A stretch of 64,000 nucleotides of DNA from Lachnospiraceae bacterium (GTDB taxonomy: Bacteria > Bacillota > Clostridia > Lachnospirales > Lachnospiraceae), in the NCBI GenBank assembly GCA_022652545.1, contig JALCRM010000001.1, positions 62,001 through 126,000 of the forward strand, given 5' to 3'. Position 1 is the stretch's first letter. The number at the start of each line of letters is the position of its first letter. The translations under genes and the position numbers were made by a program. Positions 1-64,000 of this stretch are shown in pieces. The notes below the pieces were generated by a model. That model did no database searches and was not told where the DNA came from. It was given only the letters and a program-made list of their open reading frames with translations.

Positions 1-486
1 GAAGATGACGGGCCTTTTGCCGGGTACCGCGGAGGAAACGGCTACGGCAGCCGCGGCTACGGGCAGCACGGCGGCCGCTACAGCGACGATTTTGAGAGCG
101 TACGCGGCGGGCGGACCTTTGTGACATATGCGGGGCAGCCAGGCGGAAGCGGTGCGCGCGGGGGCAGCGCGGACGACAGATCCCTTCCCGGGTCCGAAAG
201 CCGGCCGAAGGCGGTTCTCGGAAAGACGCGCACTTCGGCGGATGCACACAAGCCTTTCATAGCGACGGCGAGCAGCAATTACCAGAAGCTCACGAAGGGG
301 AGCCAGGTAGAACAGAGCGAGATCGACTACGGTGTCGGCGACCGCGTCAGCCACGTCAGGTTCGGAAGCGGCACGGTCAGCAGGATAGAGAAAACACCGC
401 GCGATTACAAAGTCACAGTGGAATTCGACGAATGCGGCCAGAAAGTCATGTACGCCGCTTTCGCCAAACTGCAGAAGGAAAAATAG
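1..486 (+). CDS. pcrA: C-terminal end of a PcrA/UvrD-type DNA helicase (5' truncated by window)
   Basis: The frame is open from base 1 to a TAG stop at 484-486, so only the last 161 residues are present. The first part is a Gly/Tyr/Arg-rich, probably disordered linker. The last 50 residues (VGDRVSHVRFGSGTV, then VTVEFDECGQK and FAKLQK) match the small Tudor-like domain that ends PcrA-type superfamily 1 helicases and contacts RNA polymerase. The family unwinds DNA in repair and at replication-transcription conflicts, in the cytoplasm. The helicase motor lies outside the window, so the name rests on the tail alone. The next gene starts 8 bases after the stop, with its ribosome site (aggagg) touching this stop, so the two are probably cotranscribed. 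Confidence 0.75.
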   Translation, partial: EDDGPFAGYRGGNGYGSRGYGQHGGRYSDDFESVRGGRTFVTYAGQPGGSGARGGSADDRSLPGSESRPKAVLGKTRTSADAHKPFIATASSNYQKLTKGSQVEQSEIDYGVGDRVSHVRFGSGTVSRIEKTPRDYKVTVEFDECGQKVMYAAFAKLQKEK

Positions 487-494
487 GAGGTTTT

Positions 495-1901
495 ATGGCT
501 ACGGATACCGGTCTTTCGCTGCGCAATCAGGTCATGTATTGCGTTTTTGTACGGCAGTACAGCAAAGAAGGCACATTCCGCAAAGTTACCGAAGACATTC
601 CGCGCATCCGTTCACTCGGCACGGACATCGTATGGCTCATGCCCATTCATCCGATCGGCATAGAAGGACGGAAGGGCTCGCTCGGCAGTCCGTACGCGAT
701 CTCGGATTACCGCGCGGTCAACCCGGAATACGGCACGATGGAGGATTTCCGCGAGCTCGTCGACGCGATCCATGCGCACGGCATGAAATGCATCATTGAC
801 GTCGTTTACAAACACACCTCGCCGGATTCCGTACTGCTCAAAACACATCCGGAGTGGTTTTACCACCGCGCCGACGGCACACCGGGCAACCGGATCGGCG
901 ACTGGACAGACATCGTGGACCTCGATTATTCAAAGAAGGGTCTGTGGGAGTATCAGATCGAGACTCTGCGGAACTGGGCCCGCATCGTGGATGGCTTCCG
1001 GTGTGACGTGGCCTCGCTCGTGCCGCTTGCATTCTGGCTTGAAGCGCGGAAAAAGGTCGCGGAAGTACGGCCCGGCGCAATCTGGCTGGCGGAGTCCGTG
1101 GAACCTTCCTTTGTCTGCGAATGCAGAGCCGGAGGAATTTCCTGCCTGTCCGATTCCGAACTCTATAATGCATTCGATATCACGTACGATTACGATATTT
1201 ATTGGGATTTTGTCGACTGCCTTTCCGGGGCGACTGTATCTGCAGATGCAACAGGCGCTGCCGTGTACGGCGCTGCAGGTCGTGTAGGACTTTCGCGGTA
1301 TGCCCAGCAGATCGACCGGCAGGAGGGCATTTACCCTGACAACTATGTCAAACTCCGCCTTCTGGAAAATCATGACCGTATGCGGGCAAAACAGCTGATT
1401 CCGGAGACATCGGCGCTCCGTAACTGGACTGCTTTTCTGTTTTTCCAGAAAGGACTCACGCTTATTTACAATGGGCAGGAGATGCAGGATCGTATCCATC
1501 CCAGTCTGTTTGACAAAGATCCGGTCGACTGGCATACGGGGGAAGAAGATCTTTCTGCTTTCATGAGTACGCTTGCAGCGTTGCGCAAAACACCGGGCAT
1601 TGCGGAGATTTTCAGGTCCGGTTCTTATCACGTGGAAGCAGCCGGGGAGGATGCACTCCTTGCTGAATACAGCTTGTATTCTGACCGTCTTCATTCCGGT
1701 AAGGCTGCAGAACAGGATCAGGGGGCATCAACCGGAAACATTGTGCGGCTGTTGGGCGTCTTTCACACGAATGCAGCCAAAGCGCCAATGAAAGTATCGC
1801 TTGCAGACGGTATTTATACTGATCTTCTTACACAGCGTCCTTATCGGGTTGAATCCGGAGTCCTTCAGACTTTCGGTGCACCGGCAGTTTTCAGAGTCTG
1901 A
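495..1901 (+). CDS. Alpha-amylase family glycosidase (GH13)
   Basis: A 468-residue cytoplasmic enzyme with no signal peptide. All four GH13 signature regions are visible: region I D102VVYKH107, region II GFRCD with the nucleophile D171, region III LAES with the acid/base E200, and region IV ENHD with D294. The family cleaves or transfers alpha-glucosidic bonds in starch, glycogen or oligosaccharides; the exact substrate cannot be told. The ATG at 495 is chosen because AGGAGG (485-490) lies just upstream; the frame is also open further upstream, overlapping the helicase gene, but without a ribosome site. Length is within the compact alpha-amylase range. The gene follows the helicase gene by 8 bases and ends at a strong terminator. 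Confidence 0.9.
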   Translation: MATDTGLSLRNQVMYCVFVRQYSKEGTFRKVTEDIPRIRSLGTDIVWLMPIHPIGIEGRKGSLGSPYAISDYRAVNPEYGTMEDFRELVDAIHAHGMKCIIDVVYKHTSPDSVLLKTHPEWFYHRADGTPGNRIGDWTDIVDLDYSKKGLWEYQIETLRNWARIVDGFRCDVASLVPLAFWLEARKKVAEVRPGAIWLAESVEPSFVCECRAGGISCLSDSELYNAFDITYDYDIYWDFVDCLSGATVSADATGAAVYGAAGRVGLSRYAQQIDRQEGIYPDNYVKLRLLENHDRMRAKQLIPETSALRNWTAFLFFQKGLTLIYNGQEMQDRIHPSLFDKDPVDWHTGEEDLSAFMSTLAALRKTPGIAEIFRSGSYHVEAAGEDALLAEYSLYSDRLHSGKAAEQDQGASTGNIVRLLGVFHTNAAKAPMKVSLADGIYTDLLTQRPYRVESGVLQTFGAPAVFRV

Positions 1902-1925
1902 TCTTTTAGTGCGGCGGGTACCCAG

Positions 1926-1967
1926 AACACCCGACAGCGTACTTCAGGTACGCTGTCGGGTGTTTTT
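1926..1967 (+). terminator. Rho-independent terminator of the GH13 gene
   Basis: A perfect 17-bp inverted repeat (1926-1942 with 1948-1964) around a 5-base loop (ttcag), ending in a T-rich run. It lies 25 bases after the GH13 stop codon. Confidence 0.9.
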
Positions 1968-1995
1968 GATTTTGTCCAAATTCAATGCCTCATAG

Positions 1996-2037
1996 TTATC
2001 ATTTGTTAATGAAATTATTGACAGCGGCATATAGAAT
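1996..2037 (+). promoter_or_regulatory. Promoter and putative operator of the Crp/Fnr gene
   Basis: An ATGAAA element (2009-2014) is followed after 17 bases by TAGAAT (2032-2037). Upstream lies the 17-mer at 1996-2012, whose core is CATT-N4-AATG. The exact reverse complement of this 17-mer occurs at 12025-12041, in front of the LytTR gene at 12129. There ATGAAA and TAAAAT have the same 17-base spacing and the same ggcata lead-in. TTGACA at 2018-2023 is an alternative -35 but has no well-spaced -10. Confidence 0.5.
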
Positions 2038-2066
2038 ACAGAATAGTATGCAAAACGAGGCATTTC

Positions 2067-2666
2067 ATGACAGAACGCGAAATCTTTTTCAGAAATGTGC
2101 TGGGTCTTACAGATCCCGTTCTTATTAAAAATCTTATCGAAAATACTCAGCCAAAGCTGCTCAAAAAAAGGGAACTGCTGCAGAATGTAGGGGATGATGT
2201 GCCTTACCTCTATCTCCTTTCCACGGGACTTCTGCGCGGTTTTTTCTATGACAGCGAGGGACATGAGATCACCGACTGTTTCGGCTACATACCGGGCACA
2301 CCTGCGGTAGCCTGCGCTGAACTTAACCGGACTGCACAGATCGGCATTGAGGCACTGGAAGACAGCGCTCTTTATTCACTGCCTTTTGAAGTGGTTTTGC
2401 CGCTTATGGAGAGCAACCAGCAGGTGATGGTCCTGTACAACAGGATCCTGCTTCATTCCCTGCAGGAACAGTGGGAAAACAAGATCATGCTGGCGCAGGA
2501 TACAGCGCCGCGCCGCTACCTCTGGTTCAACGAAAGATATCCCGGGCTGATCGACCGTGTGAGCCATAAATACATTGCTTCGTTTTTGGGCATTTCACCT
2601 GTGCAGCTTTCGCGCATCCGCAGAGCGATCAGAGAGCAGAAAGTACAGGATTCAGCCGATCTTTGA
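2067..2666 (+). CDS. Crp/Fnr-family transcriptional regulator
   Basis: A 199-residue protein with an N-terminal cNMP-binding-like beta-barrel (about 15-115), a dimerisation helix (about 118-140) and a C-terminal winged helix-turn-helix (about 166-187, KYIASFLGISPVQLSRIRR). This is the Crp/Fnr layout at slightly below usual length. No Fnr-type N-terminal cysteine cluster is seen, so an iron-sulfur oxygen sensor is unlikely and the ligand is unknown. The start ATG follows acgagg at 2055-2060. It stands alone between the GH13 terminator and the first SLH gene, 54 bases upstream of that gene, and may control it. Its promoter shares an element with the LytTR gene at 12129. Confidence 0.85.
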   Translation: MTEREIFFRNVLGLTDPVLIKNLIENTQPKLLKKRELLQNVGDDVPYLYLLSTGLLRGFFYDSEGHEITDCFGYIPGTPAVACAELNRTAQIGIEALEDSALYSLPFEVVLPLMESNQQVMVLYNRILLHSLQEQWENKIMLAQDTAPRRYLWFNERYPGLIDRVSHKYIASFLGISPVQLSRIRRAIREQKVQDSADL

Positions 2667-2720
2667 CAGCTGCCGGATGCAGCTGTATCAGGATAAAAAC
2701 AGGAGAGGGGAAAAGTAAAT

Positions 2721-4862
2721 ATGAAAAGATGGATCAGCAGGCTGACAACGGCGTCGTTGACGGCTGCTATGGTGCTGTCGCTGGCACCTGGCGCGGTGTA
2801 CGCCGAAGGCGTAAACGCAGCAGGTATGGCAGCTTCGGCATCTTCCGAGCAGTATGCAGCCGCAGCGGACTCCGGGGAAACGGCGGAAGAGGCGGCATTT
2901 ACAGCAGGTTCTGACGAGGCTGCAATCGAGGCCGGTTCCGGCGCAGCGGCGGACGAAGCGGCAGTCGAAGCCGGTTCGGAAGATGCGGCACCAGAGGCAA
3001 GTTCGGAGGAGGCTGCATCCGAAGCAAGCTCGGAGGAAGCAGCGGATACCGCGGCTTCTGTCGAGAAGGTCACCGCATCCTCAACGCAGCTGGCTGCGCC
3101 CACGGTAAGCTGGGGAGGTGACTATAACGACAGTTCTTATGAGCATGAGACGGTAACTGTAACGACAGTGGCAAACTGCACGGAAGGATATACAGTGCAG
3201 TTGTACAAAGACGGAACGCTTGCTTATAATACAGTTTTCAAAGCGACCTCAAGTGCCGATACGAAATTCGTTGTACCTGTCGGTGCGCAGATCAATACTA
3301 CGGGAAAGTATCAGGTGCGTGTACAGGCCAAGGGCAATACAGAAGCAGGTTATCAGGACAGCGACTGGGGTGAATCGGAAGAATGGGACTACACGGCACC
3401 TGATAAACTTCAGCAGCCGGCTCCGCCGACGTGGGAAGAGGGTCAAACGGGAAAATGCAGTATCTTTGTCCCTGATTCCGGTGCGCAGGGGTATCTGCTT
3501 GAATTGCTTAGAGATGGCGAAGTTGTAGGTACCTCTATAGGCTATACCTTCTGGAAAAATCCCGAAGACTTTACGGGACGTATGACGAAGGCCGGTAAAT
3601 ACAAGCTTAGAGTCCGGGCCCTCAGCGGAGACCTGACAAAATATGCAAACAGTGATTTTTCTGAATTCTCTGCGGAAGTGGATTTTTCGACCGGCAGCAC
3701 ATCCGTCAGGGAAGATATCGATGCCGCAACCGCAGCAGTGAACGCTGCCACGGATACTTCGTCGGCAGTTTCAGCACTTAAGGCACTTACCGATAAGGAC
3801 TCCGCAAGCAAGCTGAAAGGCGCTATGCTGTCCGAGTCAGCAGTCCGGAATAGTCTTGCCGACCTTGAAGCTGCTTACAAATCAAAGATGGGCATCACAC
3901 TGGACAGGACGGTAAACAGCGATCTGAGTGATGTTTTGACTGCTGATACAAGCAGGATCACTATTCTCGGGGCAGCTCTCAATACCACGACAGAAGCGGC
4001 TCAGCTGCATTTGAGACTGCATAAGCCGGATACGGATCTTTCAGCCGGTCTTCCGGACATTTACTATAATGCCGTGCCTTGCAGCATTGATCTGGAAGGC
4101 ATCAGCAGTTATATGTCCGTACCGGTATACGTCACGATGCCGGTTCCGAAGGGCGTCAATAAGGACTGTCTGGTCATTCTCGACTATGCTGACGGAAGCA
4201 CAACCTCTTATACGGTTATTGAGCCGACCCTGAATGCAGACGGCACGATCAGCTTTATCATGGACAGTTTCGGTGACTGCGTTTTTGCGGATAAGGGGAC
4301 TCCGTTTACGGATCTGGGGAGCAGTGCCTGGGTCAACACAGCTGTCTCGTATGTATATGGCAAAGGTCTCATGAAAGGTACGTCCGACACGACCTTCAAT
4401 CCGACCGGGACGCTTACCCGCGGCATGTTTGCGGCGATCCTGTACCGCACAGCCGGCAGTCCGTCGGTTACCTATACACAGAAATTCAGCGACGTTCCAT
4501 CCGGAAAGTACTATTCCCTGGCGGTCACCTGGGCAAGCAACAGCGGCCTGATCTCAGGCTACGGAGATACGGGAAGGTTCGGGCCGAACAATAACATCAC
4601 ACGCGCGCAGATCGCCAAGATCCTGTATCTGTATGCAAAGTCGAAAGGGTATGACCTGACGGCGGATGCCGATCTGTCCGGGTTCGCGGATGCGTCAAAA
4701 CTGAAAGGCAACTTCGTCGTCTACATGAAGTGGGCTGTCAGCAAAGGCCTTATTTCCGGTGCGACCTCGGGCAGTGAGAAATATCTGAATCCCGGCAGCA
4801 GCGCCACCCGCGCGCAGTGTGCCAAGATGATCAAACAGTTTTTGATCAACTGCGTAAAATAA
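2721..4862 (+). CDS. Secreted SLH-domain surface protein (class B SLH)
   Basis: A 713-residue exported protein. The signal peptide ends near residue 28 (GAVYA-EG), then an Ala/Glu/Ser-rich acidic linker runs to about 115. Two fibronectin-III-like beta domains follow (about 120-325), a short helical stretch, then a ZU5-like beta domain (about 415-520, with VPVYVTMPVPKGV). Three SLH repeats occupy about 526-713 (LTRGMFAAILYR, ITRAQIAKILYLYA, ATRAQCAKMIKQF). SLH triplets hold proteins non-covalently on secondary cell-wall polymer. The whole order is repeated in the protein at 31399, its closest paralogue here, and the SLH block matches the class B set at 26-38 kb. AGGAGAGGGG at 2701-2710 precedes the ATG. 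The role of the exposed domains is unknown. Confidence 0.88.
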   Translation: MKRWISRLTTASLTAAMVLSLAPGAVYAEGVNAAGMAASASSEQYAAAADSGETAEEAAFTAGSDEAAIEAGSGAAADEAAVEAGSEDAAPEASSEEAASEASSEEAADTAASVEKVTASSTQLAAPTVSWGGDYNDSSYEHETVTVTTVANCTEGYTVQLYKDGTLAYNTVFKATSSADTKFVVPVGAQINTTGKYQVRVQAKGNTEAGYQDSDWGESEEWDYTAPDKLQQPAPPTWEEGQTGKCSIFVPDSGAQGYLLELLRDGEVVGTSIGYTFWKNPEDFTGRMTKAGKYKLRVRALSGDLTKYANSDFSEFSAEVDFSTGSTSVREDIDAATAAVNAATDTSSAVSALKALTDKDSASKLKGAMLSESAVRNSLADLEAAYKSKMGITLDRTVNSDLSDVLTADTSRITILGAALNTTTEAAQLHLRLHKPDTDLSAGLPDIYYNAVPCSIDLEGISSYMSVPVYVTMPVPKGVNKDCLVILDYADGSTTSYTVIEPTLNADGTISFIMDSFGDCVFADKGTPFTDLGSSAWVNTAVSYVYGKGLMKGTSDTTFNPTGTLTRGMFAAILYRTAGSPSVTYTQKFSDVPSGKYYSLAVTWASNSGLISGYGDTGRFGPNNNITRAQIAKILYLYAKSKGYDLTADADLSGFADASKLKGNFVVYMKWAVSKGLISGATSGSEKYLNPGSSATRAQCAKMIKQFLINCVK

Positions 4863-4873
4863 TACAGGGACAG

Positions 4874-4906
4874 AGAGCAGGTACCGGAGAGGCACCTGCT
4901 CTTTTT
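4874..4906 (+). terminator. Terminator after the first SLH gene
   Basis: An inverted repeat (agagcaggt 4874-4882, acctgctct 4894-4902) is followed by a T run. The remaining bases to 5144 hold one imperfect hairpin (about 4979-5000) and the promoter of the next gene; no gene is seen there. Confidence 0.85.
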
Positions 4907-5068
4907 GACCGCTTCTGTGACGCCGCATCCGGATGCAGTATATCCGGCATGTATGAAAAAGTATTTGTGCGGTATTTGCGCAGGCCTCCGCAGCCTGTGC
5001 AAAATCCGACAGAAAATAAGTTATTTATTACAGTGATACAGAAAAGTCAACGTTTGAAAAATCATTGA

Positions 5069-5087
5069 GAAATTCCAAGCGTATAAT
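5069..5087 (+). promoter_or_regulatory. Putative promoter (-10) of the 5145 SLH gene
   Basis: A perfect TATAAT at 5082-5087 with GAAATTC at 5069-5075. TTGAAA at 5054-5059 is 22 bases from the -10, too far for a standard -35. A similar AAATT-plus-TATAAT block stands before several other genes in the window. Confidence 0.45.
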
Positions 5088-5144
5088 ATTCGTAATTTCA
5101 TTTATGATCACGGCATTACTCAATAACTATGCGGGGGCAGAAGC

Positions 5145-8100
5145 ATGAAAAGGAGACTGGCAGGCAGGGCGCTTGCTGTTGTTTTGTCAACAGCGATGGT
5201 ATTCACAACGGTTCCGTCTTCGGTATATGCAGAGGGAGAGAACGCAGGCCAGGGGACGGAAATGCAGTCGGCAGCCATAACCCCTGAAGCACAGGAGGCT
5301 GAGGAAGAAGGATCGGTGGTATCCGGTACTTCCGTATCAACATCCGAAGAAACAGCTGCTGCAGAAGAAACTGCAGCAATATCGGGTACCTCGGGAACTT
5401 CAGCCACAACCGATAATTCTGCATCCTCTGCCGCATCCGCTGCCTCTTCTACATCTTCCATAGCCGCAGCATCCGGGACATCTGCAGGGATCTCTGCTTC
5501 CGATAAATCTTCTGAAGTTTCTGCTTCCGACCAATCTGCAGCAACCGCAGTTTCAAAGGCAGCAGTTGAATACGCGATCATCTATGACGGAAATGCAGGA
5601 GACGATGACCTGACAGATCTTCCTGTGCAAAAGGAAAATTCCGATAATTCGAAGATCTCGGCAGATATACCGGGGAGAGATGGGTATGTTTTCAAGGAAT
5701 GGAATACGGAGAAGGACGGAAGCGGAAAAGACTATCAGCCGGGTGATTCCGTCGATCTCACGGAAGACCTTACTCTGTACGCGCAGTGGGAAGCAAAGGT
5801 ACAGGAGAAACTCGGCAGCACGGACAGCGAATGGTACAAGGATTATTCGTATTCGGTTAACACAGATGCAGATGGCAATAACAGACTGGTAATAGGCGAA
5901 TATACCGGCAATCTCAACGGCTTGTACCAAAGCGAACTTTATGTGCCGGCCAAAACAACGATCGACGGCGTAGAATACACAACTTCAATAACAGGGTATA
6001 ACCCTGTCGATCATGGAATGGGTTGGGGCTCTACTTTCGAGGGCATATGGTACAGTGGGCGTCAATCTATTACAAAACTGGTTTTTGAAAAAGGAGTTAT
6101 TTTTACCGGAAAATGCAGGACTATGTTTGCAGATATGGGCAAACTTACAGAATTGGATGTCAGCGGTGTAGACACAAGCAACGTCACGGACATGGCCGGT
6201 ATGTTTAATGAATGCAGCGAGCTCACAAGTCTGGACGTCAGTGGTTTTGATACTTCCAATGTAGAGAATATGGCCGGTATGTTTGCCGGTTGCAAAAAAC
6301 TGCAGAAACTGGATGTCAGCCAATTTAATACCAGTAAAGTTACTAGTATGGGGAAAGATCCAGGTATTGTCTCTTCTCAAAATTTTTATGGGATGTTTGA
6401 TGCTTGCGAAAGTCTTACTTCTTTGAATGTCAGCGGTTTCAACACAGAGAATGTTACAACTTTTGGCGGCATGTTCAAAGACTGCAGCAAACTGCAGTCA
6501 CTGGATCTTAGCCATTTTGTCACTGCCAAGGCGGGAACTCTGTATGATATGTTCAATGGCTGCAGCAGTCTGAAGACAATCAAGATCGGCAATATGGATA
6601 CCGGGAATGTAGTCTATTTTGATAGGATGTTTGACGGCTGCAGCAGCCTCGAGTCGCTGGATGTCTCCACATTCAGAACCACATCGGCTCAGTATATCGA
6701 TTATATGTTCAACGATTGTTCTTCCCTGACGTCACTGGACCTTTCTAACTTTGATATGAAATCGCTCAGCCTGACAGATACCAGAGGATATCCAAGTTCA
6801 ACATTCACCACGTTCCATTTGCTGGATGGATGCACAGCTTTGAAAGAAATAGAAGTTCCCACGCATCTGAACAGTTCGATCAGCAATGCGCTTCCCTCAG
6901 ATTTTTATAAAACCGGAAGTGATGGCAAAGCTGATCTGGCAGCCGGAGTATTTACTGCGCTTCCGACAGGCCTTGAAACAAGCATCAGTCTGGTGAGGAG
7001 CGATGAAATATCATCGGGGGTCGAAGGAGCAGTCAGCATTGCAGTGCCTTCCGGAAAAATTGCGGTCCGGGTATATGCCGAAAACGGGGAAGTATTAGCC
7101 GGTGCGGACGTAGGTATAACAAAAGCGGACGGAACATCTGCGGGAGAAGGAAACACCGATGATACAGGCAGTTTTTTCTGCGAAACATCCGGCAAGGTCA
7201 AGATCAGTGTTACCAAAAATGGTTATTTCAGCAAACTGGTGACGCGTACTTTGAGTACAGGAACAGCAACCTGCATCACACTGCTCTCCAAATCTGCACA
7301 CAGTTACAGTTGCTGCAGCATCATGTTAGACAATGAAATCGACATTCAATCAGAGAAGAAGGCGATCAGGCGCGTAGACGGGGGCGTCCTGGACAACCAG
7401 ATCGTCGTGAATATCGAGAAGGCAGATACGGCAGCCGATATCTCATCTTATGCTTTGTTACAGGATGGGAAAGTAATCACCAATTCGAGCAGTAATACCC
7501 TGACCGTCAACCTGGAGGCAAGTGACAAGATCGAAGCCGGAAAGAAGATTTCGGTATGTGCATATAATTCTGACGGCAACAAGGCGATCACGATCGATAC
7601 ACAGTTGAGCATTCTGGAATCAGAGTCTGATGGAAGTTTGACAATCGGAAAAAGTATAGACTTTACCATTCCGGATAATGTTCCAATCCTGGGTGGAAAT
7701 GAAATGTCATTCGATACAGATGTGAACAGTCCTATTGACGTGGAAATATCAGAGAATAAAATCAAGATCTATATCGGTAAAAACACCAAAAAAACCATGG
7801 AGGAATATCAAAAAACAGTGCTGAATGGCGCTGATTACGGCTCTGATGCGGATCTGTATGATATCTTCAGTGACCGGTGTAATTATCAGAAACTGTTTGG
7901 CGATCAACTCGACAGCACGGGCGAAAAGGCAACTGTCGCGGGCTTCAGCGTCAAGCAGCAGGTTTATGGCTATGGCGAAGCATATTTCAGTCCGAATACC
8001 TCACGTTCGGTTGTTACATGTAAGATTATTTACAAAATAACCGGTTCCGGTTCACACACATGGTATTGGGTTGTACTCGTGCCGCTGTATATAGATATCA

Positions 8101-11100
8101 GCGGGGAGATTTCTGATGAGGTAAGCCTGAAAGGTGTTTTGACCTTCGGGGACGGCCTGGAATCCTATAAGTTTTCCGGGGCAAACAAGCTCAGTACTTC
8201 GCTTACACTTTCTGCCGGCGCCGGATTCAAGGGAAAGCTGGATGTGGAAGCATCCGGAACGGGAGAAATAGACTGGGAAATCAGTCTGAATGACGGCAAA
8301 AGTACGGTAGATGCCGAATTGTCAGCCAAGGTAAGCGCTACTGCGTTTCTGTTCAGCTATGAATATGAACTTTATGACCAGACCTGGCGATGGTACCCCC
8401 AGGAAAGCAATTCTGCTGAAAAGTTAGGCGCAGACGTCAGTGACACTGACAATTATAAGCTGATGTCCCGTGACTATGTGCACGGTTCAGGCTCCATGGA
8501 ACGTCTTAACGCATCGGGCAGCGGAACTTCGGGCGCAGAAGCTGTTTTGAAAGGCATCTATCCCATGAGTAAGCCCCGGCTCGTCTATTACGGCGGGAAA
8601 CAGTATCTGTTTTATCTGGATGACGTTTCAAGCCGCGGCAGCGCGGATCGCACGGCACTTTACTGCAGTGTGGACGGCGGCACCCCGTTTATCGTGCAGA
8701 ATGACAAAACAGCCGACTTTGCCTTCGATTGCGCAGCAGGGAGCGATGGCGTCTATCTTGTATGGCAGAATGCCACAAAGACTTTCGGGAACTCCGTAGA
8801 CAACTATGATTCCTATGCATCCGCAATGAAACTCAGTGCGGCAAAACTCAGCGGCAGCACGGTTTCGAAGACCTGGACGATGAACACGACGTCCGGTATT
8901 GCCCCGATGATGCCTTCACTTGCCATAGATGGGAGCGGCGTGACGGCGGCGTGGGTAGAAAATGCATCGAATTCCATGTCCATGAAGGGCACCAATGCTG
9001 TCATGACAGAAACGGTCGGCGGTACGTCGGCTTCGAAAATGGCGGAGACAGACAAAACTGTGACCGGACTATCTCTCGGGCTTCTCGGCGGAACGCCTAC
9101 CGCAGCCTGGACGGAAGATACAGACGGCGATCTTACGACGACTGCTGACGAGGAGATCTACGCAGTCCAGGGAACGACGGTGACCCGCGTCACAAGCAAT
9201 GATACGGTGGATTCTGACCCGCAGTTCGCCTCTTACAACGGAGGCACGCACTTAGTCTGGTTCACCGGTTCGAATTATAATGCGATTGACAGCCTCGGGG
9301 GGACGGCTGCAGGGCTCCTCAGTGAAGACAATGCCGCAGCCAATGCGGACTACATGATTTCAGGAGACGGAACAAACGGTCTGCTCACCTGGTGGACAGA
9401 GGATCGCATCAACGACCAGGTAAACAGTGTACTGTATCAGACGCAGTGCACGGGCGGGGCGTTCGGTAGCGTGCAGCAGATCCTGAATACGGAAAAGCGG
9501 CTGGGATCATATTCGACAGCCTTCGATGGATCCGGAAACGGGAAGATCGCCTATACGCTGAAGGACGCGATCGGGGTCGCTGGTGAGACGGATCTTTATG
9601 TCGACAGTACCGCAGCGATCGCAACGGCAGCGATCGGGAGTCTTGTGTTCGATCCGGATAAGTATGTTTCCGGATCGGCGCTTCCTGTCGCACTTACCCT
9701 TCAGAATACCGGCAGCGCAGCCTCGGATGTGACAATAAAGCTCCTTTCCGGTACGACCGTGAGTTGGAGTGAGGACCTCGGAGGCATGGCGGCGGGCGCG
9801 GAGACATCCTTCGATCTTTCAAACGTGAACGTCGGAGCGGGTGATTACAACCTGGCAGTCTATACAGATGGTGTGCTTACGGATGAAAGTGACTTCCGAG
9901 TCGGCGATACCAACCTGAATGTCGTGTCCGGTGATTACTATTCCGGGACCGATTACTTAACGGATGTGCGCGTTCTCAACCGCTCGAAGATCGCGACCGG
10001 CGGGAAACTCACGATCACGGCAAACGACAGCAGCAGCACGGAACTTTACTCGACCGACCTCGCCACACTTGCAGGCGGAGAAACAGCTTCCTATACAGTC
10101 AACCTGACCGACCTCTTTGGAAAAACATCCGCGAAGAGCGCAGTCCTCAATGTTACCGCGAGTGAAAGCGAGTCAGAACTCGGAGACAACACGATAACGC
10201 TCTATGCCCCGGATGCCCTGGACGATCTGGTGTCGGTATCGCTGGACACGGGCGGTGCCGATCTCAATGTCGGGGAAACAAGGCAGCTGACGGCTACGGT
10301 CACGCCTTCGGACACCGGATCTTCGGTGAGCTGGACGAGCAGTGACACCTCGGTCGCTACGGTGGATTCGAATGGCCTGGTGACGGCAGTGGCTACCGGT
10401 ACAGCGTCCATTACAGCTACCTGCGGGGACAACTGTGTGGCCGGATCATGCAGCATCAACGTGGCACAGCCTGCAGGAGCAAAAGTCAGCGTGACCGGGG
10501 TAAGCCTCGACAGCAGCCAGGTCACCGTCGGAGAAGGAAAAACAAAACAGCTGAAGGCAACGATCACACCGTCTGACGCGACGAACAAGGCGCTGGCCTG
10601 GGCGACAAGCGACTCCGCAGTGGCAAGTGTTTCGTCTGAAGGTCTAGTAACGGCGAACGGCACAGGAACCGCAACGATCACTGTAAGCACAGCGGATGGT
10701 ACATTTACAGACAAGTGTGCAGTGACGGTCATTGCGAACGTCGATCCTTCAGCACCGCTGCCGTTCACAGATGTGCCTTCGACCAAGTGGTATTACAGCA
10801 GCATACAGTATGTTTACCAGAGAGGTCTGATCACAGGCGCGACTTCGACGACCTTCAATCCGTCGAGCAACCTGACCCGCGGCCAGTTTGCGGCGATCCT
10901 GTATCGTATGGCGGGCAGGCCGGCAGTGATCTACACGGCAAAATACAAGGATGTACCCGACGGCAAGTATTATTCGGCTGCGGCAATGTGGTCGAGCAGC
11001 GACAGTGTCGGTGTGCTCTTCGGTGACAGAAATTCCAGCGGCCAGTCTGTGGGCTACTACCGTCCGCTCGACAAGATCACGCGGCAGGAGATGGCGGCTG

Positions 11101-11342
11101 CGATGTATCGGTATGCAAAGTATAAGGGCCTGGATTCGACGACGAGCGGAGATATTTCCGGGTATCCTGATGTTTCGTCCGTGAGTTCCTGGGCTGTGGC
11201 CGGCATGAAATGGGCAGTCGGGAACGGCATCATTACAGGGCAGAGAAAGTCTGGTGTCGCATACCTGATGCCAAGGGGCAATGCCACGAGGGCGGAGTGC
11301 GCCGCGATCATCAAGAGGTTCTGCGAAAAGTTCGGGCAATAG
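5145..11342 (+). CDS. Giant secreted SLH protein with DUF285 repeats and Big_2 domains (class A SLH)
   Basis: A 2065-residue exported protein. Order: signal peptide (cut near 29, SSVYA-EG); Ser/Ala/Glu/Thr linker to about 143; Listeria-Bacteroides (InlB B) repeat about 145-217; BspA-type DUF285 repeats about 305-570 (LDVSGVDTSNVTDMAGMF and variants, about 24 residues each); a carboxypeptidase-regulatory-like beta domain near 640-710; a long beta-rich region including a stretch resembling a propeller; a CARDB-like domain about 1498-1582; two Big_2 domains about 1693-1866; and three SLH repeats about 1871-2065 (LTRGQFAAILYR, ITRQEMAAAMYRYA, ATRAECAAIIKRFC). This is the layout of a wall-associated adhesin. 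No catalytic site is recognised. The ATG follows a gcggggg ribosome site at 5131-5137. Confidence 0.88.
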   Translation: MKRRLAGRALAVVLSTAMVFTTVPSSVYAEGENAGQGTEMQSAAITPEAQEAEEEGSVVSGTSVSTSEETAAAEETAAISGTSGTSATTDNSASSAASAASSTSSIAAASGTSAGISASDKSSEVSASDQSAATAVSKAAVEYAIIYDGNAGDDDLTDLPVQKENSDNSKISADIPGRDGYVFKEWNTEKDGSGKDYQPGDSVDLTEDLTLYAQWEAKVQEKLGSTDSEWYKDYSYSVNTDADGNNRLVIGEYTGNLNGLYQSELYVPAKTTIDGVEYTTSITGYNPVDHGMGWGSTFEGIWYSGRQSITKLVFEKGVIFTGKCRTMFADMGKLTELDVSGVDTSNVTDMAGMFNECSELTSLDVSGFDTSNVENMAGMFAGCKKLQKLDVSQFNTSKVTSMGKDPGIVSSQNFYGMFDACESLTSLNVSGFNTENVTTFGGMFKDCSKLQSLDLSHFVTAKAGTLYDMFNGCSSLKTIKIGNMDTGNVVYFDRMFDGCSSLESLDVSTFRTTSAQYIDYMFNDCSSLTSLDLSNFDMKSLSLTDTRGYPSSTFTTFHLLDGCTALKEIEVPTHLNSSISNALPSDFYKTGSDGKADLAAGVFTALPTGLETSISLVRSDEISSGVEGAVSIAVPSGKIAVRVYAENGEVLAGADVGITKADGTSAGEGNTDDTGSFFCETSGKVKISVTKNGYFSKLVTRTLSTGTATCITLLSKSAHSYSCCSIMLDNEIDIQSEKKAIRRVDGGVLDNQIVVNIEKADTAADISSYALLQDGKVITNSSSNTLTVNLEASDKIEAGKKISVCAYNSDGNKAITIDTQLSILESESDGSLTIGKSIDFTIPDNVPILGGNEMSFDTDVNSPIDVEISENKIKIYIGKNTKKTMEEYQKTVLNGADYGSDADLYDIFSDRCNYQKLFGDQLDSTGEKATVAGFSVKQQVYGYGEAYFSPNTSRSVVTCKIIYKITGSGSHTWYWVVLVPLYIDISGEISDEVSLKGVLTFGDGLESYKFSGANKLSTSLTLSAGAGFKGKLDVEASGTGEIDWEISLNDGKSTVDAELSAKVSATAFLFSYEYELYDQTWRWYPQESNSAEKLGADVSDTDNYKLMSRDYVHGSGSMERLNASGSGTSGAEAVLKGIYPMSKPRLVYYGGKQYLFYLDDVSSRGSADRTALYCSVDGGTPFIVQNDKTADFAFDCAAGSDGVYLVWQNATKTFGNSVDNYDSYASAMKLSAAKLSGSTVSKTWTMNTTSGIAPMMPSLAIDGSGVTAAWVENASNSMSMKGTNAVMTETVGGTSASKMAETDKTVTGLSLGLLGGTPTAAWTEDTDGDLTTTADEEIYAVQGTTVTRVTSNDTVDSDPQFASYNGGTHLVWFTGSNYNAIDSLGGTAAGLLSEDNAAANADYMISGDGTNGLLTWWTEDRINDQVNSVLYQTQCTGGAFGSVQQILNTEKRLGSYSTAFDGSGNGKIAYTLKDAIGVAGETDLYVDSTAAIATAAIGSLVFDPDKYVSGSALPVALTLQNTGSAASDVTIKLLSGTTVSWSEDLGGMAAGAETSFDLSNVNVGAGDYNLAVYTDGVLTDESDFRVGDTNLNVVSGDYYSGTDYLTDVRVLNRSKIATGGKLTITANDSSSTELYSTDLATLAGGETASYTVNLTDLFGKTSAKSAVLNVTASESESELGDNTITLYAPDALDDLVSVSLDTGGADLNVGETRQLTATVTPSDTGSSVSWTSSDTSVATVDSNGLVTAVATGTASITATCGDNCVAGSCSINVAQPAGAKVSVTGVSLDSSQVTVGEGKTKQLKATITPSDATNKALAWATSDSAVASVSSEGLVTANGTGTATITVSTADGTFTDKCAVTVIANVDPSAPLPFTDVPSTKWYYSSIQYVYQRGLITGATSTTFNPSSNLTRGQFAAILYRMAGRPAVIYTAKYKDVPDGKYYSAAAMWSSSDSVGVLFGDRNSSGQSVGYYRPLDKITRQEMAAAMYRYAKYKGLDSTTSGDISGYPDVSSVSSWAVAGMKWAVGNGIITGQRKSGVAYLMPRGNATRAECAAIIKRFCEKFGQ

Positions 11343-11373
11343 AAATGACCGATTATTACCGATGAGAGAAAGG

Positions 11374-11423
11374 CTATACTCTATTAACTATGCGGGGCAG
11401 AAGTATGAAAAGGAGACGGGCAG
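11374..11423 (+). pseudogene. Vestigial 5' end of a lost SLH gene
   Basis: About 50 bases here closely copy 5114-5163, the promoter-proximal region, ribosome site and first seven codons of the 5145 SLH gene (shared: aactatgcgggg, cagaag, atgaaaaggagac, ggcag). The reading frame from the ATG at 11405 runs only about 36 codons (MKRRRAASFSAY...) and loses the signal-peptide pattern. This is best read as the remnant of a deleted paralogue. The same bases form a hairpin (11407-11415 with 11425-11433), which may now act as terminator for the 5145 gene. Confidence 0.5.
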
Positions 11424-11433
11424 CCTCCTTTTC
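11407..11433 (+). terminator. Possible terminator of the 5145 SLH gene
   Basis: A 9-bp stem, gaaaaggag (11407-11415) with ctccttttc (11425-11433), and a 9-base loop; the T-rich tract is inside the 3' arm rather than after it, so efficiency is uncertain. It overlaps the vestigial gene start. Confidence 0.35.
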
Positions 11434-11546
11434 TGCTTATTGCCGCTTTCTATTCATACTGACCGTTCTAACCGCTTCTAACCATTTTACTTTGCATTCT
11501 CGGTTAGAAAGAGCATGAGAGCAACATCCCTGTGTGGTGGGTCAAT

Positions 11547-11907
11547 ATGAACGCGGAGAGCATCACAACTGAGTTCAAGAGAGAATATACTGACGACATT
11601 AAAAAAACAGTCATTGCTTTTGCAAATACATCACCGCCTTCATGTCATATAAGACGCGCGAGGTCGAGGGCAAACGCATTGTTGCAGTCAACGTACAAAA
11701 GGGCACGGCGTTTCCATGTCCCGCAATAACCGACTCGCCAATATTTTTTACAGGTTGCACCTGATCGAAGCTTACGGCACCGGCATGCTGAAGAAAAAGG
11801 TGTGCTACCACAAGCGCAAAGAGCAGCTGGCCATTGAGTTGCTGGACGACGGGGATATCCGCAAGCAGGGAAGCGGCAAGACTGTCAGGTATTCCTCTGT
11901 TAAATGA
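11547..11907 (+). pseudogene. Decayed AlbA_2/AAA_4 (Schlafen-like) ATP-binding protein
   Basis: Three conserved pieces of the family appear in order but in three frames and with the intervening parts missing. The N-terminus TEFKREYTDDIKKTVIAFANT is in the first frame. FMSYKTREVEGKRIVAVNVQKG follows in the next (about 11639-11704). RNNRLANIFYRLHLIEAYGTG is in the third (about 11719-11787), leading to a stop at 11905-11907. An intact member has about 400-500 residues, so most of the gene has been deleted. The surrounding bases 11434-11546 and 11908-12024 hold no further recognisable gene; one open stretch after the stop may be more of the same tail. Confidence 0.75.
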
Positions 11908-12024
11908 CTTGAAGAGCAGTTTCCTACAACATATCCAACGCTGTCAATACTCAAACAAAGCAGACGGACAAAATCGCTCGAATCGGTATCTGCTTTGCTC
12001 GGCTTTGACTTGAAATAAGAAGCC

Positions 12025-12069
12025 TCATTAACAAATGATAATGAAAATCCGGCCGGAGGCATATAAAAT
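12025..12069 (+). promoter_or_regulatory. Promoter and putative operator of the orphan LytTR gene
   Basis: ATGAAA (12041-12046), 17 bases, then TAAAAT (12064-12069), preceded by the 17-mer 12025-12041. The spacing and the ggcata bases before the -10 match the Crp/Fnr promoter at 1996-2037; the 17-mer is its exact reverse complement. Confidence 0.5.
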
Positions 12070-12128
12070 CATATTTAATTTGTGGGAGAGCCGATGACCG
12101 GCTATTCGGATTTGTTCTGGGGTAGATT

Positions 12129-12848
12129 ATGCGAATTGCGATTTGTGACGATGACACTGCTTCGGCGGAGGAACTGAGGCAGGAACTGGAGAAAACAGCG
12201 CCAAACCAACAGATCAATGTTTTCACATCGATGGATGCGTTCATGAGTCTGTCCGGAGAATGCAGCTACGACGTGATTTTCGTGGACGTCAATTGCAAAG
12301 CTGAGAAAAGCGGGATCGGCCGCGCAGAAGATCTTTATGTGCGCTGCCCTAAAGCACAGGCTTTTATCGTGACCGGGCATGGGGACAAGCATTCACAGCG
12401 AGTGTTTCTTTCCAGATCCAATCTCTGCGGCTATCTGGTAAAGCCTATAGAACCGGAGATCCTCTCCAACCTTCTGACAGAAGTGCAGGAAAACATGGCT
12501 TTGCGATCCGAAGCAAAGCTCATCATCCGGAACCGCGGGGCAGCACAGGCTGTGCCGTATTCGGAGATCCTGTATTTCGAAAACCGCGGGCACAAGGCCG
12601 TTGCCTGTCTTCAGGACAAAACATATGAAATCAATGACAGTCTTGAGTCTGTCAGAAGTGTTTTGCCTGCGAACTTTCTGAACTGCCACAAGAGTTATTC
12701 GGTAAATATGGATCATATCAGGATTTTCAATGACAGCAGAGTTATTCTGACCAACGGCGCGGAAGTGCCTGTCAGCAGGGCGAGGTTCGCGACAGCCCGC
12801 AGTCTGTATTTCCGTTACACCAGGCAGTCGGCCCGGTCGGAAAATTAA
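12129..12848 (+). CDS. LytTR-family response regulator (orphan)
   Basis: A 239-residue cytoplasmic regulator. The N-terminal receiver (1-120) has the acidic pocket DDD at 7-9, phospho-acceptor D53 (VIFVDVN) and K105 (LVKP). The C-terminal LytTR DNA-binding domain (about 130-235) has ILYFENRGHKAV and FLNCHKSYSVNMDHI. The family activates genes for surface or secreted factors by binding direct repeats near the -35. It closely resembles the regulator at 38652, but no kinase gene lies beside it, so it may respond to the kinase at 39410 or to another signal. It is 195 bases upstream of the class A SLH gene at 13044, with no clear terminator between. The ribosome site is weak (tggggta). Confidence 0.92.
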   Translation: MRIAICDDDTASAEELRQELEKTAPNQQINVFTSMDAFMSLSGECSYDVIFVDVNCKAEKSGIGRAEDLYVRCPKAQAFIVTGHGDKHSQRVFLSRSNLCGYLVKPIEPEILSNLLTEVQENMALRSEAKLIIRNRGAAQAVPYSEILYFENRGHKAVACLQDKTYEINDSLESVRSVLPANFLNCHKSYSVNMDHIRIFNDSRVILTNGAEVPVSRARFATARSLYFRYTRQSARSEN

Positions 12849-13043
12849 TATACGCATTGCACGTCTATTTGCAAATTCGGCATTTTCAATGCCCATTTCT
12901 GAATGAAACAACCGGAATCACAGGCACACAGGTAAAATTGAAAATCATAAGTATTTGTCCGCTTTTTCACGCGATGTCTGCAGCTTCCAGCGCAATGCAG
13001 ACAGTCGTGAAACAGCGGCATTATTTGAAGAGGGGGAAGAGGT

Positions 13044-15278
13044 ATGTGCGGGAAGCTTACCGGAAGGCTCTTTGCTGTTGTTTTGACAGCGGCAATGGTG
13101 TGTACGTCGATTCCGGCGACGGTTTATGCAGAGGGGCAAAATACCGCGCAAAACGGCGATGCTGCGGTGACCTCCGGGACCACGGCAGTAGCCGATACCG
13201 CAGCTTCTGAAGAATTCGCGGCAGAAGCAGGCTCATCTGCTCCGGCAGACGAAGCGGATACATCATCCTCGATTTCTGATACTTCTTCGCAGGAAACCAC
13301 ATCGTATACGATCACCTATGAGGCGAATACAGAAGACGAAGTGACGGATCTGCCGCAGGAAGCAGCAGCTTCCGGGGATGCGGTTCTGGCGAAACAGATC
13401 CCCACGCGCGACGGATACGTCTTCGGCGGGTGGAACACGGCAGCGGACGGCAGTGGAACTGTATATCAGCCCGGGGATACGATTTCTCTTTCGGAAAATG
13501 TCACTCTATTTGCGCAGTGGGAAATTGAGAAAGTGGCGGTGGATACTGCCACTTCGGGGAAGTGCGGAGATAATCTGACATGGAATTATGATGCGGATAC
13601 GAAGACCCTGACGATCAGCGGAACAGGGGAAATGTATGACTATTCTGAGAAAGATTATGTTGATGTGAATAAAGTGATAAAGAAGGTAACGACAGCTCCC
13701 TGGGAAATGGCATATCGAGACACATCGATTACTTTGAAACTATCAAGTGGTGTAACGAAAATAGGAGCATATGCCTTTCGAAGCTGCAAAGGCTTTGTGG
13801 GAAAACTTACGGTTCCCGACAGCGTAACGAGTATAGGAAAGTATGCTTTTTCAAGTTGTAATTTTACAGGGGACTTAGAGATTCCTGACAATGTAACGGA
13901 CATAGGAGAAAGTGCTTTTGAATTTTGTGATTATCTGACAGGTGATCTTAACATACCGAACAGTGTAATAAGTATAGGCGATCTTGCTTTTCAATATTGC
14001 ATCGGATTTACAGGGAACCTGACGATTCCGAACAGTGTAAAGAGTATTGGGCCGTATGCCTTTGCGGATTGTGCTTACCTTACAGGCAGCCTGACGATCC
14101 CGGACAGTGTTACAAGTATCGCAATGGGGGCCTTCTATGATTGCAGCGGACTTACAGGAAATCTGACAATTCCGGCAAGTGCTTCAAGTATAGGCAAGTA
14201 TGCCTTTTATAATTGCAGCGGTTTGACGGGGAGCCTGACCATTCCGGAAAGTGTTACAGATATAGGCGATGAGGCTTTTTACAGCTGCAGTGGCTTTACA
14301 GGAAGTCTGAAGATTCCGGACAGAGTAACAACAATAGGTAACAGAGCATTTGTTAATTGCAGCGGTTTGACAGGAAGCCTGACCATTCCGGACGGCGTAA
14401 CAAGTATAGGTGAGATGGCTTTTGGATACTGCAGCGGCTTGACAGGCAACCTGACGATTCCGGACAGTACGAAAAATTTAGGTGCATATGCCTTTTCTGG
14501 CTGTTCCAAATTGGCAAATATTTTAATTACGCAAAGTGCTGTTACTTTAGGGCAAAATGTGTTCAGCACCGGTTATCCTTCGGATACGCAAATGTCACAG
14601 ATTGTGATCTATGGTTACGCGGGCTCAACTGCAGAAGCGTATGCAAAAAAATATGACATTCCTTTTAAAGATGCCAGGCTATGGCCGGATGGTGTCCCAT
14701 TCACCGATGTCACTACATCCATGTGGTCTTATGCGAGCGTGCAGTATGTCGCGAAGAGAGGTCTGATCACAGGAACATCTGCATCGACCTTCAGCCCGTC
14801 GAGTAACCTTACCCGCGGCCAGTTTGCGGCGATCCTTTACCGTATGGCAGGCAGGCCGGCAGTAACCTATACGGCGAAATTCAAGGATGTACCGGACGGC
14901 AAGTATTATTCCGCAGCGGCAATGTGGTCGAGCAGCGACAGTGTCGGTGTGCTTTTCGGCAGCAGAAATTCCGGCAGCCAGTCCGTGGGTTACTACCGCC
15001 CGCTCGATAAGATCACACGGCAGGAGATGGCCGCGGCGATGTTTCGGTATGCGAAGTACAAAGGCCTCGATACGACTGTGAACGGCGACATTTCCGGATA
15101 TCCTGATGTTTCGTCCGTGAGTTCCTGGGGTGTGGCCGCCATGAAATGGGCAGTCGGAAACGGCATCATCACCGGGCAGAAAAAGTCGGGAGTTGCATAC
15201 CTGATGCCGAAGGGGAATGCCACAAGGGCGGAGTGCGCCGCCATCATCAAGAGGTTCTGCGAAAAGTTCGGACAATAA
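13044..15278 (+). CDS. Secreted SLH protein with BspA leucine-rich repeats (class A SLH)
   Basis: A 744-residue exported protein. Signal peptide cut near 30 (ATVYA-EG); short Ala/Ser/Glu linker to about 90; Listeria-Bacteroides repeat about 92-165 ending LFAQWE; a BspA opening segment (CGDNLTWNYDADTKTLTISG) near 173; about a dozen 23-residue LRR_5 repeats (LTIPDSVTSIGxxAFxxCSG) from about 235 to 510; three SLH repeats about 550-744. BspA repeats in other bacteria bind host or bacterial surfaces; SLH anchors to the wall. The N-terminal 200 residues and the SLH block are almost the same as in the next protein (15393), which has many more repeats. gaggggg at 13029-13035 precedes the ATG. Confidence 0.9.
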   Translation: MCGKLTGRLFAVVLTAAMVCTSIPATVYAEGQNTAQNGDAAVTSGTTAVADTAASEEFAAEAGSSAPADEADTSSSISDTSSQETTSYTITYEANTEDEVTDLPQEAAASGDAVLAKQIPTRDGYVFGGWNTAADGSGTVYQPGDTISLSENVTLFAQWEIEKVAVDTATSGKCGDNLTWNYDADTKTLTISGTGEMYDYSEKDYVDVNKVIKKVTTAPWEMAYRDTSITLKLSSGVTKIGAYAFRSCKGFVGKLTVPDSVTSIGKYAFSSCNFTGDLEIPDNVTDIGESAFEFCDYLTGDLNIPNSVISIGDLAFQYCIGFTGNLTIPNSVKSIGPYAFADCAYLTGSLTIPDSVTSIAMGAFYDCSGLTGNLTIPASASSIGKYAFYNCSGLTGSLTIPESVTDIGDEAFYSCSGFTGSLKIPDRVTTIGNRAFVNCSGLTGSLTIPDGVTSIGEMAFGYCSGLTGNLTIPDSTKNLGAYAFSGCSKLANILITQSAVTLGQNVFSTGYPSDTQMSQIVIYGYAGSTAEAYAKKYDIPFKDARLWPDGVPFTDVTTSMWSYASVQYVAKRGLITGTSASTFSPSSNLTRGQFAAILYRMAGRPAVTYTAKFKDVPDGKYYSAAAMWSSSDSVGVLFGSRNSGSQSVGYYRPLDKITRQEMAAAMFRYAKYKGLDTTVNGDISGYPDVSSVSSWGVAAMKWAVGNGIITGQKKSGVAYLMPKGNATRAECAAIIKRFCEKFGQ

Positions 15279-15392
15279 GCAACGGTGAAGCAGTGGTGCC
15301 CGTTTGAAGCTCACGGTGCCGGTTCAGGAAACCAGCAGCACAAGGCAGACCGTTGTGAAATTACGACAACTTATATCGAGGGGGAAAGAGGT

Positions 15393-18300
15393 ATGCGCGG
15401 GAAGCTTACCGGAAGGTTGATGGCTGTTGTTTTGACAGCGGCTATGGTTTTCACGTCGGTTCCGGCGGCGGTATATGCAGAGGGGCAAAACACTGCACAA
15501 ACCGAAGAGAATGAAGTGACCACGGAGGTGTCGGGAACTTCTGCTTCAACAGCAGAACCTGCTGAGACAGCCGGTACAGGTACAGCTTTGGCAGCCGGCG
15601 ATGTTGCGGCGACTTCACAGACCTCCTCAGGAACATCATCAGAGGCTGCGGCAGATGCAACTACAGAGGCAGATACAGGAGCTTCTGAAGAAGCCGCGAC
15701 GGAAGCCGATACAGCAGCTTCTGAAGAAGCCACGGCAGAAGCAGGCTCAGCTGCTACGGCAGACGGGGCGAATACATCCTCATCTGTTTCTGCTTCTTCC
15801 AAGGAAGCCTCAGCGTATACGATCACCTATGAGGCGAACACAGAGGACGAAGTGACGGATCTGCCGCAGGAAACAACAGCTTCTGCAGATGCGGTTCTGG
15901 TGGAACAGATCCCTACACGTAGCGGATATGTTTTCAGCGGTTGGAACACGGCAGCGGACGGCAGCGGAACAGTATATCAGCCCGGGGATACGATCTCTCT
16001 TTCGGAAAATGTCACTTTATTTGCGCAGTGGGAACTCGAGAAAGTGACTGCAGATACGGCCACTTCGGGAAAGTGCGGAGACAACCTGACATGGAATTAT
16101 GATGCAGATACAAAAACCCTTACGATCAGCGGAACAGGGGCGATGTACGACTATGCAGTGAAAGAGTATGTCGATGCAAATAATACAACGAAATATGTAA
16201 CGACGGCTCCCTGGGAAATGGCATATAGTAATTCCTCTATTGTTTTGGACATTTCGAGCGGAGTAACGAATATAGGAGCATGTGCCTTTCATGGCTGCGG
16301 AGGCCTCACGGGAAGTCTGTCAATTCCGGACAGCGTAATCGACATAGGGAATAGCGCCTTTTCCGACAGCGGATTCACAGGCGGTCTGAAGATTCCGGAC
16401 AGCGTAACCGACATAGGGGATTTTGCCTTTTCCGACAGCGGATTCACAGGCGGTCTGAAGATTCCGGACAGTGTAACTAAAATAGGATATTCTGCTTTTG
16501 ATAGTTGCACACATTTTACTGGGAATTTAGCGATTCCTGACAGCGTTACAGAAATCGGTGAGTCTGCATTCAATAATTGTATGGGGTTCAACGGAACGCT
16601 GACAATTTCAAAAAACATATCAAAAATAGAGCGCCGCACTTTTTATAATTGCAACAACCTTACGGGAAGCCTGGTAATTCCACATAACGTAATCCGTGTT
16701 GACGACGAGGCCTTTTTTAATTGTAGACATTTTTCCGGAAACTTATACATTTCAGATAATCTACAGTATATTGGCAGAGGTGCATTTGAAGAATGTACAG
16801 AACTATCTGGTGATCTCACGTTTAATGACAATGTTTTATATATAGGCGATTATGCATTTTGTTGTTGTCGTGGTTTTACAGGTAAACTTACTCTGCCAAA
16901 TGAAATAATAGCAATAAATGCGGAAGCGTTTGCCGGATGCCAATTCACTGGTGAATTGAAGTTGCCGAGCAGCGTTACTTCGATACATGTACGTGCGTTT
17001 GAAGGCTGCAGTGGTTTTACTGGCAGTCTGAATATACCAAAGGGTGTGACGGAGATTTCGGGCAGTGCTTTTGCAGATCGCAGCGGTTTTACTGGGGAAC
17101 TTGTGCTTCCTAATAGTGTTATCACAATAGGTGATTATGCATTTGATAATTGTATGGGACTTACCGGAAAACTTGTGATCCCTGAAAGTGTTACCAGTAT
17201 TGGAGACTCCACTTTTAAAAATTGCAGTGGACTGACTGGTGATTTGAAAATACCAGATAGCGTAACAGATTTAGGATGTTATGCTTTTTTTGGATGCAGT
17301 GGATTTGACGGGCATCTTATAATTTCAGACAGCATTTCAGAATTAAAATATGGTACTTTTGCAAATTGCTCGGGGTTTACCGGAGAATTAAAATTACCAA
17401 CGAGTATAACAAGTATAGGTGGAAAAGGATATGTAAAAGAAGGGGAAGGAGAGTTTGAAGGTTGCAAAGGTTTCACAGGAACTCTTTCGATTCCCTCAAG
17501 CGTTAAAGAGATCGGTTGTCGGGCATTTTATGGTTGCAGCGGGTTCAACGGAAATTTGAAACTGGATGAAAATTTATCTGTAATTAGTGATTGGGCCTTT
17601 TGGGGATGTAAAGGGTTCGAAGGAAATCTATATATTCCAGATAGTGTAAGCAGCATTGGATCTGATGCTTTTGCATATTGCAGTGGATTCAATAAAAAAC
17701 TGACGTTGTCGAATAATTTATCAGAGATAAAGGAGTCTACTTTTATTGGCTGTAGTGGTTTCACTGAGGATTTGGTTATACCAAACAGTGTAGAGACCAT
17801 TGGAAATTATGCATTTTCTGATTGTAGCGGTTTTAATGGCAAACTTATCTTTTCAGATAGTGTAACAGATATAGGAGTGGAGGCATTCAAAGGCTGCAGC
17901 GGATTTACCGGAGATCTTAAAATCCCAGACAGTGTTGTTAATATAGGATATAGTGTTTTTTCAGGTTGTAGCAGTTTTAATGGATGTCTCAAAATATCTG
18001 AAAATCTATCAAGTTTACCATTCGATGCTTTTTACAATTGCAGATGCTTAACTGGAGGTCTGTTAATACCCCATGGTGTAACAAGTATAGGAGGCAGCGC
18101 TTTTGCGGGCTGTAGTGGCCTCGCAGGCAATCTGTCGATCCCAGATAGTATTACAAAATTAGTTTCCGGTGTATTTGAAGGCTGTAGCGGTTTTACCGGA
18201 AGTTTATCTATTCCGTTTAACGTAACCAGCATTGAAGAAGACGCTTTTTCAGGCTGTATCGGTTTCACCGGCAGCCTTGCGATACCGGACAGTGTAACGA

Positions 18301-21300
18301 GTATTGGTAAAAATGCCTTTTCAGGCTGTACCGGCTTCACAGGCAGCCTTGCGATACCGGACAGTGTAACCAGTATCGAAGATGGTGCATTCAGTGGTTG
18401 CAATAAAATTGACACTGTGATAATAGGCAAAGGAATTGTGTCTATTGGAACTGAATATGACAATTGCACATCATTAGCCCAAATAGTAATTCCGGCATCT
18501 GTAAAAAATATGATATTTGCTTTTGGAAACATCAGCAAGAATTGCATTATTTACGGCACTGCGGGTTCCTATGCCGAAACCTATGCCGCAGAGCATAAGT
18601 TTACGTTTAAAAACCTGGACGATTTCGATGGTGGAAATCCGTATCAGTTCAGGCCAGGTTCCCTATCTGATAGCCAATATAGCGGTTTCGGATACGTTAC
18701 GGACAATCCGGCGGACAGTCTGACAGTAAATGGGGCAACTTATAAGGTCGGAAGCACGGTAGTGATGACACCGGGACTGTACCTTCATCAGTATGTTTTG
18801 TATAGGTTGGACGAATCCAACAACATTAACGGCATCTGCACAGCCCCATGCGCAAGAGGAACACTGCAGAGATATAACAGTGCTGATAATTCCGTAACTA
18901 TTGATGGGGTAAAGTATTTTGTCAACAGTCTTACGGATTCATCTACAATTTCAAAGATCACGGCGAATGCGGGAAAGAAGGTCAAGTTCTATTACAATGT
19001 CGGGGGATTTAACAGCAAGACCGGCCTGGTTGATCCACTGCAACTATACAGAATTAACAGCTGCGATACGATAACCGGGAAGATGACTTCCCTGGATGTC
19101 CTTGGAACGGAACCTGATGCATACATTGACGGGAAAGCCTATGGCGTTTCAAATGATGAAAAACTGCTTTCCGATTTGCAGAAAGCACAATTTACGGATG
19201 TAATTTGTGAATTGGAAGACGGGAAAATTACTTCTGTTTTTCAATTGGGCCAGATATGGGAAGGCCTTTCCTGCAGTGTAGATGTTTCACCGCAGTCGAT
19301 CAAATATCAGAATGGCAGTTTCAGCAGTGATACTGCCATATGCAAAGTCACGGTGAAGAATGCCGTTTCTTCTGCATTCGGCGGTGATGTCAGCGCATTA
19401 AAGGATAACTCTGCATTTGATGTGACTGTTGCAGGCGGGAGCATCAAAAGCGGCAATATGAACATCTGCGGTTTTCAAGGGGCGGAAACTACGTCGCTTC
19501 CTGTTTCCGGAACAGTCACGCTGCATGCGGGAGAAAGCATTACATATCAGGTATCGATCACGCTCAAGAGCGGGTATAAGCCTTCGACGGATACAGAGAG
19601 CGCTGATATTACATGTACTGTAAATGGCACGCAGAACGGGACTGACAAAACATGTTCAGGATCCGGCAGTCTTAAGATCACGAGAGCATCGTCGGCAGGT
19701 GATGATTATGAGCCGACGTCCGAGAACATCTCATATGCTCAAAGAGCTTCGGATGCAATACACAGTGTTTCGACCAGCGGTTGGCTGTTTACAAAAGACA
19801 CGGTCGAATGGGGATGGGTACTGGAATCATATCTTCAGCCGGATCAACTCAGTATGCTGACGGATACTTTTCTTTGCGAACTTGCATTGCAGGGAGCAGA
19901 AGAAGAGACATACAGGAATGCGTTGAAGGAAAAGACAGGCGCTAATCTGGCAGAGACTTTGATGGACAAGGTTCTTGGTGACTGGAAGCCCAAGGTCGGC
20001 GCAGGTTCAATAAATTCTGTATGTAAGGTTCGAATTGAGACGAAAAAATACGGGTATATAACCGTCAACATTTCGTGTGACGGAATGGCGTATTCATTTA
20101 ATGGTGATTATTTTGGAAAATTATGTACCATTAAATATACGATCGTTCAGGACAAAGCGGATGCGAAAAAGAACAAATATCCATATCAAAGCGGGAGCGG
20201 GTCATACGTTGACGTCAATCCGGAGAAGTTTTTCAGTCAAGTCCAGAACGTTGCACTGAGTGAGATAAAGAGCGCATACAATACTGCCTGGGGAAGTAAT
20301 GCGAATCTGGTCGCCAATCAGATTTTCGGACAGACAGTGATGGATATCCTGAAATGCACCAAATACAAAAATCCATCCGGACTTATGTTCCAGGTGATCA
20401 CTTACCCGACAATGAAATGCGTCAGCCGCTGTCCTATCAATGTGTATTTGTATGACACTGACGGGAAACTGTGCGGCGCTATTGAAGACAATAAAGTAAT
20501 CAAAACAGGAGATTTCTTTACGCTGTCAGTGGATGGAGAAGCGAAGACTGTAGTCACTGACGGAAACTATAACGTACAATTTATTTCCACTGATACAGGC
20601 AGTATGGAAGTGGAAATATCGGAATATGCAGGCCCTGGCCGTCTTATCAGGACACTTTATCTGGATGCAGTTCCTCTTGAAGTCGGAACCAGCTATAAAG
20701 AGAAAATCGGGGAGGACTGTATAAAAAATGCAAGCGACTATAGTCTGACATCGAATAAGAATGTCGTCATTGAGCCGGATTCTGTTATTTCAGGGGGAAA
20801 TGAATCCGGCATATATGCTTCGTCGAATGTCCAATCTTTGACATTGAGCAAAACATCTCTTCAGATAGGAAAGGGAGAAAGTGCGGTTCTTAGCGCTTCC
20901 GTGCTTCCCGACACGGCAAAAGATCACACCGTATTCTGGAAAAGCAGTGATGAAAGCATCGCTACCGTGGATGAGAACGGAAAGGTCAGTGCAGTTTCTG
21001 CCGGTACTGCGCATGTCGATGCATTGTGCGATGGTATTACAGCAACCTGTAACGTCACTGTAACCGAGAGCACAGATCCGGGCACAGATCCGACAGCCAA
21101 ATTGCCCTTTACGGATGTACCTGCAACCAAGTGGTATTACAGCAGTGTGCAGTATGTTTACCAGAAGGGAATCATTACCGGCACTGGTAAAACGACCTTC
21201 AGCCCTTCCGGTAACCTGACTCGCGGACAGTTTGCGGCGATCCTGTATCGTATGGCGGGCAGGCCTGCAGTGACTTACACGGCGAAATATAAGGATGTGC

Positions 21301-21686
21301 CCGACGGCAAGTATTATTCGGCAGCGGCAATGTGGTCTAGCAGTGACAGTGTCGGTGTGCTTTTCGGTGACAGAAATTCGAGCGGTCAGTCTGTGGGCTA
21401 CTACCGTCCGCTTGATAAGATCACGCGGCAGGAGATGGCGGCTGCGATGTATCGGTATGCAAAGTACAAGGGCCTCGATTCGACTGCAAGCAGCGATATT
21501 TCCGGGTATCCCGATGTTTCGTCCGTGAGTTCCTGGGGTGTGGCCGCCATGAAATGGGCGGTCGGGAACGGCATCATCACCGGACAGAAAAAGTCTGGTG
21601 TGGCATACCTGATGCCGAAGGGAAACGCCACCAGGGCGGAGTGCGCCGCAATCATCAAGAGGTTCTGCGAAAAGTTCGGGCAATAG
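15393..21686 (+). CDS. Giant secreted SLH protein with about thirty BspA leucine-rich repeats (class A SLH)
   Basis: A 2097-residue exported protein. Start at ATG 15393 (MRGKLTGRL) because it gives the same signal peptide as its neighbours and follows gaggggg (15379-15385); the frame extends 36 codons upstream without a signal or ribosome site. Order: signal peptide to about 30; Ala/Glu/Thr linker to about 138; Listeria-Bacteroides repeat about 140-215; BspA opening segment; about thirty 23-residue repeats (IPDSVTxIGxxAFxxCSGFTGxL) about 286-1055; a long unassigned region about 1070-1800; one Big_2 domain about 1812-1890; SLH triplet about 1901-2097. The repeat region is clearly more AT-rich than both ends. 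It is probably an adhesin; ligand unknown. Confidence 0.9.
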   Translation: MRGKLTGRLMAVVLTAAMVFTSVPAAVYAEGQNTAQTEENEVTTEVSGTSASTAEPAETAGTGTALAAGDVAATSQTSSGTSSEAAADATTEADTGASEEAATEADTAASEEATAEAGSAATADGANTSSSVSASSKEASAYTITYEANTEDEVTDLPQETTASADAVLVEQIPTRSGYVFSGWNTAADGSGTVYQPGDTISLSENVTLFAQWELEKVTADTATSGKCGDNLTWNYDADTKTLTISGTGAMYDYAVKEYVDANNTTKYVTTAPWEMAYSNSSIVLDISSGVTNIGACAFHGCGGLTGSLSIPDSVIDIGNSAFSDSGFTGGLKIPDSVTDIGDFAFSDSGFTGGLKIPDSVTKIGYSAFDSCTHFTGNLAIPDSVTEIGESAFNNCMGFNGTLTISKNISKIERRTFYNCNNLTGSLVIPHNVIRVDDEAFFNCRHFSGNLYISDNLQYIGRGAFEECTELSGDLTFNDNVLYIGDYAFCCCRGFTGKLTLPNEIIAINAEAFAGCQFTGELKLPSSVTSIHVRAFEGCSGFTGSLNIPKGVTEISGSAFADRSGFTGELVLPNSVITIGDYAFDNCMGLTGKLVIPESVTSIGDSTFKNCSGLTGDLKIPDSVTDLGCYAFFGCSGFDGHLIISDSISELKYGTFANCSGFTGELKLPTSITSIGGKGYVKEGEGEFEGCKGFTGTLSIPSSVKEIGCRAFYGCSGFNGNLKLDENLSVISDWAFWGCKGFEGNLYIPDSVSSIGSDAFAYCSGFNKKLTLSNNLSEIKESTFIGCSGFTEDLVIPNSVETIGNYAFSDCSGFNGKLIFSDSVTDIGVEAFKGCSGFTGDLKIPDSVVNIGYSVFSGCSSFNGCLKISENLSSLPFDAFYNCRCLTGGLLIPHGVTSIGGSAFAGCSGLAGNLSIPDSITKLVSGVFEGCSGFTGSLSIPFNVTSIEEDAFSGCIGFTGSLAIPDSVTSIGKNAFSGCTGFTGSLAIPDSVTSIEDGAFSGCNKIDTVIIGKGIVSIGTEYDNCTSLAQIVIPASVKNMIFAFGNISKNCIIYGTAGSYAETYAAEHKFTFKNLDDFDGGNPYQFRPGSLSDSQYSGFGYVTDNPADSLTVNGATYKVGSTVVMTPGLYLHQYVLYRLDESNNINGICTAPCARGTLQRYNSADNSVTIDGVKYFVNSLTDSSTISKITANAGKKVKFYYNVGGFNSKTGLVDPLQLYRINSCDTITGKMTSLDVLGTEPDAYIDGKAYGVSNDEKLLSDLQKAQFTDVICELEDGKITSVFQLGQIWEGLSCSVDVSPQSIKYQNGSFSSDTAICKVTVKNAVSSAFGGDVSALKDNSAFDVTVAGGSIKSGNMNICGFQGAETTSLPVSGTVTLHAGESITYQVSITLKSGYKPSTDTESADITCTVNGTQNGTDKTCSGSGSLKITRASSAGDDYEPTSENISYAQRASDAIHSVSTSGWLFTKDTVEWGWVLESYLQPDQLSMLTDTFLCELALQGAEEETYRNALKEKTGANLAETLMDKVLGDWKPKVGAGSINSVCKVRIETKKYGYITVNISCDGMAYSFNGDYFGKLCTIKYTIVQDKADAKKNKYPYQSGSGSYVDVNPEKFFSQVQNVALSEIKSAYNTAWGSNANLVANQIFGQTVMDILKCTKYKNPSGLMFQVITYPTMKCVSRCPINVYLYDTDGKLCGAIEDNKVIKTGDFFTLSVDGEAKTVVTDGNYNVQFISTDTGSMEVEISEYAGPGRLIRTLYLDAVPLEVGTSYKEKIGEDCIKNASDYSLTSNKNVVIEPDSVISGGNESGIYASSNVQSLTLSKTSLQIGKGESAVLSASVLPDTAKDHTVFWKSSDESIATVDENGKVSAVSAGTAHVDALCDGITATCNVTVTESTDPGTDPTAKLPFTDVPATKWYYSSVQYVYQKGIITGTGKTTFSPSGNLTRGQFAAILYRMAGRPAVTYTAKYKDVPDGKYYSAAAMWSSSDSVGVLFGDRNSSGQSVGYYRPLDKITRQEMAAAMYRYAKYKGLDSTASSDISGYPDVSSVSSWGVAAMKWAVGNGIITGQKKSGVAYLMPKGNATRAECAAIIKRFCEKFGQ

Positions 21687-21734
21687 GAAGTCGTCAGTCG
21701 TTCTTTGCCCGGGACAGCACCCTTACCGTGTCAT

Positions 21735-21793
21735 TTGACAGAGAATAAAAGTGTGGCTAATATATACTTGTAATTTATATTAGCCACACTTTT
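21735..21793 (+). promoter_or_regulatory. Strong promoter overlapped by a perfect 18-bp palindrome
   Basis: TTGACA (21735-21740), a 17-base spacer and TAATAT (21758-21763) form a near-consensus sigma-A promoter. A perfect inverted repeat, 21747-21764 with 21776-21793 (arm aaaagtgtggctaatata, 11-base loop), covers the -10 and the probable start of transcription. It ends 18 bases before the ATPase start codon. It could be an operator, an RNA hairpin at the 5' end of the message, or a remnant of mobility. Confidence 0.75.
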
Positions 21794-21811
21794 GAGGCGG
21801 GAGGCTGAGCC

Positions 21812-23038
21812 ATGTACATACCACGCACCCTGGAAAAGACACTGAGAGATACCGGAAAATCATTCAGGGCGGTGCTTGTGACGGGCCCCCGGCAGGTAGG
21901 CAAGTCGACGATCCTCCAGCATCTGTATCCGGATATTCCTTACATCACATTCGATGATCCAATCATTCTCAGCAGAGTAAAAGAAGAGCCCGGTCTGTTT
22001 TTCCGTGACTATCATCCCCCGGTCGTACTGGATGAGGTCCAGCACATTACGGAATTATTTCCGTATATCAAAATGCAGTGTGATCAGGCTGATCAGAATG
22101 GACGATTTTTTCTGACAGGATCACAACAATACCGGATGATGAAGAATATTTCCGAATCACTCGCAGGGAGAGTCGAGATCCTTGAATTGCAGGGCCTTTC
22201 GCTGCGTGAACTGCAGGGAATTGACTATACCGGGCACTTTATCCCGACGGACGAATACCTGGAATCCAGGAAAAACAGCAGTTTTACCTGCCCTGACATT
22301 TGGAAGGTGATCTATACCGGCGGATATCCGGGTATGCAGCAAAAAGGAATGAACGGGCAGCTGTTTTATGGCCCTTATGTACAGACCTACCTTGATCGTG
22401 ATGTGAATGACCTTCTGCGCGTGAAGGATAAAATAAAATTCACACAGTTCCTGACGGTCATGGCTGCGCGTACCGGGCAGATGCTGAATTATGCCAATGT
22501 GGCAAATGAACTGGACATCAGCCTGCAGACAGTAAAGAACTGGACTTCGATCCTGGAAGCTTCGGGAATCATCTGTTTACTGCAGCCATATTCCAATTCT
22601 GCTTTGACGCGGGCGGTTAAAACACCGAAGCTGTATTTCAGGGACACGGGACTGGTATGCTATCTCACGAGACAGCTGACAGCGGAAATGGCATCTGTCA
22701 GTGCAATGGCAGGAAGTCTTTTCGAGACCTTTGTGGTTTCGGAAATCGTTAAATCATACGCAAATGAGGGCCTGGATTACCGCTTTTACATGACCTATTA
22801 CCGCGGAAAGGATAAAAACAGGGATACGGAGATCGACCTGATCCTTGAAGAAAATGATACGCTATACCCGGTTGAGATAAAAATGAGCGCAAACCCCAAG
22901 CTCAGCATGACAGATAACTTCGATGTTCTCGATAAAATCGGATCGAAAAAGAAAGGCAGAGGTACCGTCGTCTGCCTTTATGATAAAGTCATACACCTCA
23001 ATGAGAAGAACATTGCACTTCCGGTTGAATATGTCTGA
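21812..23038 (+). CDS. AAA_14/DUF4143 family ATPase
   Basis: A 408-residue cytoplasmic protein. The N-terminal AAA domain has Walker A GPRQVGKST (25-33, K31) and Walker B VVLDEVQ (D74, E75). A winged-helix stretch follows (about 225-250, YANVANELDISLQTVKNW), then the C-terminal DUF4143 region with a nuclease-fold-like motif (EIDLILEENDTLYPVEIKM). The family is widespread in anaerobes, often in many copies, and its function is not established. ggcgggagg (21797-21804) precedes the ATG. It sits alone between two SLH genes under its own promoter with a palindrome. It does not resemble its neighbours in function and is probably an insertion into the array. Confidence 0.9.
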   Translation: MYIPRTLEKTLRDTGKSFRAVLVTGPRQVGKSTILQHLYPDIPYITFDDPIILSRVKEEPGLFFRDYHPPVVLDEVQHITELFPYIKMQCDQADQNGRFFLTGSQQYRMMKNISESLAGRVEILELQGLSLRELQGIDYTGHFIPTDEYLESRKNSSFTCPDIWKVIYTGGYPGMQQKGMNGQLFYGPYVQTYLDRDVNDLLRVKDKIKFTQFLTVMAARTGQMLNYANVANELDISLQTVKNWTSILEASGIICLLQPYSNSALTRAVKTPKLYFRDTGLVCYLTRQLTAEMASVSAMAGSLFETFVVSEIVKSYANEGLDYRFYMTYYRGKDKNRDTEIDLILEENDTLYPVEIKMSANPKLSMTDNFDVLDKIGSKKKGRGTVVCLYDKVIHLNEKNIALPVEYV

Positions 23039-23091
23039 ATATTACATTTAACCTGCTGTTTATTTCAAAATCACGGAAAACCGGCATATCT

Positions 23092-23111
23092 GAAATTCAT
23101 AAAGGTATAAT
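23092..23111 (+). promoter_or_regulatory. Putative promoter (-10) of the 23168 SLH gene
   Basis: TATAAT at 23106-23111 with GAAATTC at 23092-23098, like the block before 5145. No standard -35 is seen at the expected distance. Confidence 0.45.
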
Positions 23112-23167
23112 GAAAATAAATTTGATCCGGAACGGAAATTGTACGGTTTATCAGAGGGGGCAGGGAT

Positions 23168-25966
23168 ATGAGCAGAAGATCGGCAGGGCGTGTGTTTGCT
23201 GTCATATTGACAGCTGCGATGGCTTTTACTTCGGTACCGTCGGCGGTTTATGCAGAAGGCGTAAATGCAGGGCAGGGACCGGAAGTGCAGCAGGCTGCGG
23301 AAGGTGACGGAAGTGCAGCCTTAGCGGCAGGTTCCGGGGCTGCAGCATCCGGAGAGGCCACGGTATCAGCGGAAGCCGCAGCTTCCGGCGAGGCTGCGAC
23401 ATCAGCGGAAGCCGCAGCTTCCGCAGAAGCTGCCACATCCGGAGAAGCCGCCACATCCGCGGAGGCTGCAACCTCCGGCGAGGCCGCAGCATCTGAGGAA
23501 GCGACAACGTCTGCAGAGGCTGCGACGTCCGAAGAAGCCGCAACAGACGAAGAAGCAGCGACGATCGAAGCGCCGCAGCGCGTAAGCGCAGCTGCGGATA
23601 CGACCTGGCAGAAGGACTATACATACGTGCTTTCCAAGGCGGGCGCCGCAAGGGATACGATCAGGCTGTATCAGTACAACGGCAGCGCAACGAATATTTA
23701 TCTGCCCGGCACGGCTGTGATCGACGGGAAGACTTATTCAACCGTGATCGGCGGTAACTACGAATCCGACCCTGATACCGGAGATGGATACTACCAGAGC
23801 ATCTGGTGCGTCGATGACATTTCGGATATTGATTCGCTTACATTCGGGAAAGGCGTTTTACTCGCAGGCGGAGAGGATTCCGCAGGTGTTTTTGCGAATA
23901 TGATGTTCAGTAACCTTGATCTCACGAATGTGTCCACCATGCCGGAGGATCCCATAACAAGCATGCGTGACATGTTTGCAGGCCCTCTTGCAGGCAAGCT
24001 GACCATGGGAAGCTCGATCGATACATCCAAAGTGACCGATGCAGCGGATGCGTTCCTGGACTGTGATTTCAGTTCCATAGACCTGAGCGGACAGGACTTT
24101 TCCTCCCTGACAAATATGGAGGAAATGTTTGCAAAATGCGGTGCGGCATCGATCACCATGAACCTGAACTGTAAAAACACGGTCGATGTAAAGCGCATGT
24201 TTTACCAGGCGCACAGCCTTCAGAAGTTTTCCTTCGGCGGGCCCGCTGTTTTGACTGCTTCGAATGCGAGCGAGCTGTTCAGCGGCTGCTCATCGGTAAG
24301 TTCGATCAATATGAGCAATCTGGACACTTCAAAGGTCACGGACATGGAGGACATGTTCTACGGCTGCAGCAAGCTGGCTTCTCTCAACCTGACCGGCCAT
24401 TTCAGCACCGCGGCCGCGCAGAACTTCAACCGCATGTTCAGCGGCTGCACAGTTCTGCAAAACATCAATTTTGACGGTTTTACCACGCCAAGCCTCAAGA
24501 GTGCGAGCAAAATGTTCGAAAACTGCAGCGCTCTTGAAAAGATAGACATGAGTAAATGGGATGTTTCGAATGTGCAGGATTACACCGACATTTTCAAGAC
24601 GATACCCGGTGTGAGCGTGATCAAAACACCCCTCAATATCCCGGACAACGCAAAATACCTGCTGTACGGCAGCGGATACGGCAGCAAGACCTGGGACTGG
24701 TACTATGCAGACCCGGATACGCTGGAGTTCTATGAGGACAGCCGGAACGACACATCGCTCCTCTATCCGGCATTTCAGCAGACATCGAGCTACACTTTGA
24801 AGCGGTGGAAATACAATACGCCGTTTGCCGTCAACATCAAGGGTGACGGTATCTCGGACGGCAGGGTCGTTCTGAAGCAGGGGGCTTCCGTGACACTTAC
24901 GGATGACATTCTGCCGGCAGCGGCATCGCTTGAGACCGATGCGGAATGGTCCACAGACGATGCGGGAGTGGCATCCCTTACAGCAGGCAGTAACGGAACG
25001 GAGGAACTCAGCGCGAAATCCGAGGGAACCGCCACGGTTACCGTCAAGCTTGCAAACGGCGTGACCGGAACGCTGACGGTCGTTGTTTCGGACACGTCAG
25101 TATCGCCTTCCTCTGTCAGCATAACCGGAGACAGTGTCAGTGACGGCAAAATATCGGTCCCGGTCGGTGAATCAACGACGGTGGTGCTGAATGCGCAGAT
25201 CCTTCCGCAGACAGCGACCGTGGATACGGGGATCACCTGGTCGACGGATAACGCGGGGATCGTTTCGCTCGGCAGCACAAGCGGTGCGAAGACCAGGGTC
25301 ACGATTTACAGCGACACGACCGGCACAGCCACGATTACGGCAAGCACGGCCAATGGCAAAACAGCGAAGCTGACCGTAACTGTCGCGGAGCAGGTCGGAT
25401 CGTTTACGGATGTGAACAGCTCGCAGTGGTTCTACAGCAGCGTGCTGTACGTTTACAAGAGAGGACTCTTCGCAGGCACTTCCCCGACGACCTTCAGTCC
25501 GCGTGAAAACATATCTCGCGGGCAGGTGGCTTCGATCCTCTATCGTCTGGCCGGCAAGCCGGCAGTCATCTACACGTCGAAATTTAAGGATGTGCCGGAT
25601 GGAAAGTATTATTCAGCGCCGGCAATGTGGTCAAGCAATGCGTCGGTCGGCGTACTTTTCGGCAGCAGTACTTCAGGCTATTACCGGCCGCTCGATAATA
25701 TCACGCGGCAGGAGATGGCTGCGGCGATCTACCGGTATGCAAAGTACAGAGGTCTCGATACATCCGTGAGCGGTGACATTTCCGGATATCCGGATGTTTC
25801 ATCCGTGAGTTCGTGGGGCTCGGCTGCCATGAAATGGGCGGTCGGAAACGGCATCATCGCCGGCAAGAAGCAGGGCAGTACCTACTATCTGGTGCCGCGA
25901 GGCAATGCCACGAGAGCGGAGTGCGCCGCCATCATCAAGCGTTTCTGCGAGAAGTACGGGCAATAA
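23168..25966 (+). CDS. Secreted SLH protein with DUF285 repeats and Big_2-like domains (class A SLH)
   Basis: A 932-residue exported protein. Signal peptide cut near 29 (SAVYA-EG); a strongly repetitive Ala/Glu/Ser/Thr linker to about 138; DUF285 repeats about 218-490 (MSNLDTSKVTDMEDMFYGCSKL and variants); two Big_2-like domains about 555-645 and 648-740; SLH triplet about 745-932. It is like a short form of the 5145 protein but lacks the Listeria-Bacteroides repeat. Its third SLH repeat ends CEKYGQ, the class A tail. gaggggg (23155-23161) precedes the ATG, and a terminator follows the stop. It is the last class A gene of the array. Confidence 0.9.
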   Translation: MSRRSAGRVFAVILTAAMAFTSVPSAVYAEGVNAGQGPEVQQAAEGDGSAALAAGSGAAASGEATVSAEAAASGEAATSAEAAASAEAATSGEAATSAEAATSGEAAASEEATTSAEAATSEEAATDEEAATIEAPQRVSAAADTTWQKDYTYVLSKAGAARDTIRLYQYNGSATNIYLPGTAVIDGKTYSTVIGGNYESDPDTGDGYYQSIWCVDDISDIDSLTFGKGVLLAGGEDSAGVFANMMFSNLDLTNVSTMPEDPITSMRDMFAGPLAGKLTMGSSIDTSKVTDAADAFLDCDFSSIDLSGQDFSSLTNMEEMFAKCGAASITMNLNCKNTVDVKRMFYQAHSLQKFSFGGPAVLTASNASELFSGCSSVSSINMSNLDTSKVTDMEDMFYGCSKLASLNLTGHFSTAAAQNFNRMFSGCTVLQNINFDGFTTPSLKSASKMFENCSALEKIDMSKWDVSNVQDYTDIFKTIPGVSVIKTPLNIPDNAKYLLYGSGYGSKTWDWYYADPDTLEFYEDSRNDTSLLYPAFQQTSSYTLKRWKYNTPFAVNIKGDGISDGRVVLKQGASVTLTDDILPAAASLETDAEWSTDDAGVASLTAGSNGTEELSAKSEGTATVTVKLANGVTGTLTVVVSDTSVSPSSVSITGDSVSDGKISVPVGESTTVVLNAQILPQTATVDTGITWSTDNAGIVSLGSTSGAKTRVTIYSDTTGTATITASTANGKTAKLTVTVAEQVGSFTDVNSSQWFYSSVLYVYKRGLFAGTSPTTFSPRENISRGQVASILYRLAGKPAVIYTSKFKDVPDGKYYSAPAMWSSNASVGVLFGSSTSGYYRPLDNITRQEMAAAIYRYAKYRGLDTSVSGDISGYPDVSSVSSWGSAAMKWAVGNGIIAGKKQGSTYYLVPRGNATRAECAAIIKRFCEKYGQ
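23348..23571 (+). repeat. Ala-Glu-rich coding microrepeats
   Basis: In-frame near-repeats encoding units such as SGEAAT, SAEAAA and SEEAAT inside the linker of the 23168 protein. Codon choice varies between units, which limits but does not remove slippage risk. They probably form a flexible spacer that lifts the repeats off the wall. Confidence 0.8.
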
Positions 25967-25988
25967 CAATAATTCATTAGTTTGGAGA

Positions 25989-26019
25989 GCAGTCGGTGCG
26001 GCGCACCGGCTGCTTTTTT
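25989..26019 (+). terminator. Terminator after the last class A SLH gene
   Basis: gcagtcggtgc (25989-25999) pairs with gcaccggctgc (26003-26013) with one G-T pair, then six T. It separates the class A genes from the class B block. Confidence 0.9.
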
Positions 26020-26141
26020 ATATGAATAAACAATTTTTACATTTGTATGACCATTTTTGCATATGTCTTATTTCCATATCAGGAAGAGAATAAAATAAAA
26101 AAAATATATTATATAAATTTCGGGGAGCGGGGGGTTATGTG

Positions 26142-29100
26142 ATGAAATCAAGGTTTATCAGGAGAATGCTGACTGTTTTGCTCACAACGGCTACGGTATT
26201 ATCGACGATGCCGATGCAGGTCATGGCCGAGGAAGGCGCAGAGACTGCAGAGACTGCGGAGGCAGAGAACGCTGTTACCGCAGGGAGCGTTGACGCGCAG
26301 GATGAAAACAGTGCAGCCGGAACAGATCTGTCATCGTCAGGAATATCTGCCGTCGACGACAATGCGTCGTCTGAAGCGTCGACCGGGTTGAGTACCTCGG
26401 ATGCAGGCGCGACCTCTTCTGCAGAATCGACATCCGAATCTTCCGTATCCGTTACCTCTGCAGCAGCCGCAGATTCCGATACTGCCGCTGAGTCTGCGAC
26501 CTCATCATCCCAGGCAGCAGTCACTTATACGATCACCTATGACGGAAATGCAGAAGATGCTGCCGGTATTCCTGATGCACAGACGGTCAATACCTCTGAC
26601 ACTTCGGCTTCTGATACAGAGAGCACAGCAGAAATCCCGGAAGGTATTTCTGCCGTGCTCTCTTCTTCGATACCGCAGAGAGCCGGGTATACTTTCGCAT
26701 CCTGGAACACAGCGCAAGACGGCAGCGGAAAAACATACAAGCCGGGTGACACGATCGAGGTTACCGCGGATATCACCTTATTTGCGCAGTGGGAAGCGGA
26801 GCGCCTTGTGCAGTCTGAAACTCCTGAAGTGACCCGCGCAGCCTGGATATCGAGTCTTGTCAGTACCTTCGGAATGACGGTGGAGGAGGACAACTATCCG
26901 GACAATTACTACAGCGATATCAGTTCGTCGGACAGCTGCTATAAAGATATCATGGAAGCCGTTGAATTCGGCCTGATCAGCCTGGAAGCGGGCGCACCTT
27001 TCGAACCGGATGCTGCGGCAACCAGAGAGTTCGCAGCGGTAACAATGAACCACTGCCTGGGATACCAGTTCAATGGCTCGTCCTACACATACAGCGACTA
27101 TACAGATGTGGCGGAAGAAGACCGGGCCAGCGTTCAGATTGCGGTAGATCAGGGATGGCTGTCACTTACTGACGGAAAATTTCTTCCGAACGAACCGATC
27201 ACGTCCGCAGAAAGCACGGCCATGATTGCCGACGCGCAGAAGGTTCTTGACACAAGGAAAGCCCCTGTAAGTGATTCCGGAGTCGAATTTGCGGATGGCG
27301 TCATAGTGATCCCCGATGGAACGGATGTTTCATGCGATGCAGACAATAATATTGTTGTCATAAACTGTCCGGTCAGTATTTCGTCAGGGCGGATCTTCGG
27401 TTATTGGATCAACGGGATTCCGGGAGCAGGTAAAGCGTCATCCGTTACAGTCGACGGTGACAAAACAATTATCAAAACGACGACGGAAGGTTATACATAT
27501 TCCGACTGCTTTAAAAAACTGAATATTTCCGGAGACAGCGGCCTTTATGAATCAAGTTATTCCCCTGCAGAAAATACTACGCTGACAACAGAAAGCGGAG
27601 ACAGGGTAAACATTGATGTATCTGATTACGAGATTGAGAAACTTGGAGGTGCAGGAGACTCCAAGATCACAAAAGAGATCCACATCCACCCGACTTTTTC
27701 TGTCAATGGGAGTAATGTCGAAACATCGTTCAGCATTGACATCGTTAATATTCACATACCATACAAAATCGAACTTCTTGATAAATATGCATATGCGGAA
27801 GTGGATGCCGATATTTCCATGAGCGGCAGTATTTCGATTGACGGTCTGGAGGGTATGAATACGATACCGATCGGCGAATTCACTACCGTGTTTGGCAACG
27901 TGGTACTGGAAATGGCCTACAATGCCAGCGGTCGCATCACGCTTCAGTGGAAAGGCACCATGGGACTCGGAATGGAGATATCCGACGGCAAATTCCGACT
28001 GATCGAGAATTTTGAAAAGAAGGAGTTTTCACTTGCGGCCGAGGTAGATGTAAAGGCCGGCCCGCGGCTTAGCTGGGACTGCACACTTCTTCACGGCTCA
28101 AATGGCATCAGTGCGCAACTTTATGCCGAGGCCGGAGCAGAACTGAAGTATCTGATGAAGGCCTATGACTCCGGCACGCCCCGGATTTGTCAGACCATGA
28201 TTGCATGGCTGTATGCCGATGCAGGAGCCAGTGCAGAATGTTTTGATAAATCCTGGAGTGATTCCTGGGTGCTTTACGACGCCAGCAACAGTCCTGTCAG
28301 ATCCTATACGCATGTGGAAGACGGCGTGGAAGTTTCTTCGTGCTCACGGGGCGATTATTATTGCGGCAATACTTCTCTGCATCTTGACAAGTATACCTAC
28401 AACACATCGCGTTTATCCAAATACCATACCGCAGTAACAGGCAAGTACTATGATTCGGCCACCAGTTCCGTCGTGAGCCTGTTCAAATACACACTCAGCA
28501 CCGATCCGGACGACGGGTCAAAACAGGTCGCGACGATCACGGGATACAATGGAAGTGTTACCAATCTGTACATACCGGCGGAGATCGACGGATACAAGGT
28601 GACGAAAATTGGAAAAGGAGCTTTTGCTGAATGCAGTTTGATAGGAACGATATCCATTCCGGATTGTGTAACATCCATTGAACAGAGAGCGTTTGAGGAT
28701 TGTACCTCCCTGACAAGCTTAACTTTGCCAAAATCGCTGAATAATCTGGATGGAAATGCGTTTTATGGATGTTCGGCGCTGTCATCAGTTTGGATTCCCA
28801 AGAGCATTACCAGATGTGGAAATATAAATTATAGTTATCAAGGACCATTTACAGATTGTGGAAAATTGAATGATGTAAAGTATGAAGAAGGAATCACGAA
28901 TATCCCCGGTTATTTATTTGATCGATGCTCGGGTTTACAGAGTATTACGATCCCGGATACTGTTACGGAAATAGGACCTAATGCATTTTCAAATTGTCCA
29001 GGACTTGCAAGTGTAAGTTTATCTTCGAATTTGACGAAGATAAGGAACAATGCATTTGCTGAAGATAGTTTGATAGGAACGATATCCATTCCGGATTGTG

Positions 29101-31346
29101 TAACATCCATTGAACAGAGAGCGTTTGAGGATTGTACCTCCCTGACAAGTTTAACTTTGCCAAAATCGTTGAATAATCTGGATGGAAATGCGTTTTATGG
29201 ATGTTCGGCGCTGTCATCAGTTTGGATTCCCAAGAGCATTACCAGATGTGGAAATATAAATTATAGTTATCAAGGACCATTTACAGATTGTGGAAAATTG
29301 AATGATGTAAAGTATGAAGAAGGAATCACGAATATCCCCGGTTATTTGTTTGATCGATGCTCGGGTTTACAGAACATTACGATTCCAGATACGGTAACAG
29401 AAATTGGCCATTGTTCTTTTTCATTTTGTTCAAAACTTACGGATGTAAAATTCTCTGCAAATTTAACAAAGATAGGAAAAAGTGCATTTTATGAAGATCC
29501 ATTACTCAGTACTGCGGATGTTCCTTCCAGCGTTAAAGATATTGAAGACAATGTTTTCTATGAATGCTCTTCACTTAAGACATTCTCTTGGCCTGCAACA
29601 GGAACATCCATGGGAGACTATGTTTTTTACGGCTGCTCTGCTCTGACAGATGTCACTTTGCCGAAAGACAGAGTATATATTAATTCATATACTTTTTATG
29701 GTTGTAGTTCTCTTGTAAGTATTAATTTGCCAAACAGTTTACAGCATATTGAAAACAATGCTTTCCAGAACTGTACGAAACTCAGTACCATTACGATTCC
29801 CGGAAGTGTCCTGACGATCGACAACAGTGCTTTTCAGAACTGTGATTCACTGGTCAAGGTGGAGATCCCGAACGGCGTGCAGACAGTCGGAAACGATTGT
29901 TTCTATGACTGCGACAAACTGACGGATGTAACGGTAGCGGATTCGGTTACCAGTATCGGCACAGAGGCATTCAAGAGCTGCGATATTCTGGCTAATGTTA
30001 AGCTGGGTACCGGATTGACAGAACTCAAGGACAGCACGTTCATGGATTGCCCGAAGATCGTGTCGATCGTGATTCCGTACTATGTGACCAAGATCGATGC
30101 CCAGGTCTTTAAAAACGATTATGGTCTGACCGACATTACGCTGCCGCGGGCTCTTGCTTCAATCGGAAATGACACATTCAGTTATCCGGGAAAAATGACG
30201 ATCCACGGCATCAGCGGAACCTACGCCCAGACCTACGCCAATTTAAAAAGCATCAAATTTATTGATACATCAGTACCGGTGACTTCCGTAACTGTGACAC
30301 CGACTTTAACAACGCTTTTTCAGGACAAGACGATCCATCTCTCGCTGTCTGTACAGCCCGCAAATATGACGGATTCCATCGTATGGACATCCAGTAACGA
30401 GACTGTGGCGACCGTTGACACCAGCGGAACCGTAAGCGGGAAGAGTGCAGGTACAGCAACGATCACAGCAACTGTCGGGAGCAGGAAGGCCACATGCAAA
30501 GTAACGGTTGTTAAGCCGGTCACCTATATTTATATCAAGGCAGATAAAAATGCACTGACCGTCGGAGAGACCCTGCAACTTCACGGTTATTATTCACCAT
30601 CGGATGCAAGTAGCAATATAGCATATTGGTCTACAGACAATGCGGCAGTGGTAAAGATCGACAGGAACAGCGGACTGGCGGTGGCAGTAGGGGCGGGAAC
30701 AGCCGTCATCACGATCACACCCAAGATCGGTGATTGCAAAGGAACATATACGATCACTGTTACCGGGGGATCCGGAGACGGACTGCCTTTCACTGACCTT
30801 GGCACCAAGGATTGGGTCCGGACAGCCGTAAAGTATGTTTACAGCAATGGCCTCATGTCCGGCACCTCGGCTACGACCTTCAAACCGAATGATTCCCTGA
30901 CGCGCGGCATGTTTGCGGCGATTCTCTACCGCGTGGCCGGAAAGCCTGCGGTTACTTATACAAGTAAGTTCAGCGATGTGCCTGCCGGAAAGTATTATTC
31001 TTTGCCTATTACCTGGGCAAGCAATACCGGCCTGATCTCAGGATATGGAGATACAGGAAGACTCGGGCCTGCCAATAATATCACCCGCGGTCAGATCGCC
31101 AAGATTCTGTACCTTTATGCAAAGTCGAAGGGCTACGACCTGACAGCGACTGCTGACCTGAGCGGCTTTGCCGATAAAGATCTGCTCAAAGGCAACTTCG
31201 TCACCTACATGCAGTGGGCGGTCACCAAAGGCCTGATCTCCGGTTCCACTTCCGGAAGCACCAAATATCTGCATCCAGGCGACAGTGCCACCCGCGCGCA
31301 GTGCGCCAAGATGATCAAACAGTTCTGTGAGAACTGCGCAAAATAA
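26142..31346 (+). CDS. Giant secreted protein with SLH motifs at both ends and BspA repeats (class B SLH)
   Basis: A 1734-residue exported protein. The ATG at 26142 is chosen by alignment with the nearly identical start of the 33651 protein (MKSR-, RRMLTVLL); a GTG one codon upstream is possible. Order: signal peptide to about 29; acidic Ser/Ala linker to about 127; Listeria-Bacteroides repeat about 128-220; two divergent SLH-like repeats about 231-371; a beta-rich region of unknown fold about 380-820; BspA LRR_5 repeats about 823-1376; two Big_2 domains about 1380-1543; and the class B SLH triplet about 1547-1734 ending FCENCAK. An internal tandem duplication (period 432 bases) lies in the BspA part. 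A 52-base gap precedes the next gene, so readthrough is likely. Confidence 0.9.
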   Translation: MKSRFIRRMLTVLLTTATVLSTMPMQVMAEEGAETAETAEAENAVTAGSVDAQDENSAAGTDLSSSGISAVDDNASSEASTGLSTSDAGATSSAESTSESSVSVTSAAAADSDTAAESATSSSQAAVTYTITYDGNAEDAAGIPDAQTVNTSDTSASDTESTAEIPEGISAVLSSSIPQRAGYTFASWNTAQDGSGKTYKPGDTIEVTADITLFAQWEAERLVQSETPEVTRAAWISSLVSTFGMTVEEDNYPDNYYSDISSSDSCYKDIMEAVEFGLISLEAGAPFEPDAAATREFAAVTMNHCLGYQFNGSSYTYSDYTDVAEEDRASVQIAVDQGWLSLTDGKFLPNEPITSAESTAMIADAQKVLDTRKAPVSDSGVEFADGVIVIPDGTDVSCDADNNIVVINCPVSISSGRIFGYWINGIPGAGKASSVTVDGDKTIIKTTTEGYTYSDCFKKLNISGDSGLYESSYSPAENTTLTTESGDRVNIDVSDYEIEKLGGAGDSKITKEIHIHPTFSVNGSNVETSFSIDIVNIHIPYKIELLDKYAYAEVDADISMSGSISIDGLEGMNTIPIGEFTTVFGNVVLEMAYNASGRITLQWKGTMGLGMEISDGKFRLIENFEKKEFSLAAEVDVKAGPRLSWDCTLLHGSNGISAQLYAEAGAELKYLMKAYDSGTPRICQTMIAWLYADAGASAECFDKSWSDSWVLYDASNSPVRSYTHVEDGVEVSSCSRGDYYCGNTSLHLDKYTYNTSRLSKYHTAVTGKYYDSATSSVVSLFKYTLSTDPDDGSKQVATITGYNGSVTNLYIPAEIDGYKVTKIGKGAFAECSLIGTISIPDCVTSIEQRAFEDCTSLTSLTLPKSLNNLDGNAFYGCSALSSVWIPKSITRCGNINYSYQGPFTDCGKLNDVKYEEGITNIPGYLFDRCSGLQSITIPDTVTEIGPNAFSNCPGLASVSLSSNLTKIRNNAFAEDSLIGTISIPDCVTSIEQRAFEDCTSLTSLTLPKSLNNLDGNAFYGCSALSSVWIPKSITRCGNINYSYQGPFTDCGKLNDVKYEEGITNIPGYLFDRCSGLQNITIPDTVTEIGHCSFSFCSKLTDVKFSANLTKIGKSAFYEDPLLSTADVPSSVKDIEDNVFYECSSLKTFSWPATGTSMGDYVFYGCSALTDVTLPKDRVYINSYTFYGCSSLVSINLPNSLQHIENNAFQNCTKLSTITIPGSVLTIDNSAFQNCDSLVKVEIPNGVQTVGNDCFYDCDKLTDVTVADSVTSIGTEAFKSCDILANVKLGTGLTELKDSTFMDCPKIVSIVIPYYVTKIDAQVFKNDYGLTDITLPRALASIGNDTFSYPGKMTIHGISGTYAQTYANLKSIKFIDTSVPVTSVTVTPTLTTLFQDKTIHLSLSVQPANMTDSIVWTSSNETVATVDTSGTVSGKSAGTATITATVGSRKATCKVTVVKPVTYIYIKADKNALTVGETLQLHGYYSPSDASSNIAYWSTDNAAVVKIDRNSGLAVAVGAGTAVITITPKIGDCKGTYTITVTGGSGDGLPFTDLGTKDWVRTAVKYVYSNGLMSGTSATTFKPNDSLTRGMFAAILYRVAGKPAVTYTSKFSDVPAGKYYSLPITWASNTGLISGYGDTGRLGPANNITRGQIAKILYLYAKSKGYDLTATADLSGFADKDLLKGNFVTYMQWAVTKGLISGSTSGSTKYLHPGDSATRAQCAKMIKQFCENCAK
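28635..29373 (+). repeat. Recent 432-bp in-frame tandem duplication in the BspA region
   Basis: Bases 28635-28941 recur at 29067-29373 with only a few differences, an offset of 432 bases or 144 codons. Beyond 28941 the two copies diverge. Each unit carries several LRR_5 repeats plus the unusual segment SITRCGNINYSYQGPF. Confidence 0.92.
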
Positions 31347-31398
31347 GCAATGTGGGAAACAGTCAGTATCACCGTGAAATTTCAAAAAGGGGAAATAT

Positions 31399-33630
31399 AT
31401 GAAAAATGGAAGTGAATGTCATTATTTTGCAAAGCTGCTGTCAATTGTTCTTACAACAACGGTAGTGATTGCATTTTCAACAGGGATTTCCTTTGCTTCG
31501 CACGCTGAAGAAGAGATAATGTCCTCCGACCCGGCAGAATTCTTGGAAACTGATTCATCGGAGACTGCTGCATCCGGCACCCTGGTAGCAGCATCGGCAG
31601 TTTCAGCAGAGGAAGCGTCATCAGAGACAGTACCGGGAGACACCGCATCATCAGTAGCTTCAGCAGAGGAAGCGTCGTCAGAGGCAGTCTCGGGAGACGC
31701 CGCATCATCGGCAGTTTCAACAGAGGAAGTATCGTCAGAGGCAGTCTCGGGAGACGTCGCATCGTCCGCTGCTTCAGCGGAAGAAGGAATATCCGAGGAC
31801 GCACAGGATCGATTGGCGGCATCATCCACCAAGCCTGTTCTAACGACACCTGTCGTCGAATGGGGTGGGATTCAAGACGGAGAACAATTTGGAAATCAAT
31901 ATGTTACCGTAACTACCTTTGATGATATAAAGACCACAATTTCTTTATCAGTATATAAAGATAATGTTCAGTTGTATTGTTTATGTAATACAGTGACATC
32001 CCCTGGTAAATATGTATTTTTTATTGGCAATTTGATCAATGGATCCGGAACCTATTATTGTCTTGCTTGGTTATCATCGGATACTACATATCGGGATAGT
32101 AATGCCGGTGTCACAGAAACATGGAAATACGAAGAACCGGCAAAACTTTCTACACCTGAAGCTCCAAAGTGGTCTACAAAGTATCCGAACTGGATCAGTT
32201 TTACCATACCGGATGATGCGTGTGGGTATGTAATAAAGACATATAAAAACGGAAAAGATACACACTTTGATCGTGTTTGCCCTTCTTTGACGAGCAAGCA
32301 AATTATGGCTAATCTTACGGATGATATGTTGGCCGACGGAGAGTACACTTTTACCGTCAGGGCGTTGAGCGGCGATTTCACAAAGTTCGGAAACAGCGAT
32401 GAATCATCCTTTTCCACACCCCATGCTTCGACGAATCAGAAGGGCCAGTTCAAAAGCGATCTGTCAGCGGCAGTCAGTGAAATGAAAGCCGCCGGCGATG
32501 CTCAGACAGCCTGCACTGTTCTGGAGGAATTCACACAAAAATATTCGTGTAGTGATATTGATGGATATTTATCTGTTGACAATGATCTTTGGAACGATGT
32601 TGCAGCCTTAGAGACCTCTTATTGCGAAAAGGCAGGAATTTCCATAGTAAAAACAGTCGACAGCGAACTGAAAGATCTGTGGCCGGATGCTGCCGACAGG
32701 ATCATTGCGACCGGTGCGTGCCTGAATGTAACGGCACCGCAGCAGACAGCGCAGCTTACTGTCGGAAAACCGACCATGACGCAGAATATGAGCTCTATAT
32801 ATAAAAATTGTGTGCAATGCCACATCAGCTGCGGCGGAGATTCATATACTGACCGTTTTCCCATACAACTGACAATACCGGTTCCCAAAGGCGTTGCCAC
32901 GGATGATATTCATGTTTTGTATGATATCAGTTCTGACAGCAATGCAAATATAGATGCAAAGTATAATGAAAATGGCACGACTACATTTGTTTTACCTTTG
33001 AAAAAATATGTGTCCTATTATTACGGGGATTATGTTTTTGCGAATGAAGATAAAACGCAGATGCTGCCTTTCTTAGATCTTTTCAATACAAAATACTGGG
33101 TCTGGGAAGCGGTTCGGTATGTTTACCACAACGGTCTCATGTCCGGCACCACGGCTACGACCTTCAAACCGAATGATCCCCTGACGCGCGGCATGTTTGC
33201 GGCGATCCTCTACCGCGTGGCCGGAAAGCCTGCGGTTACTTATACAAGCAAGTTCAGCGATGTGCCTGCCGGAAAGTATTATTCCCTGCCTATTACATGG
33301 GCAAGCAATACCGGCCTGATTTCAGGCTATGGAGACACAGGAAGATTCGGGCCTGCCAATAACATCACCCGCGGCCAGATCGCCAAGATCCTGTATCTGT
33401 ACGCAAAGTCGAAGGGCTATGACCTGACGGCGACCGCGGACCTGAGCGGTTTTGCCGATAAAGATCTGCTCAAAGGCAACTTCGTCACCTACATGCAGTG
33501 GGCAGTCACCAAGGGCCTGATCTCCGGAACGACTTCCGGCAGTGTCAAATATCTCAAGCCCGGCGACAGAGCTACCCGCGCGCAGTGCGCCAAGATGATC
33601 AAGCAGTTCTGCGAAAACTGCGCAAAATAA
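31399..33630 (+). CDS. Secreted SLH-domain surface protein (class B SLH), paralogue of the 2721 protein
   Basis: A 743-residue exported protein. It has a longer signal peptide than its neighbours (cut near 34, ISFAS-HA), then an acidic linker holding three 19-residue repeats to about 140. Two fibronectin-III-like beta domains (about 150-345), a helical stretch, a ZU5-like domain (about 440-550, with PIQLTIPVPKGV) and an SLH triplet (about 556-743, FCENCAK end) follow. The domain order equals that of the 2721 protein, while the SLH block matches the neighbouring class B genes more closely. The middle is AT-rich relative to the SLH end. aaaagggg at 31384-31391 precedes the ATG. The next gene begins 20 bases after the stop. 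Function of the exposed part is unknown. Confidence 0.88.
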   Translation: MKNGSECHYFAKLLSIVLTTTVVIAFSTGISFASHAEEEIMSSDPAEFLETDSSETAASGTLVAASAVSAEEASSETVPGDTASSVASAEEASSEAVSGDAASSAVSTEEVSSEAVSGDVASSAASAEEGISEDAQDRLAASSTKPVLTTPVVEWGGIQDGEQFGNQYVTVTTFDDIKTTISLSVYKDNVQLYCLCNTVTSPGKYVFFIGNLINGSGTYYCLAWLSSDTTYRDSNAGVTETWKYEEPAKLSTPEAPKWSTKYPNWISFTIPDDACGYVIKTYKNGKDTHFDRVCPSLTSKQIMANLTDDMLADGEYTFTVRALSGDFTKFGNSDESSFSTPHASTNQKGQFKSDLSAAVSEMKAAGDAQTACTVLEEFTQKYSCSDIDGYLSVDNDLWNDVAALETSYCEKAGISIVKTVDSELKDLWPDAADRIIATGACLNVTAPQQTAQLTVGKPTMTQNMSSIYKNCVQCHISCGGDSYTDRFPIQLTIPVPKGVATDDIHVLYDISSDSNANIDAKYNENGTTTFVLPLKKYVSYYYGDYVFANEDKTQMLPFLDLFNTKYWVWEAVRYVYHNGLMSGTTATTFKPNDPLTRGMFAAILYRVAGKPAVTYTSKFSDVPAGKYYSLPITWASNTGLISGYGDTGRFGPANNITRGQIAKILYLYAKSKGYDLTATADLSGFADKDLLKGNFVTYMQWAVTKGLISGTTSGSVKYLKPGDRATRAQCAKMIKQFCENCAK
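31609..31779 (+). repeat. Three 57-bp in-frame repeats in the linker
   Basis: Three successive 19-residue units of the form EE-A/V-SSE-T/A-V-x-GD-x-ASS. The DNA copies are closely similar, so unequal exchange could change copy number without loss of frame. Confidence 0.8.
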
Positions 33631-33650
33631 TACAGGAAGGAACCGACTCG

Positions 33651-36164
33651 ATGAAATCAAGGTATGTCAGGAGAATGCTGACTGTTTTGCTTACAGCGGC
33701 TACGGTATTATCGACGATGCCGATGCAGGTCATGGCCGAAGAAGGCACTGAAATTTCCGCGAGCGATTCGGCAGTAGAGCCCGAGACTGCAGGGACTTCT
33801 GAAAGCGGTGCAGCAGCGGAGCCCGAGACTGCGGCGACTTCTGAAAGTGATGCTTCAACTGAGGCCGGGACCGAAGCTGTTCCCGAGAAAGTCGCTTCAT
33901 CCGAAAGCGAAACCGCGGATACTTCCGATACATCCGATTTTGAATTCAAAGATGGTTATTACGAACTTCCGTATGACAGTCAGGTGCCGAGTGCAACACA
34001 GGACGCGGACTATTCGCCGGAGACATCTGACGGGGAACGTTTGCAGGCATCGGTTTCGTACATACCGTCACTGTCCGGCATGCCGGGCGTGAGAAATCAG
34101 AACCCGTTCGGAGACTGCTGGGCCTTTGCCGGCATTTCCCTGGCAGAACTCAATATGATCAGGGAGCACGGAAGCAGTACCGGCATTGATCTCTCCGAAC
34201 TGCAGCTTGCCTATTTTACCTATAACTTTAACAAGGGCATATCGGATCCGCTTGGCGGGACGGAAGGAGATACTTCTGAATGTGCTTCGTCCGAAGGCTT
34301 TCTGAATGCCGGCGGAAACCTGTCCTTTGCTGCGCAGACTTTACTGAACTGGTCCGGCGCGGAGAATGAAAGTGACGACCGGTATCCGTCTTCCTGGACG
34401 AGCGGATCGACGCTGGATTCCTCTCATCAGTACGGAAAAGACGCCGTGCATGTGCAGGATGTTTATGTTTTGCAATTGAGTACGGATGCGGAACTGGCCA
34501 AAACATATATTTCGGAATACGGCGGCCTGGCCACCGCTATGTATGTGAACCGTTCGTACTTTCAGTCAGGGACGAACGCCTACTACTGCCCGACCCGGTA
34601 TTCGACCAATCATGCGATCTCGATCGTGGGCTGGGACGACAACTTCAGCAAAAGTAATTTTAAAAACACACCCGACGGGGACGGCGCATGGCTCGTGCGC
34701 AATCAGTGGGGCGGAAGCGGGTACGGTTATTACGGCTATTTCTGGCTTTCATACTACGACAAGAATCTGACGGATGCCGCATATGTTTTCAGGGCCGAGC
34801 CGGCAGATAACTATGACAATAATTATCAGTATGACGGAAACATTCTTTTTTCAGGCACCATGGGGTTTGGAAGCAGCTCACTGGATGCCGCAAGTGTTTT
34901 CCAGGTGCATGCAAATCCGAACGGATGCGAGCAGCTGCGGGCCGTCTCTTTTGAAGTGCCGTCTGCGACCAACCTGGACTACACCGTCCGGATCTATACG
35001 GGACTCACCTCAGGCAATAACCCGAAAAGCGGTACCCTGGCTGAAACCGTTACGGGCAAAACTGTCAGCGCCGGTGCATACACTGTGCCCGTAGACAGCA
35101 TTACTCTAAACGAGAACGAGATCTTTTCTGTCGTTGTTTCTCTGTCCAAATCTTCCGGCACGGTTTCAATCGGCACGGAAAGAAATTACAGCGATGAAAA
35201 CATTAAATGCGTTGCCAGCGCAAAACAGGGAAGAAGCTTTATCGGCAACGGGTATGGCTACTGGCTGGATATCGGTCAAAACAGCGGCATTAATGTGCGT
35301 GTCAAGGCATTCACAAAAAATGTGGCTTCCGTACCTCTTAATGGGATTTCTCTCAATAAGTCGGCACTGCAGCTCCAGGCAGGCGATACTGCTTCTCTAT
35401 CGGTGAGCTATGACCCGTCTGATACGACGGATGACAAGACGGTCAGCTGGCGGAGCGACAATACATCGGTTGCCAAGGTAAGCGATAACGGAACGGTCAC
35501 TGCTGTGGCCGCAGGGACTGTAACTGTTACTGCATCGACATCGGACGGACTGCACAGTGCCGCATGCACAGTCACTGTCACGGAACAGGCAGAGGATAAA
35601 CTGCCGTTTACGGACGTAAATAAGACGGACTGGTTTTACGGCAGCGTACAGTATGTTTACAGCAACGGTCTCATGGCCGGCACCTCGGCTACGACCTTCA
35701 AGCCCTATGATACGCTGACGCGCGGCATGTTTGCGGCGATTCTCTACCGCGTGGCCGGTAAGCCTTCGGTTACTTATACAAGCAGGTTCAGCGACGTGCC
35801 TGCAGGAAAGTATTACTCCCTGCCTGTTACCTGGGCAAGCAATACCGGCCTGATCTCAGGTTATGGAGACACGGGCAGATTCGGGCCTGCCAATAATATC
35901 ACCCGCGGCCAGATCGCCAAGATCCTGTATCTGTACGCAAAGTCGAAGGGCTACGACCTGACGGCGACCGCAGATCTGTCCGGCTTTTCCGATAAGGATC
36001 TGCTCAAAGGCAACTTCGTCACCTACATGCAGTGGGCGGTCACCAAGGGCCTGATCTCCGGAACGACTTCCGGCAGTGCCAGATATCTAAGGCCCGGCGA
36101 CAGCGCCACACGCGCCCAGTGCGCCAAGATGATCCGATATTTCTGCGAAAATTGCGCAAAATAA
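33651..36164 (+). CDS. Wall-anchored papain-like cysteine protease with Big_2 and SLH domains (class B SLH)
   Basis: An 837-residue exported protein. Start at ATG 33651 after aggaagga (33634-33641); the frame is open further upstream but overlaps the previous SLH gene. Signal peptide to about 29, nearly identical to that of the 26142 protein; short linker; a C1A peptidase domain about 140-385 with oxyanion Q150, nucleophile C156 (GDCWAF), H321 (NHAISIVGWDD) and N351 (VRNQWG). A lectin-like beta domain (about 395-555), one Big_2 domain (about 562-646) and the SLH triplet (about 649-837) follow. The complete triad predicts an active extracellular protease held on the wall; substrate unknown. 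It begins 20 bases after the 31399 gene, so both are probably one transcript. Confidence 0.93.
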   Translation: MKSRYVRRMLTVLLTAATVLSTMPMQVMAEEGTEISASDSAVEPETAGTSESGAAAEPETAATSESDASTEAGTEAVPEKVASSESETADTSDTSDFEFKDGYYELPYDSQVPSATQDADYSPETSDGERLQASVSYIPSLSGMPGVRNQNPFGDCWAFAGISLAELNMIREHGSSTGIDLSELQLAYFTYNFNKGISDPLGGTEGDTSECASSEGFLNAGGNLSFAAQTLLNWSGAENESDDRYPSSWTSGSTLDSSHQYGKDAVHVQDVYVLQLSTDAELAKTYISEYGGLATAMYVNRSYFQSGTNAYYCPTRYSTNHAISIVGWDDNFSKSNFKNTPDGDGAWLVRNQWGGSGYGYYGYFWLSYYDKNLTDAAYVFRAEPADNYDNNYQYDGNILFSGTMGFGSSSLDAASVFQVHANPNGCEQLRAVSFEVPSATNLDYTVRIYTGLTSGNNPKSGTLAETVTGKTVSAGAYTVPVDSITLNENEIFSVVVSLSKSSGTVSIGTERNYSDENIKCVASAKQGRSFIGNGYGYWLDIGQNSGINVRVKAFTKNVASVPLNGISLNKSALQLQAGDTASLSVSYDPSDTTDDKTVSWRSDNTSVAKVSDNGTVTAVAAGTVTVTASTSDGLHSAACTVTVTEQAEDKLPFTDVNKTDWFYGSVQYVYSNGLMAGTSATTFKPYDTLTRGMFAAILYRVAGKPSVTYTSRFSDVPAGKYYSLPVTWASNTGLISGYGDTGRFGPANNITRGQIAKILYLYAKSKGYDLTATADLSGFSDKDLLKGNFVTYMQWAVTKGLISGTTSGSARYLRPGDSATRAQCAKMIRYFCENCAK

Positions 36165-36262
36165 CAGTAAAATAACAGCCCGATAAAGTCTTTTTGAACA
36201 TAAATATCAAGAGTATAATGCTCTTTATATTAATTCAGAAAGATATTTATGAGGGAGATCAG

Positions 36263-38626
36263 ATGTTCAGGAAAATCGCGGGAAGAATAATCGCGGCAGT
36301 GCTGGCTGGCGCCATGGCTTTTACCATGGCGCCTTTGGCTGCTTATGCATCCTCAGCCGGCATGCCTGCAGGAGATACAGTCGAAAGCGCTGAGGAGTCC
36401 GCCTCGGTCGGCACATCCGAAGAAACTGCTGAGGAGTCCTCTTCGGTCGGAATATTCGAAGAAACTGCCGAAGAATCCGCTTCGACTTCAACGTCAGAAG
36501 CAGCCGTGGAGGAATCCGCCTCAGCTTCAACATCAGAAGAAGACGCAGAGGAAACTTCCTCGGCTTCGACATCAGAAGCAGCCGCGGAGGAATCCGCTTC
36601 GACTTCAACGTCTGAAGCAGCCGCGGAGGAATCCGCTTCAGCTTCGACATCAGAAGAAGTCGCCGATTCGTCAGACAGTGGCGCTGCCGGCCGGTATACG
36701 GTTACCTATGTAGATGACATGACGGAGCAGGAGCGGGAGAGGATCGAAAACGCTGCGGCGGAGCGCCTGCATTCCTCCGGCGGAACGGACAGTTCTGATT
36801 CACTGTTTTATCCGGAGTGCGCACCGCTCCGTTTCACAGGGATCTGCGTCGACGATGGAACTTCCGCTCAGGACAGTCAGCAGGGCAGCTCGCAGGAAGA
36901 AAATGTTCCCGAACGGGTCCAGGCCACTTCCCAGAACACAGGCTACTACTATACGCAGCTGAGTGCTCCTCAGAAGGCGGCTTACAGGGCTTATATGACC
37001 GAAGCGGCAAATCCCACATCCACTGCCGTTATCAGTATCAGTACCTCTGACGAGGTGACAGAGGACGATATGCAGGTCGCCCGTTATGCCATCGAATATG
37101 ACAGGCCGGATATCTTCTGGTTCGGGTACAGCTATAAATTTTCCTATGGATACGGTAGTAACTATATCAGCGGTTTGATTCCGACCGACGTATACAGTTC
37201 AGAGGACAAATACGAAGCTGACGTAGAAAGATATAATAAAGCCTGTGACAGCTTCATGTCGGGGATCGACACCTCGGAACCGCCCGCAGCCGTAGCCATG
37301 AAGATCCACGATAAACTGATATCCTGGGTAAGTTACGATTACGAAGGGGCCGGTTCCTCTACTGATATCTGGCCGCACACCGCCTACAATGCGCTTGTTT
37401 TGAAAAGCGCGGTCTGTGACGGCTATTCGAAGGCATATGAGGCGCTGCTCTATCGGGCGGGCATTACCGTGACGCTCATAATCGGTTCCAATCACGCGTG
37501 GAACAGTCTGCAGCTTGGCGGGGACTGGTATGAAGTCGACACTACCTGGGATGATCAGGATTACACGGAATTTCAGTACAAATATTTCAACCTCACAACT
37601 GCGGGCATGTCGGCCGAGAAATCGGCACATACGCGCATTACGGATGAAGTTGCACCGTATTTTCCGACAGCGTCGGGCACGCATTTCAGCTACAGCTACA
37701 TGAAAGACTGCGGGAAAACGCTTGACGCCGGAATGACCTCCGAGGGCAGGGAGATGAGCCTCGGAAAGCTTGTCGGCGGCACTCTGTCTCTGCTGAGCGT
37801 TGACACGGGAGCCACCAGCTGGGAACTGAAGATCTGTGAAAACATGAGCGGTTCCCTCGGTGCGATCGACAAACTTCTCTGGAAGGCGACGTCCTCACTG
37901 AATGCAGGCACGGCCCTCAGCGTGACATCGGCGTGGACGCGCCCGAAGCCTGTTCTGACAGTTACAATGAGCAGTACTTCCGGAGATATGAGTCTCAGTC
38001 TGTCAGTCGAGTTCGATAACGGTGCGTTCGGCAGCCTGAGCTGTGATCTGCCTGTAAGCAGTGCGGCGGATGCGATGCCGTTTCTGGATCTCGGGAGCGG
38101 TTCGTGGGTCAGGTCGGCGGTCTGGTATGTTTACAGCAATGGCCTCATGTCCGGGACTTCGGCCACGACCTTCAGACCGAATGATCCGCTGACGCGCGGC
38201 ATGTTTGCGACGATCCTCTATCGTATGGCCGGAAAGCCGGCTGTCACGTATTCGGCCAGGTTCAGTGATGTGCCTTCGGGAAAGTACTATTCCCTGCCTG
38301 TCACCTGGGCGAGCAATGCCGGCCTGATCTCGGGCTATGGTGATACGGGAAGATTCGGGCCTGCTGACAATATCACCCGCGCCCAGATCGCCAAGATCCT
38401 CTACCTGTATGCAAAGTCGAAGGGCTACGACCTGACGGCGACCGCGGACCTGAGCGGTTTTGCCGATAAGGATCTGCTCAAGGGAAACTTCGTCACCTAT
38501 ATGAAATGGGCAGTCACCAGGGGCCTGATCTCCGGAACGACCTCCGGCAGTGCCAGATATCTCAGGCCCGGCGACAGCGCTACCCGCGCCCAGTGCGCCA
38601 AGATGATCAAAAATTTTCTCAGATGA
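36263..38626 (+). CDS. Wall-anchored transglutaminase-like protein (class B SLH)
   Basis: A 787-residue exported protein. Start at ATG 36263 after gagggag (36251-36257), which gives a normal signal peptide (cut near 29, LAAYA-SS); the longer frame from 36194 does not. The linker has seven 13-residue repeats (about 45-135). A transglutaminase-like core holds C385 (AVCDGYSKAYEALL), H411 (SNHAWN) and D426 (YEVDTTWDD), the papain-fold triad. The SLH triplet is at about 605-787, but the usual class B end is shortened to KNFLR, without cysteines. Such domains may act as proteases or cross-linkers; which is unknown. TATAAT at 36214-36219 is a likely -10. The LytTR regulator gene starts 25 bases after the stop. 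Confidence 0.92.
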   Translation: MFRKIAGRIIAAVLAGAMAFTMAPLAAYASSAGMPAGDTVESAEESASVGTSEETAEESSSVGIFEETAEESASTSTSEAAVEESASASTSEEDAEETSSASTSEAAAEESASTSTSEAAAEESASASTSEEVADSSDSGAAGRYTVTYVDDMTEQERERIENAAAERLHSSGGTDSSDSLFYPECAPLRFTGICVDDGTSAQDSQQGSSQEENVPERVQATSQNTGYYYTQLSAPQKAAYRAYMTEAANPTSTAVISISTSDEVTEDDMQVARYAIEYDRPDIFWFGYSYKFSYGYGSNYISGLIPTDVYSSEDKYEADVERYNKACDSFMSGIDTSEPPAAVAMKIHDKLISWVSYDYEGAGSSTDIWPHTAYNALVLKSAVCDGYSKAYEALLYRAGITVTLIIGSNHAWNSLQLGGDWYEVDTTWDDQDYTEFQYKYFNLTTAGMSAEKSAHTRITDEVAPYFPTASGTHFSYSYMKDCGKTLDAGMTSEGREMSLGKLVGGTLSLLSVDTGATSWELKICENMSGSLGAIDKLLWKATSSLNAGTALSVTSAWTRPKPVLTVTMSSTSGDMSLSLSVEFDNGAFGSLSCDLPVSSAADAMPFLDLGSGSWVRSAVWYVYSNGLMSGTSATTFRPNDPLTRGMFATILYRMAGKPAVTYSARFSDVPSGKYYSLPVTWASNAGLISGYGDTGRFGPADNITRAQIAKILYLYAKSKGYDLTATADLSGFADKDLLKGNFVTYMKWAVTRGLISGTTSGSARYLRPGDSATRAQCAKMIKNFLR
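36395..36667 (+). repeat. Seven 39-bp in-frame repeats in the transglutaminase linker
   Basis: Seven successive 13-residue units of the form ESASxSTSExxAE. Units 3 to 7 are very close in DNA sequence. Change by whole units would keep the frame and alter the distance between SLH anchor and signal-peptide end. Confidence 0.85.
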
Positions 38627-38651
38627 GCACAGATGACAGGTGGATGCCTCT

Positions 38652-39368
38652 ATGGAGTCTTTAAGGATCGCGATCTGCGATGATGAAGCAGCTGCGGCGG
38701 AAGAACTGCGCGAAAAACTGAAAGCGCTGGAGCCGGATGCACTGACCTTTCCGTTTACCTCGATAGAGGCTTTTATGGGAGCGCTCGATGAGGCGCCCTT
38801 TGATATAGTATTTATGGATATTGAGTGGAACGGGCGGAAAAGCGGGATCGACTATGCTTCCGGACTTTATGAGCGTTTTCCTGATCTGCAGGCCATCTAT
38901 GTGACCGGGTACGGAGAGAAGTATTCACAGCGTATTTTTCTTTCCCGATCCAATCTTTGCGGTTATCTGGTAAAGCCTGCCGATCCGCGGTTCCTGTCTG
39001 AACTGCTGGACAAGGCAAAACAGAATGTCATGGCCGCGTCGGATGCAAAACTGCTTGTACAGAACCGCGGCATGGCAGAAAACGTGCCGTATTCCGAGAT
39101 CCTGTATTTTGAAAACAGGGGGCATAAGACCCTGATCTTTCTGGACAGCCGGACACTGGAACTCAACGAGCGGCTCGAAGTGCTCCGGAAGACGCTGCCT
39201 GCGAACTTTGTCGACAGTCACAAGAGCTATACCGTGAATATGAATTATATACGGCATTTCAACAATGATGGCATTACTTTATTCAATGGTTTACAAATTC
39301 CTGTGAGCAGGTCAAAATATGCGGAAGCCCGCGAGAAATATTTCAGGTATTCTGGACAGCGGGTATAA
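38652..39368 (+). CDS. LytTR-family response regulator paired with a GHKL kinase
   Basis: A 238-residue cytoplasmic protein. The ATG at 38652 is preferred over the GTG at 38640 because aggtgg (38638-38643) is correctly spaced. Receiver domain 1-120 with DDE at 10-12, phospho-acceptor D56 (VFMDIEW) and K108 (LVKP); LytTR domain about 130-235 (EILYFENRGHK, FVDSHKSYTVNMNYI). It is highly similar to the orphan regulator at 12129. It follows the SLH transglutaminase by 25 bases and precedes the kinase by 41, so the three probably form one operon. By analogy with AgrA-type systems it should control secreted or surface genes; direct targets are not shown by the sequence. Confidence 0.93.
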   Translation: MESLRIAICDDEAAAAEELREKLKALEPDALTFPFTSIEAFMGALDEAPFDIVFMDIEWNGRKSGIDYASGLYERFPDLQAIYVTGYGEKYSQRIFLSRSNLCGYLVKPADPRFLSELLDKAKQNVMAASDAKLLVQNRGMAENVPYSEILYFENRGHKTLIFLDSRTLELNERLEVLRKTLPANFVDSHKSYTVNMNYIRHFNNDGITLFNGLQIPVSRSKYAEAREKYFRYSGQRV

Positions 39369-39409
39369 TTTCAGAAATTCCGGACAGCGGATACAGCAGG
39401 AGGAGAGGC

Positions 39410-40705
39410 ATGATCTTCTGGGCAAACTATCTGATAGGCGGTGTCCTCCACCCGTATATAATGGGGCTGCTCCTGGCTTTTCTCCTGAAACCGCGTTTCC
39501 CGGCGCTGCCGAAGCCGGTCACAGCGCTGCTGGTAGCGCTCACCCTGGCCGTACCGACTTTCATCAGGGCAACGCATCCCGGTACGGCATTGTATACCGT
39601 AGTCGGCTTTATTCAGATCGGCATAATCGTCTGCTGTCTGATCGTTTTTTATAAAGATATCTGGTGGAAAAAGCTGCTGGCGCTCCTGCTTTTCATGAGT
39701 ATGGTCAACCTCTCAGGCAACATTGTAAACGGGGCCCTGACAGCGCGCGGCGTTCCGAACGATGTTTCCTACGCCTCCTTCGCGATGTTTCTGCACCAGA
39801 CGCTGACTTGCGTTTTGTCCGTCATACTCTTCATGATCCTGATGCTTGTTTGGAACGTAGTCTTCAAAAAAGCTGTTATGCCGCATAACACATGGATCTT
39901 TCTGCTTTTTCCCCTCAGCCAGCTTCTTATATTCTGGAATCTTTCGGATACGCTGCCGGGCGCGAAGAAGGCAGACCCCTTCTTTATCACCGGCGCTGTC
40001 CTGGGGTTTGCTGCCGACATCGCTTTCTTCTATGTGCTGTTTTCCGAAAGCGAGCGCGCGGAACTGAAGCGTCGCGTCGGTGAACTGGATCACCTGTGGG
40101 CTGTGGAAAAACAGCATTTCGAGAATATCGAGCAGCAGGACCTGGCAATCGCGAAGATCCGGCACGATATCAACAACCAGCTCACAACAGCAATGTACCT
40201 GAACGAACATGGCGCCGCAGAGAAGTCAAAACAGCTGCTTCAGCAGATACAGAGCACGCTGCGGGCAGTCCCGGCCGGCAGGTGGTGCGGAAACCAGATC
40301 GTGAATGCGGTTTTGTCAGAGAAGGAAGCTGTCTGGAAAGCAAAGGGGATAACGCTGCTGAATGCTTTGGATATCGATGAACTTCCGGCCATACAGCCGG
40401 TTCATCTGTGCAGTGCTTTTTCGAATCTGCTCGACAATGCGATCGAAGCGGCTGCCGCCTGCCCGGAGGGCCATAGGACAATAGAGGTCCATGCTGCCAG
40501 ACAGGGCGATTATCTGCAGATACGGGTCTGCAATTCTTCGGCCAGACCGGCAGGCAGGCTGCAGCCTGCCACTTCGGCGAATGCACACGGCCACGGGCAG
40601 GAGATCCTGAAGAGTATCGCGGCGATCTACGACGGCTCATTCCTCACGGACTGGAAAGACGGGATCTACACGGCGATCCTTGCGCTGGATCTGACATGCG
40701 GATGA
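39410..40705 (+). CDS. AgrC-like GHKL sensor histidine kinase
   Basis: A 431-residue membrane kinase. The N-terminal half (about 1-210) has about six hydrophobic membrane segments and no large outer domain, as in kinases that sense peptides or lipid-soluble cues. A coiled linker leads to the DHp helix with H252 in KIRHDINNQL. The ATPase part has the N box SNLLDNAIEAA (about 344) and a short G box (HGHGQEIL), characteristic of the HPK10/GHKL group. aggaggag (39399-39406) precedes the ATG. It follows the LytTR regulator and is presumably its partner. No AgrB/AgrD-like peptide genes lie nearby, so the signal is unknown. Confidence 0.92.
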   Translation: MIFWANYLIGGVLHPYIMGLLLAFLLKPRFPALPKPVTALLVALTLAVPTFIRATHPGTALYTVVGFIQIGIIVCCLIVFYKDIWWKKLLALLLFMSMVNLSGNIVNGALTARGVPNDVSYASFAMFLHQTLTCVLSVILFMILMLVWNVVFKKAVMPHNTWIFLLFPLSQLLIFWNLSDTLPGAKKADPFFITGAVLGFAADIAFFYVLFSESERAELKRRVGELDHLWAVEKQHFENIEQQDLAIAKIRHDINNQLTTAMYLNEHGAAEKSKQLLQQIQSTLRAVPAGRWCGNQIVNAVLSEKEAVWKAKGITLLNALDIDELPAIQPVHLCSAFSNLLDNAIEAAAACPEGHRTIEVHAARQGDYLQIRVCNSSARPAGRLQPATSANAHGHGQEILKSIAAIYDGSFLTDWKDGIYTAILALDLTCG

Positions 40706-40823
40706 AATGCCCCACCTGGATGCGCGCAGCGTTTTAGCCGCGTTATGTACCGCTGCGCAAGGACAAGCAGTGGAAACGTGCCCGCCAGGCTGCATGACGC
40801 CGTCCCAAAAGAAAAAAGGTAGA

Positions 40824-40840
40824 GAATTCCGTGTTATAAT
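40824..40840 (+). promoter_or_regulatory. Putative promoter of the metalloprotease gene
   Basis: TATAAT at 40835-40840 with GAATTC at 40824-40829, the same arrangement as before 5145 and 23168. The 178 bases between the kinase stop and the protease start otherwise hold nothing recognisable. Confidence 0.45.
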
Positions 40841-40883
40841 AATTTCAAAGTTCGTATTTTTCTGGAGAAAGAGGGTACAGAGT

Positions 40884-43800
40884 ATGAGGAGATCACATCT
40901 GGATCGGGCGGCATCGCTTCTGTTGTCATCTGTTCTTGCTGCCAGCGTAACGATCAGCTCTATGCCGCTGAGTGTTTTCGCGGAAGGCAAAACAGAAAAC
41001 GAATCTGCGGTTGCAGCGTCTTCTTCATCCGGTGAAGCTGCCGAGGAAGCAGCTTCTGCGATCAGCGAGGATGCCGGAGAATCAGAAACTGCAAACGATG
41101 CCGCTGCCTCTCCTGACTTTGATGCTGCGGCACTCGAAAGCTCCGACAATTGCTATCAGATTGGCTACAAAGCGCACGGCTTTACACTGACAGACATCGG
41201 ATACGATAAATCTGTGGCCGCGCTGAAGCTTGTTTTTACGCATGACAACACCGGCGCACAGATCGTTTTCATGCTGAATGACGATCAGAACCGGGCTTTC
41301 GGCACGGTCTTCCAGACGGCACCGACCGATGACACGGGCAAACTCCATATTCTTGAGCACGCAAGCTGCGCCGCCTGTGACAAATACCCCGGCAATGACG
41401 TTTTTTTTGACATCACGAACAACTGCTATATCACAGATATAAACGCAATGACGGGCGACAACGCAACGTCTTACTACGTGACCTCTCTGGATGCAAAACA
41501 GCTGGCAGCCGTGACAGATTTTTACATGAACTGTGCTTTTCATTCAGCGATCCTGACAGATGAAAATTACTTCAAACGTGAAGGCTGGCGCTATGAACTG
41601 AGCGACAAGAATGCTGATCTGACCGTAAACGGTATTGTCCTGAACGAGATGAAGGGTGCCGCTACCATAAACCAGGAGACCATGAATGACATCCAGAAGA
41701 CCCTTTTCCCGGATACGCCGGAACAGTATTGTGCCGGCGGAATACCGTCTGATATAACTGACCTTACCTATGAAGACCTGATCGCTTTCTACAAACAGGC
41801 ATATCAGCCGTCCAACTGTTCGACGCTCTTTTATGGAGACATCAACGTGGATTATTATCTGCAGGTTTTCAATGATGACTATTTTGCAGGTTATTCCAAA
41901 ACAGATACAAAGTCCGGAGCGACACAGGAGCAGCAGCCTTTCGATGCTCCTGTCAGTGCGTCCTTTGACTATCCGGTTTCGGAGGATACGGAAGACACCG
42001 GGTCGACAATCGCTTATACGGTCGCAATGCCGTCGGATCTGGGGTATATCAACGAAAGAACGCTTTCTATGGCTGTTTCCCTTATGGGAGATAATTCCAG
42101 CGAACTGATGACTGCACTGAACGAAAGCGGTATCGGCAGCAGCTACGGAGTTGAAGATACTTATTTCGGCCCGCAGTACGGTATCCTGTTTTATGCGGCG
42201 GGTGCCGATCCGTCTAAGAAAGATGATTTCAAGAAGATCGTACTGGACAGCGTCTCAAAAATGGCCGGCGATGGTCTGAACCAGGATATGATCGACAATG
42301 TATACAGAGGAATAAAAAGGTCAGAAGATCTGGCCAGGAACAATTCGGACGTGGGCGCCCAGCTGGTCGATAAATATATGTCATCCGTCAATGACAACCG
42401 TCCGGAGGAACTTGATCCGACCGACAGCTATCAGCAGGCATATCTCCAGGCCAGGAGCGGCGCCTGTGAAAAGCTGATGCAGTCTGAGATCGTCGATAAC
42501 AATCTTGCGGCACTTGTTACGGTCACTCCCAAGCCGGGGCTGCTCGAGCAGAACGAAGAGGCGGAGCAGAAGAAACTGGCTGACATCAAAGCGGCCATGA
42601 GCGATGAGGAGATCGATGACCTCGTACAGGAAACGGCTGAGTTTAACGATTGGCTTGCCAGGGGGACGAACGAGGATACACTTAAGAAACTGCAGGTCGT
42701 CAATGCACAGGATCTTAAGACCGATAAAGAATATTACAAGCAGACAAAAAAGACCGAAGACGGCATGACGATTGTGACAGCAGACGCGGGGGCCGGGAAT
42801 ATCTCCGAAGGCGCATATCTTCTTGACCTGTCCACGCTTTCCGACCGTGAACTGGAACTTCTGGAACTTTACACCGGTATGCTCGGTCTCTCCACGACAG
42901 ACCACAGCAGTGAAGAGCTGTCTGTTTTGATCGGGAGATACCTTTATCATTGTTCTGCTTACGTGGCAGGGGTAACGATCGGTGACAAAACCGATCCCTG
43001 TCTGCTGCTTTCTTTTTTCTCAGATCCGTCAGAAGCCCGCAAAGCCGCTGATGTCGGACTTGAAGCAACATTCCGAATGGATCTGGATGACAGTGACAAC
43101 ATCGATGCACTGTCGATGAAAGTAGACGATGCCCTTCAGCAAATGACGGACCCGGAGAAGATATTTGATGAGTTTTCCATTCTCACATTGGCTGACAGCG
43201 ATCCGGAGAGCGCGATCAATGCAAAACTGAGCGGACCGGCATATTACGGCTTCCTTGAAGATTATGCAAAATCTCTGTCAGAAGACCGTGATTCCTGTGT
43301 CAGTGAGATGAAAGCCCTGATTGAAAAAGTATCGGCTATAAGAGAAGGATATATATTGGTTTCAGGCGACGGTACTACGAATGATAAATTCGCATCCGAT
43401 ATGCTGGAAAGCCTGAAATCCATACAGTCTTCAGAAGCTGCGTCAGCAGCCGACTCTGCCGGCACGGCTGAATCTTCGGAGGAAGCTGTAACAGCTGATT
43501 CTGCCGATACAGCGGCATCTTCGGAGGAAGCTGTAACGGCTGATTCTGCTGACTCAGCCGAATCTTCGGAAAATGCCGGCACGGATATCACCCTTAAAAA
43601 GAGTTCAGGCGCTCTAAACCAGGACAGCAGTGACAGCCGGGATAACAAAAACAGCAAGTCGGTAAGTGAGAACAGCGCTACTGCAGCCAGTCCTGCGGAC
43701 AGCAATCCGGGTACAGCCGACAGTTCAGCCGACGACAGTTCTGCCGGTCAATCGGTGACGGACAGCCTCGGTAGGAGAGCTTCGATCAGCATGGTCAACT

Positions 43801-44828
43801 GCCTGGATAAGGGTATGGAGACATCGTTCGCTGAACTGGCTGCTTCATCGGCTTCATCGGAGGATACAGCTGTACAGGACAGCACAGCAAAGGGAAGTCA
43901 GACCATAACCGATGAACAGATCAGCCAGGCCGGGAAGGAAGCAGTCAAAACGATCCAGGAGATCCTGAGCCAGTACAAGGGATCGGGAGATGCCGGAACG
44001 GACGAGGAGATCGAGAAGATCCAGTCAGTACTGCAGGAATATCTTGATGAAGCGAATGCTTCCGACGCTGCGGCAGCGGATGACAGCGCGGAGAGCGTTG
44101 AATCCGCGGCAACGGATGACAGCGCGGAGACTGCTGAATCTGCGGCAGCGGATGACAGCGCGGAGACTGCTGAATCCGCGGCAGCGGATGAATCAGTTCC
44201 TGCGGACACCTCGGAGGATGATACTGCGATCGATAAGGGTGTCGTTTCAAAACTGGTCGGCATTGAATGTAATACCAGTTCTACCTACGTTATGGATTCC
44301 TACAGAAACATGGAAAGCAGTGTAGAGGATAACGCGTACAGCACCATAGCCGCCAACGTGCTTTCGGATCAGTATCTGCTGCCGGTATATCGGTACGGTC
44401 TCGGTGCATACAATGCAGCAATGGTCGGAACAATACGAGGAGAGATGATAGCCGAGCTGTACAGGTCATCGCAGGGGACGACAGATTTTATCAACGGCCT
44501 TTCCGGTTTGCCGGATACGCTGCGCGATCTCGACATATCGGAAGAAAAACTGAATGGCTACAAGCTTTCTTTACTTTCCCAGGCCCTTACGTCCTCTGGC
44601 AATCTGAATGACGGTATGTCGCAGATCTTCAAAGATCTGGCGGGGGTCTCAGAGGAAATGACCAACAGTTATTACGAAAGTGTCAGGAACGCCACAACCG
44701 ATGATATGAAAGGAGAGGCAGATCTGCTGGCAGACAATATCAGCAACAGTACGGTATACGTAATAGCATCTTCCGCTTATATCGAAGCACATAAAGACAG
44801 CTTTGATGAAATTTATGACATGAGATAA
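40884..44828 (+). CDS. Secreted insulinase-family (M16C-like) zinc metalloprotease with low-complexity inserts
   Basis: A 1314-residue exported protein. Start at ATG 40884 after gaggg (40871-40875), giving a signal peptide (cut near 33, LSVFA-EG); the frame upstream lacks one. The M16 zinc site is H155ILEH159 with third ligand E255 (LNEMKG), 96 residues on, the spacing seen in presequence-protease/falcilysin types. These are closed-chamber peptidases that degrade short peptides. Two Ser/Ala/Asp/Glu-rich stretches (about 850-1000 and 1060-1115) break the C-terminal half and make it longer than the usual 970 residues. There is no SLH domain, so it is probably free or loosely held. A strong terminator follows. 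Confidence 0.9.
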   Translation: MRRSHLDRAASLLLSSVLAASVTISSMPLSVFAEGKTENESAVAASSSSGEAAEEAASAISEDAGESETANDAAASPDFDAAALESSDNCYQIGYKAHGFTLTDIGYDKSVAALKLVFTHDNTGAQIVFMLNDDQNRAFGTVFQTAPTDDTGKLHILEHASCAACDKYPGNDVFFDITNNCYITDINAMTGDNATSYYVTSLDAKQLAAVTDFYMNCAFHSAILTDENYFKREGWRYELSDKNADLTVNGIVLNEMKGAATINQETMNDIQKTLFPDTPEQYCAGGIPSDITDLTYEDLIAFYKQAYQPSNCSTLFYGDINVDYYLQVFNDDYFAGYSKTDTKSGATQEQQPFDAPVSASFDYPVSEDTEDTGSTIAYTVAMPSDLGYINERTLSMAVSLMGDNSSELMTALNESGIGSSYGVEDTYFGPQYGILFYAAGADPSKKDDFKKIVLDSVSKMAGDGLNQDMIDNVYRGIKRSEDLARNNSDVGAQLVDKYMSSVNDNRPEELDPTDSYQQAYLQARSGACEKLMQSEIVDNNLAALVTVTPKPGLLEQNEEAEQKKLADIKAAMSDEEIDDLVQETAEFNDWLARGTNEDTLKKLQVVNAQDLKTDKEYYKQTKKTEDGMTIVTADAGAGNISEGAYLLDLSTLSDRELELLELYTGMLGLSTTDHSSEELSVLIGRYLYHCSAYVAGVTIGDKTDPCLLLSFFSDPSEARKAADVGLEATFRMDLDDSDNIDALSMKVDDALQQMTDPEKIFDEFSILTLADSDPESAINAKLSGPAYYGFLEDYAKSLSEDRDSCVSEMKALIEKVSAIREGYILVSGDGTTNDKFASDMLESLKSIQSSEAASAADSAGTAESSEEAVTADSADTAASSEEAVTADSADSAESSENAGTDITLKKSSGALNQDSSDSRDNKNSKSVSENSATAASPADSNPGTADSSADDSSAGQSVTDSLGRRASISMVNCLDKGMETSFAELAASSASSEDTAVQDSTAKGSQTITDEQISQAGKEAVKTIQEILSQYKGSGDAGTDEEIEKIQSVLQEYLDEANASDAAAADDSAESVESAATDDSAETAESAAADDSAETAESAAADESVPADTSEDDTAIDKGVVSKLVGIECNTSSTYVMDSYRNMESSVEDNAYSTIAANVLSDQYLLPVYRYGLGAYNAAMVGTIRGEMIAELYRSSQGTTDFINGLSGLPDTLRDLDISEEKLNGYKLSLLSQALTSSGNLNDGMSQIFKDLAGVSEEMTNSYYESVRNATTDDMKGEADLLADNISNSTVYVIASSAYIEAHKDSFDEIYDMR
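44070..44190 (+). repeat. 36-bp in-frame repeats inside the metalloprotease gene
   Basis: About three units encoding AADDSAETAESA, the last two almost identical in DNA. They lie within the C-terminal low-complexity insert. Confidence 0.8.
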
Positions 44829-44859
44829 TCGGTTTGAAAAGTGCATTCAGTTTATCTGC

Positions 44860-44903
44860 GAAAGAGCTCCGGGGTAGAAGCTGCCCCGGGGCTCTTTCTG
44901 TAT
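44860..44903 (+). terminator. Terminator of the metalloprotease gene
   Basis: A 15-bp stem (44860-44874 with 44884-44898, one T-G pair) and a 9-base loop. Its 3' arm ends in ctctttc followed by tgtatt. Confidence 0.9.
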
Positions 44904-45034
44904 TGCACAAAAAATGCCGTTTTATAGTCAAAAATGGAAAGGCAGAAGGGACGGAAAGTGAGAAAATAATATTATAGTTATTTATATTACAGAAAATATT
45001 ATTCAAAGGTGGAACATCACAGAATCAGGTGGCC

Positions 45035-45844
45035 ATGGCGAGAAAAAGGAAAGCGGCAAAGATCAATGTACTGCTATATGGACGTGATGAAAATTACCTT
45101 GATGATCTCGAAACGATCATCCGGAAATGCAGATTTCCTCAGTCACCGGAACACGCAGTATCTGCGGGTAAGACAACAGGACAGGTGAATCTTTCTGATT
45201 TTGAACTGGTCCCGATGCGTGTGCATGACAGGGATGAGATGCTGGAAGTTCTTTCTCGGGAATCGATCAGCCTAGCAATTCTGGAAGTGGAGTATCTAGC
45301 CCGACAGGTGCCGGGCACCGATTCCTGTGATGATCTCGGACTGGCACGTGACCTGCTTGTCCGACAGCCGGGATGTTTTATCATCTTCACATCCAAGGAC
45401 AGCAGGTATGTCCAGGATGTATATGAGGTCAGGCATCAGGCTTTTATTTTCAAACGCAGTCTGGGAAGCCGTCTGCCGAATGCGATAGCCCGCATTCTGC
45501 CGGCTGCAGTCAGCACAGCCCCTGCTTCCGGGCACAGACTTGCCGTCCGCAGTAAAGGTACGATACACCTTGTGGAGGAAAATGAGATCCTCTATATCGA
45601 ACATCATGGCCGAGAAATAAACCTGAGGCTGGCAGACGGCACTTCAATAGCGGCTTACGAGCACATTGAGGATATTCTCCGGAGGCTTGACGGATGCCGT
45701 TTCTTTCAGTGTCATAAAAGCTACGCAGTCAATCTGGATGCTGTTGTTTCGCTGCATGGCCAGGTCTTTCACATGATAGGAGGCGCAAGCGTGCCGGTCA
45801 GTCGAAGCAAGGCGGCAGAAGCAAGGAATCTGGTAACACCCTGA
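45035..45844 (+). CDS. LytTR-family regulator with a degenerate receiver
   Basis: A 269-residue protein. The start is uncertain: ATG 45035 (aggtgg only two bases upstream) or GTG 45029 (ribosome site too far); the difference is two residues. The N-terminal part (about 9-145) follows the receiver fold, but the phospho-acceptor position reads AILEVEY (E84) where the relatives at 12129 and 38652 have Asp, and the Lys-Pro motif is replaced by FKRS. About 30 extra residues separate the first strand and helix from the rest. The LytTR domain (about 165-265) is intact (EILYIEHHGREINL, FQCHKSYAVNLDAV). It probably binds DNA without classical phosphorylation. A terminator lies upstream and the gene is monocistronic. 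Confidence 0.88.
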   Translation: MARKRKAAKINVLLYGRDENYLDDLETIIRKCRFPQSPEHAVSAGKTTGQVNLSDFELVPMRVHDRDEMLEVLSRESISLAILEVEYLARQVPGTDSCDDLGLARDLLVRQPGCFIIFTSKDSRYVQDVYEVRHQAFIFKRSLGSRLPNAIARILPAAVSTAPASGHRLAVRSKGTIHLVEENEILYIEHHGREINLRLADGTSIAAYEHIEDILRRLDGCRFFQCHKSYAVNLDAVVSLHGQVFHMIGGASVPVSRSKAAEARNLVTP

Positions 45845-45877
45845 TCTGTATGGCTGAGAAACAGTCGCCATGGATTT

Positions 45878-45895
45878 AAATTACAAATGTATAAT
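45878..45895 (+). promoter_or_regulatory. Putative promoter of the NTF2-like/LytTR gene
   Basis: AAATT at 45878-45882 and TATAAT at 45890-45895. The block aaattacaaatgtataatat closely resembles aaattccaagcgtataatat before the 5145 SLH gene. Confidence 0.45.
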
Positions 45896-45994
45896 ATATG
45901 AGCAATGTCATATAATAACGTATATGAAAATCATTCATAAATCCGGATCATCGGTACGACAGGATTGAATTTATAAACCGACACAGGGGGAACC

Positions 45995-46825
45995 GTGAGA
46001 AAATCAGAAATATCTGCATTGATCGAAGAGAGCCGCCAATGCGTCCTTCATTACTGTTCCGGTGATTTTGATTATCTATATGACAGAATAGCGGCAGATG
46101 CGCTGTGGATCGGGATACGTGATGAGAATTACTGCAGCGGCCGGGAATTTGTCATGAACTGTATACGGAAATATCCGCCGATCCCGTGCAGACTGACGGA
46201 ATTTTCTCTTTACCCGCTCTGTCAGGAAAATCATATCTGTGTGCTGGGCGGAACGTGTGCACTGGAATGCAAAAACGAACCCGATAAACACTATGTGATA
46301 CGTATAACCATTGTCTGGAAGCAGACCGGCAGTTTTTATTATATTGAGCATGTTCATGATTCCGTACTGGGAGGATCACTTCCGTATATGGACAAAGCGG
46401 TATCGGTAAAGGAAACCGTTTCGACAAGAAAAACTGCTCCGGCTAAGACCGGAGAGGCTGTTGAAGTGCAGAAGAGACGGAACGCGATCGCCGTCCGCGC
46501 CATGGATGATAAAGAATACAGCATTGCTCTGCGTGATATTGAATTTGCAGAAGCGCGTGATCACAACACCCGTATACGCACTGCCAGTCTTGACATCGAA
46601 GCTTACATTGAATGGAAAGATTTCATAAAAACAATACGCACGGACGAGCAAAACAGTCCTTTCATCCAGGTGCACCGCAGTTATATCGTCAACTGCCGTT
46701 ATGTGCGTATTCTTTCAAGGAACGGTCTGGAGATGCATGATGGAAGTTACATTCCTGTTCCGACGAAACGGTATACGGAAGTATATGCCAAATTGCAGGA
46801 GCGCATCACTTCTGATAAAATATGA
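45995..46825 (+). CDS. NTF2/SnoaL-like domain fused to a LytTR DNA-binding domain
   Basis: A 276-residue protein starting with GTG after aggggg (45985-45990). Instead of a receiver, the N-terminal about 125 residues look like a SnoaL/NTF2-type cone fold (helical start, then FDYLYDRIAADALWIGI, RITIVWKQTGSFYYIEHVH). Such domains usually bind small ligands. A basic linker (about 130-160) leads to a LytTR domain (about 165-272, FIQVHRSYIVNCRYVRILSR). This implies a one-component regulator that senses a ligand directly. The domain call is from pattern and composition and is less certain than the LytTR part. It follows the other unusual LytTR gene by 150 bases and has its own putative promoter. Confidence 0.82.
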   Translation: MRKSEISALIEESRQCVLHYCSGDFDYLYDRIAADALWIGIRDENYCSGREFVMNCIRKYPPIPCRLTEFSLYPLCQENHICVLGGTCALECKNEPDKHYVIRITIVWKQTGSFYYIEHVHDSVLGGSLPYMDKAVSVKETVSTRKTAPAKTGEAVEVQKRRNAIAVRAMDDKEYSIALRDIEFAEARDHNTRIRTASLDIEAYIEWKDFIKTIRTDEQNSPFIQVHRSYIVNCRYVRILSRNGLEMHDGSYIPVPTKRYTEVYAKLQERITSDKI

Positions 46826-46853
46826 TTTTAAAGAAAGTTTCAGAAAGGCCCAT

Positions 46854-47066
46854 ATGAAAAGTTTTCTGATCAAAGATACTACCAGAGAAGAGCGGGAGAA
46901 GATCATCGCAGGCTCGCTGGACTGCGGCGGGAAGGGCTGCGAGAACTGTTCCTCCTGCTGGCTTGGCGGCGGAAGTCCGTTCGAAATGTACCAGCCGTAT
47001 ATCGACGGTGAAAAGGAAATTTCAGAGATCAACGCAGAATACAATGCTAGGTATGTACATGGCTGA
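46854..47066 (+). CDS. Small conserved Cys-rich protein of unknown function
   Basis: A 70-residue cytoplasmic protein (MKSFLIKDTTREEREKI...) from ATG 46854 after agaaagg (46841-46847). It carries a cysteine cluster CGGKGCENCSSC near residues 24-35, which could bind zinc or an iron-sulfur centre, then a conserved tail MYQPYIDGEKEISEIN and NARYV. Similar small proteins occur in Lachnospiraceae without assigned role (from general knowledge). It begins 28 bases after the LytTR gene and its last codons overlap the start of cytidine deaminase, so it is translationally coupled to it. Confidence 0.75.
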   Translation: MKSFLIKDTTREEREKIIAGSLDCGGKGCENCSSCWLGGGSPFEMYQPYIDGEKEISEINAEYNARYVHG

Positions 47067-47496
47067 GGATCTTTCGCAGGCCCGGATACGCACACTTGCC
47101 GAAGCGTCACTGAGGGCGAGAGAAGCGGCCTATGCCCCATATTCGCACTTTGCAGTCGGCGCCGCGGTGCTTTCCGCGGAAGGTACGGTCTACAGCGGCT
47201 GCAATATCGAAAACGCCAGTTACGGTGCCTCCAACTGCGCCGAGCGGACGGCTGTGTTCAAAGCTGTCTCCGAAGGGACGCGCACGATCACGGCGATCGC
47301 CATTGCAGGAGGACCGGAACAGGAAAAACAGCCCGCATCCTTTTGCCCGCCCTGCGGTATCTGCAGGCAGGTGCTGCGGGAATTCTGCGATCCTGAACGC
47401 ATGACGGTGATTTTGGTAAAGTCTCCTGAAAACTGGAAAATAATGAAACTGTCTGAGCTTCTTCCCGAAAGCTTCGGCCCCGGATCGTTATTTTAG
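47059..47496 (+). CDS. cdd: Cytidine deaminase
   Basis: A 145-residue cytoplasmic enzyme that hydrolyses cytidine and deoxycytidine to uridine and deoxyuridine in pyrimidine salvage. The zinc site is complete: C60-A-E62 (NCAERT, E62 catalytic) and P98-C99-G-I-C102 (PPCGICRQ). The substrate motif CNIENAS is at about 48-54. Length fits the small homotetrameric class. ATG 47059 is chosen because aggt at 47049-47052 is well spaced; ATG 47053 and 47044 are alternatives. It overlaps the preceding small gene by 8 bases. It faces the minus-strand SLH gene with only 31 bases between stops and no clear terminator. Confidence 0.95.
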   Translation: MAEDLSQARIRTLAEASLRAREAAYAPYSHFAVGAAVLSAEGTVYSGCNIENASYGASNCAERTAVFKAVSEGTRTITAIAIAGGPEQEKQPASFCPPCGICRQVLREFCDPERMTVILVKSPENWKIMKLSELLPESFGPGSLF

Positions 47497-47527
47497 ATCC
47501 CTGGTCCGGCATTCCGGCACATCTGCT

Positions 47528-50203
47528 TCACCAGTATATCGTGTACTTGCAGTAATTATCATGGAATGTGCAGCCGGACAGGTCTGTACTGTGTCCGTCG
47601 TAGAAAGTCCCGTCTTCTCCGTAAAAATCCGTGTCGTAAATGGAAGCGTTGGTTGTCGAGTAGTTGCCGCAGTCTCCATGGATCGCACAGTGCCGGACCT
47701 TCAGATTATCCGAGGTAATGTAATTTACGTTGGTCGGGGCGTACTGAGACCGGAAGCAGAAATATTGTCCGGAATAGCTGTTGGTTTCCCCATAGATCGT
47801 TGAATACTGGATCGTGATGTTTTTACAGACCTGGTCGCTCTGGACGGCTCTGTCCTTCATCTCAGCAGCACCGTTGTCATCGGGTTCAATGTTGATATTG
47901 CACTGCGGTGCCACGCCGTCACTCGAATGCATGATACAGTCATTGATGGTGACATTGTCGGCATCGACGATGGAGACGTTGGTCCGACGGTTATCCTGAA
48001 GACGGCAGTTGTCGATCGTGATATTGTCACAGCCATACAGTGTGTCATCATCGTTGACAGATCCTAGATAAATGCCGTCTGCCCAGTTTTTGGTGATCGT
48101 CATGTCGGCAATGGTGACGTTTGTGCTGTCATAGAGATTGATGCCCATTCCGCCTTCACCGCTTGTTCCTTCGTGGATGTACCGTTCTCCGATCAGTGTG
48201 CCGCCGCTTATGATGACATTGTTCATGTTGCTTGCTTTGATCACCTGATAATCTTCCCTCGAGGTGCCGTTCACTTTCAGTATTGCGGAAGAATTCATGA
48301 TAAGCCGTGCATTGCTCTTCAGATAAATGCCGACTTTGCTGTTTGTGAGGTCTATATTGAAGGTACCGGAGGGCACGTAGACAGTATCCAGGTCGCTGCC
48401 CGTCGTAAACAGTTTTTCGATCGCCCGACCAAAAGCTGCCGTGTCGTCTTCGCCGTCATTTGCGACTGCACCGCAGTCCGTCACATTGACCGTCGTCCCG
48501 GAGACCTGAATATTTTCGGTGTACCTAACGATAATGGCAGCGCATTCCGCTCTGGTCGCATCATTGTTCGGGCAAAGGTAATAGGTCCCCGACTTGTTTT
48601 TTCCCGTGAGGACTTTGAAGTATACGGCCCATTTGAGAGGCCTTCTGGCAAAGGGACGTACATCCGGCATATCCGGGTAATTGTATATGGGAGCATATTC
48701 ACCGATATCAGATCCCTTGTAGGTGGCGTACCGGTACATGATCGCCGCCATCTGTGCCCTGGTGATGTTGTCGTCAGGACTGAATTTTCCGGAGCCGGTG
48801 CCTGCGATGATCCCGTTTTCACTGGCCCATGTCACAGCGAGAGAATAGTATTCGCCGTCCGGCACATCGCTGAAGATCTCCGAATAGCTGACGGCGGGAC
48901 GCCCTTCCAGCCGGTAGAGGATCGCGGCAAACATGGCTCTTGTAATGTTTTTATCCGGCCCGAATGTCGTAGCGGAAGTTCCGGTCATGAGGCCTTTCTC
49001 AATTACTTTTCTCACACTTGGCATGTACCAGGCATTTACATTGAGGTCTGTATAGGGAAGAGAACTGCCGTCCCTGCTGATACAGACTCCCAGACTTTGA
49101 AAAGGAATGCCCTTGTCATTGGCGTACTCTTCAGCCTCGGAACCGGTATAGCCGCAGATCGTAAGACCTTCGAGCGGGGTATCGGAACTGCCGCTTTCCG
49201 CAAAGGCACAGCTGCCGATCTCGGACACGCTTGCGGAGATACGTATTCTGGCAAGCCTTGTACAGCCCTCGAAAGCATGGTCACCGATGCTCCTTACGCC
49301 CTCTTCAAGCGATACGGAGGCAATGCCGCTGCAGCCTTCGAAAGCGTATCGCCCGATGGAAGTGATCCCGTCAGGAAGAGAAAGCGTTTCTATCTCAGTG
49401 CGGTAAGAACTCCAGGGGACAGACGGGTCGCTGCCGGTGCTTTCATTTGTATCTGACTCCGCAGCCTGTTCCAGCACAAAATCGTACATGTCGCCTGTTC
49501 CGCTGATGGTCAGGGTGTTGGCATCCGGATCGTACGACCAGGTAAGGTCGTCGCCGCAGTTTCCGGACAGGACAGCTTCCTGTTTGTTTTCTTCCCACTG
49601 TGCATAGAGGGTGATGTCTTCTGTGAGGGAAACAGAAGCGGAAGGCTTGTATTCCTCGCCGCTTCCGTCTTTCTGCGTATTCCAGGCAAGGAACGTATAG
49701 CCGTCGCGTGTCGGCACGAGAGAAGAGATGTCGGTTTCTGTTTTATCATCGGTTGCCGATTTCGCGACGGTCTGCTTTTCAGGTACGGCATCGACGCCGT
49801 CGGCGTTTCCGTCATAGGAGATGCTGAATTCTTCCGTGGCTTTTGTCGCGGAAGTGTCGCTTGCGGCAGGCGTTGAGGCCGCAGAAGAGGCCTCTTCGGA
49901 AGTGCTTTCGGACGCACTTTCCGAAGTGCTGTCGGAGGCATTTTCCGAAGCGCTCTCCGCGGAACTCCCGGACGCACTTTCCGAGGCACCTTCAGAGGCG
50001 TTTTCAGGGCTGCCTATGGAAGAACCGGCCGAGGACGGAACGGAAGTTGCTGAGGCTGAGGACGCGGAGCTCTCCGCTGCGGGTTCAGCGGCTGAAATTA
50101 CGGGAGCGTCGCCTTCTTCTGCGTATACCGGCAGCGGCACGGATGTTAAGACAATTGCAGCGGCCAGCATAAGAGCCGCTTTTTCAGCTATCAGATTCTT
50201 CAT
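47528..50203 (-). CDS. Secreted SLH protein with central SLH repeats and C-terminal beta-helix
   Basis: An 891-residue exported protein. Start at the ATG complementary to 50201-50203 (MKNLIAEKAAL) after gggaag; an upstream ATG adds ten unlikely residues. Order: signal peptide (cut near 29, LPVYA-EE); Ser/Ala/Glu linker to about 125; Listeria-Bacteroides repeat about 128-203; BspA opening segment and two or three LRR_5 repeats about 207-355; SLH triplet about 375-570; right-handed parallel beta-helix of the pectate-lyase_3/PbH1 type about 578-891 (VNVTDCGAVANDGEDDTAAF, VYVPSGTFNI, IDNCRLQDNR). The SLH block is central, unlike the plus-strand array. A polysaccharide-lyase-like or binding role is possible; no catalytic residues can be named. 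It is the downstream copy of a tandem pair. Confidence 0.9.
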   Translation of the reverse strand: MKNLIAEKAALMLAAAIVLTSVPLPVYAEEGDAPVISAAEPAAESSASSASATSVPSSAGSSIGSPENASEGASESASGSSAESASENASDSTSESASESTSEEASSAASTPAASDTSATKATEEFSISYDGNADGVDAVPEKQTVAKSATDDKTETDISSLVPTRDGYTFLAWNTQKDGSGEEYKPSASVSLTEDITLYAQWEENKQEAVLSGNCGDDLTWSYDPDANTLTISGTGDMYDFVLEQAAESDTNESTGSDPSVPWSSYRTEIETLSLPDGITSIGRYAFEGCSGIASVSLEEGVRSIGDHAFEGCTRLARIRISASVSEIGSCAFAESGSSDTPLEGLTICGYTGSEAEEYANDKGIPFQSLGVCISRDGSSLPYTDLNVNAWYMPSVRKVIEKGLMTGTSATTFGPDKNITRAMFAAILYRLEGRPAVSYSEIFSDVPDGEYYSLAVTWASENGIIAGTGSGKFSPDDNITRAQMAAIMYRYATYKGSDIGEYAPIYNYPDMPDVRPFARRPLKWAVYFKVLTGKNKSGTYYLCPNNDATRAECAAIIVRYTENIQVSGTTVNVTDCGAVANDGEDDTAAFGRAIEKLFTTGSDLDTVYVPSGTFNIDLTNSKVGIYLKSNARLIMNSSAILKVNGTSREDYQVIKASNMNNVIISGGTLIGERYIHEGTSGEGGMGINLYDSTNVTIADMTITKNWADGIYLGSVNDDDTLYGCDNITIDNCRLQDNRRTNVSIVDADNVTINDCIMHSSDGVAPQCNINIEPDDNGAAEMKDRAVQSDQVCKNITIQYSTIYGETNSYSGQYFCFRSQYAPTNVNYITSDNLKVRHCAIHGDCGNYSTTNASIYDTDFYGEDGTFYDGHSTDLSGCTFHDNYCKYTIYW

Positions 50204-50246
50204 TCGATATCTTCCCGATTGTGTTGAAGACAAAACAATGTTTCCT

Positions 50247-50263
50247 ATTATACATTCAAATTC
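50247..50263 (-). promoter_or_regulatory. Putative promoter of the 47528-50203 gene
   Basis: On the minus strand, GAATTT (complement of 50258-50263) precedes TATAAT (complement of 50247-50252), the same block as at 53184-53202. Confidence 0.45.
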
Positions 50264-50306
50264 TCGTTATAGCTGCGATGAACCGAAAAGTTCACAGTTA
50301 AATAAA

Positions 50307-50334
50307 TGATCCGGCCGTTTACACGGCCGGATCA
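50307..50334 (-). terminator. Terminator of the 50365-53139 gene
   Basis: An 11-bp inverted repeat, tgatccggccg with cggccggatca, loop of 6. On the minus strand it is followed by the T-rich tttattt. Confidence 0.85.
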
Positions 50335-50364
50335 CTGCTATTGAGAATATGTGAAGATGGAGAT

Positions 50365-53139
50365 TTATCTCCATGCTGCTTCTTCTTGCCCATAACCATC
50401 GTTGAAATTACAATGGGTTATTTCTGTTTGTCCGGGACGATAGATAAGTTTTCCGCCTTTATTATAAAAATTCGTGTCAGAAATAGTGGAATTTAGTGTC
50501 GAATATGTACCGCTGTCACCGTGTATAGAACAGTGCCTGACCTGTAGATTTTTTGAAGTTATATAATCGACATTATCAGGGTTGTGCTGTGAGCGGAAAC
50601 AGAAAAATTGTCCATCCGTGTGACCGACATCACCGTAAATTGTCGTATATTGTATTGTAATGTTATTGCAGACCTGGTCACTTGGAACAGTTCGTAATGA
50701 AAGATCTTCTTCGCCGGTGTCATTTGGTTCAATGTTGATGTTACATCGCGGCGCCACACTTTCACTCGTATTTATCATACAGGTCATTGTGCAGTCGTTG
50801 ATGGTGACATTGTCGCCATCGACGATGGAAATATTGGATCTGCGGTTATCCTCAAGCTTGCAGTTGTCGATCGTGATGCCGTCGCAGCCGTACATGGTGT
50901 CGCCGTCGCTGACAGATCCGACGAAAATACCGTCTCCCCAGTTTTTCGTGATCGTCATGTCGGCTATGGTGACGTTTGTGCTGTCGTAGATGTTGACGCC
51001 CATTCCGCCCTCACCGCTTGTTCCTTCGTGGATGTACCGTTCTCCGATCAGTGTACCGCCGCTTATGATGACATTGTCTATTCCGCCGCTTACCCTGAGC
51101 ACCTGGTAGTCATCTTTTGAAGAACCGGATACTTTTAGAATTGTGGAAGAATTCATGATCAGGCGGGCACCGGTCCTGAGAAAAATGCCCGTTTTGCCGC
51201 CATTATCGCTGAGGCTGATATTGAAAGTACCGGAGGGTATGTAGACCGTATCCTGTCCGCTGCTTATGTTAAGAGAATTAATTGCCCGCCTGATTGCATC
51301 CGTGTCGTCCTTATCGTCATTTGCAACCGCATTGTACGGAGAATCCGTCACATTGATCGTTGTGCCGGAGACCTGAATGTTTTCGGTATACCTTACGATA
51401 ATGGCAGCACATTCAGCCCTGGTCGCATCATTGTTCGGGCAGAGGTAATAGGTCCCCGATTGCTTTTTACCTGTGAGGACTTTGAAGTATACGGCCCATC
51501 TGAGCGGCCTCTTGACAAAAGGACGTACATCCGTCATATCGGGGTAATTGTATATCGGAGCATATTCACCGATATCGGACTCTTTGTAGGTGGCGTACCG
51601 GTACATGATCGCCGCCATCTGCGCCCTGGTGATGTTGCTGTCAGGGCTGAATTTCCCGGAGCCGGTGCCTGCGATGATCCCGTTTTTACTGGCCCATGTC
51701 ACAGCGAGAGAATAGTATTTGCCGTCCGGCACATCGCTGAAGATCTCCGAGTAGCTGACGTCAGGACGCCCTTCCAGCCGATAGAGGATAGCGGCAAACA
51801 TGGCTCTTGTAATGCTTTTATCCGGTCCGAATGTCGTGGGGGTAGTTCCGGTCATGAGGCCTTTCTCCACTACTTTTCTCACACTCGGCATGTACCAGGC
51901 ATTTTCATTGAGGTCCGTATAGGGAAGAGAACTTCTGTCCCTGCTGATATAGACGCCGAGACTTTGGAAAGGTATGCCCTTGTCATTGGCGTACTCTTCA
52001 GCCTCGGAACCGGTATAGCCGCAGATCGTAAGGCCCTCGAGCGGGGTATCGGAACTGCCGCTTTCCGCAAAGGCGTTGCTGCCGATCTCGGACACGCTTG
52101 CAGGAATGCGTATTTTGGAAAGTCTTTCACAGCCCTCGAAAGCATGGTCACCGATGCTCCTTACGCCCTCTTCAAGCGATACGGAGGCAATGCTGCTGCA
52201 GCCTTCGAAGGCGTATCGCCCGATGGAAGTGATCTCATCGGGAAGAGTGATCGTTTCGATCTCAGTCCTGAAGGCACTCCAGGGGACAGACGGGTCGCTG
52301 GCGGTGCTTTCATTTGTATCTGACTCCGCAGCCTGTTCCGGCGCAAAATCGTACATATCGCCTGTTCCGCTGATGGTCAGGGTGTTGGCATCCGGATCGT
52401 ACGACCAGGTAAGGCCGTCGCCGCAGTTTCCGGACAGGACAGCTTCCTGTCTGTTTTCTTCCCACTGTGCATAGAGGGTGATGTCTTCCGTGAGGGAAAC
52501 AGAGGCAGAGGGCTTGTATTCCTCGCCGCTTCCGTCTTTCTGCGTATTCCAGGCAAGGAACGTATAGCCGTCGCGCGTCGGCACGAGAGAAGATATGTCG
52601 GTTTCTGTTTTTTCATCGGTTGCCGATTTCGCGACGGTCTGCTTTTCAGGTACGGCATCGACGCCATCGGCGTTTCCGTCATAGGAGATGCTGAATTCTT
52701 CCGTGGCTTCTGTCGCGGAAGTGTCGCTTGCGGCAGGCTTTGAGGCCGCAGAAGAGGCGTCTTCGGAGGCCTCTTCGGAAGTGCTTTCGGACGCACTTTC
52801 CGAAGTGCTCTCCGCGGAACTCCCGGAGACACCCTCCGATGCGCTTTCCGAGGCGTTTTCGGAATCTGTGGCGATGGAAGAACCGGCTGATGATGAAACA
52901 GAGGCTGTCGACGCGGAATTCTCCGCCCCGGTATCAACGGCTGAAATTTCGGAAGCAGAGGATTCGGAAGAATATCCGGAAGAAGATTCGGAAGAAACGG
53001 TTTCGGTCAGAAGTTCCTGAGACGAGGTCTCCGTACCGGAAGTATCACCTTCCTCCGCATATACCGGCAGCGGCACGGATGTTAACGCGAACGCAGCGGC
53101 GAGAATGATCGCCGCTTTCTTTCCCACTCTTTTTTTCAT
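50365..53139 (-). CDS. Secreted SLH protein with central SLH repeats and C-terminal beta-helix (upstream paralogue)
   Basis: A 924-residue exported protein with the same plan as the 47528-50203 gene. It has a signal peptide (cut near 29, LPVYA-EE), a longer Ser/Glu linker to about 150, a Listeria-Bacteroides repeat about 152-228, and a BspA segment about 232-380. The SLH triplet is at about 400-595 (ITRAMFAAILYR, ITRAQMAAIMYRYA, ATRAECAAIIVRYT), followed by a beta-helix about 603-924 (VTDSPYNAVANDDKDDTDAI, IDNCKLEDNRRSN). The two copies are near identical through much of the BspA/SLH part and more divergent in the helix. A purine-rich site lies just upstream of the ATG (complement of 53137-53139). 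It is divergent from the Rieske gene across 256 bases. Confidence 0.9.
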   Translation of the reverse strand: MKKRVGKKAAIILAAAFALTSVPLPVYAEEGDTSGTETSSQELLTETVSSESSSGYSSESSASEISAVDTGAENSASTASVSSSAGSSIATDSENASESASEGVSGSSAESTSESASESTSEEASEDASSAASKPAASDTSATEATEEFSISYDGNADGVDAVPEKQTVAKSATDEKTETDISSLVPTRDGYTFLAWNTQKDGSGEEYKPSASVSLTEDITLYAQWEENRQEAVLSGNCGDGLTWSYDPDANTLTISGTGDMYDFAPEQAAESDTNESTASDPSVPWSAFRTEIETITLPDEITSIGRYAFEGCSSIASVSLEEGVRSIGDHAFEGCERLSKIRIPASVSEIGSNAFAESGSSDTPLEGLTICGYTGSEAEEYANDKGIPFQSLGVYISRDRSSLPYTDLNENAWYMPSVRKVVEKGLMTGTTPTTFGPDKSITRAMFAAILYRLEGRPDVSYSEIFSDVPDGKYYSLAVTWASKNGIIAGTGSGKFSPDSNITRAQMAAIMYRYATYKESDIGEYAPIYNYPDMTDVRPFVKRPLRWAVYFKVLTGKKQSGTYYLCPNNDATRAECAAIIVRYTENIQVSGTTINVTDSPYNAVANDDKDDTDAIRRAINSLNISSGQDTVYIPSGTFNISLSDNGGKTGIFLRTGARLIMNSSTILKVSGSSKDDYQVLRVSGGIDNVIISGGTLIGERYIHEGTSGEGGMGVNIYDSTNVTIADMTITKNWGDGIFVGSVSDGDTMYGCDGITIDNCKLEDNRRSNISIVDGDNVTINDCTMTCMINTSESVAPRCNINIEPNDTGEEDLSLRTVPSDQVCNNITIQYTTIYGDVGHTDGQFFCFRSQHNPDNVDYITSKNLQVRHCSIHGDSGTYSTLNSTISDTNFYNKGGKLIYRPGQTEITHCNFNDGYGQEEAAWR

Positions 53140-53183
53140 TCAGCACCCCCCGAGGATTGCATGAAGATAAAATAATATTTTCT

Positions 53184-53202
53184 ATTATACATTTAAATTT
53201 CC
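53184..53202 (-). promoter_or_regulatory. Putative promoter of the 50365-53139 gene
   Basis: On the minus strand, GGAAATTT (complement of 53195-53202) is followed by TATAAT (complement of 53184-53189). The rest of the intergenic stretch to 53395 shows the Rieske gene ribosome site but no second clear promoter. Confidence 0.45.
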
Positions 53203-53395
53203 GTCATGGCAGCGCAAATCAAAAAGTCTTACAGAAAGAAGCAACTTTCAGCCGGGAGATCCACAGACTCTGCGGTTCGTGAAAATGGGATTGAACGGCC
53301 GTCCATTCGGATTTATGATTTATTCAGGCCATCGGCCGATACGGTTTTGATTTTCCGGTAACGAGAAATAGACTTTATCAGTGCGGAGGTAGTTT

Positions 53396-54358
53396 ATGGC
53401 AGCAGGACAGTGGTATGCGATTCTATCGTCAAAACAGCTGAAGAAGGACCGCCCGGTCGGTGTCACGCGGCTTTCCATGAAACTGGTCCTGTGGAGGGAA
53501 GCCGGCGGCCGGATCGGCTGCATCGCGGACAAATGCTGCCACAGAGGTGCTTCGCTTGCATGCGGCAAAACAGCAGGCGGCCGCGTTGTCTGCCCGTTCC
53601 ACGGCTTTGAATATGCTTCGGACGGCAGGGTGGTATGCATTCCCGCCAACGGCAGGAACACACCTGTGCCTGATAATTTCCGGGTGGCTTCCTATGAGGC
53701 GCGCGAGGCGCACGGCTTCATCTGGATCTGGTACGGCGAGCCCGTGGAAAAACTGCCGGAGATCCCGTTTTTTGAAGAACTGGAGAGCGGTTTTGACTAC
53801 GGTGAATTCTGGGAAAACTGGAATGTGCACTACAGCAGGGCAATAGAGAACCAGCTGGATGTGGTGCATCTTCCGTTCGTCCATGGGACGACGATCGGAC
53901 GCGGCAACAAGTCGCTGGTGAACGGGCCGGTCGTAAAGTGGTCGGGCCTGCGCATGACGTATTATGTGAAAAACAGCCTGGACAGCGGGCAGAAGCCGGA
54001 AACGCCGGAAGAGATCGCGGACTATGAGAAACTGTTCAGCCTGCAGCTGCAGATGCCGAATCTCTGGCAGAACCGGGTCTCCGATAAACTGCGGATCGTG
54101 GCGGCATTTGCTCCGGTGGACGATGCAAACACGATGATCTACATGCGGTTTTATCATAAATTCCTGACGGCGCCTGTCCTGACCCAGCTTATGGGCGCGT
54201 TGGGAAATGCGGCAAACAGTGTGATCCTGCATCAGGACAGGCGCGTGGTCCTGACGCAGCTGCCGAAGAGAAGTACGCTGCGGGGCAATGAAAACCTTGT
54301 ACAGGGCGACCTGCCGATCATTGAATTCCGAAGCAAAATGCAGGATATGCCATATTAG
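53396..54358 (+). CDS. Rieske non-heme iron oxygenase, alpha-subunit type
   Basis: A 320-residue cytoplasmic protein. The N-terminal Rieske [2Fe-2S] site is complete: C47-x-H49 (CCHRGA) and C66-P-F-H69 (CPFHG). The catalytic domain has the mononuclear iron motif N152-x2-D155-x2-H158-x4-H163 (ENQLDVVHLPFVH), and a later HQDRR segment may give the acidic ligand. Family members use O2 and electrons from a reductase to hydroxylate or demethylate aromatic, steroid or quaternary ammonium compounds. The substrate here cannot be told. Length is a little short for the family. No reductase or ferredoxin gene is adjacent. cggaggt (53384-53390) precedes the ATG. O2-dependent chemistry is unexpected in an apparent anaerobe. 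Confidence 0.9.
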   Translation: MAAGQWYAILSSKQLKKDRPVGVTRLSMKLVLWREAGGRIGCIADKCCHRGASLACGKTAGGRVVCPFHGFEYASDGRVVCIPANGRNTPVPDNFRVASYEAREAHGFIWIWYGEPVEKLPEIPFFEELESGFDYGEFWENWNVHYSRAIENQLDVVHLPFVHGTTIGRGNKSLVNGPVVKWSGLRMTYYVKNSLDSGQKPETPEEIADYEKLFSLQLQMPNLWQNRVSDKLRIVAAFAPVDDANTMIYMRFYHKFLTAPVLTQLMGALGNAANSVILHQDRRVVLTQLPKRSTLRGNENLVQGDLPIIEFRSKMQDMPY

Positions 54359-54384
54359 GCAGAACTGCAGGGAGAGAAAACAAC

Positions 54385-55305
54385 TTGAAGACAGCATATA
54401 CAAGTGAGGAAGCGGGAAAATTTCTTGCGGCCATGAAGGAAAACAACGATGTAGTGCGGATCGTGGATCCGGAGAAACGCATCGTTCTGCAGGGAGAAAA
54501 CGGGAAAAACGGCATTGAGACAGCGACGACCTGCCATGCGATCTGGGGCAAGTGCGAAAGATGCGAGAACTGCACTTCCCTGCGCGCGAAACAGACAAAA
54601 GGCACGGCCTATAAAATGGAGATCATGAAAGGCCATACCTACTGGGTGCAGTCCAGTTACATTGAGATCGACGGCATGTCCGGTGTGGCGGAGTTCGTAA
54701 AGGACGTGACGAACGGTCTTTATATGGACTCCGATCAGCAGGACAGGATCGGGCATCTCATTATGAACTACAACCAGAGCCTTATCACGGATCCGCTTAC
54801 GGGTGTTTACAACCGGCGATTTCTGGAAGAGAGTTTTCTGCCTTCCCTGCAATGCTGCCACGATACCGAAACAACGGTCAACCTGGCTTTTCTCGATATG
54901 GACGACTTTAAGACGATCAATGACCGGTACGGACACTCAGCCGGCGACCAGGTTCTGAAGGATGTCGGTGGTTTCTGGAAACTGCATTTTGATTCCCGCG
55001 AAAAGAATCACGAATGTCTGGTGATCCGATACGGCGGAGATGAGTTCCTCATCGTCGTCTGCGGCATGTCGCAGGAGCAGTTTGAGCTCCGCATGCACTG
55101 CTGTTACCAGGAAATGCGCAAAATATGCTATACTTCGGAGACGACGCGCTTTCCGTTCGATTTTACATACGGGACGAGTTCTACCGAAGAGATCGGGCAG
55201 GACTGGACCTGGGAAGCGCTCCTCAAGGCGGCGGACTGCAATATGTATCGCCTGAAGACAGAGAAAGCGAGGTTCGATCCGTTTGCTTCCACAGAGGAAC
55301 TCTGA
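54385..55305 (+). CDS. Diguanylate cyclase (GGDEF) with an N-terminal Cys-cluster sensor region
   Basis: A 306-residue cytoplasmic protein beginning with TTG at 54385 after agggagag (54369-54376). Residues about 10-110 form a PAS-like region containing CHAIWGKCERCENC, four cysteines that might bind metal or sense redox. The GGDEF domain (about 133-295) has DPLTGVYNRR, LDMDDFKTINDRYGH and the intact active loop GGDEF at 217-221, so it should make cyclic di-GMP. The RxxD inhibitory site usually found just before the loop is absent (NHEC at that place). It lies 26 bases after the Rieske gene and is probably cotranscribed with it; the next gene overlaps its end. Confidence 0.92.
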   Translation: MKTAYTSEEAGKFLAAMKENNDVVRIVDPEKRIVLQGENGKNGIETATTCHAIWGKCERCENCTSLRAKQTKGTAYKMEIMKGHTYWVQSSYIEIDGMSGVAEFVKDVTNGLYMDSDQQDRIGHLIMNYNQSLITDPLTGVYNRRFLEESFLPSLQCCHDTETTVNLAFLDMDDFKTINDRYGHSAGDQVLKDVGGFWKLHFDSREKNHECLVIRYGGDEFLIVVCGMSQEQFELRMHCCYQEMRKICYTSETTRFPFDFTYGTSSTEEIGQDWTWEALLKAADCNMYRLKTEKARFDPFASTEEL

Positions 55306-56830
55306 CACACCGTGTCTGTTTGAAAAGATCTGTTCGGCCGTGATCCTGGTGATTGCGGCAGTCGCCATGGCTGCCCTTTCCTGGATGGCGGTCAGCAGCA
55401 GCTGGATCACGCCGACCCTGGATCAGGCGGATTCCCAGGTGCCGAAATACACGTCCGATCTTATCCCTTTTCATTTCCTTGCATTCCTGCTGATCCTCGC
55501 AGTGTTCTGGCTGCTGCGGAAAGCTTTGGCGCGGGATTCGAAGCTGTTTTCGGCAGCGGTCCTGGCAGCGATGGGTGTCTTCGGCGTACTCTGGGTGCGT
55601 TTCTCTCATACGGCGCCCCAGGCGGACCAGCTGGATATCGTGGTGTGTGCGCAAAACATGAAGCACGGTATTTTTGATTCGCTGCAGAAGGGCGGCTATC
55701 TCGGCGTATACCGGCAGCAGCTGGGCATGGTCACACTGCTGCGGGCGTTTCTGCAGATCTTCGGGTACGACCATTACGAATCCTTCCAGTATTTCAATGT
55801 GATCTCACCGATCCTGCTGTCACTTTCGGGACGGCACATCATAAAGCTGCTCTGGAAAAGTCCGCGTGCGGCGAATATTTATCAGCTCATGCTTGCGTGC
55901 TGTTTTCCCCTTTATATTTACATTCCTTTTGTGTATGGAGATCTGCTTTCGCTCGGCCTGATCTCATGCGCCATCTGGGGCATGCTGGAACTGCTCGTGA
56001 AGTTCCGCCCCTGGCTGTGCGTACTGACTTCACTGATCATCGGACTGGCGATCCAGCTGCGCATGAACACGATCCTGTTTCTTATTGCAATGGAGATCTG
56101 TCTGGGTGTACTGGTGTTTTCACGCAGGTCCTGGAAGATCCCGGTAATGATGGCTGCATTCTTCCTCGGATATTTCCTTACGGCGAAAGCGATCACGCTG
56201 GCATATGAGCGCTATGTTCCGGAGGACAGCAAGGCTATGCCTTCCATTCTCTGGGTCACGATGGGTTCACAGGAGGGGTACGAATACAACGGATGGTACA
56301 ACGGCTACAACATCCATACCTACGAGGACAGCGGCTATGATCCTGACACCGCATCTGAAACGGCAAAAGCGGATCTGCAGGGCAGGATAGCGTACTTCCG
56401 GGCAAATCCGGGCTATGCGAAGGACTTTTTCCTCAGCAAATTTGCGAGCCAGTGGAGCACCCCCATGTACCAGGCACTGGTACAGAACAATTTCTTTGCG
56501 GAACCGCCGACGGGGATCGCGGATTATGTCTATTATGGGGCAGGGCGCAGCCAACTGGATGTTTTCATGAACTATTATCAGTCCTACATTTATCTTACGC
56601 TGCTGCTGTATACAGTGTACCGGCTGGTCCGGCGGAAATTTGAGATCGTTCCCGACCTCCTGCTCGTCGTATGTATCGGCGGCATGCTGTTCAGCCTTCT
56701 GTGGGAGGCACGTGCCCGCTATGTGCTTCCGTATTTTCTGATGATGCTGCCGTATTCGGCTTATGTTACGGACAGGATTTGTGTAAGGACAGAGGGAATC
56801 CATCCGCGTCCGGTGCGGCGCAGAACTTAA
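55283..56830 (+). CDS. Polytopic membrane protein, GT-C-like glycosyltransferase candidate
   Basis: An up to 515-residue integral membrane protein with about ten to eleven hydrophobic segments. An outward loop near 100-130 carries an acidic motif (ADQLD), and a large hydrophilic loop lies at about 325-400 (YEYNGWYNGYN...). This topology and acidic first loop recall PMT/GT39-type GT-C transferases that move sugars from polyprenyl-phosphate donors, but no firm family motif is seen. The start is uncertain: TTG 55283 overlaps the GGDEF gene by 23 bases; a GTG at 55340 or ATG at 55367 would remove part of the first segment. It may act in glycosylation with the downstream GDP-mannose dehydratase. 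Confidence 0.65.
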   Translation: MLPQRNSDTPCLFEKICSAVILVIAAVAMAALSWMAVSSSWITPTLDQADSQVPKYTSDLIPFHFLAFLLILAVFWLLRKALARDSKLFSAAVLAAMGVFGVLWVRFSHTAPQADQLDIVVCAQNMKHGIFDSLQKGGYLGVYRQQLGMVTLLRAFLQIFGYDHYESFQYFNVISPILLSLSGRHIIKLLWKSPRAANIYQLMLACCFPLYIYIPFVYGDLLSLGLISCAIWGMLELLVKFRPWLCVLTSLIIGLAIQLRMNTILFLIAMEICLGVLVFSRRSWKIPVMMAAFFLGYFLTAKAITLAYERYVPEDSKAMPSILWVTMGSQEGYEYNGWYNGYNIHTYEDSGYDPDTASETAKADLQGRIAYFRANPGYAKDFFLSKFASQWSTPMYQALVQNNFFAEPPTGIADYVYYGAGRSQLDVFMNYYQSYIYLTLLLYTVYRLVRRKFEIVPDLLLVVCIGGMLFSLLWEARARYVLPYFLMMLPYSAYVTDRICVRTEGIHPRPVRRRT

Positions 56831-56868
56831 GGCCCGTTTCGACGCAGAACTTAGGGCCCGGTTCGGCG
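56818..56868 (+). repeat. Two 25-bp direct repeats at the 3' end of the membrane-protein gene
   Basis: Two adjacent copies of cgcagaactta-gggcccg-ttcg with a few changes. The first contains the stop codon of the membrane-protein gene (56828-56830). Short GC-rich and without a matching T run, so not a clear terminator. Confidence 0.7.
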
Positions 56869-56929
56869 CGGACTTGCCGCATTCACCACCGGATGGTATA
56901 AATGAATAAACAGGTCTATGGAGGTAGAA

Positions 56930-57994
56930 ATGAACGATAAGAAAAAGGCTTTGATCACAGGCGTAACGGGGCAGGACGGTTCCTATCTTTCGGAACTTCT
57001 GCTTCAGAAGGGATATGAAGTGCACGGTATCATGCGCCGGAATTCTCTTCCCAATACCTCCCGGATCGACCATATTCTGGAATCGGAAGTGAACGGCAGG
57101 ACCTTTTTTCTGCATTACGGCGACATGACGGATACCAGCAATCTGAACAGCCTGGTGCGCGGGATCCAGCCGGATGAAGTATACAATCTGGCAGCCCAGT
57201 CTCACGTGGGCATATCCTTTGAAGTGCCGGAATATACGGCGGAAGCGACCGGTGTCGGCACGATCAAGTTGCTCGAGGCGATCCGTTCCTATGCGGGGAA
57301 CGCACGTTTTTATCAGGCCTCCACATCGGAGCTTTTCGGCGGCATCCCGGAGACTGCGCCGCAGAGCGAAAAAACGCCGTTTTATCCGAAGAGCCCATAC
57401 GGAGTGGCAAAACTGTATTCCTACTGGATCACGGTAAACTATCGGGAGTCGTACAAGATGTTTGCCTGCAACGGGATCCTTTTCAATCATGAATCTCCCC
57501 GCCGCGGCATCAACTTCGTGACCAGGAAGATCACGCTTGCCATTGCAAATATACTGGCCGGCAGGCAGGATCATCTGTCGCTCGGCAACATGGATGCCAA
57601 GAGAGACTGGGGCTTCGCCGGAGATTATGTCGAGGGCATGTGGCGCATCCTGCAGCAGGAGAACCCTTCCGACTATGTGCTGGCGACCAACGAGACGCAT
57701 ACCGTGCGGGAATTTGTGATCGCCGCATTCCGGGCCGTAGGCATCGAACTTCGTTTTGAAGGCACCGGTGCGCAGGAAAAAGCCTACTGTGCCAAAACAG
57801 GGAAGCTTCTGGTGGACGTGGATCCGCGTTTCTACCGCCCGGCCGAAGTGGAGTTTCTCTGGGGCGATCCTTCCAAGGCAGAGCAGAAGCTTGGCTGGAA
57901 ACGCAAAACAGATTTCCTGGCGCTTGTTGAAATGATGACGGATGCGGATGTTTTTGCAGCCACGGGTAAACACGCAGCCGAATTCAGAGTCTGA
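56930..57994 (+). CDS. gmd: GDP-mannose 4,6-dehydratase
   Basis: A 354-residue extended short-chain dehydrogenase that turns GDP-mannose into GDP-4-keto-6-deoxymannose, precursor of fucose, rhamnose, perosamine and similar sugars. The NADP-binding motif is G11VTGQDG17. Catalytic T132 and E134 (ASTSELFGG) and Y157-x3-K161 ([12 protein letters not shown]) are in the classical positions. NHESPRRG and [17 protein letters not shown] complete the signature. The ATG at 56930 is chosen because GGAGGT (56920-56925) lies inside the longer frame that begins at 56918. No reductase or epimerase that would finish the pathway is next to it, so the end product is unknown. Confidence 0.95.
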
Positions 57995-58147
57995 AGGGAC
58001 GTCTGACGGGTATAGCGCTGCACTGTGATCTGCCGCAGGAAGTACCGCAGGGAATTTGCCGGAAAGTGTGGAATTGCAGCGCCTTTCATGCTAAACTTGC
58101 GATAAGGCTCCGGAGACGGAAAAGTACCGGAAAGGATGGTGTTTGAT

Positions 58148-58432
58148 ATGTCAAAGGACAAGATGGAAGATCTGATCGAGATGAGTAAACTGGGAGATAT
58201 TCTCGGAAAGAAAGACAGCAAGACCAATCCGCTGGTAGTGCTTCTCGCCGTGATCGGCGGCGTTGCTGTGGTTGCGCTTATCGCATATGCGGTTTTCCGG
58301 TTTATGACACCGGATTATTTCGACGACTACGATGACGATGAAGACGAGGAATTTGAAAGCGACGAAGATGAGGAAGATCCCACCGGCGATGCGGTAAAAG
58401 ATGCGGTCAGGGAAGCGACAGAAAAGGCATAA
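58148..58432 (+). CDS. Small single-span membrane protein with acidic tail
   Basis: A 94-residue protein from ATG 58148 (MSKDKMEDLIEMSKL) after aaagga; an ATG four codons upstream (58136) is possible. A short amphipathic N-terminus is followed by one membrane segment (about 28-50, VVLLAVIGGVAVVALIAYAVF) and a tail of Asp and Glu (about 55-80). No enzymatic motif is seen and no function can be assigned. Proteins of this shape are common in Lachnospiraceae. It is flanked by gmd upstream (153 bases) and a terminator downstream, so it is probably a single-gene unit. Confidence 0.7.
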   Translation: MSKDKMEDLIEMSKLGDILGKKDSKTNPLVVLLAVIGGVAVVALIAYAVFRFMTPDYFDDYDDDEDEEFESDEDEEDPTGDAVKDAVREATEKA

Positions 58433-58460
58433 GCAGACAGCGATCTGTCTGAGAAACATG

Positions 58461-58493
58461 AGGCGAAGCGGCTTGATGCTGTTTCGCCTTAAT
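58461..58493 (+). terminator. Terminator of the small membrane-protein gene
   Basis: aggcgaagcggc pairs with gctgtttcgcct around a short loop, with a mismatch, then a weak T stretch. A smaller hairpin (cagacag with ctgtctg) lies at about 58435-58452. Confidence 0.65.
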
Positions 58494-58495
58494 TC

Positions 58496-60016
58496 ATGCC
58501 TTCGCAGGACAGGCAGGGCAGAGATTTGAAAAAAGGCGATATCGTTAGCGGCATTATTGAAAAAGTAAATTATCCTAACCGCGGGATCATGCATGTGGAA
58601 GGTCTGCCCGTTACGGTGAAGAACTGTGCACCCGGACAGAAGCTGGAAGTGCGGATCACCAAGAAATACAAGGACAGGGCCGAGGGAACCATGCAGCGGC
58701 TGCTCGAGCCGTCGCCGACAGAACGGCCTGCGCCGTGCCCGCAATTCGGGACCTGCGGAGGCTGTACCTGGCTGAACCTGCCGGTCGAAGAGGAATGCAG
58801 GCTGAAGGCGGCGCAGGTGAAAAGCCTGCTGGATGCCGCAGTCTGCGGCAGGTCTTATGTTTTTGAAGGCATCCTGAAAAGTCCTGTGGAATTCGGATAC
58901 CGCAACAAAATGGAATTTACGTTCGGGGATGGTTACAAAGGCGGACCGCTGGTCCTGGGCCTGCACAGGCGCGGGAGCAATTTTGATCTGGTATCGGCGG
59001 CCGACTGTGTGATAGCCGGCGCGGACCAGCGCGCGGTACTTGTGGCCACGCAGAATTTTTTCGGCGAAATGTTCGACCGGAAAGAGATCACTTTTTACCA
59101 CAGGATGGCGCATACCGGATACCTGCGTCACCTGCTCGTGCGCCAGGCGGCGCACACCGGCGAAATGCTGGTCGACCTGGTCACGACCTCGCAGGAAGAA
59201 CACAGCGATGCAGTTTCGCAGTGGTGCAGCCTGATCCGCGCGCTGCCGCTTTCCGGGAAACTGGCCGGGATCCTGCACACGCGTAACGATTCTCTGTCCG
59301 ATACGATCGAAGACCAGGGGACGGAGGTTCTCTGGGGTACAGACTGTTTTTCGGAAGAGCTGCTGGGCCTTACCTTCACGGTCACGCCTTTTTCCTTTTT
59401 TCAGACGAACAGTTACGGCGCCGAAGTGCTCTATGACACGGCCCGCAGATACCTGAAGGAATGCATGGAGGACCAGCCGCAGAATCAGCCGCAGGGGCAG
59501 CTGCCGGTTGTGTACGACCTGTACAGCGGCACCGGCACGATCTCACAGCTGGTGGCTCCCGTCGCACGCAAAGTGATCGGCGTCGAGATCGTGGAAGAGG
59601 CCGTTGAGGCTGCGCGCAGAAATGCTTCCGTCAACGGCATCGGCAACTGCGAATTCATAGCAGGCGATGTGCTGAAGGTGCTGGATGAAATTACAGACAA
59701 GCCGGACCTGATCATTCTTGACCCGCCCCGTGACGGGATCCATCCCAAGGCGCTGCCGCGCATTCTGTCTTACGGCGTACGCTGCATTCTCTATATTTCC
59801 TGCAAGCCGACGAGCCTTACAAGGGATCTGGCTGCGATACAGGAAGCGGGCTATACCCTGCGCAAGGCTGTGTGCATCGACCAGTTCCCGTATACTGCGA
59901 ACGTGGAGACGATTGTCCTCTTGTCCAAACTTGATCAGATGCCGATTGATTATATCCATATCGGGATCGACTTAGAGGACGAAGACTTCACAGATGCCGA
60001 AAAAGGCTCATTTTGA
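58496..60016 (+). CDS. rlmD: 23S rRNA (uracil-5-)-methyltransferase RlmD-type
   Basis: A 506-residue enzyme (496 if it starts at TTG 58526, MKKGDIVSG, the usual family start; neither start has a good ribosome site). It makes m5U in rRNA or tRNA with S-adenosylmethionine. An N-terminal TRAM RNA-binding domain spans about 11-65. An iron-sulfur site is formed by C81, C87, C90 (CPQFGTCGGC) and C171 (AADCV). The methyltransferase has YDLYSGTGTI, LDPPRDG and the nucleophile C436 in YISCKPTSL. RlmD and the related RlmC/TrmFO-independent enzymes of Gram-positive bacteria are hard to separate by sequence, so the modified base is not certain. A terminator lies just upstream. Confidence 0.92.
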   Translation: MPSQDRQGRDLKKGDIVSGIIEKVNYPNRGIMHVEGLPVTVKNCAPGQKLEVRITKKYKDRAEGTMQRLLEPSPTERPAPCPQFGTCGGCTWLNLPVEEECRLKAAQVKSLLDAAVCGRSYVFEGILKSPVEFGYRNKMEFTFGDGYKGGPLVLGLHRRGSNFDLVSAADCVIAGADQRAVLVATQNFFGEMFDRKEITFYHRMAHTGYLRHLLVRQAAHTGEMLVDLVTTSQEEHSDAVSQWCSLIRALPLSGKLAGILHTRNDSLSDTIEDQGTEVLWGTDCFSEELLGLTFTVTPFSFFQTNSYGAEVLYDTARRYLKECMEDQPQNQPQGQLPVVYDLYSGTGTISQLVAPVARKVIGVEIVEEAVEAARRNASVNGIGNCEFIAGDVLKVLDEITDKPDLIILDPPRDGIHPKALPRILSYGVRCILYISCKPTSLTRDLAAIQEAGYTLRKAVCIDQFPYTANVETIVLLSKLDQMPIDYIHIGIDLEDEDFTDAEKGSF

Positions 60017-60125
60017 CGATATTCAGACGTTAATTTACAAAGAGTTTCACAGCATGAAAGTTCTCCTGCAATTCAGAAAAGTTTTATCGAATCGTGTAAT
60101 AAGCGTGAACAAAGCTCGCAGTATA

Positions 60126-60160
60126 ACAAAGAGCCGGTGTTTCAATCCCCGGCTCTTTGT
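60126..60160 (+). terminator. Terminator of the RlmD-type gene
   Basis: A 12-bp stem, acaaagagccgg (60126-60137) with ccggctctttgt (60149-60160), around an 11-base loop. It lies in the 223-base gap that otherwise shows no gene. Confidence 0.85.
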
Positions 60161-60239
60161 GTATAAGCATTTTCAAGAGATTTCATTATGCTTCCGGCCT
60201 TTCGACAAGACAATATGATTTGAAAGGAAGGAAGCATTT

Positions 60240-60899
60240 ATGAAAATTGAATATTTTAAAAGATACCTGTTCCTTGGAGCAGGTTTATTTGTAATGTCTT
60301 TTGGCGTCGCATTTTCCATTAAGGCAAACCTTGGCACATCCCCTATTTCCAGCGTTCCATATGTGATAAGCCTGATTGCACCGATCACTGTGGGCGAGGC
60401 AACGATAGTCATGCACTGCGTGTTTATTCTTTTACAGGTTTTGATCCTTGGAAAGAGGTATCAGTTCATTCAATTAATGCAGCTGCCGGTAGCCTTTATT
60501 TTTGGCTTTATGACAGATTTTGCGGTTTGGCTGCTGGGCGGAGTGTCATATTCATCTTATCCGATGCAATGGTTTTTATGCGCAATGGGGATCGTAATGG
60601 TTGCTGTAGGTGTCAGCATGGAAGTTACGGCAAATGTCGTAACTTTGGCAGGCGAGGGACTTGTGCTGGCTATTTGCAAAGTTGTTCCTGTAAAATTCGG
60701 TGATATGAAAATGTGTTTTGATGGCATTCTGGTAGGATCGGCAGTCCTGATCGGGATCACAGCAAAAGGCACATTGCTGGGTGTGAGAGAAGGCACAGTT
60801 GCAGCAGCAGTGTTTGTGGGTCTGCTTTCCAAAAAAATCTGCAGGCCGATGATGAAGCTGATGGATAAAGCGATAAATATAAAACAGAATTTCAGTTAA
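60240..60899 (+). CDS. YczE/DUF6198-like integral membrane protein
   Basis: A 219-residue inner-membrane protein with about five to six hydrophobic helices. It opens with a typical YczE/YitT-like segment (GVAFSIKANLGTSPISSVPY), and a conserved GEGLVLAICKVVPVKFGDMK stretch lies near 137-157. Its biochemical role is unknown; the family is often described as a membrane protein or possible transporter. aaggaagga (60223-60231) precedes the ATG. Its last 8 bases overlap the end of the convergent DUF3048 gene. Confidence 0.85.
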   Translation: MKIEYFKRYLFLGAGLFVMSFGVAFSIKANLGTSPISSVPYVISLIAPITVGEATIVMHCVFILLQVLILGKRYQFIQLMQLPVAFIFGFMTDFAVWLLGGVSYSSYPMQWFLCAMGIVMVAVGVSMEVTANVVTLAGEGLVLAICKVVPVKFGDMKMCFDGILVGSAVLIGITAKGTLLGVREGTVAAAVFVGLLSKKICRPMMKLMDKAINIKQNFS

Positions 60900-62181
60900 A
60901 CTTCAGGTTTGACCAGACATCGGAAGGAACAAGTGCGATATATGTCTTTCCCGGGGCAATCGTGATCTCTTTTCCGCTCAGATCATAATATCTTGTGATA
61001 TCTGTTTCCTTTGCCTTCGCCCATGTGACCGGGATACATTTGCCGCCGTTAACATAGTAGCCCACACCAAGGCCGATACAGTTATAAATAAGATAGCCGT
61101 TCTTATCGAGCTGACTGAATTCAGTGTCCTGCAGGATCACATTTGTGAAAGACGTTTTCTTTCCGTCTTCGGCGTCCTTATGCAGGCTGCCGTATTCGTA
61201 GTAATCATATTTTCCGCTGTTGTAGATCAGCTTCGACTGGTTGTGGGGGAACGGAAGACTGATCTTTGTTGCGGGGGCTGCGTCCTTTCCAAAACTGACT
61301 TTTCCAAAGTTGAAGTGTGTTTTGTCTGTGTTCCGGTATTTGTCGTAATTTGTGCTGTAGCCCTTAGCCCTGGCTCCTTTTGCAACGTCTCCGGTGAGCA
61401 CGTACTCTGTAAATTCATGGGCCTTGCCATTGTTTATGCGTCCGAAGATCCCGGAAATATGTTCAGCCCAGCCATATTTGAAATACTGGTTATTATAGTA
61501 GGGACCGCCGTCGTGGCAGAGAAGAGCGTTCCATTCTGAGGCGAGCATCACATTGGTAGGACGTGTGCTGCGGACGGAACCGATACGCTTGATGGATGTC
61601 CAGTTTTTGTAGAGCGCCATGAGTCTTGTGATTCTGTTGTTGGCGGTACTGTTCATCATTTCGTAAACGACATCTGCTTCTGACAAGCCATAGTGCGGAA
61701 GGGCTGTCTGGTCGTTGTCGATCATGACAGCAATAGGACGCTGCTTGATCAGGGACTTACTGATCGCTTCACCTGTCAGTTCGCTCAGATAAGTTTTGGC
61801 TTTTTTCGAGGATGCCGCTGTCTGTGTCTTTGCCGTCTCAGCTTTTGCAGCTGTCTCCGCCGGATTATCAGCGGAAGCAGCCGTCTCCGCTGCAGCCGCG
61901 GTATCTTCCTTTTTTGTATCAGCCGGAAGCGAACCGGATGCGGTAACGGCGGATGAGGTGGCGGCACTTTCTTCAGTCGTGATTTCATTTGCGTCTGCAG
62001 CTGTTTCACTGACGTTTGATACAGCCGCGGTTGCGTTGACGGATGTACTTTCAGTACCAGTCTGAGCAGGAACCGTATCACCGCCGCAGCCGGTTGTGAA
62101 AATTGCTGCAGCAAGAGCGACAGAAGCGATTGCAGCGACAGCAGGGTTGGATCTCTGCGACTTATTGTTATGATTTCTCAT
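60892..62181 (-). CDS. DUF3048 lipoprotein
   Basis: A 429-residue exported protein with a lipobox (IFTTGC, C32), so it is probably anchored in the membrane by lipid. An Ala/Thr/Glu linker runs to about 140. The rest is the DUF3048 domain: RPIAVMIDNDQTALPHYGLSEADVVYE, a central RIGSVRSTRP and a C-terminal NGYLIYNCIGLGVGYYVNGGKCIPVTW. DUF3048 (YerB type) proteins are extracytoplasmic, and their role is not known with confidence. It is convergent with the YczE-like gene, with an 8-base overlap of coding ends. Its low-complexity linker resembles those of the SLH proteins but has no SLH domain. Confidence 0.9.
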   Translation of the reverse strand: MRNHNNKSQRSNPAVAAIASVALAAAIFTTGCGGDTVPAQTGTESTSVNATAAVSNVSETAADANEITTEESAATSSAVTASGSLPADTKKEDTAAAAETAASADNPAETAAKAETAKTQTAASSKKAKTYLSELTGEAISKSLIKQRPIAVMIDNDQTALPHYGLSEADVVYEMMNSTANNRITRLMALYKNWTSIKRIGSVRSTRPTNVMLASEWNALLCHDGGPYYNNQYFKYGWAEHISGIFGRINNGKAHEFTEYVLTGDVAKGARAKGYSTNYDKYRNTDKTHFNFGKVSFGKDAAPATKISLPFPHNQSKLIYNSGKYDYYEYGSLHKDAEDGKKTSFTNVILQDTEFSQLDKNGYLIYNCIGLGVGYYVNGGKCIPVTWAKAKETDITRYYDLSGKEITIAPGKTYIALVPSDVWSNLKFN

Positions 62182-62320
62182 TTCAGGACCTTTCCCGGAC
62201 TTACAGCGAGTCCGATGACTTAACGATATCTATTGTAACTCACAATGCCAAACTGCAAATCCGATAAGTTATATTAATTCAAATAACAACTGCTGTCTGT
62301 GGTATATTAAAAAAGTAAGG

Positions 62321-62440
62321 ATCATTTAGGGCAAAGGTTATCGCACATATTACCAAGAAACTCGCGACGGTATCCCAGTAGAGTCGCAATACCGACGGTT
62401 ATGAAGCGGGTGCCCTGACGGCACATTGCAGAAAAGAGAA
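62321..62440 (+). ncRNA. Putative structured leader RNA upstream of the transglutaminase gene
   Basis: Bases 62328-62333 (agggca) pair with 62411-62416 (tgccct) and enclose two structures. One is a small hairpin (ggttat 62336-62341 with attacc 62349-62354, one mismatch). The other is a crossed pair: gcga 62364-62367 with tcgc 62384-62387, and cggtat 62368-62373 with ataccg 62389-62394. An alternative hairpin, gtgcc 62410-62414 with ggcac 62420-62424, uses the same bases as the closing helix and lies just before the ribosome site. No known riboswitch consensus fits well. This is a hand-built fold. Confidence 0.35.
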
Positions 62441-62445
62441 ATTCC

Positions 62446-63276
62446 ATGCATATCAAAGACAGATCCAGGACTTTCGGTGTTTTGGCAGCATTGCTTTCGG
62501 CGATGGTTATGGCGGCAGGTGTGCCGGTCAATGCGGCATCGGCTTCCCAGGGTACGCCGATCATCGGTCTCACACCCGGAGCGGGTTTTGAGGAGGAGAG
62601 CGGGGGTATAGGCTGGAAACTGGCGGACGGGAGCAGCGCCAAAGACAGCTGGCTTTCCTTCGGAGGTCATGAGTATTATATAGACCCGGATGGATACATC
62701 CGGACAGGTACATATACCCTGGATCATGAGACATATCAGTTCCTGGCGGAAGGCAGGGCTGTTCCGGTCGGTACAGACAGCACACAGCCGGTGACGGAGG
62801 ACCGGGATCGCGCGGCACTCAGGCAGAAATGTGACAGGATCATCGCTTCGGTGACAACGCCGGATATGAGCAAAGAGCAGAAACTGCGTGCAGTATATGA
62901 CTGGGAGATGAAGGCCTGCGGCTATAAAAGAAATTCACAGATACCGTCAGGAGATTTCACGCCGTCCTACGCGTTGCAGATACTGACCTCGGGGCGCGGC
63001 AACTGCTTCAGGTTTTCCTCTGCCTTTGCCTATCTTGCAAAAGATCTGGGCTTTGAATCCGTGATGATCACGGGCAAGTGCGATTCTCTTTCGAGAAGAG
63101 GCACCGTAGCGCCGCACGGATGGCCCATGGTTTATGATACGGACGGCTGGTACATCTTTGATCCGGACATGGAGGATGGCACCAGCAACGGGCACGCAAG
63201 TTTCTGGAAACGCACATACGATAATTATCCGCTGCGGAAACTGTATCCTGAAAAGCGGTATGAGATCTACTTTTAG
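62446..63276 (+). CDS. Secreted transglutaminase-like protein
   Basis: A 276-residue exported protein. Signal peptide cut near 30 (VPVNA-AS). Residues about 65-105 (SWLSFGGHEYYIDPDGYIRTG) look like one or two cell-wall-binding (choline-binding-like) repeats. The C-terminal transglutaminase-like core has C187 (GRGNCFRFSSAFAYLAK), H224 (APHGWPMV) and D239 (WYIFDPDME), a complete triad. It may cut or cross-link peptides in the wall; activity type is unknown. Unlike the 36263 protein it has no SLH repeats. Purine-rich aaaagaga (62432-62439) is the likely ribosome site, and a possible structured leader lies upstream. Confidence 0.87.
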   Translation: MHIKDRSRTFGVLAALLSAMVMAAGVPVNAASASQGTPIIGLTPGAGFEEESGGIGWKLADGSSAKDSWLSFGGHEYYIDPDGYIRTGTYTLDHETYQFLAEGRAVPVGTDSTQPVTEDRDRAALRQKCDRIIASVTTPDMSKEQKLRAVYDWEMKACGYKRNSQIPSGDFTPSYALQILTSGRGNCFRFSSAFAYLAKDLGFESVMITGKCDSLSRRGTVAPHGWPMVYDTDGWYIFDPDMEDGTSNGHASFWKRTYDNYPLRKLYPEKRYEIYF

Positions 63277-63405
63277 CAGATGAACTTCGCCCGGGCAGTC
63301 CAGGAAGGCAAAACGAACATGTAACTTAGACAGTGCGTCCCACGCAGCAGTTGGTGTAAAATAAAATCGGCAATAAATGTAAATGTCAGGGAAGGGAGAA
63401 ACCGC

Positions 63406-64000
63406 ATGGCTGAGCCGGGCAACCACAACGGGATGATCACGGATCATGAGGCACTGAACCGGATACCCTCAGGGGTCGGTGTCTATGATCTGAAAGACAA
63501 TATTATCGAGATGAAATATCTGAACGACGGTTATTACCAGATGATCGGATCGAGGCGTGAGGACCGCAGCTGCTATTTCGGAAATGCTGCAGCGCGTGCT
63601 ATACATCCGGAGGATCTGGTAAAACTGCTGGAGGAAGCCAATTCCTCTGTCCGCGAAAAACGCCTTTTTGACATACGTTTTCGTGTTCTGAACGGATCCG
63701 GTGACTATATCTGGATCGGAATACGGGCAAATCATGTTTCACTGGATGACAGGACGGAACGCTTTTTTGCCGCCTATTATAATGTCGATGCCCTGGTCAG
63801 CAGGCAGAAGATGCTGGAGACGCGCGAAGATGAGATGAATTCCGTCATCGGAAGCGTGCCGGGCGGCGTGGCTGTTTTTTCATGCTGCGGCGAAAATATA
63901 AGGATGGAATATGCCAACAACGGGTTCTATGAGCTGCACCACGGGAGCCGTGAATACTGGCGGAGGATGGATCCTGATCCGACGGGCTGGCTTTTACCGG
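63406..64000 (+). CDS. PAS-domain signalling protein (3' end beyond the window)
   Basis: The frame is open from ATG 63406 to the window end (198 complete codons), after gaaggga (63391-63397). Two PAS-like domains are visible: residues about 18-125 (GVGVYDLKDNIIEMKYLNDGYY, FDIRFRVLNGSGDYIWI) and a second beginning near 145 (IGSVPGGVAVFSCCGENIRMEYANNGFYEL). Multi-PAS proteins of this type usually continue into a GGDEF, EAL or kinase domain, which is out of view. No transmembrane segment is seen so far. It may be part of cyclic di-GMP signalling with the GGDEF gene at 54385, but this is inference. Confidence 0.8.
   Translation, partial: MAEPGNHNGMITDHEALNRIPSGVGVYDLKDNIIEMKYLNDGYYQMIGSRREDRSCYFGNAAARAIHPEDLVKLLEEANSSVREKRLFDIRFRVLNGSGDYIWIGIRANHVSLDDRTERFFAAYYNVDALVSRQKMLETREDEMNSVIGSVPGGVAVFSCCGENIRMEYANNGFYELHHGSREYWRRMDPDPTGWLLP

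Follow-up and report, generated by a model that had tools for sequence, protein, structure and literature searches.

Introduction

The systems closest to the locus reported here have been described in Bacillus anthracis and C. difficile. According to one account (PMC8056022), S-layer homology (SLH) domains of Bacillus bind a pyruvylated wall polymer, and B. anthracis has many proteins (Sap, EA1, and 22 BSLs) that combine a three-motif SLH anchor with differing functional parts; the SLH domains of Sap and EA1 are 74% similar and their assembly domains 22% identical. Studies on the CWP family of C. difficile (PMC4973711, PMC8809339, PMC4089489) likewise describe 29 wall proteins that share a triple anchor and differ in their partner domains, together with an S-layer cassette occurring as 14 types, one of them a hybrid; Cwp84 is an S-layer cysteine protease of this species (PMC4089489).

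We analyzed a window of 64,000 nucleotides from a Lachnospiraceae bacterium (positions 62001 to 126000 of contig C1; genome of 2.67 Mb, 81% complete). As in the two families above, many proteins combine a common anchor with differing functional parts, and two of them, S8 in the window and T1 on contig C14, are papain plus lectin-like proteases of the Cwp84 type, as in C. difficile. Unlike in B. anthracis, nine of the genes form one array, their SLH domains are C-terminal (S1 to S9), fall into two classes, and carry a synonymous signature of exchange. The anchor also differs from that of C. difficile, being SLH instead of CWB2. Recombinational switching in C. difficile was reportedly the subject of work by Dingle in 2013. 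Switching in that species replaces a cassette between strains, whereas the exchange proposed here would have occurred between paralogues of one genome. As far as sequence comparison can tell, the locus is probably a lineage-specific SLH family that was expanded in tandem, sporadic recombination between paralogues having homogenised its anchors. A literature search of limited range returned no paper on gene conversion or recombination of SLH-domain surface proteins; within the same range, concerted evolution combined with S-layer gave nothing on SLH gene families, judged by listing, and S-layer homology combined with domain shuffling gave only phage lysins, judged by title.

Organization of the locus

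A preliminary description of the window had listed nine surface-protein genes and two further SLH genes on the minus strand at 47.5 to 53.1 kb. Open frames were present at all nine coordinates, S1 to S9 were all full-length, and Pfam matched SLH in each of them as well as in the minus-strand genes S10 and S11, in agreement with that description. The starts adopted here lie downstream of the beginning of the listed open frame in S4, S6, S8, and S9. The genome contains 14 SLH genes, namely, S1 to S9 on the plus strand (2721 to 38626), S10 and S11, and T1 to T3 on contig C14; each of these proteins as a whole scored above the PF00395 threshold, and one to three motifs passed singly.

Signal-like N termini were recognised by eye in S1 to S11. 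In S1 (2721 to 4862), the signal and an Ala/Ser/Glu linker lead into Fn3-like domains, a helical bundle, and a class B SLH domain. S2 (5145 to 11342) carries an Flg_new repeat, DUF285, and Big_2 after its signal and linker and ends in a class A SLH domain, as do S3 (13044 to 15278; Flg_new and BspA leucine-rich repeats), its tandem duplicate S4 (15393 to 21686; Flg_new, a long BspA region, and Big_2), and S5 (23168 to 25966; DUF285/PARCEL-type repeats and a stretch resembling the Ig-like region of S2). The remaining four genes carry class B domains. S6 (26142 to 31346) and S8 (33651 to 36164) share a 5′ block that precedes the linker and continue with Flg_new, BspA repeats, and Big_2 in S6 and with a Cwp84-type papain protease, a lectin-like domain, and Big_2 in S8. 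S7 (31399 to 33630) combines an unrelated signal and a linker with an S1-type middle, and S9 (36263 to 38626) combines a signal and a linker with a transglutaminase. On the minus strand, S10 (47528 to 50203) and S11 (50365 to 53139) have the same architecture, in which the linker, Flg_new, and BspA regions are followed by an internal SLH domain and a C-terminal beta-helix.

The array is broken in two places. One is occupied by a gene for the LytTR response regulator R1 (12129 to 12848, plus strand), preceded by apparent gene debris, and the other by an AAA_14/DUF4143 ATPase gene (21812 to 23038, plus strand). Closely 3′ of S6 to S9 come R2 (38640 to 39368, plus strand), a LytTR response regulator paralogous to R1 and directly 3′ of S9, and a GHKL sensor kinase gene (39410 to 40705, plus strand). 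Directly after the kinase gene lies a large gene for an M16-type (PreP-like) peptidase (40707 to 44828) with Ala/Ser/Asp/Glu-rich stretches and no SLH match; two more LytTR-domain genes (45029 to 46825) bring the window total to four. If the host is, as presumed, strictly anaerobic, the presence of a Rieske/VanA-type oxygenase gene (53396 to 54358) comes as a surprise. Promoter and terminator scans gave values within 2 standard deviations of shuffles and were given no weight.

Signal ends, linkers, and middle modules

The signal peptides had been described as closely related, which held among S2 to S5 (56 to 86% amino acid identity) and for S6/S8 (83%) and failed for S1 and S9 (36 to 49% to S2 to S5) and for S7 (9 to 19% to every other gene). 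The nucleotide identity of the first 36 codons was 66 to 86% among S2 to S5 and 90% for S6/S8, with S7 again unrelated. The acidic Ala/Ser/Glu linker was found in all nine genes, residues 33 to 112 being composed of Ala, Ser, Glu, Thr, Asp, and Gly to a fraction of 0.78 to 0.91 with 0 to 2 Lys or Arg.

Pfam recovered the middle modules named in the preliminary description, namely, DUF285 in S2 and S5, BspA-type LRR_5 in S3, S4, and S6, papain C1 plus a lectin-like domain in S8, and the transglutaminase core in S9. The Fn3-like assignment of S1 and S7 had no Pfam match at an E value of 0.01 and was upheld at the level of fold. When the S1 middle was modeled (mean pLDDT, 76.6; pTM, 0.51; two-row alignment), the closest match in the PDB was to tandem Fn3 proteins (E = 9e-7; probability, 1.00), with low whole-model TM-scores of 0.17. 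Thus, S1 and S7 are predicted to carry Fn3-like pairs. The preliminary description did not include the Flg_new (Listeria-Bacteroides) repeat that follows the linker in S2, S3, S4, S6, S10, and S11 or the internal position of the SLH domain in S10 and S11.

In S8 and T1, both PF00112 and PF18560 were matched and the catalytic Cys and His motifs were kept, so that each has a papain C1A domain followed by a lectin-like domain, as in Cwp84-like proteins. The closest solved structure to S8 is that of Cwp84 (PDB 4ci7; E = 1.1e-27 over 130 to 497). Pfam gave no CWB2 match in either protein, the anchor being SLH. The T2-type middle is weakly M6-like, and T3, considered as a CHAP protein, was assigned by Pfam to GBS_Bsp-like. 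Beyond T1 on contig C14 (L024:1-6211), repeat-rich surface proteins are predicted, none with a listed SLH match.

The proposal that only the central module changes fails for the pairs with a common middle, namely, S1/S7 (33% amino acid identity), S2/S5 (27%), S3/S4, and S10/S11. S3/S4 and S10/S11 are full-length duplicate pairs; the BspA regions of the tandem duplicates S3 and S4 differ in length, and their comparison is possibly out of repeat register. No one cassette rule fits the nine genes, as signal ends are common to subsets only and the SLH domains fall into two classes. A strict constant-variable-constant structure is confined to S6/S8, S3/S4 being plain duplicates and the other genes sharing mainly their 3′ ends.

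Two classes of SLH anchors

The SLH triplets, described as near identical, are alike only within class A (S2 to S5; 74 to 92% amino acid identity) or class B (S1 and S6 to S9; 76 to 92%). Identity between the classes was 46 to 50%, approximately the same as to S10 or T1, and the SLH domain of T2 was 63 to 70% identical to those of class A. Within classes, dS ranged from 0.34 to 1.02 and dN was much lower than dS, a pattern that, together with the full-length pairs S3/S4 and S10/S11, would be expected from plain tandem duplication and divergence, with purifying selection keeping the SLH domain and the signal while the middles drift faster.

Synonymous-site evidence for past exchange

Synonymous sites are not a direct target of selection on the protein, and we therefore compared the share of identical codons among the codons specifying the same residue in both genes with the expected share. 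For SLH domains this share was 594/884 within class A (pairs, 0.60 to 0.77) and 1001/1461 within class B (pairs, 0.57 to 0.81), with class means of 0.67 to 0.69 and an expectation of 0.39 in both classes. Between classes A and B it was slightly raised (808/1690; 0.48), as it was between class A and T2 (219/488; 0.45); older exchange or ancestry may account for this. Comparisons of class B with T1 (164/416) and of both classes with S10 (291/752) gave 0.39, as expected, indicating that the SLH domain is under no general synonymous constraint.

The contrast was also seen within gene pairs. In S1/S7, the middle was close to expectation (53/132; 0.40, expected 0.34) in comparison to the SLH domain (86/137; expected 0.39 to 0.40; Fisher, 2.5e-4). 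The same was found for S2/S5, with 34/99 for the middle (0.34, expected 0.36) versus 81/132 for the SLH domain (expected 0.39 to 0.40; Fisher, 6e-5). S10/S11 show the reverse, a homogenised core with diverged ends, the share being 250/279 (0.90) from the linker to the BspA core versus 132/213 (0.62) in the beta-helix (Fisher, 3e-13) and 0.86 in the SLH domain. Duplication followed by purifying selection is an unlikely explanation, because the contrast is synonymous and arises within one gene pair, and because comparisons of SLH domains beyond the classes gave no sign of synonymous constraint.

The SLH proteins of Lachnospiraceae bacterium RGIG8731 (L037, L124, and L125) provide a comparison that sets a limit to this reading. 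This genome also has a tandem SLH array, of four genes, near a pyruvyltransferase-like gene (by eye), with papain and transglutaminase middles in the array and T2-type and GBS_Bsp-like middles on another contig. Unlike here, its nine SLH domains form their own clade without a strong synonymous excess; the five most alike (71 to 86%) had a synonymous identity of 0.45 to 0.55 against an expected 0.43 to 0.44. Their likeness is thus mainly at the protein level, as the duplication scenario would have it, and SLH protein likeness alone is no sign of exchange.

S6/S8 boundaries and conflict between trees

Comparison of S6 and S8 in 30-nucleotide windows revealed sharp edges on both sides of unrelated middles. 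Identity was 20 to 30% upstream of the genes, jumped to 93% at the start codon, remained at 93 to 96% to approximately +90, and fell at approximately +100, beyond which it was 20 to 56% through the middles. The 3′ block began at 90% approximately 510 nucleotides before the stop codon, was 70 to 100% identical over the last 510 nucleotides, and ended at the stop codon. Two common ends with sharp edges around nonhomologous middles again argue against simple duplication and divergence.

The trees of middles and anchors also disagreed. In a papain tree of 50 rows (48 different; seven rows dropped for length), of which 44 had no SLH domain in their open frame, the middles of S8 and T1, comprising the papain and lectin-like domains, were grouped with a support of 100/95. 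Forcing S8 and T1 together in the SLH tree was rejected (p-AU = 2.7e-4). Direct alignment of the two proteins gave 53% amino acid identity over 32 N-terminal residues, the start codon of T1 being uncertain; the exchange among S6, S8, and T1 may have run in either direction. AU tests on the SLH tree also rejected the cross-genome pairs S9+V4 (p = 4e-56), T2+V5 (p = 1e-62), and T3+V6 (p = 5e-4), the union of four papain genes (p = 2e-7), and V3+W1, which share an unnamed middle (p = 0.027). A single papain-SLH clade was not rejected in the papain tree (p = 0.07). As independent fusions of SLH to common domains can also produce such cross-genome pairs, the claim of exchange was rested on the within-genome evidence.

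A larger SLH tree, into which 12 of the 29 outside loci L085 to L113 entered (SLH match of more than 150 model positions), set the nine RGIG8731 domains apart from all other rows by a branch (86/85) and gathered the 14 domains of our genome, with weak support (81/52), on a fork that also contained a long row from outside, L091. With four groups counted in this tree, the 14 domains need two changes because L091 falls among them. A reduced tree that left out L091 (long), L094 (odd composition), and L110 (near-copy of L109) separated the sets of the two genomes (92/92), the 12 other rows not being counted as groups. SLH domains thus sort largely by genome, although the two genomes have matching middles of the papain, transglutaminase, T2-type, and GBS_Bsp-like kinds.

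Past recombination between genes is supported on three counts: the synonymous contrasts within pairs, the abrupt edges of the S6/S8 blocks, and the disagreement of middle trees with SLH trees. Counting against sporadic exchange between paralogues as a general account, the N-terminal ends are common to subsets only, the full three-part cassette is found just in S6/S8, and AU tests did not reject S1+S7 (p = 0.116) or S2+S5 (p = 0.065) as SLH clades.

Active switching and regulation

The preliminary description had seen in the array a substrate for recombination-driven surface variation. Past exchange is in line with this proposal, and switching within a population is not supported by the sequence. 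If neighbours swapped middles often enough for mixed surfaces to occur in a population, as in active antigenic or phase variation, one would expect homologous blocks around unlike middles, and S6 and S8 do have blocks of approximately 100 (5′) and 510 (3′) nucleotides. Gene and repeat turnover is also suggested by two features. A 52-nucleotide stretch just 3′ of S2 (11372 to 11423, plus strand) is a likely relic of an S2-like ribosome-binding and start region, with a local alignment score of 35 versus a maximum of 13 in 200 shuffles; the sequence beyond it, as far as approximately 12010, resembles by eye the remains of a non-SLH gene. Within S6, the BspA region contains internal copies at 28600 and 29032 (28600 to 29331), 432 nucleotides apart and 95% identical over 300 nucleotides, which look like the most recent duplication in the array.

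Against such switching, each of the nine genes is complete, with a start and a signal-like N terminus, and truncated or start-less silent donor copies were absent among S1 to S9, the relic after S2 being the one start fragment. Long near-identical tracts were not found either, the longest exact tract being 56 nucleotides among S1 to S9 and 65 nucleotides for S10/S11. Together with the in-class SLH dS values given above, the 56-nucleotide maximum indicates that the exchanges were not recent.

A site-specific recombinase near the locus is needed by only some antigenic-variation systems. The reported lack of a recombinase in the window held for the two families searched. None of the four Phage_integrase (PF00589) matches of the genome lies in the window; the nearest on the contig is approximately 380 kb downstream of the array, and the 65 kb that separate the array from the upstream end of the contig have none. 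Resolvase (PF00239) had no match in the 81%-complete genome. Recombinase-driven inversion was rejected, there being no inverted repeats of at least 40 nucleotides in 2000 to 40000 and no nearby tyrosine or serine recombinase. We therefore regard frequent swapping of middles as improbable.

A direct repeat 5′ of S6 (26030 to 26062, plus strand) has a spacing that we take to be like that of LytTR sites and would have a corresponding regulatory role. Its pattern, written from the site itself, occurred in none of 100 shuffles and once in the window. One LytTR-like operator for all genes was rejected for the latter reason.

Wall anchoring and distribution

Beside the papain-SLH gene T1 on contig C14 lies a gene for a CsaB-like pyruvyltransferase (L024:12756-13922), which matched TIGR03609 (CsaB) at 3.8e-43 with 147.9 bits, under the cut-off of 213.1; pyruvyltransferase-like genes were also seen by eye near papain-SLH genes in L037 and L044. 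The wall ligand of the SLH anchors may be a pyruvylated polymer whose synthesis involves the C14 enzyme.

SLH domains of the array type were found in one of 62 genomes of the genus examined, that is, in our genome and in 0/61 others. Any SLH domain occurred in 3/61 and a CsaB-like protein in 1/61 genomes of the genus, both counts including our own genome. In the order, related SLH domains occurred in 167/295 genomes examined, and 36 of the 43 named loci with S8 relatives are labeled as Lachnospiraceae or a genus of it. In viral contigs, four stretches matched a pattern, none of them a relative of S8. The system therefore appears to be lineage-specific among the genus genomes examined, by gain or by loss elsewhere.

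This distribution would also fit uptake of the array as a block from another SLH-bearing lineage, the mosaic then being older than the genome. The flank gene at 58496 is typical of the genus, which favors such uptake. Its near-full-length matches reach 62% within the genus and 52% in other families, making it unlikely that the array stems from misbinning. Against block uptake, none of the loci examined contained a donor array, and the grouping of the 14 SLH domains from two contigs, bar one long outside row and with weak support, fits expansion within the lineage. We consider block uptake possible without favoring it; it is compatible with tandem expansion followed by sporadic exchange between paralogues.

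Implications

In the history that we favor, an SLH-anchored surface-protein family would have expanded in tandem within a Lachnospiraceae-like lineage, its SLH anchor being homogenised within each class and, in some pairs, its export end as well. In at least one case, S6/S8, sporadic homologous recombination would have combined homogenised ends with unrelated middles, presumably by ordinary RecA-type gene conversion or crossover. Proteins with BspA, Fn3, or DUF285 middles may act as adhesins, S8 as an S-layer or wall protease of the Cwp84 type, and S9 as a transglutaminase-like enzyme. The genes would form a stable repertoire, perhaps under the control of the LytTR regulators, rather than a set of switching cassettes.

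A further step, which we find doubtful, is that homologous ends let paralogues reassort modules often enough to produce strain-specific combinations, a recombinase-free source of surface diversity in gut or rumen bacteria. If strains were to show reassorted middles, the surface diversity of gut commensals, with its bearing on phage receptors, adhesion, and immune recognition, would be linked to ordinary recombination between paralogues. The locus offers a case, outside the well-known pathogens, in which the anchor of a surface family appears to be younger in history than the functional parts, and it cautions that a phylogeny built on SLH domains can trace the past of the anchor instead of that of the protein.
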